NCBI RefSeq assembly: GCF_003931915.1
Contig: NZ_RSAA01000035.1
Location: 1-64,000, forward strand
Length of the DNA stretch: 64,000 bases
Reading direction: 5' to 3'
Source: Saccharopolyspora rhizosphaerae
GTDB lineage: Bacteria > Actinomycetota > Actinomycetes > Mycobacteriales > Pseudonocardiaceae
Of the stretch, positions 1 through 64,000 are shown in pieces (positions within the stretch are counted from its first letter, which is position 1; each line of letters starts with the position of its first letter). The position numbers and the translations under genes are program-made. The notes beneath the pieces were generated by a model. It saw only the letters and a program-made list of their open reading frames with translations. It was not told the DNA's origin and ran no database searches.

Positions 1-109
1 CATCCAACACGGCATCCGCCGACTCGCGGTCCAACGTGTGATCCGCAGCAGACAGCTTCCGTTCGGAATACGTGTCGGGCACCTGCTTAACCAGGACGAC
101 GATGTTCAT
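1..109 (-). CDS. etfB: Electron transfer flavoprotein subunit beta, N-terminus (truncated by window edge)
   Basis: The reverse strand opens with ATG and reads MNIVVLVKQVPDTYSERKL, the typical start of EtfB/FixA. The protein pairs with EtfA to carry electrons from acyl-CoA dehydrogenases to the quinone pool. Only the first 36 codons are present; the rest lies left of the window. A GAAGAGG ribosome-binding site sits about five bases upstream of the ATG. The match is by recognition of the N-terminal beta-strand and the KQVPDT motif, which binds the nucleotide in this family. It is divergent from the DegV gene. Confidence 0.85.
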   Translation of the reverse strand, partial: MNIVVLVKQVPDTYSERKLSAADHTLDRESADAVLD

Positions 110-407
110 GGGCCCTCTTCGACCTCCTGCGGACTCAACTGACGCTCGCTGGTCCTCCAGCGGCTCTGCTTGTGGACCCGGCGCTTCGTTCCGTCGGGTT
201 AGGTTGACCTTGCCATGCCCTCAGCCGGAAAGCACAGTGATGCCAACCACCAAGGATGTTACTTGCCAGTAGCCCGGGTGCAACCAGGGTCCACCCGTGA
301 CAGTACTCACCTTCGGCCTCCACCCGGACGACCGGCCGCTGCAAAAGTGGCGCCGGGTCATCCGGAAAGTATGTGAACGAACCTCGCGCATTAGTAGCCT
401 TGCGGCC
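110..407. other. Divergent intergenic region etfB / degV
   Basis: About 300 bases separate the two divergent starts. They should hold both promoters, but I see no well-conserved -35/-10 pair, operator or small gene that I would defend. An in-frame GTG at position 297 would lengthen DegV by 37 residues, but that segment shows no similarity to the family. Confidence 0.5.
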
Positions 408-1256
408 ATGAGGAGACGCGTCGCCATCGTGACGGATTCGACGGCTTCCGTACCGCTCGACATCGCCGACCGGTTGGGCATCTCCATCGTGCAGCTGGAG
501 CTGACGGTGGGCGACCAGCAGAACGACGAGCGACGGGTGCTGCACCCCCAGATGGCCGAGGCAATGCGCAACAACGTCCCGGTCGCCACCAACCCTCCGC
601 CGCCCCCGGCGTTCTACTGGAACTACGCGGACGCCGCGGCCTCCGGCGCCGAAGCGATCATCTCCATCCACATCTCCGAGGGGATGTCCCAGACGTGCCA
701 GGCCGCCCGGGTCGCCGCGGCGGAGATCGGCATCCCGGTCTACGTGGTCGACGCGCGCCTGACCGGACTCAGCCTCGGGTTCTCGGTGATGGCCGCAGCG
801 GAGGCCGCCGCCGCGGGGGCCACCCCGCAAGGCGTGATGAACGTCCTGGAGCACCGTCTGCGCAGCACGACCCAGATGGTCTACGTCGACACGCTGGAGT
901 TCTTGCAGCGCAGCGGCCGGATCGGGCGAGCCCAGGCGTGGGTGGGCGAAGCGCTGTCGATCAAGCCGGTCCTGATCATGAAGGACGGCGTGATCGACCA
1001 GCTGCACAGGGCCAGGGGCACGGAGCGCGCGTTGCGCAAGGCCGTCGGGACCGCCTTGGAGCGGGCGGGCCACGGGCCTGTGGACGTGGGCGTGGAGCAC
1101 TTCGAGGCCGCCGACCGCGCCAAGGAAGTGCTCGACTCGCTGTGCTCGCAGCTGCCGCAGGTGCGCAGGGTCACGCTGGAGCAGACCAGCGCGATCATCG
1201 GAGCTCACACCGGCCCGGGGGCGCTGGGCATCGCGGTCTCACCCGCGGCGTCCTGA
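408..1256 (+). CDS. DegV family fatty-acid-binding protein
   Basis: The 282-residue product begins MRRRVAIVTDSTASVP, the standard DegV N-terminus, and matches the family's usual length of about 280. DegV proteins bind a fatty acid between two domains and in Gram-positives serve as FakB subunits that present fatty acids to the kinase FakA. The SQ-like stretch ISEGMSQTCQAAR and the later TLEFLQRSGRIGRAQAW segment are typical of the family. I chose the ATG at 408 because family similarity begins there; the upstream in-frame GTG adds residues with no family resemblance. No fakA is in this window. It is convergent with hrpA. Confidence 0.88.
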   Translation: MRRRVAIVTDSTASVPLDIADRLGISIVQLELTVGDQQNDERRVLHPQMAEAMRNNVPVATNPPPPPAFYWNYADAAASGAEAIISIHISEGMSQTCQAARVAAAEIGIPVYVVDARLTGLSLGFSVMAAAEAAAAGATPQGVMNVLEHRLRSTTQMVYVDTLEFLQRSGRIGRAQAWVGEALSIKPVLIMKDGVIDQLHRARGTERALRKAVGTALERAGHGPVDVGVEHFEAADRAKEVLDSLCSQLPQVRRVTLEQTSAIIGAHTGPGALGIAVSPAAS

Positions 1257-1510
1257 TCGACGCGGTCCGCGTTGTCCGGCGCGGGGGCCGGCCACCGCCG
1301 ATCCGCCCTAAGAGGACGGTCACCCCGCCGCGGCTGCGCTGTGCTGCCTGAATCCCGCGCGTTCTCCACCCTTCCGAGTGATGCGAACGCAGGTTCGACA
1401 GCGGATCCTCGTCATCAGCCCCTATGAGGTGGGCACGAATTCCGCGCCGCTCTGGGGGAACGATGGCTGCGACGAGACTGCTCGATCCCGTCCGGCCGAG
1501 CGCGGCGAGC

Positions 1511-4500
1511 TCAGTCCGCGAGCTTGTCCATCGCTCGGTGCAGGCGCTTGACCGACACGGGACGCGGCGTGCCCAACGGCTGCGCGAACAGGCTCACCCG
1601 CAGCTCCTCGACCATCCAGCCCACCTCGAGCAGGTCGTCGCTGGGCGTACGCCCCTGCGGCACCCGAGCCAGCAGATCCCGATAGCGCTGCCGGACCTCC
1701 TGCACCTGGTGCATCCACTCCCGGTCGCGCTGCGGCTGGTGCTGCGCCTTGTCCAGCCGCTGCTCGATCGCGCGCAGGTAGCGCACCAGGTCGCGGAGCC
1801 GGTCGAAGCCGGTCGCCGTGACGAAACCGGGGTGCAGCAGGCCGTCCAGCTGCTCGCGGATGTCGGCCAGCGACTCCTCCGACATGCCCTTGGGGCGGTC
1901 GGCCAGCACCGCTTCGACGTGCTGCGCGGTGACCAGGACCCGCTCCACCTCGGACACCACGGCTGCGGTGTACTCGCCCACTCCGGCGCGCACCTTCGCC
2001 TCCAAGGAGGCGTAGGCCTCGCCGTCCCACACCGGACCGCCGTTGTCGGCCATGAGCTTGTCCACGGCGCAACGCACGGAGTCGTCGAGGATCGAGCTCA
2101 GGTCGCCGTAACGGCTCCCGCCGAGCACCAGGCGGCTGGTGGCGCTCATGCCCCGCTGGAGGGACTTCGCCGGCGACGGGACGTTGAGCAGCAGCAGTCG
2201 TCGCGTGCCGTTCCACAGCGCGCGGCGCTGGTCCCGCTCGGTGTCGAACATCCGCACCGCCACGGTGTCGCCTTCGTCCACCAGCGCCGGGTAGGCCTTC
2301 ACTGCGTGCCCGGATCGCTGCTGCGAGAAGGTGCGCGGCAGCTCACCGAAGCTCCAGGAACGCAACCCGCCCTGCTCGATGTCGTCGGCGGCGGCCGAGA
2401 TCTCTTCGCGCACCTTCGGTTTCAGCTGCAGCTTGAGCGCGTCCAGGTCCTTGGACTCGGCGAGCTTGCGGCCGCGCCGACCCACCACCCGGAACGTCAT
2501 CGTCAGGTGGTCGGGGACGCGTTCGAGGTCCCAGTCCGAGCTCGACACCTCCACACCGGTGAGCTGGCGGAGAGTGCGCTGCAGCGTCTCCAGCAGCGGC
2601 CCGTCGTCCGGACCCACCCGGGACAACACCGCCTTGGCGAAGTCCGGCGCAGGCACGAAGTTGCGGCGGAGCTGCTTGGGCAGCGACTTCAGCAGCGTGG
2701 TCACCAGCTCTTCCCGCAGGCCGGGGATCTGCCAGTCGAAGCCTTCGGCGCCGACCTGGTTGAGCACCTGCAGCGGGATGTGCACGGTGACGCCGTCGGC
2801 GTCAGCACCCGGCTCGAACTGGTAGGTCAGCTTCAGCCGGTGCTCGCCGCACGTCCAGTGGTCCGGGTAGTCCGCATCGCTGACCTGCGCCGAGCGCGCG
2901 TTGATCAGCATGGACTTCTCGAAGTTGAGCAGGTCCGGCTGCTCGCGGCGGGTCTTCTTCCACCAGGTGTCGAAGTGCTTGCCGGAGACGACTTCCTCGC
3001 CGATCCGCTGGTCGTAGAACTCGAACAGCGTCTCGTCGTCGACCAGGATGTCGCGCCGGCGAGCACGTTCCTCGAGGTCTTCGACCTCCTCGAGCAGCGC
3101 CCGGTTCTGGTGGAAGAACTCGTGCCGGGTGTCCCAGTCGCCCTCGACCAGCGCGTGCCGGATGAACAGCTCGCGGCTGACCTCGGGGTCGATGCGCCCG
3201 TAGTTGACCTTGCGGCCGGTCACCAGCGGCACGCCGTAGAGCGTCACGCGCTCGTGGGCGACCACCGCGGCCCGGTCCTTCTCCCAGTGCGGTTCGCTGT
3301 AGTTGCGCTTGACCAGGTGGCCGGCCAGCTGCTCGATCCACTCCGGTTCGACGCGGGCGGCGATGCGCGCCCACAGGCGGGAGGTCTCGACGAGTTCGGC
3401 GGCCATGACCCAGCGCGGCGGCTTCTTGAACAACGAGGACCCGGGGAACACCGCGAACCGGGCGTTGCGGGCTCCTTGGTACTCGTTGGCGCTCCGCCCC
3501 GGCGGACCGGAGCGCTGGGTGCCGTTGCGCTTCTCGACGTCCTTGAGACCGATGTGCGAGAGCAGACCGGCCAGCAGCGACTGGTGGATGCGCGTGGCGT
3601 CGGCCGGCTGGTCGGCCAGCGTCATGCCCATCGACTTGACCATCTGGCGCAGCTGGCCGAACAGGTCCTGCCACTCGCGCACGCGCAGGTAGTTGAGGTG
3701 GTCGTTGCGGCAGAGCTTGCGGAACTGGTTGGAGGACAGCTCCTTCTGCTGCCCGCGCAGGAACTCCCACAAGCGGAGGTAGGACAGGAAGTCGGACTGC
3801 GCTTCCTTGTCGACGAAGCGCGCGTGCTTCTGGTCCGCGGCCTGCTGGTGCTCGGCGGGACGTTCGCGCGGGTCCTGGATGGACAGCGCCGCCACGATCA
3901 CCAGCACCTCGTGCAGGCACCCGTTGCGCTCGGCCTCCAGCACCATCCGCGCCAGGCGCGGGTCGATGGGCAGCTGTGCGAGGCTGCGCCCGACGGGGGT
4001 GAGCTTGCGCTCGCCGCCGGACGCGGTCTTCTCCAGCGCGCCGAGCTCCTGCAGCAGGTTCACGCCGTCGGTGATCTGCCTGCGGTCCGGTGGCTCCAGG
4101 AACGGGAAGGACTCGATCTCGCCGAGCCCCAACGAGGTCATCTGCAGGATGACCGAAGCCAGGTGGGTGCGCAGGATCTCGGGATCGGTGAACTCCGGGC
4201 GGGCCTCGAAGTCCTCCTCGGAGTACAGCCGGATGCAGATGCCTTCCGACACCCGGCCGCAACGGCCCTTCCGCTGGTTCGCCGAGGCCTGCGAGATCGG
4301 TTCGATCGGCAACCGCTGCACCTTGGTGCGGAAGCTGTAGCGGGAGATGCGCGCCGTGCCGGGGTCGATGACGTACTTGATGCCCGGCACCGTCAGCGAC
4401 GTCTCGGCCACGTTCGTCGACAGCACGATCCGGCGGCCGCTGTGGCGCTGGAACACCCGGTGCTGCTCGGCAGCGCTCAACCGGGCGAACAGCGGGAGGA

Positions 4501-5476
4501 CTTCGGTGTCGCGGAGGTTGAGCTGGTTCAACGCGTCGGCGGTGTCTCGGATCTCCCGCTCACCGCTGAGGAACACCAGGACATCCCCCGGGCCTTCGGC
4601 GCACAACTCGCGCACGGCCTCGGAGATGGCTTGCGTCTGGTCGCGGACCTCGGTGGTCGGGTCGTCCTCGTCGTCGGAGTCCTCCAGCAGTGGCCGGTAG
4701 CGCACCTCGACCGGGTAGGTGCGTCCGGAGACCTCCACGACCGGGGCGTCGTCGAAGTGCCTGGAGAACCGCTCCGGGTCGATGGTGGCCGAGGTGATGA
4801 TCACCTTCAGGTCGGGCCGGCGCGGCAGCAGCTGCTTGAGGTAGCCGAGGAGGAAGTCGATGTTGAGGCTGCGCTCGTGCGCCTCGTCGATGATGAGGGT
4901 GTCGTACCGGCGCAGCAGGCGGTCGTGCTGGATCTCGGCGAGCAGGATGCCGTCGGTCATGAGCTTGACCAACGTGTCGTCGCCGGTGCGCTCGGTGAAG
5001 CGCACCTGGTAGCCGATGGCCCCGCCGATCTCGGTGCCCAGCTCCTCGGCGACGCGTTCGGCGACGGTGCGCGCCGCGAGCCGGCGCGGCTGGGTGTGGC
5101 CGATGACGCCCTGGATGCCGCGCCCCAGCTCCATGCACATCTTCGGCAGCTGCGTGGTCTTACCGGAACCCGTCTCACCTGCGACGATGACGACCTGGTT
5201 GTCGCGGATAGCGGTGAGCAGGTCATCCCGGCGCTGGCTGACCGGCAGGTTCTCCGGGTAGGTGATCTCGGGGACGCCGTCGCGACGGCGCTGCACGCGC
5301 AGCTCGGCGGTCTCGACGTCGCCGGTGATCTCCGCGGCGACCGACCGCAGCGCTTCGGGGTCGCGGATCTTGCGTGCGCCTTCGATGCGCCGACGCAGCC
5401 GACGCTGGTCGTGCAGCATCAGCCCGGGCAGGCGATCCCGCAGATCAGTCAGCGGAGATTTCACAGACGTACCCAT
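1511..5476 (-). CDS. hrpA: ATP-dependent RNA helicase HrpA (DEAH box)
   Basis: A 1321-residue DEAH-box helicase, the length expected for HrpA (about 1300). Walker A GETGSGKT lies near residues 100-107, DEAH followed by ERS near 197-200 and the SAT motif near 229-231. The conserved C-terminal half (OB-fold and DUF3418-type region) continues to the end. HrpA is known to act on stalled ribosomes and structured mRNA in E. coli; the role here is inferred from the family. I chose the ATG at 5476, which has GGAG just upstream and begins MGTSVKSPLTDLRDRL; an earlier in-frame ATG lies at 5491. The opposite strand carries a very long open frame that is a high-GC shadow. Confidence 0.93.
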   Translation of the reverse strand: MGTSVKSPLTDLRDRLPGLMLHDQRRLRRRIEGARKIRDPEALRSVAAEITGDVETAELRVQRRRDGVPEITYPENLPVSQRRDDLLTAIRDNQVVIVAGETGSGKTTQLPKMCMELGRGIQGVIGHTQPRRLAARTVAERVAEELGTEIGGAIGYQVRFTERTGDDTLVKLMTDGILLAEIQHDRLLRRYDTLIIDEAHERSLNIDFLLGYLKQLLPRRPDLKVIITSATIDPERFSRHFDDAPVVEVSGRTYPVEVRYRPLLEDSDDEDDPTTEVRDQTQAISEAVRELCAEGPGDVLVFLSGEREIRDTADALNQLNLRDTEVLPLFARLSAAEQHRVFQRHSGRRIVLSTNVAETSLTVPGIKYVIDPGTARISRYSFRTKVQRLPIEPISQASANQRKGRCGRVSEGICIRLYSEEDFEARPEFTDPEILRTHLASVILQMTSLGLGEIESFPFLEPPDRRQITDGVNLLQELGALEKTASGGERKLTPVGRSLAQLPIDPRLARMVLEAERNGCLHEVLVIVAALSIQDPRERPAEHQQAADQKHARFVDKEAQSDFLSYLRLWEFLRGQQKELSSNQFRKLCRNDHLNYLRVREWQDLFGQLRQMVKSMGMTLADQPADATRIHQSLLAGLLSHIGLKDVEKRNGTQRSGPPGRSANEYQGARNARFAVFPGSSLFKKPPRWVMAAELVETSRLWARIAARVEPEWIEQLAGHLVKRNYSEPHWEKDRAAVVAHERVTLYGVPLVTGRKVNYGRIDPEVSRELFIRHALVEGDWDTRHEFFHQNRALLEEVEDLEERARRRDILVDDETLFEFYDQRIGEEVVSGKHFDTWWKKTRREQPDLLNFEKSMLINARSAQVSDADYPDHWTCGEHRLKLTYQFEPGADADGVTVHIPLQVLNQVGAEGFDWQIPGLREELVTTLLKSLPKQLRRNFVPAPDFAKAVLSRVGPDDGPLLETLQRTLRQLTGVEVSSSDWDLERVPDHLTMTFRVVGRRGRKLAESKDLDALKLQLKPKVREEISAAADDIEQGGLRSWSFGELPRTFSQQRSGHAVKAYPALVDEGDTVAVRMFDTERDQRRALWNGTRRLLLLNVPSPAKSLQRGMSATSRLVLGGSRYGDLSSILDDSVRCAVDKLMADNGGPVWDGEAYASLEAKVRAGVGEYTAAVVSEVERVLVTAQHVEAVLADRPKGMSEESLADIREQLDGLLHPGFVTATGFDRLRDLVRYLRAIEQRLDKAQHQPQRDREWMHQVQEVRQRYRDLLARVPQGRTPSDDLLEVGWMVEELRVSLFAQPLGTPRPVSVKRLHRAMDKLAD

Positions 5477-5587
5477 ACTCCGCACCAGCATAGAGAAAGC
5501 CCCTGCGCCACTGCCTCCGAATTTCGCCGCGCTCACAGACCGCGTCCGCCCCGTGACGCCGGTCACCAGGAACGCGGTCGGAAGGGC

Positions 5588-6766
5588 TCACGTGCGCTCC
5601 GCCCGGCAGAGGTAGGCCATCGCCTGGTCACCGACCCGGGCGATCACCAGGCTCGCTTCCTGAGCGCCCTTGGGTTTGAGCTTGCGCCGCAGCGCGTCGG
5701 GGTCGACGTCGACGCCGCGCACCAGGATCTCCAGCCGCCCGACTTCGTGCCTGCGCAACAGCGCGCGCAGGGTCTTCTCGTGGAAGCGGCCGTGTTCGAG
5801 CACGCGGAACGCCCGCACGCCAGGCGGCGGTGCGTCCCCGGTGAGGTAGGCGATGCGCGGGTCGAGCTGGACGAGCCCCTGCCGGGCGGCGTAGTGGCGC
5901 ACGAGCCCCGCCCGCACCACGGCGCCGTCCGGGTCGACGATCCACTCGCGGACGTCCTCGGACGGGCAGTCGTCCGGTTCGGCGTCGGTGATGCTCCAGG
6001 CGCTGCCGTCGGAGCGCAGCACGCTGGCCCGGCGTCGCGCCGTCCGGTCGGCCAGCGAACCGAACCACAGCGCGGCCTCCCTGACCTGGCCGTCCAGCGA
6101 CACCACCTCGGCTTCGGCGTCGTCGGGCACGGCCGCGAAGTCCAGCCCGGGCGCGCACTTGACCACCAGGTCCCGCCCCGAGTAGACGGCCAACAGCTCG
6201 TCCAGCGGCGGGACCAGGTCGGCCGGGTTCCAGCGGCGCCTGCCGCCGTCGTCGCGGCGCGCGGGGTCGGCGAGCACGGCGGTGTCCCGGGTGACCGGGC
6301 GCAACGCGTCGGCCTCCGCCAGCACCGCACCGCTGCCGGCGGCGTCGAGGTTCTGCCGGGCCATGAGCAGGCGGACCCGGTCGAGGTCGGAACCGACGCT
6401 GCGGCGCGCGACCGCGGCCACGGCGGCCAGGTCAGCACCGATCGAGCAGGTCACGTCGTGCACGTCGCGACCCACGAGACGCTGCGCCCGGTGCCGGGCG
6501 ACGACGCTCGCCGTGGCCTGCTGCAGCGCGGCGTCGGTGAACAACCACCCGGCGCTGCCCTCCAGTTTGGACTCGGCCTTGCGCCGCAGCACGGCGGTTT
6601 CCAGCGCCGCGGCGGCGAACCGCTCACCGACCTGGCGGCGCGCCGCGGCCACGTCGGCGAACCGCGACCTGGCGGTCAACGGCAGCGCGGAGAGTTCGGC
6701 GACGGCGGCACGACCGGCCGCCGAACGCAGGTACTGCACGTCGTCGACGTCGAACGAGTACCCCAC
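5588..6766 (-). CDS. Class I SAM-dependent methyltransferase with THUMP-like C-terminus
   Basis: The 392-residue protein starts at GTG with a G-rich Shine-Dalgarno stretch upstream. The motif DVTCSIGADLAA (near residue 145) is a SAM-binding motif I, and a second acidic loop (SVGSDLDRVRL) follows. The C-terminal 80 residues, with ILVRGVDVDPDALRRKLKPKG, match the THUMP-like domain found with this actinobacterial family. This points to methylation of an RNA base or nucleotide, but the substrate is unknown. It lies 111 bases upstream of hrpA on the same strand, so the two RNA-related genes may be co-transcribed. Confidence 0.8.
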   Translation of the reverse strand: MGYSFDVDDVQYLRSAAGRAAVAELSALPLTARSRFADVAAARRQVGERFAAAALETAVLRRKAESKLEGSAGWLFTDAALQQATASVVARHRAQRLVGRDVHDVTCSIGADLAAVAAVARRSVGSDLDRVRLLMARQNLDAAGSGAVLAEADALRPVTRDTAVLADPARRDDGGRRRWNPADLVPPLDELLAVYSGRDLVVKCAPGLDFAAVPDDAEAEVVSLDGQVREAALWFGSLADRTARRRASVLRSDGSAWSITDAEPDDCPSEDVREWIVDPDGAVVRAGLVRHYAARQGLVQLDPRIAYLTGDAPPPGVRAFRVLEHGRFHEKTLRALLRRHEVGRLEILVRGVDVDPDALRRKLKPKGAQEASLVIARVGDQAMAYLCRAERT

Positions 6767-6863
6767 CGCGACCCCCTAGTGCGCGCCCGGCACCGGGTGC
6801 CGACGCGGACCGGTGGTGCGGTGGGACGCTCTCGTCACGACGTCAATCCGTTGCGCAGCCGGG

Positions 6864-7646
6864 TCAGCGCCCGGTGAACTCGGCCTTGCCGGGGCCGTTC
6901 TCGATGAACGACCGCATGCCGATCTTCTGGTCCTCGGTCGCGAAAGTTCCCGCGAACAGGTGGGTTTCGAGCTTCAGGCCGCTGTCGAGGTCCACGTCCA
7001 GACCACCGTCGATGGCGGCCTTGGCAGCCGCCAGGGCGCGCGCCGCGCCTCCGGTGAACTGCTCCGCCCACCGCTTGGCGGCCGCGTAGACGTCGGAGGA
7101 CGGCACGAGCTCGTCGACCATCCCCAGCGCGAGGGCCTCGTCGGCCTCCACGAACCGGCCGGTGTAGATGATGTCCTTGGCCTTGCTGGGCCCGATCAAC
7201 CGCGCCAGCCGCTGCGTGCCGCCGGCACCCGGGATGACGCCGAGCAGGATCTCCGGCTGGCCGACCTTGATGTCGTCCGCCGCGATCCGCCGGTCGCAGG
7301 ACAGCGCCAGCTCGAAACCGCCGCCCAGGGCGTAGCCGGTCAGAGCGGCGACCGTGGGCTTCGGAATGGCCGCGACCTGGCTCATCGCGTCGGACAGCCC
7401 GCGCTGTTCCTTGGCGGCCATGTCCGCGTAGGACATGTCGGCCATCTCCTTGATGTCCGCGCCCGCGGCGAAGACCTTCTCCCCGCCGTAGACGATGACA
7501 GCGCGGATGTCCTCGCGCTCAGCGGCCTCGATGGCCACCTCGCGCAGCTCGCTCTCGATCTGCCTGTTGAGCGCGTTCATCTTCGGCCGATCCAGCCGGA
7601 TCGTGCCGATCGCACCCTCGACCTCAAGCCTGACGAACTCGCCCAC
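6864..7646 (-). CDS. Enoyl-CoA hydratase/isomerase (crotonase family)
   Basis: A 260-residue crotonase. The oxyanion-hole segment AAGADIKEM is present, followed by GGGFELALSCD and GQPEILLGVIPGAGGTQRL. Both catalytic glutamates of enoyl-CoA hydratase are in place (the E of GGGFE and the E of GQPE), so it should hydrate 2-enoyl-CoA in beta-oxidation. I chose the GTG at 7646 because GGAGG lies seven bases upstream; the frame continues eight codons further without a better signal. It stands alone between a methyltransferase and an ABC ATPase. Confidence 0.92.
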   Translation of the reverse strand: MGEFVRLEVEGAIGTIRLDRPKMNALNRQIESELREVAIEAAEREDIRAVIVYGGEKVFAAGADIKEMADMSYADMAAKEQRGLSDAMSQVAAIPKPTVAALTGYALGGGFELALSCDRRIAADDIKVGQPEILLGVIPGAGGTQRLARLIGPSKAKDIIYTGRFVEADEALALGMVDELVPSSDVYAAAKRWAEQFTGGAARALAAAKAAIDGGLDVDLDSGLKLETHLFAGTFATEDQKIGMRSFIENGPGKAEFTGR

Positions 7647-7749
7647 GCAGCAACCTCCTCGTTGAACCACCGCTTGCCGCTGGGGAGGCTATCGCGCCCC
7701 ACCCGCGATCTGCTGTGTCACCGATCTCAACACCGTGCGCGGTGAGGGC

Positions 7750-8538
7750 TCACGCCCTGCGGCGCGCGAAGTAGCGGTCACCCGCCTGCTGCAGCTCGAG
7801 GTCCTGGTCGAAGGTCTTGGAGAGGTTCGCCTCGGTGAGCACGTCGTCGAGCAGCCCCTGGGCGACGACCCCGCCGTCGCGCAGCAGCAGGCAGTGGGTG
7901 AAGCCCGGCGGGATCTCCTCGACGTGGTGGGTGACCAGCACCGATGCGGGCGCGTCGGCGTCCAGGGCCAGGCTCGACAGGCGCGCGACGAGGTCTTCCC
8001 GGCCACCCAGGTCCAAGCCCGCGGCGGGTTCGTCGAGCAGCAGCAGCTCCGGGTCGGTCATCAGCGCGCGGGAGATCATCACGCGCTTGCGCTCGCCCTC
8101 GGACAGCGTGCCGAACTCGCGGTCCGCGAGGTGCGCGACGCCGAGCAGGTCGAGCAGCTCCGCCGCGCGGTCGGTGTCCAGGGAGTCGTACTCCTCGCGC
8201 CAGCGTCCGAACACCGCGTAGCCGGCGCTGACCACGACGTCGCGCACGACCTCGTCGCCGGGAACGCGGTCGACCAGCGCGCCCGAGCACAACCCGATCA
8301 GGGGCCGGATGTCGAACACGTTGGTCTTGCCGAGCCGCTCACCGAGCACGTCGACGGTGCCGGTGGTCGGGTGCATCTCGGTGCTGGCCATCTTCAGCAA
8401 CGTCGTCTTGCCCGCCCCGTTCGGCCCCAGCACGACCCACCGTTCGTCGAGCTCGACCGACCAGTTCACGTCGGCCAACAGCGTGGTCTTGCCCCGCCGG
8501 ACACCGACGCCATCCATCCGGATGACCAGGTCGTCCAC
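7750..8538 (-). CDS. ABC transporter ATP-binding protein (stand-alone)
   Basis: A 262-residue nucleotide-binding domain with Walker A GPNGAGKTT, a divergent signature LSEGERKR in place of LSGGQ, Walker B LLLLDEPAAGLD and a switch histidine in VTHHVEE. The LSEGERKR signature and the overall layout resemble the ModF/YlmA-type soluble ATPases of actinobacteria, which have no adjacent permease; none is adjacent here either. The start at GTG 8538 has GGGAGG six bases upstream; the frame upstream of it is Ala/Pro-rich filler. The transported substrate, if any, cannot be told. Confidence 0.85.
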   Translation of the reverse strand: MDDLVIRMDGVGVRRGKTTLLADVNWSVELDERWVVLGPNGAGKTTLLKMASTEMHPTTGTVDVLGERLGKTNVFDIRPLIGLCSGALVDRVPGDEVVRDVVVSAGYAVFGRWREEYDSLDTDRAAELLDLLGVAHLADREFGTLSEGERKRVMISRALMTDPELLLLDEPAAGLDLGGREDLVARLSSLALDADAPASVLVTHHVEEIPPGFTHCLLLRDGGVVAQGLLDDVLTEANLSKTFDQDLELQQAGDRYFARRRA

Positions 8539-8799
8539 GTCTACCTCCCAGCCGTGACTGACTGCGGCGGCGCCACCGGGCGCGCACTCGGCGTTCGTCC
8601 TCAGGACCGCCGCAGGTGCCGGCGGGTCCCCGTCGTGGGCCATTGTTCCCGCCGCGGGCACAGCGCTTGCGGGCGGGATGCCGCTGCCGCTCGCCCGCCC
8701 GGGTGAACCTGATCATCCGTGGGCACGCCCTGCGTCCACATCGCGGGAAGCGGGGCACGCCCCTGGCTCTCGCACCGCTCCGGTGCCAGGATCAAGCGC

Positions 8800-8871
8800 G
8801 TGTCCGATTCGTTGCTCACCCGCGATCGCGTGATCGACCTGTTCCGGGTCGTCGCCTCCGCCTGTCGCTGA
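8800..8871 (+). CDS. Putative cysteine-responsive leader peptide
   Basis: A 23-codon frame with a GTG start and AGGA about seven bases upstream. It begins MSDSLLTRDR and ends VIDLFRVVASACR before TGA. Actinobacterial leader peptides upstream of sulfur genes share an R-V-x-S-A-x-C-R ending; here the penultimate codon is TGT (Cys). It lies 130 bases before a cysteine dioxygenase-like gene. Known biology: ribosome stalling at Cys codons in such peptides reports cysteine supply. Inference: translation of this peptide tunes the dioxygenase-rhodanese operon. What I see is the frame, its ending and its position. Confidence 0.75.
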   Translation: MSDSLLTRDRVIDLFRVVASACR

Positions 8872-8899
8872 AAGCGGTCCGAGGAGCACTCCCGCTTTC
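8870..8899 (+). promoter_or_regulatory. Hairpin just after the leader peptide (possible attenuator)
   Basis: GAAAGCGG at 8870-8877 pairs perfectly with CCGCTTTC at 8892-8899 around a 14-base loop. The first arm overlaps the leader stop codon, so a ribosome paused at the Cys codon would block it. A second weaker pairing, GGTGTG (8954-8959) with CACACC (8977-8982), lies close to the ribosome-binding site of the next gene. The regulatory role is inferred. Confidence 0.5.
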
Positions 8900-9001
8900 C
8901 GACCACCGCGGCACCGACGAATCGTCCGAACGCCCCCGTCCTCTCGCACGGTGGGTGTGCCGTGTCGTGCCGGTGCCACACCGCAGACACCTGGAGACAC
9001 C

Positions 9002-9595
9002 TTGAGCATCACGCAGCCCGAGAACACGCCGACCCCGCTGTCCGAGTACACCCCGACCGCGCCGGTCCCCGCGCTCGGCGAGGCCGAAGTGCACCCCGCG
9101 CTGGACGTCCCGCTGCTGCGCGACCTGATCCGGCCGGACCACCTCACCTGGACGCCGCAGGAGCTCCGCGACCTCACCGGTCTCGTCGCCGGCGAACTGA
9201 CCTCCGAGCTGGTGGACATCGTGCGCATCGACGAGCAGCAGCGGTGGTGGGCCAAGCTCGGCCTGACCGCAGGCGTCGAGCTCTGGCTGCTGTCGTGGGC
9301 ACCCGGCCAGGGCACACCCGCGCACGACCACGGTGGCGCGTCCGGTTCGTTCTCCGTCCTGTTCGGCGAACTGCGCGAGGACTACCGCTACTCGGCCGGG
9401 CCGGTCCGCACCCAGCACCACGACCTGGGCGCCCGCGTCGGGTTCGGCCCCGGCCGCGCGCACCAGGTCACCAACGTCAGCTCGGTGAACTCCGCCAGCG
9501 TGCACGCGTACTCACCGCCGCTGCTGCCGGTGCGCTACTACTCCGACCTGGCAGCGATCCCCGCCGTTCCGCCGCAGCGAAGCGAGGCCCGGTGA
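9002..9595 (+). CDS. Cysteine dioxygenase family protein (cupin)
   Basis: A 197-residue single-domain cupin. AHDHGG supplies two iron ligands (His108, His110) and GRAHQVTN the third (His154), the pattern of type I cysteine dioxygenases, which oxidise L-cysteine to cysteine sulfinate. I chose TTG at 9002 because CTGGAG lies six bases before it; earlier in-frame GTG codons have no such site. Its stop overlaps the ATG of the rhodanese by one base (TGATG), so the two are translationally coupled. A cysteine-type leader peptide precedes it. A related thiol dioxygenase substrate (for example 3-mercaptopropionate) is possible. Confidence 0.85.
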   Translation: MSITQPENTPTPLSEYTPTAPVPALGEAEVHPALDVPLLRDLIRPDHLTWTPQELRDLTGLVAGELTSELVDIVRIDEQQRWWAKLGLTAGVELWLLSWAPGQGTPAHDHGGASGSFSVLFGELREDYRYSAGPVRTQHHDLGARVGFGPGRAHQVTNVSSVNSASVHAYSPPLLPVRYYSDLAAIPAVPPQRSEAR

Positions 9596-10023
9596 TGACC
9601 CACATCCCCGAACCCCGCGAGGAGCTGTCCGGCCTCGGCCCGTACGGCATCGAGCACCTGCTGGCCGAGTCCCGCGAGAAGCTCGACCGGGTCTCCCCGC
9701 AGCAGGCGTTCGAGATCCAACGCGACGGCGGCCTGATCATCGACATCAGGCCGGAGTCCGACCGCCTCACCCACGGTGCGATTCCCGGCGCCCTCACCGT
9801 CGAGCGGATCGTCCTGGAGTGGCGGCTGGACCCGGCGGGCAGCCACCGCCTCGACGGCCTCCACCCGCAACGCCCGGTCGTCCTGGTCTGCAACGAGGGC
9901 TACGCCTCCAGCCTCGCCGCCGCCCAAGCCCAGGAACTCGGCCTCGCCAGGGCCACCGATCTGGCAGGTGGCTTCCGCGCGTGGAAGGAAGCGGGTCTTC
10001 CCACCACCGCGGCGGTCGCCTGA
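9595..10023 (+). CDS. Rhodanese-like sulfurtransferase
   Basis: A 142-residue single rhodanese domain. The N-terminal signature LIIDIRPESDR is present and the active-site loop is VLVCNEGYASS with the catalytic Cys99. The C-terminal DLAGGFRAWKEAGLP motif is typical. It would move sulfane sulfur to a thiophilic acceptor. Overlap with the upstream dioxygenase stop by one base indicates an operon. Cysteine dioxygenase and rhodanese together are a common actinobacterial sulfur-detoxification pair. An inverted repeat of the GGGAACC family begins ten bases after its stop. Confidence 0.9.
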   Translation: MTHIPEPREELSGLGPYGIEHLLAESREKLDRVSPQQAFEIQRDGGLIIDIRPESDRLTHGAIPGALTVERIVLEWRLDPAGSHRLDGLHPQRPVVLVCNEGYASSLAAAQAQELGLARATDLAGGFRAWKEAGLPTTAAVA

Positions 10024-10032
10024 CGTGTGCAT

Positions 10033-10080
10033 GGGAACCTTCCTGCCACCGCTGGCGGGGTGAGTGGCAGGAAGGTTCCC
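10033..10080. repeat. GGGAACC-family inverted repeat (paired copy)
   Basis: GGGAACCTTCCTGCCAC at 10033-10049 is followed after 14 bases by its exact reverse complement at 10064-10080. It lies between two same-direction genes, right after the rhodanese stop. There is no T-run after either arm. Confidence 0.9.
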
Positions 10081-10163
10081 CCGCTCGCTCCACGGCCTCG
10101 CTGCCAGCGAGCCGGAGCAAAGCGGCTCCTCGGTGCGTGGAGGTCCCGTAGGCTCCGGGCCTT

Positions 10164-11321
10164 GTGCGAGCGCAGAGTTTTGTGACACGACCTTGGGTGC
10201 TGGTCGCCGCGGCGGGCGCTGTCGTCTTGGCGGCGGTAGAGGTGTTCCTCGGGACCGGTCCCTCCGGTGTCGCCACCGGGTGGGCCGGTGGTGTGGTGGG
10301 AGCGCTCCTGCTGCCGGTGGCCACGCAGGTCGGGTTGCTGCTGGGGTCGGTGCTCTTCGGACTGCGCGTGCGCCAGGTGGTGTTCGGCGCGATGCGGGAG
10401 ATCGCCTCGTTCAGGTGCGGTGGCGTGACCTTCACCTTCCGGGCGTTGCCGGTGACGCTGCGGGCGCAGATCGGGCCGTGGCGTTCACCGGTGATCCTGC
10501 GCTGCTGGCTGGCCGGGCTGGTCTCGGCGGTGGTGGGTTTTGCGGCAGTGGCCGCGGCCTGGTGGTGGGTCCCGGGGGCGTTCGGACGTGGGCTGTCGCT
10601 CGCGATGAGCGCGTTCATGCTCGTCAAGCTGTGGCCCAAGCGCGTGCCGCTGACGACGTCGACCGGCTGGTTGTTGTTCTCGCTGCCCCGGATCGCGGAG
10701 CCCGAGCGCTCGGACTTCCTCGCCGCGCCTCTGGCGGCTCGCGCTTACGAGGCGCTGCGCAGCGGTGATCTCGACACCGCGCAGCAGCACGCCGACGAAC
10801 TCGGCGACCGCTTCCCCGGCATCAACGCCACGGTGTCCTGCCAGATCGCGGTGATGGAATCGCGCGGTCTCTACGCGCCGGGCGTGCTCACGTTGCTGAA
10901 GTTCTTGTCCGACAACGACGTCCCGCCGCGCAAGATGGCCTACTTGCTGGCGGGCCTGGCCGGACTGGGGTTCAAGGCCGTCGAGTCCGGTCAGATGCCG
11001 GCCGAGAGCCTACTGCCGACGGCGAAGAAGGCGCTGCAGGACGCCGTGTCGCTCGGCTACCCGGAGTTCGAGCTCAGCGGCACCAGCGGACTGCTGGCCC
11101 TCATCGAGGGGGACGCGGCGGAGGCGGTGAAGCTGGCGACAACCGGGGCCGAGTACAACCACTCTCCGCTGTCCCGCGCGGACGACTTCACGACGGTGGC
11201 GCGCGCCCACATGGCGTTGCACGACAACGCCGCGGCCCGCACCGCCTTGGCCCGCGCGGAGGAACTCGCCCCGTGGTCGCCGCGCGTCACCGAAACCCGC
11301 CAGCGCCTCTCGGTTACCTGA
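10164..11321 (+). CDS. Membrane-anchored protein with TPR-like cytoplasmic region (unknown function)
   Basis: A 385-residue protein that I do not recognise by name. The first 60 residues contain two hydrophobic segments (WVLVAAAGAVVLAAVEVFL and VVGALLLPVATQVGLLL). Two more follow near 115-150. From about residue 195 the sequence is helical and Ala/Leu-rich with TPR-like helix pairs (AARAYEALRSGDLDTAQQHA; ARTALARAEELAPWSP at the end). This suggests a scaffold facing the cytoplasm. It starts with GTG. Its stop is one base before a perfect 48-base palindrome of the GGGAACC family. Confidence 0.7.
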   Translation: MRAQSFVTRPWVLVAAAGAVVLAAVEVFLGTGPSGVATGWAGGVVGALLLPVATQVGLLLGSVLFGLRVRQVVFGAMREIASFRCGGVTFTFRALPVTLRAQIGPWRSPVILRCWLAGLVSAVVGFAAVAAAWWWVPGAFGRGLSLAMSAFMLVKLWPKRVPLTTSTGWLLFSLPRIAEPERSDFLAAPLAARAYEALRSGDLDTAQQHADELGDRFPGINATVSCQIAVMESRGLYAPGVLTLLKFLSDNDVPPRKMAYLLAGLAGLGFKAVESGQMPAESLLPTAKKALQDAVSLGYPEFELSGTSGLLALIEGDAAEAVKLATTGAEYNHSPLSRADDFTTVARAHMALHDNAAARTALARAEELAPWSPRVTETRQRLSVT

Positions 11322-11369
11322 AGCACGGGAACCTTCCTGCTGCTCGAGCAGCAGGAAGGTTCCCGTGCT
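11322..11369. repeat. GGGAACC-family perfect palindrome
   Basis: The 48 bases are a perfect palindrome centred on CTCGAG, with AGCACGGGAACCTTCCTG on the left and its complement on the right, no loop. It begins one base after the stop of the preceding gene and separates two convergent genes. No T-run follows on either strand. Confidence 0.92.
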
Positions 11370-11414
11370 CCTGCCGGACTGTCGCGCTAGGAGCGCTCAG
11401 CTCCCGAGCGGCGA

Positions 11415-12359
11415 TCAGTCCATCGTGAGGACGAGCTTGCCCTTGGTGCGGCCGGTCTCGCCGTGCTCGTGCGCCTTGGCCGCGTCGGCCAGCGGGAACG
11501 TGGCGGCGATCTCGGCGCGCAGCTCGCCGGCCTCGACGAGTTCGCGGATGGCCCGCATCCCGGCCTGGTCGGCTTCGACGAGCATCACCTCGGCGCGGAC
11601 TCCGAGGTCCTCGGCTTCGGCGACGAGCTCCTCGCGGTCGTAGGGCAGGATCGACACGAGAACGCCGCCCTTGCGCAGCACCTGCAGCGAGCGGCTGCGG
11701 TAATCGGCGGCGATGGTGTCGAGGACCACGTCGACGTCGCTGACCGCCTCGGTGAAGTCGACGGCGGTGTAGTCGATGAGCTCGTCAACACCGAGCTCGG
11801 TCAGGAACTCGTGCTTGCTCCCGCTCGCGGTCCCGATGACGTAGGCACCCTTGGCCTTGGCGATCTGCACCGCGAGGTGCCCGACGCCGCCGGCGGCCGC
11901 GTGGATCAGGACCCGCTGACCGGACTGCAGGTTCGCGGTGTCGTTGAGCGCCTGCCACGCGGTGAGCGCGGCGAGCGGGACCGCGCCGGCCTGCACGTGG
12001 TCCACGTTCTGCGGTTTCGGGGCGAAAGCCCTGGTCGGGCCGGTCACGTACTCGGCGTGCGAGCCGACGCCGAAGGGGTAGGGCAGCATGCCGAAGACCT
12101 CGTCACCCGGTTTGTGCAAGGTGACGCCGGTGCCGATGGCCTCGACCACGCCGGAGACGTCCCAGCCGAGGATGCGCGGCGGCTCGCCGAGGAACCCCGG
12201 TCCGGCGCGGTGCTTCCAGTCGGTGGGGTTGACACCGGCCGCGCGCACGCGGATCAGCACCTCGCTGGGTCCCGGTTCGGGCTTGTCCAGCCGAGCCTCG
12301 CGCAGCACCTCCGGGCCGCCGTAACCGTCCTGGGTGATGGCGCGCATGGTTTCACTCAT
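11415..12359 (-). CDS. NADPH:quinone oxidoreductase-like MDR-family enzyme
   Basis: A 314-residue medium-chain dehydrogenase/reductase of the quinone-reductase branch. It has the GroES-like fold at the N-terminus (ETMRAITQDGYGG, VRAAGVNPTDWKHRAG) and a Rossmann nucleotide site HAAAGGVGHLAVQIAKAKG near residues 150-170. Structural zinc cysteines of classical alcohol dehydrogenases are absent, which fits zinc-independent quinone reductases. I chose ATG at 12359; a GTG three codons earlier is also possible. It is convergent with the TPR-like gene. The substrate is unknown. Confidence 0.85.
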   Translation of the reverse strand: MSETMRAITQDGYGGPEVLREARLDKPEPGPSEVLIRVRAAGVNPTDWKHRAGPGFLGEPPRILGWDVSGVVEAIGTGVTLHKPGDEVFGMLPYPFGVGSHAEYVTGPTRAFAPKPQNVDHVQAGAVPLAALTAWQALNDTANLQSGQRVLIHAAAGGVGHLAVQIAKAKGAYVIGTASGSKHEFLTELGVDELIDYTAVDFTEAVSDVDVVLDTIAADYRSRSLQVLRKGGVLVSILPYDREELVAEAEDLGVRAEVMLVEADQAGMRAIRELVEAGELRAEIAATFPLADAAKAHEHGETGRTKGKLVLTMD

Positions 12360-12420
12360 GTCCCCCACCCTGCCTCACTGAATGCCGAGGGGCGCGCAGA
12401 CGACCCGGCGTTGTGGGCAG

Positions 12421-12460
12421 GGGAACCTTCCTTGTCACCGAAGTGCGCGGAAGGGTCCCT
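12421..12460. repeat. GGGAACC-family element, degenerate pair
   Basis: GGGAACCTTCCTTGTCACC at 12421 is followed by GGAAGGGTCCCT at 12449-12460, an imperfect reverse copy. It lies just downstream of the 3' end of the TetR gene. Confidence 0.7.
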
Positions 12461-12474
12461 CGTGCACTCGTGCG

Positions 12475-13047
12475 TCAGCGGGGGTCGGTGAGTCGGAGGA
12501 CGGCTTCGCGGGCGGCCGACTGCAGCTCGTCGACGGAGGTCTCGCCCAGCACCATGCGACGCAGCTGGGGAACGGCCAGCGGCCAGCTGATGGTGCCGAG
12601 GGCGAGCAGGACGATCATCCCCGGGTCGATGGCGTCGGTGACCTTGCCGGTGTGCTGGGCTCGGCGGACGGCGTCGACCTTGCCGCGGTAGTGCTCGGCG
12701 CGTTCGGATTCTGCGGCGACGCCGCTGTCACCGCGCTCGAGCGATTCCCACATGAGCAGCCGCAGCACGTGCGGGTGGGCCGCGTGGTAGGCGGCGAGGC
12801 GGTCCACGTAGCCGGGCAGGTCTTCGCCATCGATGGGAACCTCGGCGGCGAGTTCGGCCATGGCTTCTTCCAGCACGGCGGTGAACAGGGCGTCCTTGCT
12901 GCCGAAGTAGGCGTAGATCAGCTGCTTGTTGGCCTGGGCCTGCTTGGCGATGCGGTCGACGCGTGCGCCTGCGATGCCGTGCTCGGCGAACTCGGTCGTC
13001 GCGGCCTGGAAGATCCGGGCCTTGGTGGCTTCGGCGTTGCGGGGCAC
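12475..13047 (-). CDS. TetR-family transcriptional regulator
   Basis: A 190-residue TetR regulator. The N-terminal helix-turn-helix reads VPRNAEATKARIFQAA then GIAGARVDRIAKQAQ and IYAYFGSKDALF, the classical TetR signature. The C-terminal ligand domain resembles the TetR_C actinobacterial type. The GTG at 13047 gives the standard short N-terminus; upstream codons overlap the shared promoter region. It is divergent from an MFS exporter, and two AACCA-NN-TGGTT sites lie between them, so it probably represses both itself and the exporter until a ligand is bound. Confidence 0.9.
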   Translation of the reverse strand: MPRNAEATKARIFQAATTEFAEHGIAGARVDRIAKQAQANKQLIYAYFGSKDALFTAVLEEAMAELAAEVPIDGEDLPGYVDRLAAYHAAHPHVLRLLMWESLERGDSGVAAESERAEHYRGKVDAVRRAQHTGKVTDAIDPGMIVLLALGTISWPLAVPQLRRMVLGETSVDELQSAAREAVLRLTDPR

Positions 13048-13070
13048 AGCCGCACTGTACCGCCGGAACC

Positions 13071-13082
13071 AACCACCTGGTT
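13071..13082. promoter_or_regulatory. Probable TetR operator 1
   Basis: AACCACCTGGTT, arms AACCA and TGGTT around two bases. The same AACCA-NN-TGGTT arrangement recurs 46 bases away (start to start). It abuts TTGACA (13081-13086), a good -35 for the MFS gene. Confidence 0.7.
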
Positions 13083-13116
13083 GACACCGATCGGGGGACG
13101 GCAGCACACTACAACC

Positions 13117-13128
13117 AACCAGTTGGTT
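13117..13128. promoter_or_regulatory. Probable TetR operator 2
   Basis: AACCAGTTGGTT, the second copy of the AACCA-NN-TGGTT palindrome in the 106-base gap between the tetR and MFS starts. It sits just downstream of the likely -10 region of the exporter promoter, where a repressor would block transcription. Confidence 0.7.
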
Positions 13129-13153
13129 ACCTTGTTGTCCCTGCGGAGACCCC

Positions 13154-14326
13154 ATGAGCGCCGTCGCACCCGCCACCGGCCGCCTCAGCCGCGGACTGCT
13201 GTTCGCCGCTGCGCTGTGCGCCGGCACCACCGTCGCCAACATCTACCTCGCCCAGCCGATCATCGGTCCCGTCGCCGAGACCTTCGGCGTCTCGGCGCAG
13301 ACCGCGGGCATCGTGGTGACCACGGCGATGCTCGGCTACGCCGCGGGTCTGCTGTTCGTCATCCCGCTCGGCGACAGCCTGGACCGGCGCAAGGTCGTCG
13401 GCGTGCTGAGCGTCCTCACCGCCGCGCTGCTGGTGGGTAGTTCCCTCGCACCGTCGTTGCCGGTGCTCGCGGTGCTGGGCGGGCTTGCCGCGGTGACGAC
13501 CGTCGTCCCGCAGGTCCTGATCCCGCTGGTCGTGCAGCTCGCCGATCCCGCCCAGCGCGGGACGGCCATGTCCTGGGTGCAGGCCGGTCTCATCACCGGG
13601 ATCATGGGCGCCCGGGTCCTCTCCGGCCAGCTCGCCGGACTCCTCGGGTGGCGCTCGGTCTTCGCCGTCGCGGCCGCGCTGACGCTCGTCGTCGGCCTGT
13701 GGACGGTCCGCGCACTGCCCAGCGACGGACGACGCGACTCGGTGGACTACTGGTCGCTGCTGCGCTCGCTGCCCGGCTACCTGCGACGCGAACCTGGCCT
13801 CCGCCGAGCCTGCCTGCGCCAGGCGGGCAGCTTCGCCGCCTTCAACGCGGTCTGGACGACGCTCGCGCTCGTGCTCACCGCACCCCCGCACTCGTTCACC
13901 GTCGCCGAAGCCGGGCTCGTCGGCCTGCTCGGGCTGCTCAGCGCCGTGCTGGCGCCCACCGCCGGCAAGCTGGTCGACCGGCGCGGACCGCGCCTGGTAG
14001 GAGCGCTCGGCCTCACGGTGCTCGCCTTCGCCGCGCTCGTGCTCGTCCTGGGCACCACGTCGCTGACCGCGCTGCTCATCGGCACCGCAGCCGTGCCGAT
14101 CGGGTTGCAGGTCGGCCAGGCCGCCAACCAGAACGCCGCGCTGTCGGTGAACCCCGACGCAGGCGGCCGGTTGAACACGATCTTCATGCTCTCGACGTTC
14201 CTGGCCGGCGCGATCGGCTCAGCCGCGGGCAGCGTCGCCTACGGCGCCTACGGCTGGCCCGGCGTGTGCGCCACGGCCCTGGTCTTCCTCGGCCTCGGCG
14301 CCGTCGGCCTGCGCCGCGTGCGCTGA
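13154..14326 (+). CDS. MFS transporter (drug/solute efflux type)
   Basis: A 390-residue protein with about 12 hydrophobic segments and the loop motif GDSLDRRKVVG between segments 2 and 3, the MFS motif A. The N-terminal ANIYLAQPIIGPVAETF segment is typical of the small actinobacterial and proteobacterial MFS exporters related to YnfM/AraJ. ATG at 13154 has CGGAG six bases upstream. The divergent TetR and two operators point to inducible efflux; the substrate is unknown. Confidence 0.88.
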   Translation: MSAVAPATGRLSRGLLFAAALCAGTTVANIYLAQPIIGPVAETFGVSAQTAGIVVTTAMLGYAAGLLFVIPLGDSLDRRKVVGVLSVLTAALLVGSSLAPSLPVLAVLGGLAAVTTVVPQVLIPLVVQLADPAQRGTAMSWVQAGLITGIMGARVLSGQLAGLLGWRSVFAVAAALTLVVGLWTVRALPSDGRRDSVDYWSLLRSLPGYLRREPGLRRACLRQAGSFAAFNAVWTTLALVLTAPPHSFTVAEAGLVGLLGLLSAVLAPTAGKLVDRRGPRLVGALGLTVLAFAALVLVLGTTSLTALLIGTAAVPIGLQVGQAANQNAALSVNPDAGGRLNTIFMLSTFLAGAIGSAAGSVAYGAYGWPGVCATALVFLGLGAVGLRRVR

Positions 14327-14345
14327 TCCCGGCACACGGCTCTCC

Positions 14346-16895
14346 TCACCCGGCGAGGACGACCTTGCCCAGTTCCGCCGGTTCGGACAGCAGCGGGTGC
14401 CGCGGCAAGACCCGCACGTTGTAGCCCGCCGGACCGGCGTGCGGGAGCGTCACCGCAGCGGCGTAGCGGCCATCCCCGGTGGGTTTCATCGACGCGGTCA
14501 CGAAGTCGTGCAGGATGTCGTTGTCGTCCACTCGGCCCACCACGACCTCGACGTCCACATCGGACTGGTCAAGACCCGCCAGGTCCACCCGGGCCCGGAC
14601 GGTCACCTGCCCGCCCAGCAGCGGTGTCCCGTGGTCCACCGACATCTCGGTGTCGCCGACCCGCACCTGGTTCCACGCGGCCTGCAACCGCGTCCGGTAC
14701 TCGGCGATCTCCCGCGCCCCGCGGAAGTCGTCCCGCGACATCGCACGCATCGACTGCGCGGCAGGCGTGTAGTGGCCGTCGACGTACTCCCGGATCATCC
14801 GCGAGGCCTGCACCCGCGGGCCCAACGTGGCCAGGGTGTGCCGCACCATCGACATCCACTTGCCGGGCACGCCGTCGCTGTTGCGCTCGTAGTACATCGG
14901 CGCCACGTGCTCGGAGATCAGCTCGTACAGCGCCGCGGCCTCGAGGTCGTCGCGACGGTTCGGGTCGCTGACGCCCTCGGCGTTCGGGATCGCCCACCCG
15001 TTGCGGCCGTCGTACATCTCGTCCCACCAGCCGTCGCGCACCGACAGGTTCAGCACCCCGTTGAGCGCGGCCTTCATCCCCGACGTCCCACACGCCTCCA
15101 GCGGGCGCACCGGGTTGTTCAACCAGACGTCACACCCCGAGACCAGGTAGCGGGCCAGCGACATGTCGTAGTCCGGCAGGAACACGATGCGGTGCCGCAC
15201 GTCCGCGCTGTCGGCGAAGCGCACGATCCGCTGGATCATCGCCTTGCCGCCCTCGTCGGCCGGGTGGGACTTGCCGGCCACCACGACCTGCACCGGGCGC
15301 TCGGAGTCCAGCAGGAGTTCCCGCAACCGCTCGGTGTCGCGCAGCATCAACGTCGCCCGCTTGTAGGTGGGAACCCTGCGCGCGAAACCGATGGTGAGCA
15401 CATCGGGGTCGAAGACCGAGTCGCACCAGCCCAGTTCGAGGTCCGAGGCACCGCGCTGCTGCCACGCGATGCGCAGCCGCCGCCGCACCTCGTCGACCAG
15501 GCGCTGCCGCAGCGAGCACCGCAGTTCCCACAGCAGCGAGTCGCTGACCGGTTCCATCCCGCGCAACCCGGCACCGCTGTCCATCTCGGACTCGCCCAGC
15601 AGCTTGCCGAGCTCGCGCGCCGACCACGTCGGCCCGTGCACGCCGTTGGTGACCGACCGGATCGGGACCTCCTCGACCCCGAACCCCGGCCACAGGTTGC
15701 GGAACATCTTGCGGATCACTTCGCCGTGCAGCTCCGAGACCCCGTTGGCACGCTGCGCCAACCGCAACCCCATGTGCGCCATGTTGAACATGCCCGGGTT
15801 GTCCTCGGCACCCAAGGCCAGCACCCGGTTCGTCGGCACCCCGGGCAGCAGCGGTCGCTGCGCGCCGTCGTCGAAGTAGTGCCGCACCAGGTCCACCGGG
15901 AACCGGTCGATGCCCGCCGGGACCGGGGTGTGCGTGGTGAACACCGTCCCCGCCCGCACCGCTGCCGTCGCCTGGTCGAACTCCAGCCCCGGGTCGGTCT
16001 GCAGCTCCCGGATCCGCTCCAGCCCCAGGAAGCCCGCGTGGCCCTCGTTGGTGTGGAAGACCTCGGGCTGCGGGTGCCCGGTGAGCCGGCAGTACGCGCG
16101 CACCGCCCGGACCCCGCCGATGCCGGCGAGGATCTCCTGGCGGATCTTGTGCTCCGCGTCGCCGCCGTAGAGGCGGTCGGTGGTGCCGCGCAGGTCGTCG
16201 TCGTTGTCCGGCAGGTCGCTGTCGAGCAGCAGCAGCGGTACCCGTCCGACCTGCGCCTTCCACACCCGCGCGTGCAGCGTGCGACCCGCGGGCATCGCGA
16301 CGTCGACCACGACCGGTCGCCCGTCCTCGTCGGTGAGCACCTCCAGCGGCAGACCGCGGGGGTCGATCACCGGGTAGTGCTCGACCTGCCAGCCCTCCGA
16401 GGACAGCGCCTGGCGGAAGTAGCCCGACCGGTAGAGCAGGCCGACGCCGATCAAGGGAACTCCCAGGTCAGAAGCGGCCTTGAGGTGGTCGCCGGCGAGC
16501 ACACCGAGCCCGCCGGAGTAGTTCGGCAGCGCCTCGGTGAGCCCGAACTCCATCGAGAAGTAGGCGATCGAGGCGGGGAGCTCGGCACCTTCGTCCTGCC
16601 GCTGCTGGTACCAGCGCGGAACGGTGAGGTAGCGACGCAGGTCGTCCCCGACCGCGCGGGTGCGGGCGAGGAAGTCCTCGTCGTCCGCGAGCTGGCGCAA
16701 CCGCTCAGCGGGCACCTCGGCCAGCAGTCGCAGCGGGTCCGAGCCCACGGCCGCCCACACCTGCGGGTCGACAGCCGAGAACAGGTCCTGGGTGGGCGGG
16801 TGCCAGGCCCAGCGCAGGTTGGTCGCCAGCTTGCCCAGAGCGCTGAGCGGCTCGGGCAAGTGGGCCCGGACGGTGAAGCGGTGGACGGCTCTCAC
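14346..16895 (-). CDS. glgP: Alpha-glucan (glycogen/maltodextrin) phosphorylase
   Basis: An 849-residue phosphorylase of the short bacterial GlgP branch. The N-terminal domain with NLRWAWHPPTQDLF is typical. The pyridoxal-phosphate site EACGTSGMKAALNG carries the Schiff-base Lys608. It releases glucose-1-phosphate from alpha-1,4-glucans in the cytoplasm. I chose the GTG at 16895, where the family N-terminus (VRAVHRFTVRAHLPEPL) begins. The frame stays open for another 1500 bases upstream, but that part is antisense to a lipoprotein gene and is not coding. It is convergent with the MFS gene, 19 bases away, and divergent from a zinc-peptidase gene. Confidence 0.93.
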   Translation of the reverse strand: MRAVHRFTVRAHLPEPLSALGKLATNLRWAWHPPTQDLFSAVDPQVWAAVGSDPLRLLAEVPAERLRQLADDEDFLARTRAVGDDLRRYLTVPRWYQQRQDEGAELPASIAYFSMEFGLTEALPNYSGGLGVLAGDHLKAASDLGVPLIGVGLLYRSGYFRQALSSEGWQVEHYPVIDPRGLPLEVLTDEDGRPVVVDVAMPAGRTLHARVWKAQVGRVPLLLLDSDLPDNDDDLRGTTDRLYGGDAEHKIRQEILAGIGGVRAVRAYCRLTGHPQPEVFHTNEGHAGFLGLERIRELQTDPGLEFDQATAAVRAGTVFTTHTPVPAGIDRFPVDLVRHYFDDGAQRPLLPGVPTNRVLALGAEDNPGMFNMAHMGLRLAQRANGVSELHGEVIRKMFRNLWPGFGVEEVPIRSVTNGVHGPTWSARELGKLLGESEMDSGAGLRGMEPVSDSLLWELRCSLRQRLVDEVRRRLRIAWQQRGASDLELGWCDSVFDPDVLTIGFARRVPTYKRATLMLRDTERLRELLLDSERPVQVVVAGKSHPADEGGKAMIQRIVRFADSADVRHRIVFLPDYDMSLARYLVSGCDVWLNNPVRPLEACGTSGMKAALNGVLNLSVRDGWWDEMYDGRNGWAIPNAEGVSDPNRRDDLEAAALYELISEHVAPMYYERNSDGVPGKWMSMVRHTLATLGPRVQASRMIREYVDGHYTPAAQSMRAMSRDDFRGAREIAEYRTRLQAAWNQVRVGDTEMSVDHGTPLLGGQVTVRARVDLAGLDQSDVDVEVVVGRVDDNDILHDFVTASMKPTGDGRYAAAVTLPHAGPAGYNVRVLPRHPLLSEPAELGKVVLAG

Positions 16896-16967
16896 GGGAG
16901 CGGACCCTATCTCGCTGGACGCGCTCGCGTGCGATGCGCACCCGTCCCGGAGGCGGGTGGGAAGCTG

Positions 16968-18185
16968 GTGCACGTGCGTGCCTTCGGACTCATCGCGGTG
17001 ACCCTCGGGCTGATCATCAGCGCCTGCACGAGCCCCGCCCCACCACCGCAGGACGCGGCGGTCGACCCGGCGTTCGTGCACGGCACCGACCGGGGTGAGA
17101 CCGACCGGCTGGCCGCTGCCGTGGTCACCGACGTCCAGGCCTACTGGGCGCAGGTCTACCCCCGCACCTTCGGCACCCCGTGGCGGGCCCTCGACGGCGG
17201 GTTCTTCTCCGTCGACACGGGTGACGCCGTGGGCACCGCCCCGCCCTGCGCCTCCGGCCCGCAGGAGGTCGAGGGCAACGCGTACTACTGCCAGGCCGTG
17301 GACGCCATCGCCTGGGACCGCACGGCGCTGCTGCCGGTGCTGCGCGAGCACTACGGGGACACGGCGGTCGCCGTGGTGCTGGCGCACGAGATCGGGCACG
17401 CCGTGCAGCAGCGCGCCGGGCTGGCCGAGGGCGAACCGCTGCGCCTGGAGGCGATGGCCGACTGCTACGCCGGGTCGTTCCTGCGCTGGGTCTCCGACGG
17501 GCACTCCGCGCACGTGCGCACCAGCCCGGACCGGCTCGACGACGCCCTGCGCGCCATCACGGTCTTCCGCGACCCGGTGGGCACCAGCGGGCACGGCACC
17601 GCCTTCGACCGGGTGACGGCGTTCCAGCACGGCTTCACCGCAGACCCCCGCGGCTGCACCGAGGTCGGCGAGAACGAGGTGGCCCGACCGGTCGACGACG
17701 ACGCGAACCTTCCCCTCGACTCGGTGCTGGACACGTCCGCGATCGCCGACTACTTCGGGACCGTCGTCACCGAGCAGGGACGACGCTGGGTCCCTCCGGC
17801 ACGCGCCACCAGATGTCCCGGAGCGGGCGGGCCGGTCGGTTTCTGCCCCGCACCACCGACGGTCACCGCGGCCCCGGAGGCGCTGGCCCGCACCCACGAC
17901 GACATCGGCGACCAAGCCGTCACCACCCTGCTCGCCTCCCGCTACGCGTTGGCGGCGCTCACCGAACTCGGCCGGCACCCCACCGGGCCCGCCCTCTCCT
18001 GCTTGACCGGCGCCTACACCGCATCCCAGCCGGACCTGTCGCCCGGCGACCTGGACGAGGCCGTGCAGGTCGTGCTCGAGTCCGACGCGATCTCCCGCGG
18101 CGGGAGCGGGCCGATGAGCGGTTCCGACCGCATCGCGGCCTTCCGGGACGGCGTCCGCTCCGGGCCTGGCGCGTGCCTGGAGTGA
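16968..18185 (+). CDS. Zinc metallopeptidase lipoprotein (YpfJ/neutral zinc metallopeptidase-like), copy 1
   Basis: A lipoprotein of about 405 residues. The signal LIAVTLGLIISAC ends in a lipobox Cys20. HEIGH at 140-144 is the zinc site and EAMADCYAG downstream holds the likely third ligand. Four or more cysteines (PPCASG, YYCQA, ADCYAG, SCLTG) suggest disulfides outside the membrane. Start codon is GTG at 16968; GTG 16974 is an alternative. The neighbour 200 bases downstream is a paralogue with the same layout. The substrate is unknown. Confidence 0.82.
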   Translation: MHVRAFGLIAVTLGLIISACTSPAPPPQDAAVDPAFVHGTDRGETDRLAAAVVTDVQAYWAQVYPRTFGTPWRALDGGFFSVDTGDAVGTAPPCASGPQEVEGNAYYCQAVDAIAWDRTALLPVLREHYGDTAVAVVLAHEIGHAVQQRAGLAEGEPLRLEAMADCYAGSFLRWVSDGHSAHVRTSPDRLDDALRAITVFRDPVGTSGHGTAFDRVTAFQHGFTADPRGCTEVGENEVARPVDDDANLPLDSVLDTSAIADYFGTVVTEQGRRWVPPARATRCPGAGGPVGFCPAPPTVTAAPEALARTHDDIGDQAVTTLLASRYALAALTELGRHPTGPALSCLTGAYTASQPDLSPGDLDEAVQVVLESDAISRGGSGPMSGSDRIAAFRDGVRSGPGACLE

Positions 18186-18189
18186 GCAG

Positions 18190-18249
18190 GGGAACCTTCC
18201 TGCCACTCCACCCGACCGATGACCTGAGCATGGGAACCTTCCTCCCACC
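18190..18249 (+). repeat. GGGAACC-family, two direct half-sites
   Basis: GGGAACCTTCCTGCCAC at 18190 (preceded by GAGCAG) and GGGAACCTTCCTCCCACC at 18232 (preceded by GAGCAT) lie in the same orientation 42 bases apart, directly after the stop of peptidase copy 1. Direct rather than inverted arrangement is unusual for this family. Confidence 0.85.
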
Positions 18250-18379
18250 GGGGACCGGTCACCGCTTAGATCGGCCGTGGACAAGATCGGGAACCCGATA
18301 GGCTGCTGCGCGAAGACCGGGCCGCGCGACCGGCCCGGTGCGGAGGAGTTCGGACCGGTAGCGAGATGGGGCGCGTTCA

Positions 18380-19849
18380 GTGGTGGCGACGGTGAGCAGC
18401 CGGCGGAAGCGGATCCTCGGTGCCGTGGTCTCGGCATTCACCTGCGCGTCCCTGGTCAGCGGGTGTGCGCAGGTCATCAGCGGCGTACCCACGACCCTGG
18501 GGGGCTACTCGACGACCAGCGTGGCCGGTCTGCCCGCCGCCGACGGTCCGAGCGGCCCGAAGGAAAGCGCCCCGCACGCTCCGCTGCGGGTGGAGGGCAC
18601 CGACAACGGCGAGATGGACGAGCTCGCGCGCAACGCGGTCGCCGACGTCGACGCCTACTGGGCCGGGCAGTTCCCAGACGCGTTCAGCGGCAAGGAGTTC
18701 GAGCCCGTCAAGCGCCTGATCTCCTACGACTCGGGCGCTCCCGGTGCACCGTTGTGCGGGAAGAGCACCGGCGGCATGGTCAACGCCTTCTACTGCCCGC
18801 CCGAAGACCTCGTCGCCTGGGACCGCGGAACGCTGCTGCCGGAGCTCAACAACAGCTTCGGGCCGCTGGCGGTGGTGACCGTGCTGGCCCACGAGATGGG
18901 CCACGCCGTGCAGCACCGGGCGGGAACCGTCGCCGAGGACGATCCGGTGATCGTGCTCGAACAACAGGCGGACTGCTTCACCGGCGCCTACTTCCGGCAC
19001 GTCGCCGAAGGTTCGTCGGAGTACTTCCAGGTGTCGACCGGGTCGGGTCTCAACGAGGTCATGGGCGTCCTCAACTTCATCCGCGACTCGCCGGGCACGT
19101 CCGACTTCACCGGCGACAACGCGCACGGCACCGCTTTCGACCGGGTGAGCGCCTTCCAGCACGGGTTCAGCCAAGGACCGGAGCGCTGCGCGAAGATGAC
19201 CAGCGACGAGGTCACGAAGCGCACGACGTTGTTCCAGAACTGGAAACCCACCCAGCAGGAAACCGACCTGCCCATCGACGGCAGGAGCCTGCGGGCGGTG
19301 GAGGAGAGCCTGCACGCGGTGTTCCGCGACACCGGCGCCGAACCGCCGAAGGTCGTCGCCGAGCCACGGACCTGCTCCGGTCGGCAGCCGACCTCACCGG
19401 CCTCCTACTGCACCGAGACGAACACGATCTCGCTGAACGTCCCGGAGCTGCGCGAGATCGCCACGCCTCCCAGCAAGACCAGCCAGTCCGCCGGCTACGG
19501 CGACTTCGCCGCCTACGCCCAGATCGCCTCGCGCTACGCGTTGTCGGTGCAGAAGGCCGCCGGGTACCGCCTCGACGACGAGGCCGCCGGTCTGCGCACG
19601 GCCTGCATGGTGGGCGCGTGGAGCGGTCTGCTGGTGGAGGACCCCATCGGCCAGCGCAACCCCGTGGGCAAGCTGCGGATCGTGCCGGAGGACATCGACG
19701 AGGGCGTGTCCGCGCTGCTGGGCGAGGAGAGCCTGATCTCGGCGAACGTCAACGGCGATCAGGTGCCGGTTGGTTTCGCGCGGGTGGAGGCCTTCCGCGT
19801 CGGAGTGCAGGAAGGACTCGCTCCGTGCACCACGAAGTACGGCGGCTGA
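18380..19849 (+). CDS. Zinc metallopeptidase lipoprotein, copy 2
   Basis: A 489-residue paralogue of the preceding gene. It starts with GTG, has a basic n-region (SSRRKR), a hydrophobic core and lipobox LVSGC with Cys29. HEMGH at 171-175 and EQQADCFTG downstream are the zinc-binding and third-ligand motifs. Shared blocks include YWAGQFP/YWAQVYP, YYCQA/FYCPP and HGTAFDRV(S/T)AFQHGF, so the pair arose by duplication. Compared with copy 1 it has a longer Gly/Ser-rich linker after the lipobox. Likely anchored outside the membrane; substrate unknown. Confidence 0.85.
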   Translation: MVATVSSRRKRILGAVVSAFTCASLVSGCAQVISGVPTTLGGYSTTSVAGLPAADGPSGPKESAPHAPLRVEGTDNGEMDELARNAVADVDAYWAGQFPDAFSGKEFEPVKRLISYDSGAPGAPLCGKSTGGMVNAFYCPPEDLVAWDRGTLLPELNNSFGPLAVVTVLAHEMGHAVQHRAGTVAEDDPVIVLEQQADCFTGAYFRHVAEGSSEYFQVSTGSGLNEVMGVLNFIRDSPGTSDFTGDNAHGTAFDRVSAFQHGFSQGPERCAKMTSDEVTKRTTLFQNWKPTQQETDLPIDGRSLRAVEESLHAVFRDTGAEPPKVVAEPRTCSGRQPTSPASYCTETNTISLNVPELREIATPPSKTSQSAGYGDFAAYAQIASRYALSVQKAAGYRLDDEAAGLRTACMVGAWSGLLVEDPIGQRNPVGKLRIVPEDIDEGVSALLGEESLISANVNGDQVPVGFARVEAFRVGVQEGLAPCTTKYGG

Positions 19850-19894
19850 TCGTTCCCGAGCAACCCGGCACCACCTCCGGCCGTCTTCCGGTGC

Positions 19895-20605
19895 ATGAGT
19901 GGACGAGTTCTGCCCTTCGAGGGCGTGGTCAACGCTCGTGACCTGGGTGGCCTGCCCACCCCGAACGGGCCGGTCCGGCGGGGTGCGGTGGTGCGCGCCG
20001 AACACCCCGCGGCGTTGACGGCGGCGGGCTGGGAAGCCCTGTGGCGGCACGGCGTGCGCACGGTCATCGACCTGACCGACGACGACGAGGTCGACCGGGC
20101 ACCGCGCCCCGCCGGCCTGACCACGGTCCGGATCCCGCTGGAGGACCCCTCCGACACCGAGTTCTGGGACCGCTGGGGAGGGGCCTTCACGTGCACTCCC
20201 CTCTACTACGGGCCGTTCTTGGACCGCTTCCCCGAGGTGGTCGGTGAGGTCGTCAGCACGCTGGTGCACGCGGAACCGGGTGGTGTGCTGGTGCACTGCG
20301 GCGGCGGCCGCGACCGCACGGGTCTTGTCGTGCTCGTCGTGCTGGCCGCGTTGGGCGTCAGAGCGCAGGACATCGCCGAGGACTACGCGCTCAGCCACGA
20401 GCGCCGGGCGGAGCTGTGCGCCGCGCAGGGGCGGGGAGACGACACCCCGAAGGTCCGGGCGTTCCTCGCCGAGCAGGGCACAACCGAACAGCACGCGCTC
20501 GCCGAGGTCGTCCACGGGCGCGACTTCGCCGCGTACCTGCGCCGAGCCGGACTCGGCGAGGCCGGTCTGACCGCGCTGCGCGAACGCCTGGTGGACCCGG
20601 CCTGA
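19895..20605 (+). CDS. Tyrosine phosphatase (MptpB-like, dual-specificity/lipid type)
   Basis: A 236-residue phosphatase. The signature HCGGGRDRTG gives Cys135 as nucleophile and Arg141 as phosphate binder (C-X5-R), and RTVIDLTDDDEVD and NARDLGGLPT are typical of the MptpB / Y_phosphatase3 family. Known members act on phosphotyrosine or phosphoinositides; the substrate here is unknown. No signal peptide is visible, so it is cytoplasmic unless exported by another route. It follows peptidase copy 2 after 45 bases and may be co-transcribed. Confidence 0.9.
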   Translation: MSGRVLPFEGVVNARDLGGLPTPNGPVRRGAVVRAEHPAALTAAGWEALWRHGVRTVIDLTDDDEVDRAPRPAGLTTVRIPLEDPSDTEFWDRWGGAFTCTPLYYGPFLDRFPEVVGEVVSTLVHAEPGGVLVHCGGGRDRTGLVVLVVLAALGVRAQDIAEDYALSHERRAELCAAQGRGDDTPKVRAFLAEQGTTEQHALAEVVHGRDFAAYLRRAGLGEAGLTALRERLVDPA

Positions 20606-20633
20606 TCCGCGAGCGCGCCGGTGGCGGGGGTGC

Positions 20634-20653
20634 AGGGGAACTTTCCGCTCACG
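20634..20653 (+). repeat. GGGAACC-family half-site, degenerate
   Basis: GGGGAACTTTCCGCTCACGC differs from the consensus at two core positions. It lies between two convergent 3' ends. Confidence 0.55.
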
Positions 20654-20712
20654 CACGACGCGAGCGCCCTCGGCTCCGGTGTCGTCGGTGCCGAAGGCGC
20701 TCGCGAGGTGGG

Positions 20713-21681
20713 TCAGAAGAGCGCGCTGGCGAGGTTGCGACGGGCCTTCGCGACCCGCTCGTCGCCCTCCGGGAAGATCTCGAACAGCTCGACCAGGTGC
20801 GTGCGCACGCGGTCGCGGTCGTCGCCCGAGGTGCGCTTGACGGTCTGGATCAGGCGCGCGAAGCCCTCGTCAGCCTTGTCGAACGCGACTTCCGCGTCGG
20901 CGGCGGCGATCTGCGCGTCGATGTCGTCCGGAGCGGCGTCGGCACGCTCGATGGCCGCCGGGTCGGCCTGCTCGGCGCGCTCCATGAAGCGCACCTGCAC
21001 CAGCGCGGCCTTGGCCTGCTCGTTGTTCGGCTCGCTGTCGAGGATCTGCTGGTAGGCGGCTTGGGCCGCGGCGTAGTCGCCCTTCTCCAGGGCGTCCTCG
21101 GCTGCGGTGAACCGTGGGTCCTCGGGCTCTTCCTCGGCCTCGGCGCCGGCGCCGCCCTCCTCGGCGGCGCGGATGCCGGGCAGCTGGTCGCGCAGCGCGT
21201 TGAGCAGCGAGTTGATCCACTCGCGGAGCTGGGGCTCGGGCTGCGCACCGGCGAACCCGTCGACCGGCTGGCCACCGGCCACGGCGATCACCATCGGTAC
21301 CGACTGCACCTGGAACAGCTGCGCGATGCGCGGGTTCGCGTCGACGTCGACCTTGGCCAGCACCCAGGCGCCGTTGCCCTCGCGGGCCAGCTTCTCCAGC
21401 GCCGGCGAGAGCTGCTTGCACGGCTCGCACCAGGTGGCCCACAGGTCGACGACCACCGGGACCTGCAGGGACCGCTCGACCACCTCGGCCTGGAAGTTGG
21501 CCTCGGTGACCTCGATGATCGCCGGGTGCGATCCCCCTGCAGCACAACCGTCACCGCCACCTGGGGACTGCGCGGCGGAGTTGGCCGCCTCGGCGCGGCT
21601 CTTGAGAGCCGACAGGTCGACTGCGCCCGCCATCGCGGCGGACATCGCTGCTGCGTTCTGGCGTGGATCCGGCCTCGTCAC
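20713..21681 (-). CDS. ybbN: Thioredoxin-domain co-chaperone YbbN (CnoX-like)
   Basis: A 322-residue protein with an N-terminal thioredoxin fold and a C-terminal TPR region, the YbbN/CnoX layout. The redox loop [10 protein letters not shown] has two cysteines (85 and 88), so unlike E. coli YbbN it keeps the full CxxC. The C-terminal part ([36 protein letters not shown]) forms TPR-like helices. YbbN proteins protect unfolding proteins and hand them to DnaK/GroEL. An acidic Ala/Glu linker separates the halves. The GTG at 21681 was chosen over ATG 21645 on family length; either is possible. Confidence 0.87.
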
Positions 21682-22006
21682 AGTTCCATCCTGACACGTC
21701 CGACCAGCGGCGTGGTGCGTGGGCGTGCGATGAGGGACACCTCCCACCCACGGCCGGCTCCGAGATCACCTTCGAGCCGCGGTCACCGGGCGCGCTCAAC
21801 CGGACACGCCGATAGCGACGGAGCTCAATTCGAACCAGTGAACGACGCCACTCGAAACGGTGGCGTTGCCGAGGAACCCCTCATGTTTGCCCGCAGTGAT
21901 CGCCGAAGAGGACACAGAGCCCGCGAGGGGACTGCGGTCAACTCGCGTGCTGCGGGGTCTCTCGTGGGGGACCTTCGGCCAGTAGTTCAACGAGAGGTTC
22001 GAAACA
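21682..22006. other. Divergent intergenic region ybbN / chaplin-like gene
   Basis: This 325-base gap should hold both promoters. The clearest structure is ACGCCAC (21845-21851) pairing with GTGGCGT (21860-21866). A gene or known riboswitch is not evident. The length of leader before the chaplin-like gene is large for a 84-residue product. Confidence 0.5.
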
Positions 22007-22261
22007 GTGCGTATTGCAACCCGTGTTGCCGGTGCCGCCGGCGTCGCTGCCCTCAGCATCGTGACCCTGGGCAGCACCGCTTTCGCGGACACCGCCGACA
22101 ACGACGGCGTCAACCTGCTGGACGACAACAACATCAGCGCCGTCCCGGTGCAGGCCTGCGGCAACAACGTGGGTGCCGCCATCGGCCTGGTCGTCCCGGT
22201 CCTGTCGCCGCAGAGCAGCGAGTGCGTCAACGCCCCGGTGGTGGACCACCCGGAGAGCTGA
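22007..22261 (+). CDS. Small secreted chaplin-like protein
   Basis: An 84-residue protein. The signal peptide runs to about residue 27 (ATRVAGAAGVAALSIVTLG then AFA cleavage). The mature part of about 57 residues is rich in Asn, Val and Pro: LLDDNNISAVPVQACGNNVG, IGLVVPVLSP, ECVN. The two cysteines and NN/CGNN/VPV spacing recall the short chaplins (DUF320), surface-active peptides of aerial hyphae and spores, though it lacks the strict chaplin repeat. It starts at GTG with GAGAGG eight bases upstream. A strong terminator follows. Function is inferred from composition. Confidence 0.7.
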   Translation: MRIATRVAGAAGVAALSIVTLGSTAFADTADNDGVNLLDDNNISAVPVQACGNNVGAAIGLVVPVLSPQSSECVNAPVVDHPES

Positions 22262-22282
22262 CGGTCTCAGACCTGACGCGGC

Positions 22283-22320
22283 GAGCGGGGGTGGTGTCCA
22301 TGACGGCACCACCCCCGCTC
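22283..22320. terminator. Bidirectional intrinsic-type terminator hairpin
   Basis: GAGCGGGGGTGGTG (22283-22296) pairs over 14 bases with CACCACCCCCGCTC (22307-22320). It lies between the convergent chaplin-like and thiamine-binding genes. There is no T-tract, common in high-GC actinobacteria. Confidence 0.75.
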
Positions 22321-22344
22321 CACGTCGTCTCCACCTTCGGAGTT

Positions 22345-22659
22345 CTACGCCTCCCGCAGGTGCTCCTCGACCCGCTCGACCTTGGCCCGGAGCTGTCCGG
22401 TGTGGCCGGGGCGGATGTCGGCCTTGAGCACCAGGCTGGTGCGCGGCGAGCGCGAGGACACCGCCTCGGTGGCGCGCTTGACGACGTCCATGACCTCGTC
22501 CCACTCGCCCTCGATCGTGGTGAACATCGAGGTCGTCTCGTGCGGCAGGCCGGATTCCCGGACCACCTTCACCGCCGCGGCTACCGCCTCGCTGACGCTG
22601 TCGTCCTCACCGGCCCCGGTCGGGGCAACGCTGAATGCCACCAGCACGACTGCTCCCAT
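22345..22659 (-). CDS. MTH1187/YkoF-like thiamine-binding family protein (DUF77)
   Basis: A 104-residue protein of the MTH1187 family (DUF77). The pattern VAFSVAPTG at the start, then a serine-rich loop and GEWDEVMDVVKRATEAV, fits this small ferredoxin-like fold. Some members bind thiamine or related ligands; the role here is unknown. It is divergent from a MarR regulator with an 80-base gap, so the MarR may control it. Confidence 0.8.
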   Translation of the reverse strand: MGAVVLVAFSVAPTGAGEDDSVSEAVAAAVKVVRESGLPHETTSMFTTIEGEWDEVMDVVKRATEAVSSRSPRTSLVLKADIRPGHTGQLRAKVERVEEHLREA

Positions 22660-22739
22660 CCACGCGGAAATGATCCTGCCACCAGTAGTAGCAGCACAGC
22701 CATCAGGCCCGCTCGCTCTCGCTGCTAGCGTCGGACGCT

Positions 22740-23240
22740 ATGAGCTCCCGTGGCCCACTGCCCTTCGACCCCATCGCGCGCGCGGCTGAGATCTGGGCAG
22801 AGCGGATCGGCCCGTCCACGACGATGGCCGCGGTGACCAGCGTGATGCGCGTGCAGCAGATCCTGCAGTCCGCCGTCGACAACGCGCTGCGGCCGCACAA
22901 CCTGACCTTCGCCCGCTACGAAGCGCTGGTGCTGCTGACGTTCTCCAAGCGGGGCAGCCTGCCGATGCGGGTCATGGGCGACCGGCTCCAGCTGCACCCC
23001 ACCAGCGTCACCAACATCGTCGACCGGCTGGAGCAGGACGGCCTCGTCCGGCGCGTGCCGCACCCGACGGACCGCCGAACGACCCTGGTGGAGATCACCG
23101 GGGAAGGTCGGGACCAGATGCAGAAGGCCACCGACGCGGTCAACGAGATCGACTTCGGGCTCGGCGGCATCACCGAACGCCAGACCCAGCAGCTCACCGA
23201 ACTGCTCGGGAAGGTCCGGCACGCGGCCGGCGACTTCTAG
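22740..23240 (+). CDS. MarR-family transcriptional regulator
   Basis: A 166-residue regulator. The winged helix includes LPMRVMGDRLQLHPTSVTN and IVDRLEQDGLVRRVPHPTDR followed by RTTLVEIT, the MarR recognition helix and wing. A dimerisation helix follows (RDQMQKATDAVNEID). It sits divergent from the DUF77 gene and convergent with a membrane-protein gene. The ligand is unknown. The ATG at 22740 begins MSSRGPLPFDPIARAAEIW; the N-terminal extension before the first helix is longer than average. Confidence 0.9.
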   Translation: MSSRGPLPFDPIARAAEIWAERIGPSTTMAAVTSVMRVQQILQSAVDNALRPHNLTFARYEALVLLTFSKRGSLPMRVMGDRLQLHPTSVTNIVDRLEQDGLVRRVPHPTDRRTTLVEITGEGRDQMQKATDAVNEIDFGLGGITERQTQQLTELLGKVRHAAGDF

Positions 23241-23407
23241 AGCGGTCCGAGAGGGCGAAACCGCTGCGCCAGGTGGGGACTCGCCGGCACCGCCTCAGGT
23301 GCTCAGACGTTGGCGACGAGCACGCCGGGACGCCGCGTGCACGAACTCACGAGGAAGCGGCGCACGGAGCCTGGCACCCGCACAGCGAGGCGATCCCGGT
23401 GCAGGTC

Positions 23408-23767
23408 CTAGTTCAGCTCCTTGAGCACGTAGCGGACCTGCCCCCAGAACGTCGGGGCGTCGGAGTCGGGCGCGGTGAGCAGGCCGCGGCGATTGGCCCA
23501 GCGCTCGAACCACACGGTCGCCAGCGGCGGCACCGAAGCCACCAGCGCGAACGCCAGCGTCCAGATACGCCAGCGCAGCGGGCTGAACACGATCAGCGTG
23601 GTCACGACGTACGCGGTGAACAGGGCTCCGTGCACGGAGCCCATGATGGTCACACCGAGCGGCCACCCGAGCCCGTACTTGAACGCCATCGCCACCAGCA
23701 GTCCTGCCCAGGAGAACGCTTCAGCGATCGCCACCAGCCGGAACCACCCGCCACTGCTACGCGGCAC
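23408..23767 (-). CDS. DUF3817 integral membrane protein
   Basis: A 119-residue protein with three predicted membrane segments: FRLVAIAEAFSWAGLLVAM, a short segment around VTIMGSVHGALFTAYVVTT, and WTLAFALVASVPPLATVWF. The AEAFSWAGLLVAM...GSVHG pattern matches DUF3817, a common actinobacterial family. The GTG at 23767 has GGAGG nine bases upstream. It ends about 60 bases before cutA on the same strand; no function is known. Confidence 0.8.
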   Translation of the reverse strand: MPRSSGGWFRLVAIAEAFSWAGLLVAMAFKYGLGWPLGVTIMGSVHGALFTAYVVTTLIVFSPLRWRIWTLAFALVASVPPLATVWFERWANRRGLLTAPDSDAPTFWGQVRYVLKELN

Positions 23768-23823
23768 GTCGACCCACCTCCGATTGCACGGCACCTCTGA
23801 GCGAGTGTGCCCGGTGGCGCGCG

Positions 23824-24150
23824 TCACGCGGACGCCGGAGTGGTCTGCTCGTCCACCCAGGACAGGTAATCGGGGTTCCCGCCGAGGATCGGCGTGGCGA
23901 TGATCTCCGGCACGTCGTAGCCGTGGTGGGCCTTCAAGTGCGCGATGAGGGCCTCCAACCGGTCACCGGAGGTCTTGATCTGCAACTGCCACTCCGGATC
24001 GTCCTGCGCCGCACCGTCCCACACGTAGAAGCTGCGGATCGGCACGACCTGCACGCAGGCTCCCAGCCTGGCCTCCACGACGCCCCTGGCGAGCTCGGCG
24101 GCGGAGTCCTCGGAGTCGGTGGTGGTCACCACCTGCACGTGATCAGACAT
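23824..24150 (-). CDS. cutA: CutA1 divalent-ion tolerance protein
   Basis: A 108-residue CutA1. The family order VVTTTDSEDSAAELARGVV, RLGACVQVVP, SFYVWDGA and WQLQIKTS is complete. CutA1 is a trimeric protein linked to metal-ion tolerance; its molecular role is unsettled. Start ATG at 24150 gives the canonical N-terminus. Reading further upstream runs into the GGGAACC repeat and yields a false extension (GRFPCSRPPRRYPGA). It lies downstream of the GH47 gene but is separated from it by a paired repeat. Confidence 0.92.
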   Translation of the reverse strand: MSDHVQVVTTTDSEDSAAELARGVVEARLGACVQVVPIRSFYVWDGAAQDDPEWQLQIKTSGDRLEALIAHLKAHHGYDVPEIIATPILGGNPDYLSWVDEQTTPASA

Positions 24151-24180
24151 GGCACCAGGGTATCGGCGTGGCGGTCGCGA

Positions 24181-24226
24181 GCATGGGAACCTTCCTCCCA
24201 CTGCGGTGGCAGGAAGGTTCCCATGC
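24181..24226. repeat. GGGAACC-family inverted repeat (paired copy)
   Basis: GGGAACCTTCCTCCCAC (24185-24201) and GTGGCAGGAAGGTTCCC (24206-24222) are flanked by GCAT and ATGC. It lies between the GH47 stop and cutA start. Confidence 0.9.
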
Positions 24227-24231
24227 GCACC

Positions 24232-25629
24232 TCAGCGCTTCGCCCCGCGCAGCAGGTTGGCCTCGGTGCTCAGGTAGTGGTCGCGGTAGTCCAGGCGCGG
24301 GGTGTCCGAGAAGAGCAGCCAGTAGTACTTCATCTGCTCCGACCACCAGTAACCCGGACACGTGTCCCCTTGCGACGGTGGTGTGGCGGTGACGTCGGCG
24401 AGGGCGGCGAACCCGTGGCGGGTCTTGGACGTGGCGACCATGTTCTCGAAGTGGGTGCGGGCGCGCTCCCGGAACACCTCGTGGCCGGTGGCCAGCCACA
24501 GCGCCAGCGCGGAGTCGGCGTATTCCGGGCGCAGCGCGTTCTCGACCCGCGTGGCCGTCATCGTCGTGTAGTCGACGGACGTCGGGATCACCCCGAAGCG
24601 GTCCTGCACCGCGGTGAACGCGTCGTGGTAGGCGCGTCCCTCCGCGACGTGCCCGGATTCGGCGAGCAGCCCGGCGTAGAAGCCGGCGAGGACGCTCTGC
24701 TCCCGGCTGAGGACCTCCCCGGTGAAGGCGTCGACCTGGGGGAACCAGAGCAGGCCGGCATGGCGTTCGGCCTGCTTGGCGAGGATCGCGTCGGTGAGCG
24801 TGTCGTACCACTGCCTCAACTCGGGATCATCGAAGAGCCGGTAGCCGTCCCAGAGGTACTCGTAGTAGGAGTCGCCGGGAGGCCCGACGGTCGCCCGGCG
24901 GTTGCGCCACTCGCCGGTCTCGGCGTGGATGTCGTGCGGCAGCAGATCGAGCTCGCTGCGCTTGTCGTGCACGACGCGCATGGCCTGCTTCGCGAGGTCG
25001 TAGTAGCGCTGGTCGCCCGTCCACCGCGACAGGACGCCGAACTCGGCGAGGTAGGTGCCGACTTCGACGATGTTCGTCTCGGGTCCGCTCACCTCACCGG
25101 TCGCCAGGTTGACGTAGCGGTAGGGCAAGCCCGTCGGTGACCGCGTGAAGGCCGGGAGGAGCCGGTCGGCGACGTCCACCGCCCGCTCGAGCAGCCTGCG
25201 GTCACCGGTGCAGTGGTAGGCGGCGGCGAGGCCGCCAACCATGCGGATGTTGGTCTCGAAGACCTGGAACGGTGCGTCGATGTCGAAGTCGAGGTGGTCG
25301 ACGATCCACCGCACGGCCCGGTCGACCTCGGAGTCGGCCTCCATGAGCCACAGCGTGTCCACGGCTTCGACCAGGCTCAGCCCCACCGAGTGGCCCTCGA
25401 CGAAGAAGTCCTCCCGACCGCCGGAGATCGGCTTGATGTGGTCGGCGCCCCACGCACGCTCGATGTAGTGACGCCAGGCCCACAGGTGCTCCTCGCGAAC
25501 CGCATCGGCGACGGGTCCCCACCGTCCCCGAGCCGAAGCCGTGCCCACCGTGGTCGCGACCATCCCGCCCGCGGCCGCCGCAGCACCCAGCGCACGCAAC
25601 ACGAACCGCCTGGACATGCGTGGAAGCAT
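24232..25629 (-). CDS. Exported GH47 family alpha-mannosidase
   Basis: A 465-residue protein with a twin-arginine signal (SRRFVLRALGAAAAAGG) followed by a glycoside hydrolase family 47 domain. The GH47 blocks appear in order: SVGLSLVEAVDTLWLM, FETNIRMVGGLAAAY, VEVGTYLAEFGVLSRWTGD, GDSYYEYLWDGY, LRPEYADSALALWLATG and LSTEANLL. The family cleaves alpha-1,2-mannosides with inversion and needs calcium; acidic residues in the RPE and EVGT blocks are conserved. The ATG at 25629 has GGAGGGG four bases upstream. The divergent LacI, the isomerase and importer suggest it frees mannose outside the cell. GH47 is mainly eukaryotic, so bacterial members are notable. Confidence 0.85.
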   Translation of the reverse strand: MLPRMSRRFVLRALGAAAAAGGMVATTVGTASARGRWGPVADAVREEHLWAWRHYIERAWGADHIKPISGGREDFFVEGHSVGLSLVEAVDTLWLMEADSEVDRAVRWIVDHLDFDIDAPFQVFETNIRMVGGLAAAYHCTGDRRLLERAVDVADRLLPAFTRSPTGLPYRYVNLATGEVSGPETNIVEVGTYLAEFGVLSRWTGDQRYYDLAKQAMRVVHDKRSELDLLPHDIHAETGEWRNRRATVGPPGDSYYEYLWDGYRLFDDPELRQWYDTLTDAILAKQAERHAGLLWFPQVDAFTGEVLSREQSVLAGFYAGLLAESGHVAEGRAYHDAFTAVQDRFGVIPTSVDYTTMTATRVENALRPEYADSALALWLATGHEVFRERARTHFENMVATSKTRHGFAALADVTATPPSQGDTCPGYWWSEQMKYYWLLFSDTPRLDYRDHYLSTEANLLRGAKR

Positions 25630-25646
25630 CGTCCCCTCCGCCCCTC

Positions 25647-25658
25647 GACAACCTTGTC
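25647..25658. promoter_or_regulatory. Probable LacI operator upstream of GH47 gene
   Basis: GACAACCTTGTC, arms GACAA and TTGTC. It lies 18 bases upstream of the mannosidase start and matches the palindrome at the lacI start (25960-25971) at 11 of 12 positions. The paired copies imply shared control by the LacI between them. Confidence 0.75.
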
Positions 25659-25811
25659 AGGTCACGCGGTCCACCGTTGCGGCAGGAGCCGACGAGGTCA
25701 ACGCGCCACGTCATTCCTGTCCTTCTTCGACACGACAGGGCTCCGAACCGGCGCACCGGTTGCGGCCGAACCGAGCCTTGACCGCGGGGCGGAAGGCACG
25801 TGACCGGGGCA

Positions 25812-25830
25812 GGGGACCCTCCCTGTCACC
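25812..25830 (+). repeat. GGGAACC-family half-site, degenerate
   Basis: GGGGACCCTCCCTGTCACC lies in the divergent gap between the mannosidase and lacI. It matches the outer part of the consensus (CTGTCACC) but has two core changes. This is one of the few copies not beside a 3' end. Confidence 0.5.
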
Positions 25831-25957
25831 ACGCCACGCGCGGCGCCGACCCCCGCCGAGGTTGCACCGGACAGCCGATCTCGGGCGGCCGAGCGCAGCA
25901 GGTCCGGGAACCGGACATTGACACGCGGAGCCTTCGTGCGGTCCAATCCGGCTCGCC

Positions 25958-26974
25958 ATGACAACGTTGTCTGATTCGAGGAGCGTCCGCCGCGCCACCA
26001 TGACCGACGTCGCGCGGCTGGCCGGCGTGAGCGTCAAGACGGTCTCCCGCGTGGTCAACGCCGAGGCCGGTGTGCACCCGACGACCGCGCAGCGCGTGCT
26101 GGACGCCATCGACCAGCTCGGGTTCCGCCGCAACATCAGCGCCCGCAACCTCCGCCGCGGCACCGGCACCGGCACTCTCGGCCTGGTCCTCGAAGACCTG
26201 GCCAACCCCTTCTACTCAGTGCTGACCCGCGCGGTGGAGGAAGTGGCCCGCCTGCAGGGCAAGCAGGTGCTCACGGGTTCCTCGGACGAGGACCCCACGC
26301 GCGAACGGGAGCTGGTGCTGGAGTTCTGCGCCCGCCGCGTCGACGGGCTGATCGTCGTCCCCGCAGGTCACCAGCACGGCTACATCGCGCACGAGATCAG
26401 CGCGGGCACACCGGTGGTGTTCGTCGACCGCCCGCCGGGCAACCTCGACGCCGACTCCGTGCTGATCGACAACGCCGGTGGCGCCGCTGCGGCGGCCCGC
26501 CACCTCGCCGGCCACGGCCATCACCGCATCGGTTTCCTGGGTGACAGCCCGGACATCCACACCGCCGCCGAGCGGCTGCGCGGGTTCCGCGAGGGCTGCG
26601 CTCAAGCCGGCGTGGTCTTCGACCCCGAGCTCGTCGTCATGGGCCCGCACACCGAGGCCTCCGTCGCCGCAGCGCTGTCCGGCCCGCTGCGCACGGCGAC
26701 GGCACTGGTGACCGGCAACAACCGGATCACCGTCCACGCGTTGCGCGCCCTGGCAGGGCGGCCGGACCGGCCGGCGCTGGTCGGCTTCGACGACTTCGAG
26801 CTGGCCGACCTGCTGGACCCACCGATCACCGTGGTCACCCACGACACCTGGGCGTTGGGCAAGTCCGCGGCCGAGTTGCTGTTCGCGCGACTGGACGGCG
26901 ACACCTCGCCGCCCGGTCGCGTCGTCGTCCCGACCAGGCTGCTGGTCCGAGGATCTGGAGAGATAGTTCGTTGA
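25958..26974 (+). CDS. LacI-family regulator of the mannose-type sugar locus
   Basis: A 338-residue LacI/GalR regulator. The helix-turn-helix is MTDVARLAGVSVKTVSRVVN, then the hinge helix SARNLRRGTG and a periplasmic-binding-like sugar domain (GLVLEDLANPFYSVLTR; LVTGNNRITVHALRAL). It overlaps the next gene (TTGA). A perfect palindrome GACAACGTTGTC overlaps its own start codon region, so it probably autoregulates. A matching site upstream of the GH47 gene points to control of the whole locus. The likely inducer is mannose or a manno-derivative (inferred from the neighbours). Confidence 0.92.
   Translation: MTTLSDSRSVRRATMTDVARLAGVSVKTVSRVVNAEAGVHPTTAQRVLDAIDQLGFRRNISARNLRRGTGTGTLGLVLEDLANPFYSVLTRAVEEVARLQGKQVLTGSSDEDPTRERELVLEFCARRVDGLIVVPAGHQHGYIAHEISAGTPVVFVDRPPGNLDADSVLIDNAGGAAAAARHLAGHGHHRIGFLGDSPDIHTAAERLRGFREGCAQAGVVFDPELVVMGPHTEASVAAALSGPLRTATALVTGNNRITVHALRALAGRPDRPALVGFDDFELADLLDPPITVVTHDTWALGKSAAELLFARLDGDTSPPGRVVVPTRLLVRGSGEIVR
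25960..25971. promoter_or_regulatory. Probable LacI operator at the lacI start
   Basis: GACAACGTTGTC is a perfect 12-base palindrome beginning at the third base of the lacI start codon. Binding there would block the lacI-manA-ABC operon. It pairs with the site at 25647-25658. Confidence 0.75.
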
Positions 26975-28014
26975 GTTCCATCCACACGTCCCCGTCCGCG
27001 CAGGCCACGGTGCTGCCGGCGAACCAACCCCAGCAGTTCTACCGGGGTGGCTCGTCGATCGCCGCGCTGCGCGGCGGCGGAGATGACCGCGAGTTCGGCC
27101 CCGAGGACTGGGTCGCCTCCACCACCACCCGCTTCGGCCAGGACGAGGCGGGGTTGTCGCGGCTGCCCGACGGGCGGCTGCTGCGCGACGTGGTCAGCGC
27201 CGACCCGCAGTCCTGGCTGGGAGCCGAGCACGTGTCGGCCTTCGGTGACAGCACGGCGCTGCTGGTGAAGCTGCTCGACGCAGGTCAGCGGCTGCCGGTG
27301 CACTGCCACCCCGACGACGGTTTCGCCAAGCGGCACCTGGGTTCGCGCTTCGGCAAGACCGAGGCGTGGGTCGTGGTGGGCACCAGCGGCTCGAACCCCG
27401 TGGTGCACCTGGGTTTCCGGGACGACGTGGCCCCTGAGGTGGTGGCCGAGTGGGTGCGCACCCAGGACTCGTCGGCGATGGTGGGCTCGCTCAACGAGAT
27501 CCCGGTGAATCCGGGTGACACCGTCCACGTGCCCGCGGGCACTCCGCACGCCATCGGTGCCGGGGTGTTCATCGTGGAGCTGCAGCAGCCGACCGACTTC
27601 TCGATCACGTTGGAGTGGCAGGGATTCCTGTCCGACGCCGAAGGCGCGTTCCTCGGCCTGGACACGGCGACGGCGCTGGAAACGGTCAACCGCTCGGGTT
27701 TCGACGACGCGACGCTGTCGTCGTTGGTCAAGCGCACTGGCGGGATCGGTGAAGGTCGCGTTCCGCTGCTGGCCGAGGACGCCCAGCCTTTCTTCCGCGC
27801 CGACCGCCTGCACGGCGCGGCCGAACTCGACCCCTCCTTCGGAGTGCTGATCGTGCTCGACGGCAGCGGAGAACTGCACTGCGCGGACGGTTCCCGCCTG
27901 CCGCTGCACCGCGGCACCACCGCCGTCGTGCCGCACGCCGCCGGGCAGACCCGGTTGGCGGGCGACCTCACCACCGTGCTGTGCAGACCCCCGGCAGCTG
28001 GGAGCAACGCATGA
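26971..28014 (+). CDS. manA: Mannose-6-phosphate isomerase-like class I enzyme
   Basis: A 347-residue cupin of the class I phosphomannose isomerase family. The metal motif LPVHCHPDDGF supplies His111 and His113, and HVPAGTPHAIGAGVFIVELQ matches the later metal-binding block. It would interconvert mannose-6-phosphate and fructose-6-phosphate. Starts at TTG 26971, overlapping the lacI stop (TTGA), with GGAGAG eight bases upstream; its own stop overlaps the ATG of the ABC gene. Translational coupling implies an operon. A related sugar-phosphate isomerase or a sulfoquinovose-type cupin is a less likely alternative. No mannokinase is in the locus. Confidence 0.82.
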   Translation: MSSIHTSPSAQATVLPANQPQQFYRGGSSIAALRGGGDDREFGPEDWVASTTTRFGQDEAGLSRLPDGRLLRDVVSADPQSWLGAEHVSAFGDSTALLVKLLDAGQRLPVHCHPDDGFAKRHLGSRFGKTEAWVVVGTSGSNPVVHLGFRDDVAPEVVAEWVRTQDSSAMVGSLNEIPVNPGDTVHVPAGTPHAIGAGVFIVELQQPTDFSITLEWQGFLSDAEGAFLGLDTATALETVNRSGFDDATLSSLVKRTGGIGEGRVPLLAEDAQPFFRADRLHGAAELDPSFGVLIVLDGSGELHCADGSRLPLHRGTTAVVPHAAGQTRLAGDLTTVLCRPPAAGSNA

Positions 28015-28775
28015 CCGAACCCCTTCTCGAAGCACGTGACCTCGTCAAGCGCTACGGCAGCGTGGAAGCGCTGCGCGGGGCCTCCTTCACCGTGCACCCG
28101 GGTGAAGTGGTCGCGCTCATCGGTGACAACGGTGCGGGCAAGTCGACCCTCGTGAAGTGCCTGTCCGGTGTGGAGCAACCGGATTCGGGTCAGGTGCTCG
28201 TCGACGGTGAGCCGGTGTCGCTGGACTCCCCGACCGCAGCGCGCGGTCACGGCATCGAGACCGCCTACCAGGACCTGGCCGTGGCACCGGACCTCGACCC
28301 GGCCGCGAACCTGTTCCTGGGGCGCGAGATCCGGCGACCGGGCTTGCTCGGCAAGCTCGGTGTGCTGGACAAGGCGAAGATGCGCGCCGAAGCCACCGAG
28401 CAGTTCGCCAAGTTCGGGGTGTCGCTGCCCGACCTCTCGGTGCCGATCGGCGCCCTCTCCGGTGGGCAGCGCCAGAGCGTCGCGGTGGCGCGGTCGGTGG
28501 CGTGGGCGAGCCGGCTGGTGTTCCTCGACGAACCGACCGCCGCGCTGGGCGTGGTGCAGCGCGAACGCGTCCTCGACGTCATCCGCCGGGTGCGCGACAC
28601 CGGCATCGCCGTCGTGCTGATCAGCCACAACATGCCGGAAGTCCTCTCCGTCGCCGACCGGGTCGAGGTGCTGCGCCTGGGCAGCCGGGTCGCCCGGTTC
28701 AACGCCGCCGAAGTCGAGTTGGAGGACCTGGTCGGCGCGATGACCGGGGCCCTGTCCCAGGAGGGCACGAGCTGA
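28011..28775 (+). CDS. Sugar ABC transporter ATP-binding protein (FrcA-type, CUT2)
   Basis: A 254-residue ATPase with Walker A GDNGAGKSTL, signature LSGGQRQS, Walker B LVFLDEPTAALG and switch His in ISHNMPE. It has a single nucleotide-binding domain, as in FrcA of the fructose/mannose importer, unlike the double RbsA/XylG type. ATG at 28011 overlaps the manA stop (ATGA) and the stop overlaps the permease start by one base. It energises uptake of a monosaccharide. The adjacent isomerase and mannosidase make mannose the best guess. Confidence 0.9.
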   Translation: MTEPLLEARDLVKRYGSVEALRGASFTVHPGEVVALIGDNGAGKSTLVKCLSGVEQPDSGQVLVDGEPVSLDSPTAARGHGIETAYQDLAVAPDLDPAANLFLGREIRRPGLLGKLGVLDKAKMRAEATEQFAKFGVSLPDLSVPIGALSGGQRQSVAVARSVAWASRLVFLDEPTAALGVVQRERVLDVIRRVRDTGIAVVLISHNMPEVLSVADRVEVLRLGSRVARFNAAEVELEDLVGAMTGALSQEGTS

Positions 28776-29824
28776 TGACCACTCCGCAGAAGACGTCCGG
28801 CGACACCCCCGCGCAGACCTCGGAGGAACCGGCCGTGAGCCTGCGCTCCCGACTGGCCGGTTCCACCACGGTGTGGACCGGCCTGGTGCTGGTGGTGCTG
28901 TGCGCGCTGTTCAGCGCACTGCGTCCGGACGCGTTCCTGACGCTGTTCAACGTGCAGAACCTGCTGGTGCAGGCCGCGCCCCTGCTGATGCTCGCGGTCG
29001 GCATGACCTTCGTGATCATCACCTCCGGCATCGACCTGTCGGTGGGGTCGGTGCTGGTGTTCGCCGGAGTCGTCTCGGCGATGACCATGGAGTCGCTCAG
29101 CGGCGGTGACGCGACCGGCGCCGGCTGGGGCGTCATCGCGACCGGCCTGGTGGTGGCGCTGCTCGGCGGCGCGGTGTGGGGTCTGCTCAACGGGCTTCTG
29201 GTGGCGGTGGCGAGGGTGCCCGCGCTGATCGTCACCCTCGGCTCGTTCGGCGCCGCTCTGGGCGCCGCGCAGCTGCTGACCAACGGCATCGACGTGCGGA
29301 CCGTTCCCGCCGCGCTGCGCACGACGCTGGGGACGGGAACGTCCTTCGTGGTCGTGCCGAACCTGGTGATCCTGGCCGCGATCGTCACGCTGCTGGCGAT
29401 GTGGCTGCTGCACACCACGGCGTTCGGCCGCTACACCTACGCGATCGGTTCCAACGCCGAAGCCGCGCGGCGCAGCGGCATCAAGGTCACCCGCCACCTC
29501 ATCGCCGTCTACACGGTGACCGGTGTGCTGGCCGGGCTGGCCGGTTTCATGTCACTGGCCTACTTCGGCACGACCACGATCAGCGGTCACAGCAACGACA
29601 ACCTCAACTCGATCGCCGCCGTGGTGCTGGGCGGGACCAGCCTCTTCGGCGGTGTCGGGTCGATCCTCGGCAGCGTCATCGGCATCTTCATCCCGGCGGT
29701 GCTCGACGCCGGGTTCGTGATGGCCGGTGTTCGCCCGTTCTGGCAGCCGATCGCCGTCGGAACGGTCCTGGTCGTCGCGGTCTACCTGGACCAGCGGCGG
29801 CGTCGAGCCCGCAACAACCGTTGA
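28775..29824 (+). CDS. Sugar ABC transporter permease (CUT2/FrcC-type)
   Basis: A 349-residue permease with about eight to ten membrane segments. The motif ITSGIDLSVGSVL and the later NLNSIAAVVLGGTSLFGG plus GSILGSVIG are signatures of the ribose/xylose/fructose (CUT2) permease family. A charged N-terminal tail precedes the first helix. Start ATG at 28775 overlaps the upstream stop. It forms the membrane channel with the ATPase and binding protein encoded on either side. Confidence 0.93.
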   Translation: MTTPQKTSGDTPAQTSEEPAVSLRSRLAGSTTVWTGLVLVVLCALFSALRPDAFLTLFNVQNLLVQAAPLLMLAVGMTFVIITSGIDLSVGSVLVFAGVVSAMTMESLSGGDATGAGWGVIATGLVVALLGGAVWGLLNGLLVAVARVPALIVTLGSFGAALGAAQLLTNGIDVRTVPAALRTTLGTGTSFVVVPNLVILAAIVTLLAMWLLHTTAFGRYTYAIGSNAEAARRSGIKVTRHLIAVYTVTGVLAGLAGFMSLAYFGTTTISGHSNDNLNSIAAVVLGGTSLFGGVGSILGSVIGIFIPAVLDAGFVMAGVRPFWQPIAVGTVLVVAVYLDQRRRRARNNR

Positions 29825-29884
29825 ACCCCCGAACCTGGACGAACGAAACCTTTTTCAGCACAGAGTCGTGTGGAGGTCGTTTCG

Positions 29885-30862
29885 ATGAGAACGCACAAGG
29901 GGCTGTTGGCGCTCGGCGCCGCCGCGCTGCTGCTCGCCGGATGCGGATCCGGGCAGATCGGCGGCAGCGGTGGGCAGACCGACCCGAACAACAAGAACTT
30001 GGCGCTGATCACCGGTCAGCGAGGTGAGCCCTTCTACGTCTCCATCGAGTGCGCCGCCCAGCAGGAGGCCGCGGCGCAGGGTTACCAGCTCAACGTGCAG
30101 GCCCCGGAGAAGTTCGAGCAGGCGGAGCAGTCGCAGATCCTGGGCGGGATCGTCAGCAGCAAGCCGGGTTCGGTGATCATCTCCCCGACCGATGACAAGG
30201 CGCTGGCCGCCCCGCTGCAGCAGGCGAAGGGCAACGGCATCCAGGTCGTCGAGGTCGACACCGCTCTGGAGGACCGCTCCATCGCGGTCAGCTCACTGTC
30301 GTCGGACAACTACGCCGGTGGACAGCTCGCGGCGCAGACCCTGGTGCAGCTGCTGGCGGGCAGGTCCGGTTCGGTGCTGGCGCTGAACACCAAGGCGGGC
30401 ACCTCGACCACCGACGAGCGGGCGAAGGGCTTCGAGGAGGAGATCCGCAAGCACCCGAACCTGAAGCTGCTGCCCACCCAGTACACCGAGAACGAACCGG
30501 CGACCGCGGCGCAGATCGTGTCCTCGACGCTGGCGGCCAACCCGGACCTGGTGGGTGTGTTCGGCACCAACCTCAACACCGGTGAGGGAGCCGGCACGGC
30601 GCTGTCGAACGCCGGCAAGTCCGGCCAGGTGCAGCTGGTGGGCTTCGACGCGAGCCCCAAGCAGGTCGACGACCTGCGCAACGGGCGCGTGCAGGCGCTC
30701 ATCGCGCAGAACCCGGGCAAGATCGGTCAGGAAGGCGTCAAGCGGGCCATCGCGGCGATCAAGGGCGAGCCGGTGGAGCGGGAGAGGAAGACGGAGATGA
30801 TCTCGATCACCCGCGACAACATGGACCAGCAGTCCCAGTACTTCTACAAGAGCCAGTGCTGA
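29885..30862 (+). CDS. Sugar ABC transporter substrate-binding lipoprotein (RbsB-type)
   Basis: A 325-residue binding protein. The signal ends LLLAGCGSG with the lipobox Cys at about 20. The mature part is a type I periplasmic-binding fold (LALITGQRGEPFYVSIECAA; VIISPTDDKALAAPLQQAK; LVGVFGTNLNTGEG; VQLVGFDASPKQVDDL). It should present a monosaccharide to the permease. ATG at 29885 has GGAGG eight bases upstream. It is the last gene of the locus and is followed by a hairpin terminator. Ligand identity is inferred from the neighbours only. Confidence 0.92.
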   Translation: MRTHKGLLALGAAALLLAGCGSGQIGGSGGQTDPNNKNLALITGQRGEPFYVSIECAAQQEAAAQGYQLNVQAPEKFEQAEQSQILGGIVSSKPGSVIISPTDDKALAAPLQQAKGNGIQVVEVDTALEDRSIAVSSLSSDNYAGGQLAAQTLVQLLAGRSGSVLALNTKAGTSTTDERAKGFEEEIRKHPNLKLLPTQYTENEPATAAQIVSSTLAANPDLVGVFGTNLNTGEGAGTALSNAGKSGQVQLVGFDASPKQVDDLRNGRVQALIAQNPGKIGQEGVKRAIAAIKGEPVERERKTEMISITRDNMDQQSQYFYKSQC

Positions 30863-30876
30863 CCGCGTGATCGAAC

Positions 30877-30908
30877 GGTGCCCGTCTCGCCCAGGCGAGG
30901 CGGGCACC
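30877..30908 (+). terminator. Terminator hairpin after the sugar ABC operon
   Basis: GGTGCCCGTCTCGCC pairs with GGCGAGGCGGGCACC over 15 positions (one G-U) with a 2-base loop. No T-run follows. It begins 15 bases after the last gene of the operon. Confidence 0.75.
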
Positions 30909-30933
30909 ATCGTCTCGGGCACGCCGCGGGGCG

Positions 30934-30949
30934 AGCACGGGAACCTTCC
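30934..30949 (+). repeat. GGGAACC-family half-site
   Basis: GAGCACGGGAACCTTCC lies 25 bases beyond the terminator hairpin of the sugar operon. The outer CTGYCAC part is replaced by GCTCAGC. Confidence 0.8.
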
Positions 30950-30993
30950 GCTCAGCGCTGGGCGCGGCCGCAGGGCGTGGTTACGGTGGAGGC

Positions 30994-31170
30994 ATGGCCG
31001 CACTAGGTGACATGTTCCCCGGTCGCAAGCTCAAGCACGAGGGCGACCAGGACGGCGTGGGCCGCGAGCACGATCCGGGTGGTCCGCTGGACCTGGACCG
31101 GGGCGTGGTGTTCCTCGCACCGCGCGAACCCGCCAGCGGGGACGAGCCGGACGAGGACGACCAGAGCTGA
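30994..31170 (+). CDS. Small acidic protein (58 residues), unknown
   Basis: The frame ATG to TGA encodes 58 residues beginning MAALGDMFPGRKLKHEGDQ and ending in an acidic tail (DEPDEDDQS). The LDLDRGVVFLAPREP stretch resembles the C-terminus of the DUF6191 family of actinobacterial small proteins, but I am not sure. GGAGG lies upstream, though close to the ATG. Codon third positions are GC-rich as in real genes here. It sits alone between the sugar operon and the TipAS gene. Confidence 0.6.
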   Translation: MAALGDMFPGRKLKHEGDQDGVGREHDPGGPLDLDRGVVFLAPREPASGDEPDEDDQS

Positions 31171-31370
31171 CCCCGTCCCCCGACTGATCCGCGCCGCAAT
31201 CACAGACTGGTCGCGGATCAGGTGGATCACGCACCGCGGGTGATCCGCTCCGCTACTGTGCCACGGGCAGTTGACGCTGTTCGCTCGGAAGAGTTGCGCG
31301 TCGTCACTGACCGTTGACCGTGTTGGAAGGCGCAGTGCTGGCGCGTGAGGGGAACAAGGGGGATGCCGCC

Positions 31371-31778
31371 GTGCAGCCGAACAACCTGTCCGGGAGTGCT
31401 GCTCTCGAACAGACCGAGGCCGTCGAGGACGGCACCGCGCTGATCGGAAACCTCCCCGCCGGCAACCTCGGCCCGGCTCAGAAGCAGGCCCTCGCTCGCA
31501 AGATCGGCCAGGACTGGCAACGCATCAGCTCCGCGATCGCCGAGCTGTTCGCCACCGGAGTCCCCAGCAACGATCCCCGGACCCAGCAGGTCGTCCACGA
31601 GCACTACCAGTGGCTCGGCCACTTCTGGACCCCCGACCGCGCCTCCTACCTGCGGTTGGCGGAGATGTACGTCAACCAGCCGAAGTTCCGGCACCGCATC
31701 GAGCGGCGCAAGCCCAAGGGCATGGCCGCCTACCTCCGCGACGCCATGACCACCTACGCCTGGGCCCGCCTGCGCTGA
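31371..31778 (+). CDS. TipAS antibiotic-recognition domain protein (no MerR domain)
   Basis: About 135 residues made mostly of a TipAS domain: DPRTQQVVHEHYQWLGHFW and TPDRASYLRLAEMYVNQPKF are the helical signature. In TipA this domain binds cyclic thiopeptides covalently, under an N-terminal MerR domain; here that DNA-binding part is absent. The GTG start at 31371 follows GGGGGA; GTG 31335 would add 12 residues. No cysteine is present in the domain, whereas TipA uses one for thioether bonding. It may act as a binding or sequestering protein. A GGGAACC half-site follows its stop by four bases. Confidence 0.8.
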   Translation: MQPNNLSGSAALEQTEAVEDGTALIGNLPAGNLGPAQKQALARKIGQDWQRISSAIAELFATGVPSNDPRTQQVVHEHYQWLGHFWTPDRASYLRLAEMYVNQPKFRHRIERRKPKGMAAYLRDAMTTYAWARLR

Positions 31779-31781
31779 GCA

Positions 31782-31798
31782 GTGGCAGGAAGGTTCCC
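31782..31798 (-). repeat. GGGAACC-family half-site, reverse
   Basis: GTGGCAGGAAGGTTCCC lies three bases after the TipAS gene stop, upstream of dinB. It is an exact 17-base copy of the paired-form arm. Confidence 0.9.
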
Positions 31799-31917
31799 TT
31801 CCACCGGTCCAGCGCGTGCCGGGTGAGAGCGAGGACACCTTCCACCCGCCCCTGTGAGAGCGCGTCCACAGCCGCACCTGCCGGGAGCTTGTCGGCCTGG
31901 TCGAGTTCAATGAACCC

Positions 31918-33273
31918 ATGAGGTGGGTGCTGCACATGGACATGGACGCGTTCTTCGCGTCCGTGGAGCAGCTCACCCGACCCACCGTGCGGGGCCGCCC
32001 GGTGCTGGTCGGCGGGCTCGGTCCGCGCGGGACCGTCGCGGGAGCCAGCTACGAGGCCCGCGAGTACGGGGCGAAGTCGGCGATGCCGATGGCCGAAGCC
32101 CGCCGCCGCTGCCCGGTGTCCGTGGTCCTGCCTCCGCGCTTCCGCGTCTACCAAGCTGTCAGCCGCCACGTGCTGGGCATCGTGCGGGAGACCTCCGACG
32201 TGGTGCAGCAGGTGTCGGTGGACGAGGCGTTCCTCGAGCCCACCGAGCTCGCCGGCGCCCCTGTGCAGCGCGTGGAGGAGTTCGCCGCGTCGCTGCGGGA
32301 GCGCGTGCAGCGGGAGGTCGGTGTGGTGGCCTCGATCGGTGCGGGTCCGGGCAAGCAGCTGGCCAAGATCGCCTCGGGGCTGGCGAAGCCGGACGGGATG
32401 CTGGTGGTGCCGCCGGAGGAACAGCTGGAACTGCTGTGGGCGCTGCCGGTGCGCACGATGTGGGGCATCGGCCCGGTCACCGAGTCGAAGCTGCACCGCA
32501 TCGGGGTCAGCACGATCGGCGAGCTCGCCGCGATGCACCCGCAGGACGTGACCTCCCTGCTCGGGCAGGCCATCGGCACCGAACTGCACCGGCTCGCGCA
32601 GGGCATCGACGACCACCCCGTCGCCGAGCGGGCCGAGGCCAAGCAGGTCAGCGCCGAGACGACCTTCGACCACGACATCACCGACCGCGAGACGCTGCTG
32701 GCCGAGGTGGTGGGTCAGGCCGAGAACGCGCACCGGCGGCTGGTGGCGTCCGGACGTGCCGCGCGCACCGTGACGCTCAAGGTCCGCGATTCGGACTTCA
32801 CCACGATCAGCCGGGCCGAGACGTTCTCGTCGGCGACCAGCGACCTGCACACGCTCTCGGCCGCGGCACGCCGCCTGCTGCCGATCGCCGTGCCGCCAGG
32901 AACGCCGGTGCGCCTGGTCGGTGTGTCCTTCTCCGGCCTGGCGACCTCCGAGCAGGAGTCCTTGTTCGACCACCCCGCGGACCCCGACGACGACCTCCCC
33001 GAGGCCGAGCCCGAGGCGTCCGGACCCGCCGACGCACCGCCGCCGTCAGCACGTCAGTGGCGGGCGGGCGACGACGTCCGCCACACCGAGCACGGGCACG
33101 GCTGGGTGCAGGGCGCCGGGCACGGCCGGGTGACCGTGCGCTTCGAGACGGCTGCCACGGAACGGGGCGTGGCGCGGACGTTCTCCGTGGACGATCCGCA
33201 GCTCAGCACCGCCGACCCGCTCGACAGCCTCGGTCTCGAAGTCGATCAGCCCTGCGGGGGCGGCGGCAGGTGA
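31918..33273 (+). CDS. dinB: DNA polymerase IV (Y family)
   Basis: A 451-residue translesion polymerase. MDMDAFFASVEQ and VSVDEAFLEP give the catalytic carboxylates; GAGPGKQLAKIASGLAKP is the helix-hairpin region and the little-finger domain follows. A beta-clamp motif QESLF sits near residue 345. An extra C-terminal region of about 85 residues (RAGDDVRHTEHGHGWVQGAG) forms a small beta-rich domain found in several actinobacterial DinBs. It copies damaged templates at mutagenic cost. Its 3' end overlaps the convergent gene by 28 bases. Confidence 0.94.
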   Translation: MRWVLHMDMDAFFASVEQLTRPTVRGRPVLVGGLGPRGTVAGASYEAREYGAKSAMPMAEARRRCPVSVVLPPRFRVYQAVSRHVLGIVRETSDVVQQVSVDEAFLEPTELAGAPVQRVEEFAASLRERVQREVGVVASIGAGPGKQLAKIASGLAKPDGMLVVPPEEQLELLWALPVRTMWGIGPVTESKLHRIGVSTIGELAAMHPQDVTSLLGQAIGTELHRLAQGIDDHPVAERAEAKQVSAETTFDHDITDRETLLAEVVGQAENAHRRLVASGRAARTVTLKVRDSDFTTISRAETFSSATSDLHTLSAAARRLLPIAVPPGTPVRLVGVSFSGLATSEQESLFDHPADPDDDLPEAEPEASGPADAPPPSARQWRAGDDVRHTEHGHGWVQGAGHGRVTVRFETAATERGVARTFSVDDPQLSTADPLDSLGLEVDQPCGGGGR

Positions 33274-33977
33274 CGCCGGTACCGGCCGACCCACTTCTGC
33301 GGCGCGATGTCCCTGATCGCGTCCTCCAGGTCCTTCGGCAGCCGGCTGAACGGCGGCAGGTGGAACCGGTAGCGGTCCGGCGGGAGCCCCTGCACGGTCG
33401 GCGGTTCCTCCACCCACCAGCGCTCCAGCTCCGGGTGCCGTTCGGCGAAACCCGGGTCAGCCGGGTAGATCTCCAGCGCCAGACGGCGTTCCGGGTTCAC
33501 CGGCCGCTTGTTCTCGATCCACGGCAGCGTGCCGATGCCCACGGCTTGGATCTCGCGCCAGTCGACGCCGACGACCTCGCCCGTGGTGCGCGCGTAGAAG
33601 CCGCTGCGGTCGATCAGGAAACCGCGACCGCGCAGCATGCCCCTCGAGCCCATCACGAACCACAGGAACACCACGCCGAAGAGCAGTTGCCAGATCCACA
33701 GCCCGACGGTGCTGCCGCTGTTGACCAGTGCCGCCGCGCACAGCACGGTGCCGAGCCCGCTGATGCCGCCACCGATCAGCAGCGAGCGGAACCCCGCGGC
33801 GCTGACGTCGATGTCGTGGGCGTCAGCACCGAGCAACGCGGGCGCGGGCGCCCCGGCCGGCGGGCGAACAGGCTCCGCCGCCGGGCGCCCCGAGTTGTAG
33901 CGAGCGGTGCTGCGCGGGATCGTCCGCGTCGGCTCGCTCCAGTCAGCTCGTTGCCATCCCCCTGGAAGCCACTTCAT
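33246..33977 (-). CDS. Membrane protein with PH-like domain (unknown function)
   Basis: A 243-residue protein that I do not recognise by name. A Pro/Ala-rich cytoplasmic stretch is followed by two hydrophobic segments (SLLIGGGISGLGTVLCAAAL and LWIWQLLFGVVFLWFVMG, ending by about residue 105). The rest reads as a PH-like beta-rich domain (FYARTTGEVVGVDWREIQAV; LALEIYPADPGFAERHP). The ATG is at 33977. The 3' end overlaps dinB by 28 bases. Proteins of this layout are common in Pseudonocardiaceae, but no role is known. Confidence 0.65.
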   Translation of the reverse strand: MKWLPGGWQRADWSEPTRTIPRSTARYNSGRPAAEPVRPPAGAPAPALLGADAHDIDVSAAGFRSLLIGGGISGLGTVLCAAALVNSGSTVGLWIWQLLFGVVFLWFVMGSRGMLRGRGFLIDRSGFYARTTGEVVGVDWREIQAVGIGTLPWIENKRPVNPERRLALEIYPADPGFAERHPELERWWVEEPPTVQGLPPDRYRFHLPPFSRLPKDLEDAIRDIAPQKWVGRYRRHLPPPPQG

Positions 33978-34067
33978 GGGAACCAGGGTATCCGCCGAAC
34001 CCGATGTTGATCTTGGTGGTGGGCGGATCCCCGGGTACTTCTGGGGGTTTCCCCGGAGAAGCCCTGA

Positions 34068-35255
34068 TCAGGCTGAGGGGACGGACAGCAGCAGGGCGTC
34101 ACCCTGGCCACCGCCACCGCAGAGGGCGGCCGCGCCGGTGCCACCACCGCGCCGCTTGAGCTCGAGCGCGAGGTGCAGCGCGAGACGGGCACCGGACATG
34201 CCGATCGGGTGACCGAGCGCGATCGCGCCGCCGTTGACGTTGACCTTCTCCTCGTCGATGCCCAGCTGGCGGGTCGAGACGATGCCGACCGCGGCGAAGG
34301 CCTCGTTGATCTCCACCAGGTCCAGCCCGGTGGCCTCGACGCCGGCCTTCTCGCACGCCTTCTTGATCGCGTTCGACGGCTGCTCGTGCAGGCTCGCGTC
34401 CGGCCCGGCCACCACGCCGTGCGCCCCGATCTCGGCCAGGTGGTCCAGGCCCAGCTCCTCGGCCTTGGCCTTGCTCATGACCACGACGGCGGCGGCACCG
34501 TCGGAGATCTGCGAGGCGGAACCCGCGGTGATCGTGCCGTCGGCGGAGAAGGCGGGCCGCAGCTTGCCCAAGGTCTCGGTGGTGGTCGACGCGCGCACGC
34601 CCTCGTCGGTGTCGAACACCACGGGGTCACCCTTGCGCTGCGGGATCTCCACCGGAGTGATCTCCTCGGCGAACAGCCCACCGTCGATCGCAGCGGCCGC
34701 GCGCTGGTGCGAACGGGCCGCGAAGGCGTCCTGCTCCTCGCGGGTGAGGCTGTAGCGGGAGTTGTGCTTCTCGGTCGACACACCCATCGCGACCTGGTCG
34801 AAGGCGCAGAACAGACCGTCGTGCGCCATGTGGTCGAGCATGTTGACGTCGCCGTACTTGAAGCCCTCGCGCGACCCGGTCAGCAGGTGCGGGGCCTGGG
34901 TCATCGACTCCTGGCCACCGGCCACCACGATGTCGAACTCGCCGGCCCGGACGAGCTGGTCGGCCAGCGCGATCGCGTCGAGACCGGACAGGCAGACCTT
35001 GTTGATGGTCAGCGCCGGGACGTCCATCGGGATGCCGGCGGCGACCGCGGCCTGGCGGGCCGGGATCTGACCGGCTCCGGCGGTCAGCACCTGGCCCATG
35101 ATCGTGTACTGCACCTGCTCGGGCGCAACGCCGGCGCGCTCCAGCGCGGCCTTGATGGCGACTCCTCCGAGCTGCGCGCCGGAGAAGTCCTTGAGCGAAC
35201 CGAGCAGCCGTCCCATCGGGGTCCGCGCGCCCGCAACGATCACAGAACTACCCAC
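34068..35255 (-). CDS. Acetyl-CoA acetyltransferase (thiolase)
   Basis: A 395-residue thiolase. [10 protein letters not shown] carries the acyl-enzyme Cys88; [16 protein letters not shown] and CGGGGQGDA hold the catalytic His and second Cys. It condenses two acetyl-CoA or cleaves acetoacetyl-CoA. GTG at 35255 has GGGAGG six bases upstream. It lies near the methylmalonyl-CoA epimerase gene on the other strand, a common pairing in actinobacteria that links short-chain acyl-CoA with propionate metabolism. A repeat element follows its upstream gap. Confidence 0.93.
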
Positions 35256-35392
35256 GACTGCCTCCCGGTCATCGTCGACACACCTCGTCATCGGCGCTGC
35301 ACCCATCATCGCCCGCGAGCGCCATCGGGACCATACCCGCGAGCCCGCGGAGCTCAGGCTGTGACGACCGCAACAACCCCTGCCCTGGTGGT

Positions 35393-35455
35393 GAGCGGAA
35401 GGTTCCCTTCCTGCGGTTTCGCCGGGGCCGGAGCGGCAGGGAAGTTCCCATGCTC
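35393..35455. repeat. GGGAACC-family, two reverse half-sites
   Basis: GAGCGGAAGGTTCCC (near 35393-35407) and GGCAGGGAAGTTCCCATGCTC (around 35435-35455) lie in the same orientation. The first matches the core; the second has one core change. They precede the 3' end of the secreted-protein gene. Confidence 0.75.
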
Positions 35456-35474
35456 ACACCGGCCCCAGCAGGTG

Positions 35475-36479
35475 TCAGCAGTTGCCGCGACCAGCGGTGG
35501 TGTCGCACAGCGACGACTCCTCCGCCCACGAGAGCTTGCTGCGGGCGTCCACACCCAGCTCCCGGGAGGCGGAGACATCGGTGGAGGCACCGGAGTCGCC
35601 CTTGAGCCAGTAGCGGACCTCGTGGTCGACGCCGCCCTCGCTGTAGGTGAAGGCGTAGAACGGCGAGGGGAGCGGCGCCGGTCCGTAGTCGGGCGAGGTC
35701 CAGGCGTCCTCACCTTGCGCAGCGCTCGGGTCGACGTAGAGGCAGTCGTAGGTGGCGCCTTCGAAGGTGCACTCGCGCATCTCGGCGCCGCCGTAGCGGT
35801 CGACCTCGTCGTCCTTGGTCACGCCGTCGGAGCTGAGCCGTTGGTAGACGTCCTCGCAGGCACCCGAATCGCAGGCGTGCCAGGGACGCCAGGCGGCGGC
35901 GCGCGCCTCGGCTTCGCTGGATCCGCCGTCGATGGCCGAGCAGTACTCGTCGACCATGTGCGGCGCCATCGTCGCGGCGGCGGAGGAGCTGTCGATGGCC
36001 GTGGCAGCCGTTTCCTCCGCGCCGAGTCCCGCCGAGTCCAGCTGCCAGATGCCGACGCCGGGGTTGAAGAACAAGCCTTCGGCGCGCTGCTCCGGGTCGG
36101 CGAGCGAGGTCTGGTCGTCGTACCGGGACAGCGTCATCGGCGAGGGGGATTCGCCGGACGGCGCGACCTCGGGCCACGTCGGCGCCAACGTCAGGTGGGT
36201 GGCCGCGGTCGCGCTGATGCTGCAGCCGGCATCGCTCGCCGCGCTGGAGGCCGCGCTTTCCACCGCCGCGTAGGGTTCCGCGCCGAAGTGCAGTGGCGCG
36301 AAGGGAACCACCCACCCGCGATCTCGGCTCATCTGCTCGGCCTCGGGGTTGGGCCCACCGCCGCCACTGATGGTCCCGTCACCGCCCGCGGCGAGCGCGA
36401 CCGGCACGGAGGTGCCCGCGGTGATGCCGAGTGCGACGAGGACGACTGCGAGCCTGCGGGATTGTTGCGCCTTGACCAT
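35475..36479 (-). CDS. Secreted cysteine-containing protein of unknown function
   Basis: A 334-residue protein with a signal peptide (RRLAVVLVALGITAGTSVPV, cleavage near LAA). The mature region has several cysteines (GCSISA, EYCSAI, HACDSGAC, RECTFEG, YDCLYVD, SLCDTT, RGNC), suggesting disulfides. The GVGIWQLDSAGLG and AWRPWHACDS stretches recall lysozyme-like or transglycosylase-like modules, but I see no decisive catalytic signature. The ATG at 36479 has GGGGAAG upstream. It is divergent from the epimerase gene. Function is unknown. Confidence 0.65.
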   Translation of the reverse strand: MVKAQQSRRLAVVLVALGITAGTSVPVALAAGGDGTISGGGGPNPEAEQMSRDRGWVVPFAPLHFGAEPYAAVESAASSAASDAGCSISATAATHLTLAPTWPEVAPSGESPSPMTLSRYDDQTSLADPEQRAEGLFFNPGVGIWQLDSAGLGAEETAATAIDSSSAAATMAPHMVDEYCSAIDGGSSEAEARAAAWRPWHACDSGACEDVYQRLSSDGVTKDDEVDRYGGAEMRECTFEGATYDCLYVDPSAAQGEDAWTSPDYGPAPLPSPFYAFTYSEGGVDHEVRYWLKGDSGASTDVSASRELGVDARSKLSWAEESSLCDTTAGRGNC

Positions 36480-36611
36480 TTCTTCCCCTTCCGCGTGAAT
36501 TAGCCACATGCTCGCGTTCGGGTCAGACCACTCGACTCCGCCTGTTGCAGCAATTCGATCTTCGAGTTTCGCCGCTTTTCCCACGGTTTCCGCGACGGCT
36601 ACGCTGCCTCC

Positions 36612-37058
36612 ATGCGAGCGGAACTGAACGACCTGGTCACAGCAATCGATCACGTGGGCATCGCGGTCCCCGACCTCGACGAGGCCATCGCGTTCCAACG
36701 CGACACCTTCGGCCTGGAAGTCGCGCACTCGGAGGAGAACGAGGAGCAGGGAGTCCGCGAGGCGATGCTGCGCGCTCCCGGCGACACCACCGGTGCCACC
36801 CAGATCCAGCTGCTCGCACCGCTGCGCGAGGACTCCACCATCGCCAAGTTCCTCGACAAGAACGGGCCCGGCCTGCAGCAACTCGCCTACCGCGTCACCG
36901 ACGTCGAAGCCGCGATGGCGGCGCTCCGGTCCAAGGGGCTGCGGCTGCTCTACGAGCAGCCCCGTCGCGGCACCGCCGACAGCCGCATCAACTTCGTGCA
37001 CCCCAAGGACGCCGGCGGAGTCCTGGTCGAACTCGTCGAGCCCGCAGCCTCCCACTGA
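36612..37058 (+). CDS. mce: Methylmalonyl-CoA epimerase
   Basis: A 148-residue VOC-superfamily enzyme. IDHVGIAVPDLDEAIAF is the first metal-binding strand, then TQIQLLAPLRED and the C-terminal GVLVELVEP with the glutamate ligand. It interconverts (S)- and (R)-methylmalonyl-CoA so that the B12-dependent mutase can make succinyl-CoA. The PduO adenosyltransferase in this same window supplies the cofactor, though not in an operon. It is divergent from the secreted-protein gene. Confidence 0.93.
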   Translation: MRAELNDLVTAIDHVGIAVPDLDEAIAFQRDTFGLEVAHSEENEEQGVREAMLRAPGDTTGATQIQLLAPLREDSTIAKFLDKNGPGLQQLAYRVTDVEAAMAALRSKGLRLLYEQPRRGTADSRINFVHPKDAGGVLVELVEPAASH

Positions 37059-37071
37059 CGCACGGACGAGC

Positions 37072-37094
37072 GGCAGGTCCGATGTGGACCTGCC
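37072..37094. terminator. Bidirectional terminator hairpin
   Basis: GGCAGGTCC (37072-37080) and GGACCTGCC (37086-37094) pair perfectly around a 5-base loop, between the convergent epimerase and acylase genes. The two flanking GAG/CTC bases extend the stem with one bulge. Confidence 0.7.
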
Positions 37095-37113
37095 TCTCGC
37101 GCGGAGCTCCGGA

Positions 37114-39495
37114 TCAGGCCGGGAGGAGGCGGATCCTGCGTTCGGCGGTCGACTCGACCGCTGCGCGGCTGTAGGCCAGTGGGAAGTAGGTTCCCTTCCT
37201 CCACCGCTCGGCCAGGTCGCGGTAGTGCGGGTCGAACGGGTTTCCGGACTGGCCGGGTGTGTTCACCGCGACCGAGTCGTCCCAGTTGCCCACGTCGAGC
37301 ACCATCCGGAACGACGGCCCGTTGCTCTGCCGGAAGTCCTTGACCCGGTACGAGGACTGGTTCACCGTCGCCGCCGAACCACCGCGCGGCAGGGGCCCGA
37401 CGTCGAACCGGGCGCGCTGCACCTCGTTGAACGCACCGGAGGCGGGGTGGCCGAAGAAGCTGTGGTGCAGCCTCCCCCACTTCCAGGTGGCCTCGCCTCG
37501 GCCGAGCAACTGCTGCACCTCCGCGTAGGCGGTGCGCAGGGTCTCGAGCAGCAGCCGGTCGCGGGCGGCGGCGTCGGGCAGCCAGCGACCGGGCGCCTCC
37601 AGTTCCTCGAGCATGACCAGGACGTCGACGCTGTCGATGTGCTTCGCGGCCTTCGGCACGACTGCGCGGGCGAAACCGGGCCCGAGGTGCCTGGTCATCC
37701 ACACCTCGAACAGGGCTGCGGCATGGGAGTCCGCACCCAGGACGGCATCCCACTCGCGCAGCAACCGCAGAGCCCGTCGCAGGTCCGCATCACCGCTGTC
37801 CACACCGGACAGCAATCGCTGGATCCGTCGCGCCGGGATGGAGAGCTGGTCGTTCTGCAGCAGCTCGGAGTCCCGGATCGTGTGCTTCGTCTGCTGCGAG
37901 AGGACTTCCACGATCCGCTGGTGGCGGAACGGGTTCGTCCACTCGTACCCGAGCCCCATGCGCTGGTGTTCAGCGGGGAGGTTGAACTGGTTCGCGGTGG
38001 CGATGAAGCCCTCGTCCGGGTTGTACGACCTCGGCAGGTCGTCGCCGGAGTAGAAGCCGTCCCACTCGTAGCGGCCGTCACCGGGCACGGGCAGCAACCC
38101 GTCGTAGCCGACCCGCTTGGGCGCCAGCCCACCGGGAACCCAGCCGATGTTGCCCTCCACATCGGCGTAGACCTGGTTCTCCGTCGGCGCGCCCCAGTTG
38201 CGCATGGCCCGGGTGAACTCGGAGAAGTTCTTCGCCCGCATGTAGGCGAGGCTGCCGAAGTAAGGGGACATGCCCGGTTGCAGCCAGGCGGTGCGCACCG
38301 CGTAGGCGAGGTTGCGCTGCCGGTCGACGTGGATGACCGGACCGTGGCGGGTGAAGGCCAGTTCCACCTCGCGGCCAGGTCCGCCGCGCACCGGCACGTC
38401 CTCGCGCAGGACCATCATCGACTCCCACCCCGAGCCGTAGCGGTAGCGGCGCGGGTCGGCCGGGTCCAGCTCGTAGACGTAGAGGTCTTCCTGGTCCATC
38501 GGGAAGATCGTCAGGCCGAAGGCGACCGTCCCGTTGTGGCCGATGGAGATGCCCGGCAGCGCGGGTTCGCCCGCCCCGATCACGTCCATTCCCGGTGCGG
38601 ACAGGTGCGCGATGTAGCGCAACGACGGTGCCGAGTAGGCGCGGTGCGGGTCGTTGGCCAACACCGGACGCCCGGTCGCGGTGCGGTCCCCGCTGATCAC
38701 CCAGTTGTTGCTGCCCTCGGTGGTGACGTCGCGGCGAACGGCGCGGACGGAGCCGTCCCCGAACTCGACGTCCTGGGTGGCCAGGTCGAACACCTCCAGC
38801 ACGTCGTCGGGCAACGCGCAGGGGTCGAACCCGTCCGGCACGACGGTGCGGTGGTCGGGCTGCAGGCCTTGCCGGACGAGGTCCGCCTCGACTCCCGCAG
38901 CGCAGACCACACGGGCCCGTTCGACCTCGCTCTCCAGGTTGCGGGTCAGCCCGTGGCTGCGGATGCGCACGACGTCGGCGGGATCCCAGCGCGCCGGCCG
39001 GTAGTCGAGGACGTCGAACTCCTCGGGCATCTGCTCGGGGTGGTCGTCGAGCCAGTCGAGGTAGGCGTTGATGCCGGTGACGAACTGGGTGGCGATGTGC
39101 TGAGCGTCGTCGGAGTAGCGCGCCCACTCGGCGTCCATGTCACCCCGGTAGAGGAACAGCCGGGTGGCGCGGTCCTGCTCGACGTAGTCCGGGCCGAGGA
39201 CCTCGGAGAGCAGGCCGAGCCCGCGACGCCGCCACAGGTCGATCTGGAAGAGGCGTTCCCTCGCCGCGTTGAAGCCTTGCGCGAGGAAGACGTCGTCCTG
39301 GCTGTCGGCGTAGAGGTGCGGGACGCCGTAGCGGTCCTCGATCAGCTCCACCTCGCCGTGCAGCCCGCTGACCTGGTAGGTCAGCGGGCCCGGGGCGGCG
39401 TGGCCGAGGGAGGTCATGGCACTCGCCCCGGCGATGCCGAAGCCGGTGGCGAGGAGCCCCTGTCTGCGCGACACCCGAACACGACCAATGCCCAC
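37114..39495 (-). CDS. Penicillin acylase family amidohydrolase (Ntn type)
   Basis: A 793-residue precursor. A twin-arginine-like signal (VSRRQGLLATGFGIAGASA) targets it outside. The Ntn nucleophile is Ser262 in TEGSNNWVISG; cleavage just before it would give alpha and beta chains. Other conserved blocks include DRYGVPHLYADS, DPHRAYSAPSLRYIAHL, FTRHGPVIH and ATANQFNLP. The family covers penicillin, AHL and aculeacin acylases; the substrate cannot be told from sequence. The GTG at 39495 has GGGAGG six bases upstream. A TetR gene follows upstream on the same strand. Confidence 0.88.
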   Translation of the reverse strand: MGIGRVRVSRRQGLLATGFGIAGASAMTSLGHAAPGPLTYQVSGLHGEVELIEDRYGVPHLYADSQDDVFLAQGFNAARERLFQIDLWRRRGLGLLSEVLGPDYVEQDRATRLFLYRGDMDAEWARYSDDAQHIATQFVTGINAYLDWLDDHPEQMPEEFDVLDYRPARWDPADVVRIRSHGLTRNLESEVERARVVCAAGVEADLVRQGLQPDHRTVVPDGFDPCALPDDVLEVFDLATQDVEFGDGSVRAVRRDVTTEGSNNWVISGDRTATGRPVLANDPHRAYSAPSLRYIAHLSAPGMDVIGAGEPALPGISIGHNGTVAFGLTIFPMDQEDLYVYELDPADPRRYRYGSGWESMMVLREDVPVRGGPGREVELAFTRHGPVIHVDRQRNLAYAVRTAWLQPGMSPYFGSLAYMRAKNFSEFTRAMRNWGAPTENQVYADVEGNIGWVPGGLAPKRVGYDGLLPVPGDGRYEWDGFYSGDDLPRSYNPDEGFIATANQFNLPAEHQRMGLGYEWTNPFRHQRIVEVLSQQTKHTIRDSELLQNDQLSIPARRIQRLLSGVDSGDADLRRALRLLREWDAVLGADSHAAALFEVWMTRHLGPGFARAVVPKAAKHIDSVDVLVMLEELEAPGRWLPDAAARDRLLLETLRTAYAEVQQLLGRGEATWKWGRLHHSFFGHPASGAFNEVQRARFDVGPLPRGGSAATVNQSSYRVKDFRQSNGPSFRMVLDVGNWDDSVAVNTPGQSGNPFDPHYRDLAERWRKGTYFPLAYSRAAVESTAERRIRLLPA

Positions 39496-39566
39496 CCCAA
39501 ACCTCCCGCTGATCGACTGCGGGAGTTTCTAACGGTGCGAACGGGAGGCCACAAGACCCGACCGGT

Positions 39567-40211
39567 TCAGGCCGAGTTCACCGCGGGGGAACCGGCACCC
39601 CGCTCGAGGGCTCGGGCGATGAAGCCGATCTCGCGGTCGAGTTCGTCGTCCTCGGTGCGGTGGCGGGCGACCGAGTGCCGGTGGTTGATCACCCGGGCCA
39701 GCAGCATCGCGGCCGCTTCGATGTCACAGCCGGCCATGCCGGGCGGCAACGCGAGCTCGATGACCCGGCGGATCTGGTCCACGACCACGCCGAAGCGTTG
39801 CTGCATGGCCTGCCGCACCGCGTCGTGGGTGTCGGCCTCCCGCCACAGCACGTGGCTGAGCAGCATCGACGATTCGAGGCGCGCGTCGAGTTCGCTCACC
39901 AACCGCCGCAGGCTGCCTTCGACGTCACCGCGCACGACGAGGAGGTCGGACTCCACCTCTTCCTCGGGGAGGCGTTCCACGAGCGCGGCCAGCAGGTCCT
40001 GCTTGCGGCGGAAGTAGTAGTGGATCAGGCCCTTGGGCACCTCGGCCCGTTCGGCGATGCGAGAGGTGGGAGTGGCGTTGAAGCCGTGCTCGGCGAACAG
40101 CTCCCCAGCGGCGGTCAGGATGCGCTCGCGGCTGCTGTTGCCGTGCTCGTCCTCGTCGAGGTCCGAAGTGGACGGGCGCCGACGGGCCTTCTCACCCAGC
40201 TCGTTCGCCAT
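39567..40211 (-). CDS. TetR-family transcriptional regulator
   Basis: A 214-residue TetR. Helix-turn-helix region: ERILTAAGELFAEHGFNATP then SRIAERAEVPKGLIHYYFRR. The C-terminal effector domain (LVSELDARLESSMLLSHVLW) is typical. A GGAGG-type site lies upstream of the ATG. It sits 72 bases upstream of the acylase gene, so it may control that gene, but no palindrome stands out in the gap. The basic N-terminal tail of about 25 residues is longer than usual. Confidence 0.88.
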   Translation of the reverse strand: MANELGEKARRRPSTSDLDEDEHGNSSRERILTAAGELFAEHGFNATPTSRIAERAEVPKGLIHYYFRRKQDLLAALVERLPEEEVESDLLVVRGDVEGSLRRLVSELDARLESSMLLSHVLWREADTHDAVRQAMQQRFGVVVDQIRRVIELALPPGMAGCDIEAAAMLLARVINHRHSVARHRTEDDELDREIGFIARALERGAGSPAVNSA

Positions 40212-40399
40212 GTGCCCGACCTCCTCCTGCGGTGTTCAACGCGAAAAGCGCGGCCCGGACGTTACCGCCGGACCGCGCGATTGTCGCAACCGAGCACTAC
40301 CTCGTCATCACCGCTTCGACCGCACGAACCAGCTCCTCACGGGAGGGACGCGACTCCTCGTCCCACCCCGGACGGCTCGTCGGGTCCTCAGCGGCTTGG

Positions 40400-40804
40400 T
40401 CAGTGCTGCCCTGCCATGCCACCGCGGTGCGCCGCGTTGGCTTCGGGCAGCGCCGCCGCGCCGGCGAGCACGGCCAGCACGCCGACGATCCACGAGGTCC
40501 ACGAGGCCGCCATCATCTCGCTGAAGCCGAGGACCCACGGGGAGATGAAGAGCAGGACGCCCAGCAGCATGTGGCTGTACTCGCTGGTGATCGAATCCGG
40601 CATCGCCAGCGACCACACGCTCGCGATCAGCAGCAGCGCGCCCAGCACGATCATCGCGGTCATCGCGATGCCGCTCGTCGGCGTCCACAGGGTGCCGAGG
40701 ACGAGGTAGGCGCCCAGGACAACACCAGCCCAGTCCTGCCAGCGAACCCATGGCTTCGTAGCCGAAGCGCTCGACCGTTCAGCCACGTCGATCACCTCCG
40801 TCAT
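40400..40804 (-). CDS. SPW-repeat membrane protein
   Basis: A 134-residue protein with four predicted membrane segments. The SPWVLGF motif near residue 105 and the related DWAGVVLGAYLVLGTLW near residue 25 are the two SPW repeats. Members are common in actinobacteria and plant-associated bacteria; the function is unknown. ATG at 40804 was chosen because the frame upstream is antisense filler. It lies divergent from the coiled-coil gene. Confidence 0.82.
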   Translation of the reverse strand: MTEVIDVAERSSASATKPWVRWQDWAGVVLGAYLVLGTLWTPTSGIAMTAMIVLGALLLIASVWSLAMPDSITSEYSHMLLGVLLFISPWVLGFSEMMAASWTSWIVGVLAVLAGAAALPEANAAHRGGMAGQH

Positions 40805-40961
40805 GTCCGACTTGACAACTTCATGTTGACCCTTGGTTGGCCAGCCGGTCAAGAGGCTGTGGCTCAGTGGTGCCGAAGGGCCTCGAAGAGGTGAGCAAAA
40901 TCCTCGTCCTCCCCAGGTGCACCTCCCACAACAACCTCGTCTTCCAGGTAGCTTTGTTTCC

Positions 40962-42527
40962 ATGGGCCTTGCCGACGACCGCGATTTGCTGCCACTGGGA
41001 TCAGGATTCGATCTCGCTCGGAAGAACGGCTACGACCGTGCCCAGGTCGACGAGCACCTCGAGCGCCTGGACGCCGACATCCGCATCCTCACCTCAGATC
41101 GCGATGCCGCCGTGTCGCAGGCCGCTGACCTGTCCAAGCAGCTCGAAGCGACCCGGTCCGAGATCGAGAGCCTGCGCGGCCAGGTGGACCGGCTGGCCAA
41201 GCCGCCGACGACCCTCGAAGGACTCAGCGAGCGCCTGCAGCGCATGCTCCGACTGGCCCAGGACGAGGCCGCTGACATCCGATCCCGCGCGGAGGGCGAC
41301 GCGGCCCAGATCCGCGCCCGCTCCGAGGCCGAGGCCGCCAACCTGCGCACTCGCTACGAGCGGCTGATCAGCGAGGTCGACAGCCGCCGCAGCGAGATGG
41401 AGACCGAACACCGCTCGCTGATGGACAGCGCCAAGGCCGAGGCCGATCGCATCACCCGCGAGGCCGAGGAGAACCGCAAGCGCGCCGACGAGGAGTCCGA
41501 GGCCTACCGCGCCCAGGTGGAGGAGGACTTCGAGATCGCGATGGCCGCGCGCCGGTCCGAGGCCATGCGCACCCTCGCCGAGCAGGAGGCCACCAGCAAG
41601 TCCGAGGCCGACCGCCGCGTCCGCGAGGCCACCGAAGAGGCGAACCGTCGGCTGCGCGAAGGCACCAACGAGGCCCACCGCCGCGTCCAGGAGGCCACCG
41701 AGAAGGCGAACACGCTCATCAGCGACGCCCAGGCCAAGGCCGAGAAGCTGGAGCGGGAGTCCACCGAGGCTGCGGAGAAGCTCGAACGCGAGTCGACCGA
41801 AGCCGCCCACGCCCGCGAAGCCTCCAGCAAGGAGGCCGCGCAGCGCCGGATCCAGGAGGCCAAGCAGGAAGCGGAGCGCATCGTCCGCGAGGCCAACGAG
41901 AAGTCCGAGCGGATGATCCGCGAGTGCACCGAGGAAGCCACCCGCCGCATCGACGTCGCGACCCGCGAGGCCAAGCGCCTGGTCGCCGCCACCCGGGCCG
42001 ACGCCCAGCGCCGACTCGGCGCCACGACCGAGGAAGTCCAGCGTCGCCTCGGTCAGGCCGACGAGCACGTCCACTCCCTCACCCAGCTGCGCGACACGGT
42101 GGCGAAGAAGCTGCGGGACGCGGCCGAACTGCTCGGCCAGACCACGCCCCTGCTGGAGCGCCTCGACCTCGAGGACGCCGAGGAGGAGAAGCTGCGCCAG
42201 GCCGCGGTGGAGGCACGCGAGCAGGCGCGCAAGGACGCCGAAGAGGCGATCGCCCGCGACGAGCGCGAGACCGGTGAGATCCACGAGTCCTCGCGGGTGT
42301 CGTCGCAGACCGTCACCGATGCGGGGCCGTCCCAGCGCACGACCGGCCAGGGCAGCGCGTCGCGCAGCGACTCGCAGTCCTCCGACGAGCCCACGGACAA
42401 GATCGAGCGCAAGCGGTACTCCGCGGACGAGCCGACCCGCCGCATCCCGCTCCCGGCGCCCGGCGAGGAGCAGTCCGCACAGCGCTCCGAGGACTCGACC
42501 AAGGTCAACGCCGACCAGCGGAGCTGA
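40962..42527 (+). CDS. DivIVA/Scy-like long coiled-coil polarity protein
   Basis: A 521-residue protein. The N-terminus (LPLGSGFDLARKNGYDRAQV then VDEHLERLDADIRILT) resembles the DivIVA membrane-targeting head. From about residue 60 to 400 it is an almost unbroken coiled coil with an 11-residue rhythm of the REATEEANRRL type. A disordered tail (SSDEPTDKIERKRYS, RRIPLPAPG) follows. In Streptomyces, Scy and DivIVA use this layout to mark cell poles; here a similar role is inferred. The ATG is at 40962. A 58-residue gene with a strong ribosome site follows. Confidence 0.85.
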   Translation: MGLADDRDLLPLGSGFDLARKNGYDRAQVDEHLERLDADIRILTSDRDAAVSQAADLSKQLEATRSEIESLRGQVDRLAKPPTTLEGLSERLQRMLRLAQDEAADIRSRAEGDAAQIRARSEAEAANLRTRYERLISEVDSRRSEMETEHRSLMDSAKAEADRITREAEENRKRADEESEAYRAQVEEDFEIAMAARRSEAMRTLAEQEATSKSEADRRVREATEEANRRLREGTNEAHRRVQEATEKANTLISDAQAKAEKLERESTEAAEKLERESTEAAHAREASSKEAAQRRIQEAKQEAERIVREANEKSERMIRECTEEATRRIDVATREAKRLVAATRADAQRRLGATTEEVQRRLGQADEHVHSLTQLRDTVAKKLRDAAELLGQTTPLLERLDLEDAEEEKLRQAAVEAREQARKDAEEAIARDERETGEIHESSRVSSQTVTDAGPSQRTTGQGSASRSDSQSSDEPTDKIERKRYSADEPTRRIPLPAPGEEQSAQRSEDSTKVNADQRS

Positions 42528-42650
42528 GCACATCAGCCCAGGTCGGCGCACCCGGCGTCATCGTTGCGGTGTGAAGATCTCTCTTGAGGCGAGGCCGTAG
42601 CCGGCGCGTCCCCCACCTCCGCGTCGGCGCCCCAGGAGAGGACCACTTCA

Positions 42651-42827
42651 ATGGCGGACAGCGACCCAGGTAGTGACAGCACCCGCGCCCGCGCACGCGG
42701 TCATCGAGACCCCGGCAGGTACTTCCTGCTGCCCAGCGAAACCGCGGAGCGGTTCCGGCGCGACGAGCGCGAACCGGAAGCCCCCGCCTGCGCGCGCAGC
42801 GCCAAGGACTCCCGCGAGGACGACTGA
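42651..42827 (+). CDS. Small charged protein (58 residues), unknown
   Basis: ATG to TGA encodes 58 residues beginning MADSDPGSDSTRARARGHRD and containing GRYFLLPSETAERFRRDERE. The ribosome site AGGAGAGGA lies about eight bases upstream, one of the better ones in the window. It is rich in Arg, Asp and Glu with one Cys and no hydrophobic segment. It lies 123 bases after the coiled-coil gene and may be co-transcribed with it. No relatives come to mind. Confidence 0.65.
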   Translation: MADSDPGSDSTRARARGHRDPGRYFLLPSETAERFRRDEREPEAPACARSAKDSREDD

Positions 42828-42832
42828 CCAGG

Positions 42833-42860
42833 ACGGAGCCGGGTTCACCGGCGGCTCCGT
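42833..42860. terminator. Terminator hairpin
   Basis: ACGGAGCCG (42833-42841) pairs with CGGCTCCGT (42852-42860) between two convergent genes. A second CACGGAGCCG follows just downstream, so alternative pairings exist. Confidence 0.65.
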
Positions 42861-42888
42861 GGCGAGCACGGAGCCGCTGCTCCCCGGA

Positions 42889-43716
42889 TCACACGTCGAT
42901 GCTGGCCAACCAGGGACGCACGACTTCGGCCATGGCGTCCGGCGCCTCCACCGGAGGCAGGTGCCCTGACCCGGCCAGCTCGACCAGCTCACCGCGCGGC
43001 AACGCGTCCACCATCTCCCGTGCCGCCGTCGGCGGTGTGATGGTGTCCTCCTTGCCGACGACGACCATCGCCGGGCCGTCGAAGGACCGCAGCACGTCGA
43101 AGCTGTCCGGCCGCTCGGCCATCGCCCGCTGAGCCCAGGCCACACCGTCCGCGGGCTGTGCCTCGATCAGCGACGTGAGCTCCTCCGCGACCTCCGGGCG
43201 GTGCTCACGCGTGGTGGCGCCCAGCAGGTTCGGCAGCATGTTGTCGGCCAGCCACCCGGAGATCCCGTCGCGCTCGGCCCGGGTGGCCGCGTTGAGCCGG
43301 TTGGTGCGCTGTTCATCGGTGTCGACCCGCGCCTTCGTGTCCACCAGCAGCAACCCGGCGACCCGGTGCGGCGCCGCGCGCAGCAGGGCGGTGGCCACGT
43401 AACCACCCATAGAGCAGCCGCCCAGCACCACGCGCGGCAGCTCGAGCTTGTCGAGCAGCTCCAGCACGTCCGCGGCGGCCACCTCCACGCTCGGCCGGTC
43501 GACCGTCAGCGGCGCAGCCGACTCCTCCTGGGCACCGCGCGCCGTCGACCCGTCCAGGGAGCTCTCCCCCAGACCGCGTTGATCAGGCGTGATCACCCGT
43601 GCCTGGTCCTCCAACCGGACGCGCAGCGGGTTCCACATGCGCGCGTCGACCGGGAAGGCGTGCAGCAGCACGAGCGGTGTTCCGGCTCCGGATTCGATGT
43701 AGTGCACGGGCACCAT
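42889..43716 (-). CDS. Alpha/beta hydrolase
   Basis: A 275-residue alpha/beta hydrolase fold. The nucleophile elbow is GGCSMGGYVA, the acid is in VVVGKEDTITPP and the His is in GSGHLPP near the C-terminus. HAFPVDARMWNPL carries the oxyanion-hole region. Similar to haloperoxidase-like or menaquinone-type hydrolases; no substrate is predicted. ATG at 43716 is preceded by weak ribosome-site sequence. It is divergent from the acetyltransferase gene, with a GGGAACC half-site in between. Confidence 0.87.
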   Translation of the reverse strand: MVPVHYIESGAGTPLVLLHAFPVDARMWNPLRVRLEDQARVITPDQRGLGESSLDGSTARGAQEESAAPLTVDRPSVEVAAADVLELLDKLELPRVVLGGCSMGGYVATALLRAAPHRVAGLLLVDTKARVDTDEQRTNRLNAATRAERDGISGWLADNMLPNLLGATTREHRPEVAEELTSLIEAQPADGVAWAQRAMAERPDSFDVLRSFDGPAMVVVGKEDTITPPTAAREMVDALPRGELVELAGSGHLPPVEAPDAMAEVVRPWLASIDV

Positions 43717-43765
43717 CGTGCCGGACGCACCCCGGCGAAACACGCAACCAGGCCGGAGCGAGCAC

Positions 43766-43782
43766 GGGAACCTTCCTGTCAT
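43766..43782 (+). repeat. GGGAACC-family half-site
   Basis: GGGAACCTTCCTGTCAT preceded by GAGCAC, in a divergent gap between a hydrolase and the acetyltransferase. This is one of few copies not beside a 3' end. Confidence 0.85.
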
Positions 43783-43840
43783 CCGAGTGCCCCCGGCGAC
43801 GTCGAAAATCGGCTGAGGGGCGGGGTGCGGACCCGCTAGC

Positions 43841-44369
43841 GTGCCTCGGGTGTCCGATCCTTCGGCAACACGAACGCGACGTCTGCTGCTGCGACGACCC
43901 ACGTCCGCAGACACCGAGGTCTTCGTCGAGGTGCACACCAGCCCCGAGACCCACGTCTTCCCCGGCGTCTCCCCGCGCACCCGTGCCGAGTCGCTCCAGC
44001 TGCTGGAGCGCTACCAGCACGACTGGGACACCGACGGGGTCGGCTACTGGTCGGTGCTGCGCGCCACCAGCGGCGGGGTGCTCGGCTTCGGCGGTCTCCG
44101 GCACACGCTCGACGACGGCGAGATGGTCCTCAACCTCTACTTCCGCTTCCCCCCAACCGCGTGGGGCCACGGATACGCGTCGGAGATGGGCCACGCGGCT
44201 GTGCGGGGGGCACCGCAACCGCCCGGAGCTCCCGATCGTCCTCGCCACGGCCACGCGCAACGCGCCCACGATCCGGGTCGCCGAGAAGCTCGGCTTCCAC
44301 CGCGTCCTCGAGCGGCACCACGAGGGCGTTCGCGAGGTGCTGTTCCGGTCATCGCCGCCGGCCCGCTGA
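43841..44369 (+). pseudogene. GNAT acetyltransferase with a frameshift in a G6 run
   Basis: The frame from GTG 43841 gives a RimJ/RimL-like acetyltransferase start (LLLRRPTSADTEVFVEVHTS ... YFRFPPTAWGHGYASEMG). After the GTGCGGGGGG run at 44201-44210 the frame turns into low-complexity Arg/Pro and ends at 44374. The second frame continues the family C-terminus (HRNRPELPIVLATATRNAP, VAEKLGFHRVLERHHEG) and ends at 44369. Removing one G restores a protein of about 176 residues, the family length. It may be a sequencing error, a recent inactivation or a slippage switch. The GTG start is weak; GTG 43850 is an alternative. Confidence 0.82.
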
Positions 44370-44378
44370 GCTGAGGAA

Positions 44379-44395
44379 GGGAACCTTCCTGCCAC
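44379..44395 (+). repeat. GGGAACC-family half-site
   Basis: GGGAACCTTCCTGCCAC lies between the convergent acetyltransferase and hydrolase genes, within 10 bases of both stops. Confidence 0.88.
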
Positions 44396-44401
44396 ACGGC
44401 G

Positions 44402-45151
44402 TCAGGAGTTGACGATGGTCACCTGGCGGGTTTCCGACGGGCCGTCCCAGGTCCGCGGCAGCGGGGTGGTGACCTCCGGGGCGACGGCCTGCACGATGGC
44501 GTCCAGCGCGGCCTCGGCCTTGCCGACCCACAGGTGCTTGGTGTCGGCGAAACCGGCCACCTTGGCCTGCGGGATCGGGGCGAACCGCTCGCGGGCCTCG
44601 TCGGGGCGCAGGTAGTCGTCGAACTCCGGGATCAAGGCGTGCACGGGCTTGCCGGACTCGCCCCAGGCGCGCAGGTGCTCCTCGGTGCTCCAGCGCAACG
44701 GCGGCGAGAGCAGCACCGCGCCCTCCACCAGCGGGTCCAGGCCGTGCACGAGGGTCAGGTCGGTGCCGAAGGACCAGCCGACCAGCCACACGTTCGGCAG
44801 GTCGTTGAACTCGGCGTACTCCAGGGCGGCGGCGACGTCGAAGCGCTCGGAGTCGCCGTTGTCGAAGCTGCCCTGGCTGCGGCCCGCCTCGCTGGCGGTG
44901 CCCCGGGTGTTGAACCGCAGCACCGCGATGTCGGCCAACGCGGGAAGCCGGAACGCGGCCTTGCGGTAGATGTGCGAATCCATCATCCCGCCGTGCGTGG
45001 GCAGCGGGTGCAGGCAGATCAGCGTGGCGCGCGGCTGCCCGGACTCGGGCAGGGCGAGCTCTCCGATCAGTTCCAGCCCGTCAGCGGTGTGCAGGGTGAT
45101 CTGCTCCCGGCGGGCGGGAAGCATCGTGTTGGCGCGGATCTCGGTGCTCAT
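44402..45151 (-). CDS. Alpha/beta hydrolase (KANL3/Tex30-like or DLH-like)
   Basis: A 249-residue hydrolase fold. LICLHPLPTHGGMMDSHIYR holds the oxyanion region, VGWSFGTD is the nucleophile elbow, and FNTRGTASEAGRSQG is typical of this actinobacterial branch. An acidic residue (PEFDDYLRP) and a C-terminal His (DTKHLWVG) complete a plausible triad. The substrate is unknown. ATG at 45151 has AGGA upstream. It lies downstream of a small Zn-ribbon-type gene on the same strand. Confidence 0.82.
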   Translation of the reverse strand: MSTEIRANTMLPARREQITLHTADGLELIGELALPESGQPRATLICLHPLPTHGGMMDSHIYRKAAFRLPALADIAVLRFNTRGTASEAGRSQGSFDNGDSERFDVAAALEYAEFNDLPNVWLVGWSFGTDLTLVHGLDPLVEGAVLLSPPLRWSTEEHLRAWGESGKPVHALIPEFDDYLRPDEARERFAPIPQAKVAGFADTKHLWVGKAEAALDAIVQAVAPEVTTPLPRTWDGPSETRQVTIVNS

Positions 45152-45214
45152 CAGGACCGATCCTGCCACGGAAGGGTGGTCTGGTCGTGCTGCCCTGCGC
45201 TGCTGTGGCGCGAG

Positions 45215-45529
45215 CTACGACCAACGGCGGGTGGGACCCCGGCGGGCGCGAGCCTTCCAGCAGCCGGTGTGCCAGTGCCTGCGCTCATCGACCCCACCGC
45301 GCTCCGCTTCCGGCCAGGCCACGACGTGCGCGATGCCGGACTGGATCTCGTGGTCGCAGCCCGGGCAGCGGTAGACCTTGGTGGCCTGCACGGCGGGCAC
45401 GGTGCGCACCATCCAGTCCCCGTCGGGACCGTGCTCGACGCGTGACGCCCCGTACGCGGCACCGGCCCCGCGGTGACTGGTGTCCGCGCGGAAGCTCTTG
45501 TGGCGCTGCGGTCGGTTGCGTCGAGGCAC
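45215..45529 (-). CDS. Small actinobacterial Zn-ribbon-like protein (often labelled ATP/GTP-binding)
   Basis: A 104-residue protein. The start VPRRNRPQRHKSFRAD is strongly basic and the YRCPGCDHEIQSGIAHVVAW and HWHTGCWKARAR stretches supply two Cys and His groups that could bind zinc. This is a conserved actinobacterial family usually named 'ATP/GTP-binding protein', but I see no Walker motif. The GTG start at 45529 was chosen from the family N-terminus. It lies upstream of the hydrolase gene on the same strand. Function unknown. Confidence 0.75.
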   Translation of the reverse strand: MPRRNRPQRHKSFRADTSHRGAGAAYGASRVEHGPDGDWMVRTVPAVQATKVYRCPGCDHEIQSGIAHVVAWPEAERGGVDERRHWHTGCWKARARRGPTRRWS

Positions 45530-45555
45530 GCTGACAACGGTAACCGGTGACCCCC

Positions 45556-46527
45556 TCAGGGATGAGCGGGCGGCAAGCTCGGCCACGCAAGCCGGGCCAG
45601 GCCGCGGGCGTAGTCGCAGGCGTCGGTGCCGGTCATACCGGGCAGCGCGACGACGAGCTGCGCGACCTCCACCTGCCCGGCGACGGTGCCGTACGGGATG
45701 TGCGAGGTCTCGGCGGAGCACAGGGGAACCTGCGGGTCACCGCCGACGACGCTGAGGACGGTGCGCCGGCCCGCCACCTCCTCTTCCACGGCGGCGCCGT
45801 GCAGGAGCCTGGGCGGTTCACCCGCGGTGTGCTGCAGCTGGACGCGCGGCGAGTCCGCGGACGGCTCGCCCCAGGAGCACTGGTGCCCGGCGACGCTGGG
45901 GCGCGGTCGTGCCTCCTCCAGGCCCGGTACCTGGTTCACCACCTCGGTGTCGAGCACCGCGCACGGGTCGTGCAAGGCCAGCGAGTGGGGCGGGTGGTCG
46001 CGGTGCCCGGCACGCCCCTGCTGAACGGCATCGGCGGCCACCTTCGCCCCGGTCTCGGCGATGCCGCACAACCCGGTGGTGTGCCCGCCCTCGAGCAAGT
46101 CCGCGCTGACCTGCATCGAGACGCCGTCGCCGAACTGGACGCGGCGGGTGCAGTGCCCCGGCGCCGGAGCGCTGTGGGAGATGCGCAGCGAGCCGTGCTG
46201 CACGACCGGATCCCCCGGGTTGGAGTCCTCCGGCCCGACGAGTTCCCCGACGGCGACCTGGACGAGGGTGCGGTCGTCGGGCCTGACGTGCAGCAGGCAG
46301 TAGTCCAGCGACACCGTCCCCGCCTGCGACACCGACCCGTGGTGCTGCAACGCGGCAGGATCGGTCAACGTGCACGGATCGAGGGTGCGGAGGTCGCCGA
46401 GCATCGCCTTCGCGCTCGTGTCGACCGGCTCGGAGCGGCTGGTCGGAGTCGAGGTCTGCGCGGTGCATCCGGCGAGCAGCGCGCAGCACAGCAACAGCAG
46501 CATGCCCAGGTGGCGGCGCGGCGACAT
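45556..46527 (-). CDS. Lipoprotein with two DUF3558-like halves
   Basis: A 323-residue protein with lipobox LLAGC after a hydrophobic signal (LGMLLLLCCALLAGC). Two repeats follow: LDPCTLTDPAAL...DYCLLHV and HDPCAVLDTEVV...HQCSWG, the C-x-L and QC-W pattern of DUF3558, an actinobacterial lipoprotein domain. The duplication is in one chain. It is anchored outside the membrane; the role is unknown. It is convergent with nothing and precedes the Zn-ribbon gene. Confidence 0.78.
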   Translation of the reverse strand: MSPRRHLGMLLLLCCALLAGCTAQTSTPTSRSEPVDTSAKAMLGDLRTLDPCTLTDPAALQHHGSVSQAGTVSLDYCLLHVRPDDRTLVQVAVGELVGPEDSNPGDPVVQHGSLRISHSAPAPGHCTRRVQFGDGVSMQVSADLLEGGHTTGLCGIAETGAKVAADAVQQGRAGHRDHPPHSLALHDPCAVLDTEVVNQVPGLEEARPRPSVAGHQCSWGEPSADSPRVQLQHTAGEPPRLLHGAAVEEEVAGRRTVLSVVGGDPQVPLCSAETSHIPYGTVAGQVEVAQLVVALPGMTGTDACDYARGLARLAWPSLPPAHP

Positions 46528-46587
46528 CGACTCAGCCTAGCTCCCGATGACCTTGCAGCGCACCGATCGGAGGTGCCCGCGGTGCGA

Positions 46588-46634
46588 GCAGGGGAACCTT
46601 CCTGTCACCGGCGGTGACAGGAAGGTTCCCCTGC
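46588..46634. repeat. GGGAACC-family near-perfect hairpin
   Basis: GCAGGGGAACCTTCCTGTC and its reverse complement flank a one-base centre, 23 paired bases in total. It lies 11 bases past the stop of dhaM, between it and the upstream lipoprotein start. Confidence 0.92.
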
Positions 46635-46644
46635 AGCGTCACGA

Positions 46645-47334
46645 CTACTCGTCGAAGTTGCGTTGGGCGAGTTCGATGATGCGCTCGACGGCCTGCACGG
46701 CATCGGGCCCGTCGGCCAGCAAAGTGATCTTGTCGCCTTGGCGGGCGCCGAGGCCCATCAGGCCGAGGACGCTGAAGGCGTCAGCCTGCTTGTCGCCGAG
46801 GGCGATCTTCACCGTCGCCTGCAGGCCGGTGAGGCTGCGGGCCAGCAGCGCGGCGGGGCGGGCGTGCAGGCCCACCTCGTTGGTCAGCTCCAGTTCCCTG
46901 GTGACCTGGTCGGTCGTCTCTGTCTCGGAACCGGCGGGCTCGGCGGCCGCGGCCTCCGAGCTGCCGCGGGCGCTCTCGGCCGCTTCCACCACGGTCTTCA
47001 GGTCGTTGCCGCCCTGCGCCGAGACGGCCGCGGCGACCGCTCCCTCGACCAGCGGGGCGTCGACGACCCGCGCGGTGTCGGGGTCACCGAGGGTCTCCAC
47101 CGCCAGGTCGGCGACCATCTGCGCACTGCCCAGGTCGAAGAGCACGACCGCTCCATCACCGGTGTCCGCGTCGGACAACGCGGCCGAGACCTTCTCGAAG
47201 TCCGTGCCGATGCCGCCGTCCGGCAGGCCACCGGCCGGTGCGATGCGCACCTCCGGCGCCATCTGGGCGGCGAGCTCGGCCACACCCTCGGCGAGACCGG
47301 AGCTGTGGGAGACGATGACCAGTCCGACGCTCAT
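46645..47334 (-). CDS. dhaM: PTS-dependent dihydroxyacetone kinase, DhaM with fused HPr
   Basis: A 229-residue fusion. The N-terminal EIIA-Man-like half has VSHSSGLAEG with phospho-His10; the C-terminal half from about residue 147 is HPr with GLHARPAALLARSL and phospho-His157. An Ala/Glu linker joins them. E. coli DhaM carries HPr plus an enzyme I-like domain, which is missing here. It overlaps dhaL by 4 bases. It relays phosphate from PEP to DhaL-bound ADP. Confidence 0.92.
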   Translation of the reverse strand: MSVGLVIVSHSSGLAEGVAELAAQMAPEVRIAPAGGLPDGGIGTDFEKVSAALSDADTGDGAVVLFDLGSAQMVADLAVETLGDPDTARVVDAPLVEGAVAAAVSAQGGNDLKTVVEAAESARGSSEAAAAEPAGSETETTDQVTRELELTNEVGLHARPAALLARSLTGLQATVKIALGDKQADAFSVLGLMGLGARQGDKITLLADGPDAVQAVERIIELAQRNFDE

Positions 47335-47969
47335 GCGCGGGCTCCTGCGGCTTCGGCGAATGCGGTCAACAGCAATGCGGTGGAACGCGCACCCGGATCG
47401 AGGTGTCCGGCGCTGCGCTCCCCCAGGTAGGAGGCGCGACCCTTGCGGGCGACCAGCGGTTCGGTGGCCTGCGCGCCTTGGTGCGCCGCTTCGGCGGCAG
47501 CGGCGAGCACCTTGGGGCCGTCGGCCCCGGAGTCGGCAGCGTTCTTGGCGGCCTCGACTGCTGGTGAGAGCGCATCGATCATCGTCTTGTCACCGACCTC
47601 GGCACGGCCGCGTGCGACGACGCCCTCCATGCCGGCCTGCAAAGCCTTCGCGACGGTGTGCGGGTCGAGTTCCGCTTCGTCACCGACCGCGGACGCCGCC
47701 CGCAGGAACGCCGTGCCGTAGAGGGGACCCGATGCGCCACCGACGGTGGAGATCAGCACCGTGGCAGCCAGCTTCAACGCAGCCGCCGGGGTCTCGGGAC
47801 CCGCGGTTTCCAGCTTGGCGATGACGGCGCGGAAGCCCCGGTCCATGTTCTCGCCGTGGTCGGCGTCGCCGATCTCGCGGTCGAGCTGGATCAGCTCGTC
47901 GCGGTGCTCGGCAACCACATCGGCACCCGCCCGGAGCGCCGCGATGATGTCGTCTGCTGTGCAACCCAT
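47331..47969 (-). CDS. dhaL: Dihydroxyacetone kinase subunit DhaL
   Basis: A 212-residue ADP-binding subunit. DREIGDADHGENM supplies the Mg-binding Asp residues (30, 35, 37). GGASGPLYGTAF and GDKTMIDALSPAVEA are the other conserved blocks. It swaps phosphate between ADP and DhaK-bound dihydroxyacetone. ATG at 47969 has GAGGAGGAG eight bases upstream; it overlaps dhaM at its 3' end and follows dhaK by 14 bases. Confidence 0.93.
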   Translation of the reverse strand: MGCTADDIIAALRAGADVVAEHRDELIQLDREIGDADHGENMDRGFRAVIAKLETAGPETPAAALKLAATVLISTVGGASGPLYGTAFLRAASAVGDEAELDPHTVAKALQAGMEGVVARGRAEVGDKTMIDALSPAVEAAKNAADSGADGPKVLAAAAEAAHQGAQATEPLVARKGRASYLGERSAGHLDPGARSTALLLTAFAEAAGARA

Positions 47970-47983
47970 TCCAGGACTCCTCC

Positions 47984-48979
<996 letters not shown>

Positions 48980-49111
48980 CCGCTGGCCTCCTCGCCTGCG
49001 CTCTCGCCGCCGAAGCCACCGGGGCCCGGCGCGATCAATCGTGCGCGGTCAACTCTGCCCGGGACGTGCACCCGCGCGCATCCCCTCACCGAAGCCGGGG
49101 GATGCGAGCAA

Positions 49112-49128
49112 GGGAACCTTCCTGCCAC
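49112..49128 (+). repeat. GGGAACC-family half-site
   Basis: GGGAACCTTCCTGCCAC preceded by GAGCAA, between dhaK start and the 3' end of the aldehyde dehydrogenase gene. Confidence 0.88.
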
Positions 49129-49172
49129 CACAGGCGCAAGCCAAGGCACCGACCGTGGTGGCCGGGATCGGC

Positions 49173-50681
49173 TCAGCGACCGCGCATGAGCTTGATGATC
49201 TTGACCACGGTGCGCACGGTGCCCTTGGGGCGGGCGAAGCTCATCGGGTTGAGCGGGATCTTGAACTTCGTGCGGGTGACCGACTGCGGGCGGGCGAACT
49301 CCCGCAGGCCGTCGGCGCCGTGGATCCGGCCGAAACCGGAGTCGCCGACCCCGCCGAAGGGCAGCGCGGGCACACCGGCGAAGGCGATCACCGAGTTGAC
49401 CGCGACCATGCCGCTGCGCAGCCGGCGCGCGGCCTCCATGCCGCGGGAACGGGAGAAGACGGTGGCGCCGAGCCCGTACTTGGTCGAGTTGGCGAGGTCG
49501 ACGGCCTCGTCGACGTCGCGGACCCGCTGCACCACGAGCGTCGGCCCGAAGGTCTCCTCGGTGACGGCCGAGCAGTCCTCCGGGACGTCGGCGATCACCA
49601 CGGGTTCGACGAACGGCGGGCGCACCGACTCGCGGCCGCCGACCACAGCGCGGCCACCGCGGTCGAGGGCGTCGTCGATGTGGTCGCGGATGATGTTGAC
49701 CTGCGAGGCCATCGTGATGGGACCGAAGTCCGCACTGGGCTCCCCACCGGGGCGCAGCTTGGCCGCGCGGTCGCTGACCATCTTCAGGAACCGGTCCGCG
49801 ACGGCCTCGTGGACGTAGACCCGCTCGACGCCGATGCAGGTCTGGCCCGCGTTGGACATCGCGCCCCACACCGCCGCGTCGGCGGCGGCCGCCAGGTCGG
49901 CGTCGGAGTCGACGATCAAGGCGTCCTTGCCACCGCACTCGACCAGCACCGGGACGAGGTTCTCGGCGCAGGAGGCCATCACGCGCTTGCCGGTGGCGGT
50001 GGAACCGGTGAAGGCCACCTTGTCCACGCCGGACTGGCACAGCGCGGCACCGGTCTGCCCGTAGCCGGTGACCAGGTGGAACACCGGGTGTTCCGGAACG
50101 GCCTCGGCGAAGCTCTTGACCAGCCACTCGCCGACGCCCGGGGTGAGTTCGCTGGGCTTGAACACCACGGCGTTGCCCGCCGCCAGCGCGTAGGCGATGG
50201 AGCCCATGGGGGTGAAGGCCGGGTAGTTCCAGGGGCCGATGACGCCGATGACGCCGTAGGGGAGGTATTCGACCGTGGCGGTCTGGTTGGACATCAGAAC
50301 GCCGGGCGAGACCTTGCGTCGCTTGAGGACCTTCTCGGCGTTGGAGGTGGCCCAGGCCAGGTGGTCGATGACGAGGACGAGTTCGAGCCGGGCGTCCTCG
50401 AGGGGTTTGCCGGTCTCGGCGCAGACCACGCCCGCCAGCTCGTCGATGCGTTTGACCAGCAGTTTCCGCCAGCGATCGAGGTGCTGCTTGCGGCCGGAGA
50501 AGCCGAGTTCCCGCCACGCGGCCTGCGCTTCGCGCGCTGCGGCTACTCGGGTTTCGACCGTCTCCGCGTCGTGGATCGGATGCTCACCCACCACCTCACC
50601 GGTGCGGGGGTCGATCGACTCGAACGTCTCGAACCGCGCGTTGGCGATCTCCTCGACGTTCCCACGAGCGGTTTGGGTCAT
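49173..50681 (-). CDS. NAD(P)-dependent aldehyde dehydrogenase
   Basis: A 502-residue ALDH. PWNYPAFTPM and FTGSTATGKRV form the cofactor fold, VECGGKDA carries the base Glu and NAGQTCIG the nucleophile Cys. PFGGVGDSGFGR closes the family pattern. Similar to actinobacterial succinic semialdehyde and generic aldehyde dehydrogenases; the substrate is not clear. The basic C-terminal tail (RTVVKIIKLMRGR) may associate with the membrane. ATG at 50681. It runs toward dhaK but has its own start and a repeat between. Confidence 0.9.
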   Translation of the reverse strand: MTQTARGNVEEIANARFETFESIDPRTGEVVGEHPIHDAETVETRVAAAREAQAAWRELGFSGRKQHLDRWRKLLVKRIDELAGVVCAETGKPLEDARLELVLVIDHLAWATSNAEKVLKRRKVSPGVLMSNQTATVEYLPYGVIGVIGPWNYPAFTPMGSIAYALAAGNAVVFKPSELTPGVGEWLVKSFAEAVPEHPVFHLVTGYGQTGAALCQSGVDKVAFTGSTATGKRVMASCAENLVPVLVECGGKDALIVDSDADLAAAADAAVWGAMSNAGQTCIGVERVYVHEAVADRFLKMVSDRAAKLRPGGEPSADFGPITMASQVNIIRDHIDDALDRGGRAVVGGRESVRPPFVEPVVIADVPEDCSAVTEETFGPTLVVQRVRDVDEAVDLANSTKYGLGATVFSRSRGMEAARRLRSGMVAVNSVIAFAGVPALPFGGVGDSGFGRIHGADGLREFARPQSVTRTKFKIPLNPMSFARPKGTVRTVVKIIKLMRGR

Positions 50682-50942
50682 GGCCGGCCTCCCACCATCA
50701 CGACGTCCGTTGTCACGGTGCAGCCTACGAAATCAAGGTCGGGGAAAGAACCGTCCTGTTCCGCCCGACTCATGTGCTGGACACGCGTCGTTCAACGCTG
50801 GTCCACTTGGCAGCTGCGTTCCGACCTCACGGTATCCAGAAGATCTTGGCGCGGGGGCGGGAACCGGCCAACCGGTGCCGAAAAGCGAGCGGCGCCCGCA
50901 CCGTTGAGGCGCGGACGCCGCGCGAGGCGATGTCAGGTCACG

Positions 50943-51206
50943 TCAGCCTTCGGTGCTCCCACCGTCGACGTCGTCGGGGACGACGATCGGGCGCAACCGC
51001 GCCCACGCGATGAACACCGCCGCGAACAACACCATGGCCACCCCGGACCACAGGTTGATGTTGAGTCCCGCGGACTTCTCGAGCTCGGCATCCGGTTGGA
51101 TGAAGCCGAGCACGATCAGAACGACTCCGTAGATGGCGAACAGCAGCGCGATCACCGTGCGAATGTCGAAGGCACCAGCGCTGTGCCCCGAACCTCCACT
51201 AGCCAT
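50943..51206 (-). CDS. Small membrane protein next to symporter
   Basis: An 87-residue protein with two membrane segments (VIALLFAIYGVVLIVLGFI and LWSGVAMVLFAAVFIAWARL). It has GGAGGA six bases before its ATG. It begins 22 bases after the symporter stop on the same strand, so they share a transcript. Small two-helix proteins often accompany sodium:solute symporters, as an accessory subunit; that role is inferred. A long Asp/Gly tail ends the protein. Confidence 0.78.
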   Translation of the reverse strand: MASGGSGHSAGAFDIRTVIALLFAIYGVVLIVLGFIQPDAELEKSAGLNINLWSGVAMVLFAAVFIAWARLRPIVVPDDVDGGSTEG

Positions 51207-51228
51207 GAGATGTCCTCCCAGTCCTGGC

Positions 51229-52905
51229 TCAGCCGAAGATGATGTTGAGGGCGATGATCAAGATCAGCGCGATGCCCGCGAGCAGGCCCGGGCGCCGGTA
51301 CCAACCGGCGTCCTCGCCCGTGGTCGAGGCCTGCAGGTCCTCCTTGGGCGTCAGGCCCCACACGAGGCCGACCAGTTGCGCCTCGGACTTCGGCTGCGTG
51401 GCCAGGGAGACCACGACGCTGACGATGATGTCGACGACGAAGGCGACACCGGCACCGACGAAGCTCGCACCCTGCCCGGGCAGGTCCCAGACCCCGGACT
51501 CGGCCAGGGCGTAGACCGCGATGGCCGACGCGGTACCGAAGACCAGACCGGACCAACCGGCGTGCGCGGTCATCCTCTTCCAGAACATACCGAGGATGAA
51601 GGTCGCGAACAGCGGAGCGTTGAAGAACGAGAACAGCTGCTGGAGGTAGTCCATCAGGTTCTCGTAGCCGGAGGCGATGAACGCCGTGCCGACGGCCGCG
51701 AGGGTGGCGCCGACGGTGACCCAACGACCCATCTGCAGGTAGTAGTGGTCCGGCTTGTCCTTGACGATGTAGGACTGCCAGATGTCGTAGGTGAACACCG
51801 TGTTGAACGACGACAGGTTCGCGGCCATACCGGCCATGAACGAGGCGAGCAGACCGGCGAGCGCGATGCCGAGGATGCCGTTGGGGAGCAGGTCTCGCAT
51901 CATCAGCAGGATCGCGTCGTTGTAGTCGTACGGACCCTGCTCGGTCAGCTTGTAGTTGGTCATCTCCGGGATGATCACCGCGGCGATCATGCCGGGGATG
52001 ATCACGATGAACGGGATGAACATCTTCGGGAAGGCACCGATGATCGGGGTCCGCTGCGCGGCCGACATCGACTTGGAAGCCATCGCGCGCTGGACCTCGA
52101 CGAAGTTCGTGGTCCAGTAGCCGAAGGACAGCACGAACCCGAGGCCGAAGACGAGGCCGATGCTGCTCAGGACCGGGTTGTCGAACCCGGTCAGCTCGGC
52201 GCCCGGCCACGCGGTCAGCTGCTCGGCGCCGCCCTTGCTGGCCGAGACCTTGTCGATCAGGCCCTGCACGCCGCCGACCTTGACCAGGCCGACGATGGTC
52301 AGCGGCAGCAGTGCCGCGACGATCACGAAGAACTGCAGCACCTCGTTGTAGATGGCGGCCGACAGGCCGCCCAGCGCGGTGTAGGAGAGCACGATCAGCG
52401 CGGCGACCAGGACCGAGACCCACAGCGGCCAGCCCAGCAGCGCGTTGACGATGCTGGCCAGCAGGTAGAGGTTCACACCGGCGATGAGGACCTGGGCCAG
52501 GGCGAAGGAGATGCCGTTGACCAGGTGCGCGGCCTTGCCGAAACGTCGGAGCATGAATTCGGGAACGCTTCGGACCTTGGAGCCGTAGTAGAACGGCATC
52601 ATCACCACGCCGAGGAACAGCATGGCGGGGACTGCACCGATCCAGAAGTAGTGCATGGTCGGCATGCCGTATTCGGCACCGTTCGCCGACATGCCGATGA
52701 TTTCAATGGCGCCGAGGTTCGCCGAGATGAACGCCAGACCCGTCACCCACGCGGGCAGTGCGCGCCCGGAGAGGAAGAAGTCGAGACTGGTGGAAACGGC
52801 CCGCCTCGCCAACCAGCCGATTCCCAGCACGAACGCGAAATACAGCGCCAACAGCACGTAGTCGACGCCGTTGGCGTCGAGTAGCTGACCTTGGGCTAGC
52901 AGCAC
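51229..52905 (-). CDS. Sodium:solute symporter (SSS, SglT-like)
   Basis: A 558-residue transporter with about 14 hydrophobic segments. DFFLSGRALPAWVTGLAFIS, the N-terminal SSS motif, and GLSAAIYNEVLQFFVI and SYTALGG are typical of the sodium/sugar branch (SglT, YidK). It imports a solute, probably a sugar or sugar-like compound, with sodium. Start GTG at 52905 follows GGGAGG at about 10 bases; the frame is open further upstream, but family similarity starts here. A small membrane protein follows it. The substrate is unknown. Confidence 0.9.
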   Translation of the reverse strand: MLLAQGQLLDANGVDYVLLALYFAFVLGIGWLARRAVSTSLDFFLSGRALPAWVTGLAFISANLGAIEIIGMSANGAEYGMPTMHYFWIGAVPAMLFLGVVMMPFYYGSKVRSVPEFMLRRFGKAAHLVNGISFALAQVLIAGVNLYLLASIVNALLGWPLWVSVLVAALIVLSYTALGGLSAAIYNEVLQFFVIVAALLPLTIVGLVKVGGVQGLIDKVSASKGGAEQLTAWPGAELTGFDNPVLSSIGLVFGLGFVLSFGYWTTNFVEVQRAMASKSMSAAQRTPIIGAFPKMFIPFIVIIPGMIAAVIIPEMTNYKLTEQGPYDYNDAILLMMRDLLPNGILGIALAGLLASFMAGMAANLSSFNTVFTYDIWQSYIVKDKPDHYYLQMGRWVTVGATLAAVGTAFIASGYENLMDYLQQLFSFFNAPLFATFILGMFWKRMTAHAGWSGLVFGTASAIAVYALAESGVWDLPGQGASFVGAGVAFVVDIIVSVVVSLATQPKSEAQLVGLVWGLTPKEDLQASTTGEDAGWYRRPGLLAGIALILIIALNIIFG

Positions 52906-53209
52906 TGCCGCCCCACCTCCCACAGACCCAACAAAGTCAAACGAGAACCACCACACTCGCGATAGCGGTCGGACAGTACCGCACAAATGAGGCAGCAGTC
53001 GCAAGCCGATATCAATTCGTTGGAGAAGACACTAAATCGATCACGGAACTTCCGCCGAGTGGCGTCACGCAGGGGACTTTCCGGTCGTGCGCCTGTGCAC
53101 CCCGTGAGCGTCCGGCTCCATGCGAGTGATATACGCGTTGACCCGGCGGTTCGGACTCACCGTGACGGTATGGTCACTTTGTGCATTCGCCACATCGCGG
53201 GGAGGAATC
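52906..53209. other. Upstream region of the symporter and the 63-residue gene
   Basis: No gene or clear operator is visible. GGGGACTTTCCGGTCGTGC near 53072 is a weak relative of the GGGAACC family. ATATACGCGTTGACCC near 53128 may be part of a promoter for the small gene at 53210. Confidence 0.4.
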
Positions 53210-53401
53210 GTGAACGCGCGGATCGACCTGGCGATCAGCGCCGGACTCGCAGCAGATCCGACCGAAGATCACCGACCTCACCTCAGCACCGAACCGACCG
53301 GCCGTCGTCCCGAACGGCTGCTCCGCCGCCTCTCTGCCATGCTCGCGCCGCTGTCCACACCCCGCCTGGGGTGTGACTGCCCCAGCCGAGCGCACAGCTG
53401 A
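53210..53401 (+). CDS. Small protein (63 residues), unknown
   Basis: A GTG start with GGGGAGGAATC just before it, the strongest ribosome-binding site in this stretch. The product begins MNARIDLAISAGLAADPTE and ends with CDCPSRAHS, with a basic middle (GRRPERLLRRL). No signal peptide or membrane segment. It is divergent from the symporter gene and runs toward nucS. I do not recognise it; the good ribosome site and the terminal Cys pair are the reasons to list it. Confidence 0.5.
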   Translation: MNARIDLAISAGLAADPTEDHRPHLSTEPTGRRPERLLRRLSAMLAPLSTPRLGCDCPSRAHS

Positions 53402-53436
53402 CCGCTCCGCCCCGGCGCCCGTGCCGAGGTGAGCAT

Positions 53437-53453
53437 GGGAACCTCCCTGCCAC
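53437..53453 (+). repeat. GGGAACC-family half-site
   Basis: GGGAACCTCCCTGCCAC preceded by GAGCAT, with one core change (TTCC to TCCC). It lies 35 bases after the 63-residue gene stop. Confidence 0.75.
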
Positions 53454-53687
53454 TCCCGCGTCGTCCGCGAGATCGGCTCACCGCGGGGACGTGAACTCGG
53501 GCCGGAGCGCGCGGCCGCCCGTTTCGACCTGGCTGGACACGCGGAATCGGTGCGATGCGTCGAACATCGTCCGGCCGGCCGCGGCTTCGGGGTGAACGAG
53601 GAAATCGCGCGCGGAACGAGATGAGCATTCCTCGATCCGCGCCAGAACGGGTCGAGCAGCGACCCGTTCGCTCGCCGACGCGAGGAA

Positions 53688-53705
53688 GGGAACCTTCCTG
53701 TCACC
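53688..53705 (+). repeat. GGGAACC-family half-site
   Basis: GGGAACCTTCCTGTCACC lies about 40 bases from the 3' end of nucS (which is on the other strand). Confidence 0.85.
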
Positions 53706-53745
53706 GCTGCCGGGAGGAACCCCGACCGCGCCACGGCGACCGGTC

Positions 53746-54405
53746 TCAGAACAGGCGGTACTCGTCGGGTTCGATGCCGCGCAGCTTGTCGTAGTCCAGG
53801 ACCACGCAGCGGATCCCGCGGTCCTCGGCCAGCGTCCGCGCCTGCGGCTTGATCTGCTGCGCGGCGAACACGCCGGTCACCGGGGCCAGCAGCGGGTCGC
53901 GGTTAAGCAGTTCCAGGTAGCGGGTCAACTGCTCGACACCGTCGATCTCGCCGCGCCGCTTGATCTCCACCGCGACGCTGTGGCCCTCGTCGTCCCGGCA
54001 CATCAGGTCGACCGGGCCGATCGCGGTCGGGTACTCGCGCCGCACCAGCGACCACCCCTCACCCAGGGTCGTCACGTGCTCGGCCAGCAGCTCCTGGAGG
54101 TGCGACTCCACGCCGTCCTTCACCAGGCCCGGCTCGGCACCCAGCTCGTGCTTGGAGTCGTGCAGCACCTCGTCGACCGTGATCACGAGCTTCTCGCCCG
54201 CCTTGTTCTGCACGGTCCAGACGTCCGGGTCCTCGATGAGCCAGCACGGCGGGCTCATCCAGTTCAACGGCTTGTAAGCGCGGTCGTCGGAGTGCACCGA
54301 CACCGAACCGTCGGCCTTCACCAGCAGCAGTCGCTGCGCCATCGGCAGGTGCGCGGTGAGACGACCGACGTAGTCCACCTGGCAGCGGGCAATCACAAGT
54401 CGCAC
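53746..54405 (-). CDS. nucS: Mismatch-specific endonuclease NucS/EndoMS
   Basis: A 219-residue protein close to mycobacterial Nuc[21 protein letters not shown] and [13 protein letters not shown] form the N-terminal DNA-binding region. [12 protein letters not shown] and [17 protein letters not shown] carry the nuclease D, E and K residues. The C-terminal EYRLF is a clamp-binding tail. In actinobacteria lacking MutS/MutL, NucS cuts mismatched DNA. The GTG start at 54405 gives the family N-terminus. It is divergent from the permease gene. Confidence 0.95.
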
Positions 54406-54525
54406 CCGGCACAGAGTACGGGCGTCGTGATCGATGTCGAGCACCCCCACGGGTGATCAACACGACCGACCGGGCCCGGACCCGCGCCACGAGGCCTCCC
54501 ACCACCGGAGTTACCGTTACCGCTC

Positions 54526-55935
54526 GTGTCTTTCGCCCGCAGTCTGCTCCGCGTGAAACCGGCCGAACAGCTCTCCGCCGATGGCTCCCACAGCGAGCTG
54601 AACCGCACCCTCGGCCTGGTGCCGCTGGTGGCACTGTCGGTGGGCGCGACGCTGGGGACCGGCATCTTCGTGGTGCTGGCCGAAGCCGCACCGGCCGCCG
54701 GCCCGGCCGTGGTGGTCTCCTTCGTGCTCGCCGGACTGGCCGCGCTGTGCTCGGCCTTGTCCTACGCCGAACTCGCGGGCAGCGTCCCGGTCTCCGGCTC
54801 CGCCTACTCCTACACCTACGCGACGCTCGGCGAGATCATCGCCTGGATCTGCGGCTGGTGCCTGCTGCTGGAGTACGGGGTGTCGGTGGCTGCTGTGGCG
54901 GTCGGCTGGGGCGGCTACCTCAACGAGTTCCTGCAGGGCACCATCGGTGTGACCATCCCGGATGCGCTCGCCGCGCCGCCCGGTGAAGGCGGCATCGTCA
55001 ACGTGCCCGCGGCGATCGTCGTGCTGATGGCCACCGGCGTGCTGCTGCTCGGCGTGCGCGAGAGCGCGTGGGCCACCACGGTCACCACCGTCCTCAAGAT
55101 CGCGGTTCTGGTGTTCTTCGTGGCGGTGGCCTTCACCGCTTTCAACTCTGGGAACCTGGTTCCCTTCGCGCCGGCCGGGATCGCGGGCATCTCCGTGGGC
55201 GCCTCCGCGGTGTTCTTCTCCTTCATCGGCTTCGACGCCGCCTCCACCGCAGGGGAAGAGGCGCGCAACCCGAAGCGCGACCTGCCGCGGGCCATCATCC
55301 TGTCGCTGATCATCGTCACCGCGATCTACGTGCTCGTGGCCTTCGCCGCCGTCGCGGCCGTAGGCAGCGGGGTGCTGGGCGAATCCGACGCCTCGCTGGC
55401 CGCAGCCCTGCGCCTGGTCACCGGCCAGAGCTGGCCGGCGGTCGTGCTCGCCCTGGGCGCGGTCATCGCCATCGCCTCGGTGGTGCTCACCGTCCTGTAC
55501 GGGCAGACGCGGATCCTGGTGTCGATGTCGCGCGACGGCCTCGTCCCGCCGATGCTGTCGCAGGTCAACCGCCGCTCGGTGCCCGCCCGCAACACGCTGC
55601 TGGTGGGCGTCCTCGTCGCACTGCTCGCCTCCGTGGTGCCGCTCAACCAGCTCGCCGAAGCCACCAGCATCGGCACGCTCGTCGCGTTCGGCCTGGTCAA
55701 CATCGGTGTGGTGGTGCTGCGGCGCACCAAGCCCGAACTGCAGCGCAGCTTCCGCACCCCGTTCATGCCGTTCGTGCCGCTGCTCGGCCTGGCGCTGTGC
55801 GCGTACCTGATCACCGGCCTCGACGCGGTCACCTGGATGACCTTCGCGATCTGGACCGCGATCGGGCTGGGCGTCTACTTCGGCTACGGCCGCCGCAAGT
55901 CGCGGCTCAACCAGCTCGAGCACGCGGTCCGCTGA
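54526..55935 (+). CDS. APC-family amino acid permease (cationic amino acid type)
   Basis: A 469-residue permease with 12 or more membrane segments. LSVGATLGTGIFVVLAEAA is the APC helix-1 motif (G-x-G-I-F), and FFSFIGFDAASTAGEEA and NPKRDLPRAI are the helix 6-7 motifs. It resembles YfnA/CAT transporters. GTG start at 54526. It is divergent from nucS with about 120 bases between. The substrate is an amino acid, likely uncharged or basic. Confidence 0.92.
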   Translation: MSFARSLLRVKPAEQLSADGSHSELNRTLGLVPLVALSVGATLGTGIFVVLAEAAPAAGPAVVVSFVLAGLAALCSALSYAELAGSVPVSGSAYSYTYATLGEIIAWICGWCLLLEYGVSVAAVAVGWGGYLNEFLQGTIGVTIPDALAAPPGEGGIVNVPAAIVVLMATGVLLLGVRESAWATTVTTVLKIAVLVFFVAVAFTAFNSGNLVPFAPAGIAGISVGASAVFFSFIGFDAASTAGEEARNPKRDLPRAIILSLIIVTAIYVLVAFAAVAAVGSGVLGESDASLAAALRLVTGQSWPAVVLALGAVIAIASVVLTVLYGQTRILVSMSRDGLVPPMLSQVNRRSVPARNTLLVGVLVALLASVVPLNQLAEATSIGTLVAFGLVNIGVVVLRRTKPELQRSFRTPFMPFVPLLGLALCAYLITGLDAVTWMTFAIWTAIGLGVYFGYGRRKSRLNQLEHAVR

Positions 55936-55998
55936 GGGAACCTCCCAGTCCCCCAACGACCTCGGCTCACGCCGGGCGGCGGTGACAGGAAGGTTCCC
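55936..55998. repeat. GGGAACC-family, degenerate plus reverse half-site
   Basis: GGGAACCTCCCAGTCCCCC (55936, with core change) and GGTGACAGGAAGGTTCCC (55981-55998) lie in opposite orientation 27 bases apart, directly after the permease stop. Confidence 0.8.
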
Positions 55999-56029
55999 AT
56001 GCGCGCGCCCGCCACCGGTGAACGGCACG

Positions 56030-56575
56030 ATGGAACGCATGGAGCAGACCAGCAGCCGCGAGGTGTACGCGAACCCGTGGATGAGCGTGCGGGAAGACGG
56101 CGTTCGGCGTGACGACGGGTCCACCGGGATCTACGGCGTCATCGACAAGCCCGACTACGCGCTGGTCATCCCGCTCGACGGTGATCACGTGCACCTCGTC
56201 GAGCAGTTCCGCTACCCGCTGGGCCTGCGGCGCTGGGAGTTCCCGCAGGGCACGGCTCCCGACCGCGCCGACCTCGAACCCGGCGAACTCGCCGCGCGCG
56301 AGCTCCGCGAGGAGACCGGACTGCGCGCGGAGAGCATGGTGGACCTGGGCGTGCTCGACGTCGCGCCCGGCATGTCCAGCCAGCGCGGCAGGGTCTTCCT
56401 GGCCACCGGGCTCACCGAAGGCGCGCACGAACGCGAGCACGAGGAGCAGGACATGCGCACGGCGTGGTTCAGCCGCGCCGAGTTCGAGAAGATGATCGCC
56501 GCCGGTGAGGTCACCGACGCCCAGTCCATCGCCGCCTACGGCCTGCTCGTGCTGCGCGAACGCCGCGGCGCCTGA
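56030..56575 (+). CDS. NUDIX hydrolase (ADP-ribose pyrophosphatase-like)
   Basis: A 181-residue NUDIX enzyme. The box is ELAARELREETGL, with the leading glycine shifted by a short insertion (GTAPDRADLEPGE). LVEQFRYPLGLRRWEFPQG precedes it, as in ADP-ribose pyrophosphatases. It should hydrolyse a nucleoside diphosphate linked to another moiety. ATG at 56030 was chosen; ATG 56039 is nearly as good. Reading upstream runs into the GGGAACC repeat and yields a false extension GRFPCARPPPVNG. It is convergent with the ABM gene. Confidence 0.87.
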   Translation: MERMEQTSSREVYANPWMSVREDGVRRDDGSTGIYGVIDKPDYALVIPLDGDHVHLVEQFRYPLGLRRWEFPQGTAPDRADLEPGELAARELREETGLRAESMVDLGVLDVAPGMSSQRGRVFLATGLTEGAHEREHEEQDMRTAWFSRAEFEKMIAAGEVTDAQSIAAYGLLVLRERRGA

Positions 56576-56576
56576 G

Positions 56577-56900
56577 TCACAGGCCCACGCCGCCGAGGGT
56601 GTCCAGGTCGATCTGCTCCGGCGGTTCGGCGAGCATGCCCAGCACCTCGTTGAGGTCGATGTCGGGGCGCGTGGCCACGGTGGTCGCCAGCGCGGCGTCA
56701 GCGCTCTCGAAGTCCGTCCACGCCTCGACCACGCGCACCGTGTCGGGAGACCCGGCGTCCTTGCTGACCAGGTAGAGCGCGCAGCCGAGCGATCCGCGCA
56801 GGCCTTCGGCTACCTGCCTCATGATCGCGACGAGATCGTCTCCCCTGCCGGGCTTCGCGGTGAAGGTCATGATGCGGCCGACCCGCGCGGTGTCGCTCAT
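56577..56900 (-). CDS. Antibiotic biosynthesis monooxygenase (ABM) domain protein
   Basis: A 107-residue single ABM domain. MTFTAKPGRGDDLVAIM is the first strand and helix; VRVVEAWTDFESADAAL follows. The fold covers heme-degrading and quinol-type monooxygenases as well as stress proteins, so the function is open. ATG at 56900 has GGAGGGG six bases upstream. Its stop is one base after the NUDIX gene stop on the other strand. Confidence 0.82.
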   Translation of the reverse strand: MSDTARVGRIMTFTAKPGRGDDLVAIMRQVAEGLRGSLGCALYLVSKDAGSPDTVRVVEAWTDFESADAALATTVATRPDIDLNEVLGMLAEPPEQIDLDTLGGVGL

Positions 56901-57019
56901 CGGTTCCCCTCCGGATCCTCGCCTTCGGCCCGGAGACTGTAACCAGACGACGGGAACCGCTGATCATGATCCCCCGAGCAGCGCCGCGGCCGGGTCGCAC
57001 CCGGCTCAGTGCGGGGAGA

Positions 57020-58282
57020 TCAGTCCGCGACGCGCTCGATGTCAGCGCCGAGGCTGCGGAGGTTCTCCACGAAGTTCGGGTAGCCGCGGTCGATGTGGAA
57101 GACGTCCCACACCTCGGTGTCGCCGTCCGCGCACAGGCCCGCCAGCACCAAGCCGACGCCGGCGCGGATGTCGGTCGCCCAGACCGGCGCGCTGGAGAGC
57201 CGCTCCAGGCCCCGCACCACCGCGTGGTGGCCGTCGGTTCGCGCGTCGGCCCCCATCCGCACCAGTTCTTCGATGAAGCGGAACCGCGACTCGAACAGGT
57301 TCTCGGTGATCATCGAGGTGCCGTCGGCGACCGCGGACAAGGCCAGCGCCATCGGCTGCAGGTCGGTGGGGAACCCCGGGTAGGGCAGGGTCACGTAGTC
57401 CACGGCCTTCGGGCGCTGCGGCATGACCACCCGGAAGCACTCCTCACCGGTGGTCACCTCCGCGCCCGCGGTCCGCAGCTTCTCCAACATCAGGTTCGTG
57501 TGCCGGGGGTCGACGCCGTTCACCGTGATGTCGCCGCGCGTGGCAGCAGCCGCGAAGGCCCAGGTGGCGCCCACGATCCGGTCGCCGATCACGCGGTGTT
57601 CCACGGCCCGCAGCGAGGACACGCCGTGCACCGTCAGCGTGGAGGTGCCCGATCCTTCGATCTTGGCGCCCATCTGCTGGAGCATCACGCACAGGTCGAC
57701 GATCTCCGGCTCGCGCGCCGCGTTGTCGATCACCGTCGTGCCCTCGGCCAGCACCGCGGCCATCAGGATGTTCTCGGTGGCGCCGACGCTCGGGAAGTCC
57801 AGCCAGATCTGGGCACCCTGCAGGTTCTCGGCTTCGGCGACGACCGCGCCGTGCTCGATGTGGCTGGTCGCGCCCAGCTTCCGCAGACCGTTCTGGTGCA
57901 TGTCCAGCGGGCGGGACCCGATCGCGTCACCGCCGGGCAACGTCACCACGGCGCGGCGGCAGCGCGCCACCAGCGGCCCCAGCACGCACACCGACGCGCG
58001 GAGCTTGCCCATCGACGGCGAGATCGCCTCGTGGCTGACCTTGGAGGGCGTGGTGATGCGCACCGTGCCGCCGTCGATCGTGACCTCGCAGCCGAGGCTG
58101 CGCAGCACGTCGGCCATCAGCGGAACGTCCAGGATCTCAGGACAGTTCACGATCGTCGTGGTGCCCTCGGCCAGCAGTGCTGCCGCCATCAGCTTCAGCA
58201 CGCTGTTCTTCGCCCCGACCACGTCCACCGCGCCGACGAGGCGGGCTCCGCCGCGTACCCGGAAGTGCTCACTCACGAGCAT
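57020..58282 (-). CDS. murA: UDP-N-acetylglucosamine 1-carboxyvinyltransferase MurA (Cys-to-Asp)
   Basis: A 420-residue MurA. It transfers enolpyruvyl to UDP-GlcNAc, the first step of peptidoglycan precursor synthesis. [18 protein letters not shown] is the start block. The active-site loop reads [11 protein letters not shown], so the usual catalytic Cys is Asp119, as in Mycobacterium tuberculosis. Fosfomycin alkylates that Cys, so this enzyme should be intrinsically resistant. ATG at 58282. Upstream codons run into the repeat cluster and are false. It is divergent from PduO. Confidence 0.95.
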
Positions 58283-58334
58283 CGAGGTTACGGCCCCCGC
58301 CCAGCCCGTATCGGGTCGGGGCTCGAGCGAGTGG

Positions 58335-58431
58335 GGGAACCTTCCTCCCACCGGGGGTGCACACGGGGAACCATCCGCGCACCGCCGGTGCGGCAGCGAC
58401 GGAAGTGGCGCATGGGAAGCTTCCTGTCACC
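58335..58431 (+). repeat. GGGAACC-family cluster, three forward copies
   Basis: GGGAACCTTCCTCCCACC at 58335, GGGAACCATCCGCGC at 58376 and GGGAAGCTTCCTGTCACC at 58414 lie in the same orientation. They occupy the divergent murA/PduO gap, unlike most copies. The spacing is about 40 bases, similar to the pair at 18190/18232. Confidence 0.8.
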
Positions 58432-58451
58432 GGCGCGCCTAGGCTGTGGGC

Positions 58452-59024
58452 ATGGCAGTCCACCTGACGAAGATCTACACGCGGGCCGGCGACGCGGGCT
58501 CGACGCGGTTGTCCGACAACTCGACGGTGCACAAGACCGATCCGCGCCTGGTCGCCTACGCCGACGTGGACGAGACGAACTCCGTGCTGGGTGTCGCCCT
58601 GGCGACCGCGGAGCTCGCCGAGGACGTCGTCGGCGTGCTGCGCGACGTGCAGAACGACCTGTTCGACGTGGGCGCGGACCTGTCGACACCCGTCGTCGAC
58701 AACCCCGAGTACCCACCGCTGCGGGTCACCCAGGGCTACATCGACCGGCTCGAAAGCTGGTGCGACGAGTTCAACGCGCGACTGGGCAAGCTCGACTCGT
58801 TCATCCTGCCCGGCGGCACCCCGGGTGCTGCGCTGCTGCACCAGGCGCGCTGCGTGGCCCGCCGCGCGGAACGCTCGGCGTGGGCGCTGCAGGAGGCCGA
58901 CGCCGAGCGCACCTCGCTGCTGCCGGCGAAGTACCTCAACCGGCTCTCGGACCTGCTGTTCATCCTGGCCAGGGTGGCCAACCCGGACGGCGACGTGCTG
59001 TGGAAGCCGGGCGGGAACGCCTAG
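58452..59024 (+). CDS. Cob(I)alamin adenosyltransferase (PduO type)
   Basis: A 190-residue PduO-type adenosyltransferase. LTKIYTRAGDAGSTRL binds ATP and the helix with SRL-type residues includes RCVARRAERSAW. It adds the adenosyl group of ATP to cob(I)alamin to make coenzyme B12 for methylmalonyl-CoA mutase. ATG at 58452 was chosen; GTG 58446 is an alternative. Its stop overlaps the stop of the convergent acetyltransferase gene by four bases. The location next to murA and the ATP synthase genes is conserved in actinobacteria. Confidence 0.93.
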   Translation: MAVHLTKIYTRAGDAGSTRLSDNSTVHKTDPRLVAYADVDETNSVLGVALATAELAEDVVGVLRDVQNDLFDVGADLSTPVVDNPEYPPLRVTQGYIDRLESWCDEFNARLGKLDSFILPGGTPGAALLHQARCVARRAERSAWALQEADAERTSLLPAKYLNRLSDLLFILARVANPDGDVLWKPGGNA

Positions 59025-59491
59025 AGCTCCTTGCCGTAGCAGCGGCTGTCCGGATCGCAGCGGTAGACACCGAAGTTCTCGATCCGCTCGTAGCCCGACG
59101 AGGTGTAGAGCCCGATGGCTTCCGGCTGCTTGGTGCCGGTCTCCAGCACCAGGCGCTTGCGCACGGCCAGCGCGGCGGTGGACTCCAGTTCGGCGAGCAT
59201 CCGCCTGGACCATCCAGCGCCGCGCTGACCGGGGACGATGTACATGCGCTTGATCTCGGCGTCGCCGTCGCGGAAGCCCTCCTCGTCGGAGTCGTGGGCA
59301 CGCCAGCCGCCCGAGGCCACCGGCTCGTCGCCCAGGTAGCCGAGCAGGAACAGCCCCCGGGGCGCGGAGAACTCGGCCGGATCGACCGGAGTCACGTCGG
59401 CCTCGCCGTAGCGCACCACGTACTCCTGCTGCAGCTCCTCGATCAACCGTTGGGAGTCGGGGTGGTCGTAGCCGACGATCACGATGCGCAC
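59021..59491 (-). CDS. GNAT N-acetyltransferase, copy 1
   Basis: A 156-residue GNAT. AEIKRMYIVPGQRGAGWSRR is the acetyl-CoA site, with GQRGAGWS replacing the usual R/Q-x-x-G-x-G/A, and RLVLETGTKQPEAIGLYTSS follows. GTG at 59491 begins VRIVIVGYDHPD. Its paralogue starts 30 bases away and they are tandem on the same strand. The substrate is unknown. The altered pantothenate loop may reduce activity. Confidence 0.85.
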   Translation of the reverse strand: MRIVIVGYDHPDSQRLIEELQQEYVVRYGEADVTPVDPAEFSAPRGLFLLGYLGDEPVASGGWRAHDSDEEGFRDGDAEIKRMYIVPGQRGAGWSRRMLAELESTAALAVRKRLVLETGTKQPEAIGLYTSSGYERIENFGVYRCDPDSRCYGKEL

Positions 59492-59520
59492 ATCCGCAGC
59501 GTAATCGGCTCCCACCCAGG

Positions 59521-59991
59521 TCAGCGAAGCCTTTTCTCGAACCAGTGCGCGGCGTGGGGGTTGTCGTTGTAGGCGGGGATCTCCACGTAGCCCGCTTTGG
59601 CGTACAAGGCCTGCGCCTCGCCCAGCTCGGCCGCGGTGTCCAGGCGCACCCGCGCGAACCCCATCCGCCGCGCGTGGTCCTCCAGACTGGTCAACAGGGC
59701 CCGCCCGGCGCCCCGGCCGCGCAACTCCGGCGAGATCCACATCCGCTTGACCTCCGAGACGCCCGGCGACTCCGTGCGCAGGCCACCACAGCCCATCACC
59801 GCCCCGCCGACCCTCAGCAGCAGGAACACGCCCTTCGGCGGCGTGTACTCGTCGTCAGAAGGCGGAGCTCCCGCACCCGGATCGAATCCCTCCGGAAAGC
59901 GCTCGGCGAGCTCAGCGACGTACTGAGCGAGCGCCTGCTGGGCATCGCGGCTGCCGAAGGGCTCCGCCGCGATCGTGAAGTTCTCGGCCAT
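59521..59991 (-). CDS. GNAT N-acetyltransferase, copy 2
   Basis: A 156-residue GNAT, paralogous to the next gene downstream. SEVKRMWISPELRGRGAGRA is the canonical acetyl-CoA site, and VRLDTAAELGEAQALYAKAG follows. Both copies have the same length and block order, so they are duplicates. ATG at 59991; codons further upstream read into the repeat element (GTFLSLPPRLWQEG) and are false. The substrate is unknown. Confidence 0.87.
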   Translation of the reverse strand: MAENFTIAAEPFGSRDAQQALAQYVAELAERFPEGFDPGAGAPPSDDEYTPPKGVFLLLRVGGAVMGCGGLRTESPGVSEVKRMWISPELRGRGAGRALLTSLEDHARRMGFARVRLDTAAELGEAQALYAKAGYVEIPAYNDNPHAAHWFEKRLR

Positions 59992-60041
59992 GCGACACAG
60001 TCTCGGCCACCACGTCGACCGGCGAACCACCAGGCCCGGAC

Positions 60042-60100
60042 GAGCACGGGAACCTTCCTGCCACAGCCGGGGCGGGAGTGACAGGAAGGTTCCCGTGCTC
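60042..60100. repeat. GGGAACC-family inverted repeat (paired copy)
   Basis: GAGCACGGGAACCTTCCTG (60042-60060) and GTGACAGGAAGGTTCCC (60078-60094) followed by GTGCTC form a stem with a 12-base loop. It starts 16 bases beyond the intrinsic terminator of the DUF2550 gene, so it is not that terminator. Confidence 0.9.
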
Positions 60101-60115
60101 ACTCCCCCGGCCACG

Positions 60116-60143
60116 AAAAAGCGGGGCCCGTGAGGACCCCGCT
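60116..60143 (-). terminator. Intrinsic terminator with T-run
   Basis: On the reverse strand AGCGGGG...CCCCGCT forms the stem and is followed by five T's (AAAAA at 60116-60120 on this strand). It ends the atp/DUF2550 transcript. It is the only textbook hairpin-plus-T-run I found. Confidence 0.85.
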
Positions 60144-60159
60144 GTTCGTCATCCGGGCG

Positions 60160-60594
60160 TCAGGACGCCCACGGCACCGACCGACCCGGTGGTGCCGATT
60201 CGAGCCAGGACAAGAAGCCGGTCAGCGCGTCGCTGTTCATCGCCAGCTCCAGGTCCGGGCCGCTCAGGTCGAGCACCGTGGAACCGCTGGGCATCGCGTA
60301 CGCCTCCGCCACCGAAGGCTCACGGCGCTGGGCGATGTCCACGGTCCGCCGGTTGATCACGCAGTTCGGGCCGGAGCGAAGGCTCAGGATGCGGTACCAG
60401 GCGAACTCCTCGCCCCGGTAGTGCGCCACACCCAGCTGCCAGCCGCGTCCCTTGCCGTCGGTGGCGCGCAGCGCCACGTCGATGCCTCCGACCCGCAGTG
60501 CGCGCACCCGTCGCCACGCCAGCAAACCCACCGCGAGGGCGGTGAGCACCACCAGCGCCATCACGGCGACGAGCAACACGACCGGCGACTCCAT
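60160..60594 (-). CDS. DUF2550 membrane protein (Rv1312-like)
   Basis: A 144-residue protein with one N-terminal membrane helix (VVLLVAVMALVVLTALAVGL) and a cytoplasmic beta-rich domain (GWQLGVAHYRGEEFAWYRIL). DUF2550 genes directly follow atpC throughout the actinobacteria, as here, 10 bases away. The function is unknown. The ATG at 60594 begins MESPVVLLVAVM. Confidence 0.92.
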   Translation of the reverse strand: MESPVVLLVAVMALVVLTALAVGLLAWRRVRALRVGGIDVALRATDGKGRGWQLGVAHYRGEEFAWYRILSLRSGPNCVINRRTVDIAQRREPSVAEAYAMPSGSTVLDLSGPDLELAMNSDALTGFLSWLESAPPGRSVPWAS

Positions 60595-60604
60595 GGTGGC
60601 CCGA

Positions 60605-60970
60605 TCAGTCCGCCTGGCCCGCTGCTCGCAATCGGGCGGCTGCCTGCGTCCTGGCCAGCTCGTCTTCGCTCTTCACGTCCTGGCGGGCCTGCGCCACGTC
60701 GATCTCCTGCGCCAGCTCCGCGGACTCCGCGAGCACGCTCACGCCGGCGCCGGTCACCGAGAGGAAGCCACCGTGCACCGCAGCGGTCACGGTCTCCTTG
60801 TCGGTGGTGGTGATGCGCACGACGCCGCCCTCGATCAACTGCCCGAGCAGCGGTTCGTGGCCCGGCAGGAGGCCGATCTCTCCCTCGGTGGTCTGCGCGA
60901 CCACCGCGGTCGCCTCCCCGGACCACAACATGCGCTCGACGGCGACCAGTTGGACGGACATGTTGGCCAC
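60605..60970 (-). CDS. atpC: ATP synthase F1 epsilon subunit
   Basis: A 121-residue epsilon subunit. [20 protein letters not shown] and [18 protein letters not shown] are the beta-sandwich signatures; the C-terminal helix ([16 protein letters not shown]) follows. It couples F1 rotation to Fo and can inhibit ATP hydrolysis. GTG at 60970 has AAAGGAG six bases upstream. It is preceded by atpD with a 169-base gap. Confidence 0.95.
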
Positions 60971-61139
60971 GCGCGTCTCCTTTGTCGGGTGTGTGCCCCG
61001 CAGTCTAGCCAACGCCACCAGGGCGATCTGGACTGGCCGGGCTCGAAGTGCCTAGTGGCAAAGGGGGTCGGGACCCGTCGGGCCCCGACCCCGCTCGCCG
61101 GTTTTCACCTCGCCCCACCGCGGCGGGCGGGGCGGCAGA

Positions 61140-63492
<2,353 letters not shown>

Positions 63493-63503
63493 GGCTTAAG
63501 CGG

Positions 63504-64000
63504 TCACTCCTTCGGAGCGGGCTTGTCGACCTTCACGGTCTCCTGCCCGACCTCGTCGGCGGCCAACGCCTCGGCGTCCGGGCCGCTGGGCGCGGAGGAA
63601 CCGGCCGAACCGGTGAAGCTCTTCTTGAACTCCTCGACCGCGTCCACGATGGCCTTCTCGGCGTCGGCCGACATCTTGCCGGTCTCGACGATGTCCTTGA
63701 GCGTCGTCTCGTGCGAGCGGCGCATGTGGGCCAGGAACTCGCTCTCGAAGCGGCGCACGTCGTTGATCGCCACCGAGTCGAGGTGGCCCTTGGTCGCGAT
63801 GTAGAGCGAGACGACCTCGTCCTCCACCGGCAGCGGCTCGCCCTGGCCCTGCTTGAGGACCTCCATCAGGCGGGCACCGCGGTCGAGCTGGGCCTTGGAC
63901 GCGGCGTCCAGGTCCGAGGCGAAGGCCGAGAAGGCCTCCAGCTCGCGGTACTGGGCCAGGTCCAGACGCAGCGAACCGGTGACGCTCTTCATCGCCTTGA
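63504..64000 (-). CDS. atpA: ATP synthase F1 alpha subunit, C-terminus (truncated by window edge)
   Basis: The C-terminal 165 residues of atp[21 protein letters not shown] and [20 protein letters not shown] are diagnostic of the alpha-subunit C-terminal domain. The tail after residue 130 ([18 protein letters not shown]) is an actinobacterial extension. The gene continues right of the window, where the rest of the atp operon should lie. Confidence 0.95.

Follow-up and report, generated by a model that had tools for sequence, protein, structure and literature searches.

An intergenic repeat family confined to one chromosomal domain in Saccharopolyspora rhizosphaerae, with an AbiEi-like protein as its putative partner

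The stretch analysed here (the window, 64 kb of Saccharopolyspora rhizosphaerae DNA) carries many short GGGAACC-type repeats between its genes, and the question that they raise is what recognizes them and why they gather where they do. Our scan identified 29 matches to the 17-mer with up to three mismatches, against 0.30 expected and a maximum of 2 in shuffled sequence, and 30 matches to its 11-mer core with up to one mismatch, against 0.79 expected and a maximum of 5 over 100 shuffles; 13 of the 17-mers are exact, 19 have at most one mismatch and 23 at most two. The site is a 27-bp imperfect inverted repeat, approximately GTGACAGGAA-GGGAAC(C/T)-TTCCTGTCAC, whose best-kept part is the right 17 bp. 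According to gene calls from our own script, the 23 matches with two or fewer mismatches are all intergenic and none lies inside a called gene, whereas 2 of the 29 with up to three mismatches do. The 26 exact copies in the contig's domain comprise 20 in co-directional gaps, at a median distance of 33.5 bp from the upstream gene end, 2 in convergent gaps, 3 in divergent gaps and 1 inside a called gene. The first-pass annotation had listed 21 places, each of which holds the core or a near variant, most of them at the positions given and a few with starts off by 1-5 bases (11322 becomes 11327, 25812 becomes 25813 and 55981 becomes 55982); its five inverted pairs are present, and a degenerate sixth was added at 12421/12449. 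Its description of an intergenic, partly palindromic family of narrow taxonomic range stands. That all copies avoid coding regions is correct for the closer matches and fails for the two weaker ones, and the placement mostly at 3' ends is borne out in part.

Table 1. Repeat sites of the window (window coordinates) and the candidate protein gene (contig coordinates).
Feature	Coordinates	Strand	Match or remark
Inverted pair of 17-bp sites	10033..10080	10033-10049 +, 10064-10080 -	exact
Inverted pair	11327..11364	11327-11343 +, 11348-11364 -	2 mismatches each
Degenerate inverted pair	12421..12459	12421 +, 12449 -	11-bp cores
Tandem pair	18190..18248 (18190, 18232)	+	0 and 1 mismatch
Weak site	20636..20652	+	3 mismatches
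Inverted pair	24185..24222	24185 +, 24206 -	1 and 0 mismatches
Site	25813..25829	+	2 mismatches; sequence GGGACCCTCCC
Site	30939..30955	+	11-bp core exact, 3 mismatches over 17
Site	31782..31798	-	exact
Site	35391..35407	-	2 mismatches; weak companion at 35433, 3 mismatches
Site	43766..43782	+	1 mismatch
Site	44379..44395	+	exact
Inverted pair	46592..46630		both exact
Site	49112..49128	+	exact
Site	53437..53453	+	1 mismatch
Site	53688..53704	+	exact
Site	55982..55998	-	exact; weak companion at 55936, 3 mismatches
Site cluster	58335..58430	+	58335 and 58414, 1 mismatch each; weak core at 58366
Inverted pair	60048..60094		both exact
Window's portion of site domain	10033..64000		domain runs on, same contig (C27), to ~226 kb
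Candidate protein gene	C27:107309-108043	+	outside the window, inside the repeat domain

The repeat is not spread throughout the genome in the manner of REP/BIME elements. In the genome of the window, 26 of the 27 exact copies lie on the window's contig (C27), with a few outlying copies at C5:19085-30867 and C27:297183, and in the complete relative G112 all 57 exact copies fall inside 190 kb of 5.8 Mb. The repeat domain spans 110-230 kb in the complete genomes looked at, roughly 200 kb, and lies on one arm, some 1 Mb away from dnaA, in G280, G112, G101 and G013, at ~0.25-0.38 of the half chromosome by our own arithmetic, which assumes a circular chromosome. Its synteny is held in three GTDB genera, on either side of dnaA. 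A KOPS/Ter-like polarity was also considered, given that the first listed matches seemed strand-biased, and was dropped when the full lists proved mixed.

The explanation that we consider probable, from sequence comparison, is that an AbiEi-like protein encoded inside the repeat domain recognizes the repeats as its cognate sites. In a region-wise comparison that covered only the genes found by our own caller, this candidate gene is present in all but one of the 8 repeat-bearing regions, the exception, G241, being a 20-kb stretch that stops short of it, and in none of 6 repeat-poor regions, two of which are short (G256, 60 kb; G233, 14 kb). For G241, a whole-genome search places the gene on the contig of the repeat-bearing stretch. 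In 24 of the 25 genomes of the clade that bear the repeat, and in 1 of the 4 that are poor in it, the whole-genome family search found an orthologue among the matches listed, from which weaker or truncated orthologues of other genera may be missing. Both C27 neighbours of the candidate gene are present without it in G256, and one of them in G079. Two genomes speak against the pairing of gene and repeat: G091, a 20-contig draft, has 15 exact copies and yielded no orthologue, and G233 has the orthologue with 2 copies by a loose pattern, a variant repeat adjoining the gene. A second gene, at the domain's edge, occurs in 6 of 7 larger regions and is absent from G079 and G256; the candidate is the best-fitting domain gene, yet not alone. 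Many domain-edge genes likewise seemed absent from repeat-poor genomes, and these were set aside because coverage was lacking. We also scanned 19 domain proteins (one cut by the stretch end) and 10 window frames against Pfam for other regulators; MarR, TetR and WhiB members were present and none had the candidate's presence pattern, the WhiB gene lying at the domain edge, beyond the reach of several fetched regions.

In a profile search, AbiEi models were matched by all but one of 21 members of the protein family (best E 8.9e-14). A further C-terminal part, present in 8 genomes, is suggested by weak profile matches to be nuclease-like, of PD-(D/E)XK-like type: the conserved residues of the family read PD...E.DS...H, and the curated nuclease profile MTES_1575 matches 4 of the 21 members at E<=0.1 (best E 2.3e-4, below the cut-off; the match of P0002 scored 15.9 bits against a cut-off of 38.2). 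None of the curated PD-(D/E)XK profiles matched the 21 members above cut-off, the search for PDB relatives found none, and the structure predicted for the C-terminal part folded alone is a poor one, with a pLDDT of 47. Neither Pfam nor NCBIfam offers a good match for the whole family, the viral contigs searched contain no relative, and its matches occur in at least 274 of 297 genomes of the bacterial family. In the tree, the orthologues form one clade and the nuclease-less forms one clade, both with support of 100/100. As the dN/dS values of 0.07-0.23 among four nuclease-less forms indicate, the gene in the latter clade is kept under purifying selection. The sites of this clade are without strict 19-bp pairing, and pair geometry goes with the presence of the nuclease-like domain.

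At 20 of 22 paralogue loci, matching repeats (>=50 bits) stand on both flanks; among 169 control windows, 4 gave such a match. Of the 8 orthologue loci, only L204, L206 and L207 were positive in the same two-flank test, the flanking sites elsewhere being diverged or one-sided, and in G085 two of four closely viewed family genes have a one-sided palindrome only, within 260 bp. The G085 repeat that resembles the one flanking a congener's family gene has 139 exact copies, spread from 0.16 to 7.47 Mb among the 100 copies listed; domain confinement is not general to the whole family. The repeats seen in an earlier comparison of G085 and G072 are not the repeat of the window but other ones. Together, the AbiEi-like genes and their own palindromes suggest a family of repeat-and-protein systems that has so far gone unrecognised.

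We propose that the protein attaches to the sites through its N-terminal, AbiEi-like part; the protein-binding role mentioned in the first-pass annotation is plausible. In an ancestral form, as in the paralogues, a gene with two palindromes would have been a REP-like unit, whose nuclease-like domain may have handled head-to-head pairs and let these pairs spread. In the lineage of Saccharopolyspora this spreading would have reached no further than ~100 kb from the gene, perhaps for the reason that a protein that is scarce and produced locally acts close to the gene encoding it. One clade would have lost the nuclease-like domain and retained the DNA-binding part, so that its sites, bound by the protein, may by now mark out a chromosomal domain. 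More tentatively, and as a possibility somewhat short of probable, the large actinobacterial AbiEi-like/nuclease-like family might as a whole consist of repeat-and-gene systems with their own palindromes, parallel and unrelated to REPIN-RAYT, one Saccharopolyspora member of which was domesticated (its nuclease-like part lost, its DNA-binding part retained) and whose sites organise or mark the ~200-kb domain: a macrodomain system from a selfish element.

A neutral or selfish remnant, in which the AbiEi-nuclease gene and its palindromes form a selfish REP-like system without host function and the local cluster descends vertically from an ancestral burst, would account for the resemblance of the paralogues to gene-plus-palindrome units, for the wide spread of the sister repeat in G085 and for the many site positions common by descent to orthologous intergenic places of different genomes. 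We regard this remnant as unlikely, though worth keeping in mind: at gaps shared between genomes the 17-bp core is 84-94% identical against 26-53% for its flanks, purifying selection acts on the nuclease-less protein, and sites and gene are jointly absent from 3 of 4 repeat-poor relatives. A less probable alternative is that some other architectural or regulatory protein, encoded at an unlinked locus, is the one to which the sites belong, the AbiEi-like gene being near them by coincidence. It draws on the scope of the comparison, which covered domain genes and not whole proteomes, on the sites of G091 and on the domain-edge gene with nearly the same presence pattern, and it has to face the sites within 200 bp of the candidate gene, found on both sides in G101, G013 and G217 and on at least one side in G112, G280, C27 and G063, as well as the two-flank repeats of the paralogues and the agreement of nuclease-like domain and pair geometry.

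RNA-level elements, whether bidirectional terminators or mRNA 3'-end stabilisers, would suit sites that lie near gene ends, under-use divergent gaps and could form hairpins where paired. However, 72-81% of the sites in four Saccharopolyspora genomes are outside head-to-head pairs, 10 of the 20 co-directional copies run with transcription and 10 against it, and the 13 terminator-like hits of the two scanned stretches (9500-29400 and 42000-61500) all fall away from the sites, which carry no T-tract terminator there. The gene adjoining the pair at 60048 has a terminator-like hit of its own at 60120-60143. An Rfam search of the window gave no match, and the remaining genome manages without sites. 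The even orientation and the absence of T-tract terminators disfavour intrinsic termination and the mRNA end protection proposed earlier, and we hold RNA-level elements to be very improbable. An ordinary REPIN-RAYT or BIME family can practically be dismissed, even with intergenic, partly paired palindromes and one Y1_Tnp match (C5:20123-20470 of the own genome, adjoining the small outlying cluster), against which stand the local confinement of the repeat and the pattern of PF01797, which occurs in 9 of 22 genus genomes and is absent from 13, including the repeat-rich G112 (57 exact copies), G145 (46) and G197. The likely partner is the AbiEi-like protein, not the REP-type transposase that had been suggested.

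If the proposal of AbiEi-like proteins with cognate palindromes is true, REP-type palindromes arose alongside two or more unrelated cognate proteins, and a possible route leads from a selfish repeat to an organiser of chromosome domains. It would also offer tractable tests of why bacterial repeats stay local or not and of the origin of macrodomain-specific site arrays, and a functional reading for a family that curated domain collections do not describe well.

The closest known systems include REPIN-RAYT (PMC3116915, PMC2817692), with which the REPtron systems are grouped. REPIN-RAYT systems likewise have short, over-represented intergenic palindromes, often in head-to-head pairs, a cognate gene adjoined by its own palindromes, and several families with a repeat each. 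Where those systems have a Y1 (HUH) transposase, the gene described here is AbiEi-like and carries a PD-(D/E)XK-like part; further differences are that the Saccharopolyspora repeat keeps to a single domain and that one clade has lost the nuclease-like part. The matS site has 13 bp, and our repeat consensus does not fit the matS consensus. Tens of copies of a short site in one chromosomal domain are shared with the MatP/matS system of the Ter macrodomain (PMC3330122). Differences are the position of our domain, on one arm and not at the terminus, a different and longer site, a candidate gene inside the domain and a different protein. With the AbiEi antitoxins of type IV toxin-antitoxin systems (PMC7319586, PMC3985639), the protein shares an AbiEi-like N-terminal part by profile match, and AbiEi controls its own expression through inverted repeats that it binds in its promoter (PMC7319586). 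Unlike these antitoxins, our protein is fused to a nuclease-like part or stands without one, and repeats flank its gene on both sides, with dozens more around. In ParB/parS and RacA/ram, clusters of protein-bound sites mark a chromosomal region, round the origin. The system proposed here would resemble them in marking a region and differ from them in position, site sequence and protein.

The repeat is genuinely present in the window and far above chance: its 11-base core occurs 30 times with at most one mismatch (0.79 expected), and its 17-base consensus 29 times with at most three mismatches (0.30 expected). The core or a variant stands at all 21 places named in the first-pass annotation, which had also placed the copies outside coding regions; accordingly, none of the 23 copies with at most two mismatches lies inside a called gene of the window. 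The same annotation had read the repeat as a REP-like dispersed family, and this reading does not hold, because the exact copies cluster in one region, as a domain-confined array and not genome-wide, in the window's genome and in three relatives from the same bacterial family (G112, G280, and G101). In the 5.82-Mb genome of the window, 26 of the 27 exact copies of the 17-mer are on the window's contig (C27), 13 of them in the window, and the reversed 17-mer used as a control has no exact copy. With up to three mismatches the genome gives 112 matches and the control 7; the listed matches fall mostly at C27:10-226 kb, and otherwise at the end of contig C4, which adjoins C27 by synteny, at C4:319 kb, at C5:19-31 kb, and at scattered weak places. 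All 57 exact copies in G112, a single contig of 5.78 Mb, lie in one interval (see the table), as do all 50 in G280 (231 kb) and all 41 in G101 (112 kb). The small group on contig C5 occupies a non-syntenic place and adjoins this genome's single match to Y1_Tnp, the transposase type of REPIN-RAYT systems.

Coordinates of the features discussed in the text
Feature	Sequence	Position	Strand
AbiEi-like candidate gene	C27	107309-108043	+
NucS endonuclease gene	window	53746-54396	
Variable insertion	C27	~87.5-99.6 kb	
Outlying group of motif copies	C5	19085-30867	
Y1_Tnp (RAYT-like) match	C5	20123-20470	
Interval holding all exact copies	G112	1,589,872-1,780,126	
Stretch with other intergenic repeats (L158-L163)	G072:C2	1180001-1300000	

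Regarding the gene context, for which genes were called with a custom script, 20 of the 26 exact copies in the C27 domain lie in co-directional gaps, split evenly between the two orientations relative to transcription (10 each). The 57 copies of G112 comprise 32 in co-directional gaps (15 and 17 by orientation), 17 in convergent gaps, 3 in called genes, and only 5 in divergent gaps, although the latter make up about one third of the intergenic bases.

An inverted-pair scan of the genome contig collection, which misses single sites and possibly left out records close to the window's genome, returned 26 stretches, each from a record with Saccharopolyspora in its title. The looser pattern GGGAACNTTCCNGNCAC, applied to 297 genomes of the family, has at least 18 copies in 20 of the 22 genomes of the window's GTDB genus, in 4 of the 6 genomes of genus g46, and in the sole genome of genus g14, with 0 to 2 copies in every other genome; families beyond this one were covered by the inverted-pair scan alone. 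Genus g46 is at least partly Saccharopolyspora in NCBI's sense, because the C-terminal sequence from its member G153 is, by eye, the same as that of Saccharopolyspora sp. NFXS83.

The domain is an ancient one. Against the G112 region, C27 gives 205 reciprocal best-hit pairs, G101 127, and G013 113, with the order largely kept. Judged by gene order and length, it probably contains the atp operon, rho, and threonine genes; a Pfam match identifies NucS, whose gene in G112 is 92-95% identical to its counterparts in the regions compared with it. The distance of the domain from dnaA is about 1 Mb; it is upstream of dnaA in G112, G280, and G013 and on the opposite side in G101, so it has moved together with its genes. 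Of 21 genome pairs, 15 share sites at orthologous gaps more often than expected by chance (p<0.05); sharing is non-significant in six pairs, five of which involve G217. Between G112 and G280, 19 gaps carry a site in both genomes, 1 and 2 in a single one, and 40 in neither (p=9e-13); the corresponding counts are 9, 2 and 2, and 25 for G112 and G101 (p=1.6e-5), and 18, 4 and 4, and 43 for C27 and G112. Where both genomes of a pair carry a site in the same gap, examined in five genome pairs (19, 17, 8, 6, and 6 gaps), identity is 84-94% in the 17-bp core and 26-53% in the flanks, a comparison biased towards the core by the choice of pairs by best flank match with both copies at one mismatch or fewer, and in which the 53% comes from a flank containing the partner arm of paired sites. 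This pattern shows selection on the sites. Near the domain centre, C27 and the matching places in G101 and G013 carry a variable insertion of about 12-16 kb, adjoining a conserved cation-efflux gene.

We screened the G112 and G101 regions for genes missing from the repeat-poor genomes G079 and G256 yet present in repeat-bearing regions. The only domain-core gene that fits encodes an AbiEi-like protein; it is present in the regions of C27, G112, G280, G063, G217, G101, and G013, and missing from the fetched stretches of G079, G256 (60 kb), G233 (14 kb), G021, G085, and G072, while the 20-kb stretch of G241 ends short of its place. Among the seven larger regions, a domain-edge gene is missing from G013 and present in the other six, and the other genes scored absent sat at edges beyond the fetched stretches. 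Both C27 neighbours of the candidate are present in G256 with 3.7 kb of other DNA between them, and one neighbour is present in G079. In whole-genome searches, gene and repeat co-occur with two exceptions: orthologues (at least 56% identity) were found in 24 of the 25 repeat-bearing genomes of the clade, the exception being G091, and in one of the four repeat-poor ones (G233; not G256, G046, or G079). In the rest of the family, relatives reach at most 49% identity among the top-ranked matches listed. The gene sits inside the domain, with sites reaching -98/+118 kb around it in C27 (one more at +189), -91/+111 in G112, -109/+122 in G280, -49/+72 in G101, and -74/+41 in G013, where the looser pattern shows copies slightly further left; only parts of the G063 and G217 regions were covered. 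Counting sites with up to three mismatches, the gene has them on either side at no more than 200 bp in G101, G013, and G217; in G112 they stand at -437 and +152, in G280 downstream, and in C27 and G063 upstream. The 4-Mb genome of G233 holds few standard sites; a variant palindrome, GGGAACTTTTC, stands beside its orthologue (L211, L174), and a similar one occurs on another contig.

Of 21 aligned members, 20 match AbiEi models of PADLOC across the N-terminal half. Residues of the form PD...E.DS...H are conserved in the C-terminal part; the matches of this part to REase_MTES_1575 are weak (4 of 21, below the cut-off), a PDB profile search returned no relative, and the predicted fold is unreliable, so that 'nuclease' is a reading and not a result. 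Eight genomes carry the full-length form, that of G233 with the DS residues changed, and seventeen an N-terminal form, of which thirteen match the family query P0002 over about residues 1-220 only and four end soon after in the frame read. With midpoint rooting, the orthologues form one clade (100/100), inside which the eight nuclease-less sequences in the tree form another (100/100); dN/dS among four of these is 0.07-0.23 (Nei-Gojobori, rough at dS >1), which shows selection on the protein.

The pair geometry of the sites tracks the nuclease-like part. Aligned copies define a 27-bp unit whose right 17 bp are best conserved and whose left arm is degenerate in Saccharopolyspora and clear in G013 (GTGACAG.AAGGGAAC.TTCCTGTCAC). 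In lineages keeping the nuclease-like part, units form head-to-head pairs at 19 bp: 41 of 44 copies are so paired in G013, 13 of 13 in G241 (20-kb stretch only), 34 of 38 in G217 (29 at 19 bp), and 41 of 94 in G101, plus tandems at 29 bp. Paired copies in four of the nuclease-less genomes are only 15 of 54 (C27), 7 of 27 (G063), 16 of 86 (G112), and 19 of 85 (G280), and the offsets vary, yet the 19-bp offset recurs in 10 of the 19 paired copies of G280.

Flanking repeats extend to the wider protein family. Among the 30 best-scoring loci of the whole-genome search (8 orthologues and 22 paralogues), left and right flanks match at 50 bits or more in 20 of the 22 paralogue and 3 of the 8 orthologue loci against 4 of 169 control windows; the match of L225, a paralogue from the window's genus, is about 770 bp from the gene. 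A k-mer test was positive at 19 of the 30 loci and in 5 of 331 control windows. In 19 paralogue loci inspected by eye, the repeats look palindromic, match across the two sides of a gene, and differ between most paralogues. In G085 (genus g16), two family genes (1.67 and 6.48 Mb) are each bracketed by near-identical palindromes, and two more (4.13 and 8.33 Mb) show a palindrome on a single side within 260 bp. The tabulated stretch of G072 contains intergenic repeats of different sequence (CGACATCGGGTAG..., GAGGTTCCGCC, CGGCGGTGCCG), which bear no relation to the motif.

Titles and abstract openings from a literature search linked neither AbiEi-like nor DUF559 proteins to dispersed palindromes and did not describe the motif in Saccharopolyspora, and the print may hold more; in the portions consulted of PMC3610266, on transcription macro-regions of S. 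erythraea, a term search met neither 'GGGAAC' nor 'motif', and 'palindrom' in a reference only. We propose that the nuclease-like part would spread site pairs, that a protein acting locally, near its gene, may confine the repeats, and that the bound domain could have a host role in the nuclease-less clade. So far, such confinement has been seen only in the Saccharopolyspora group. The hairpin repeat CGTGAAGGCCTCCTT, which corresponds to the one flanking a family gene of the congener G124 (L226), has 139 exact copies in the 9.49-Mb chromosome of G085, the 100 listed spanning 0.16 to 7.47 Mb and mostly forming inverted pairs 34 bp apart. This distribution is a REPIN-like regime, with a cognate gene in G085 itself only presumed, and thus members of the family can spread widely. 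As for recognition, the AbiEi-like part would bind the sites, much as a known AbiEi, according to the portions consulted of PMC7319586, binds inverted repeats within its own promoter.
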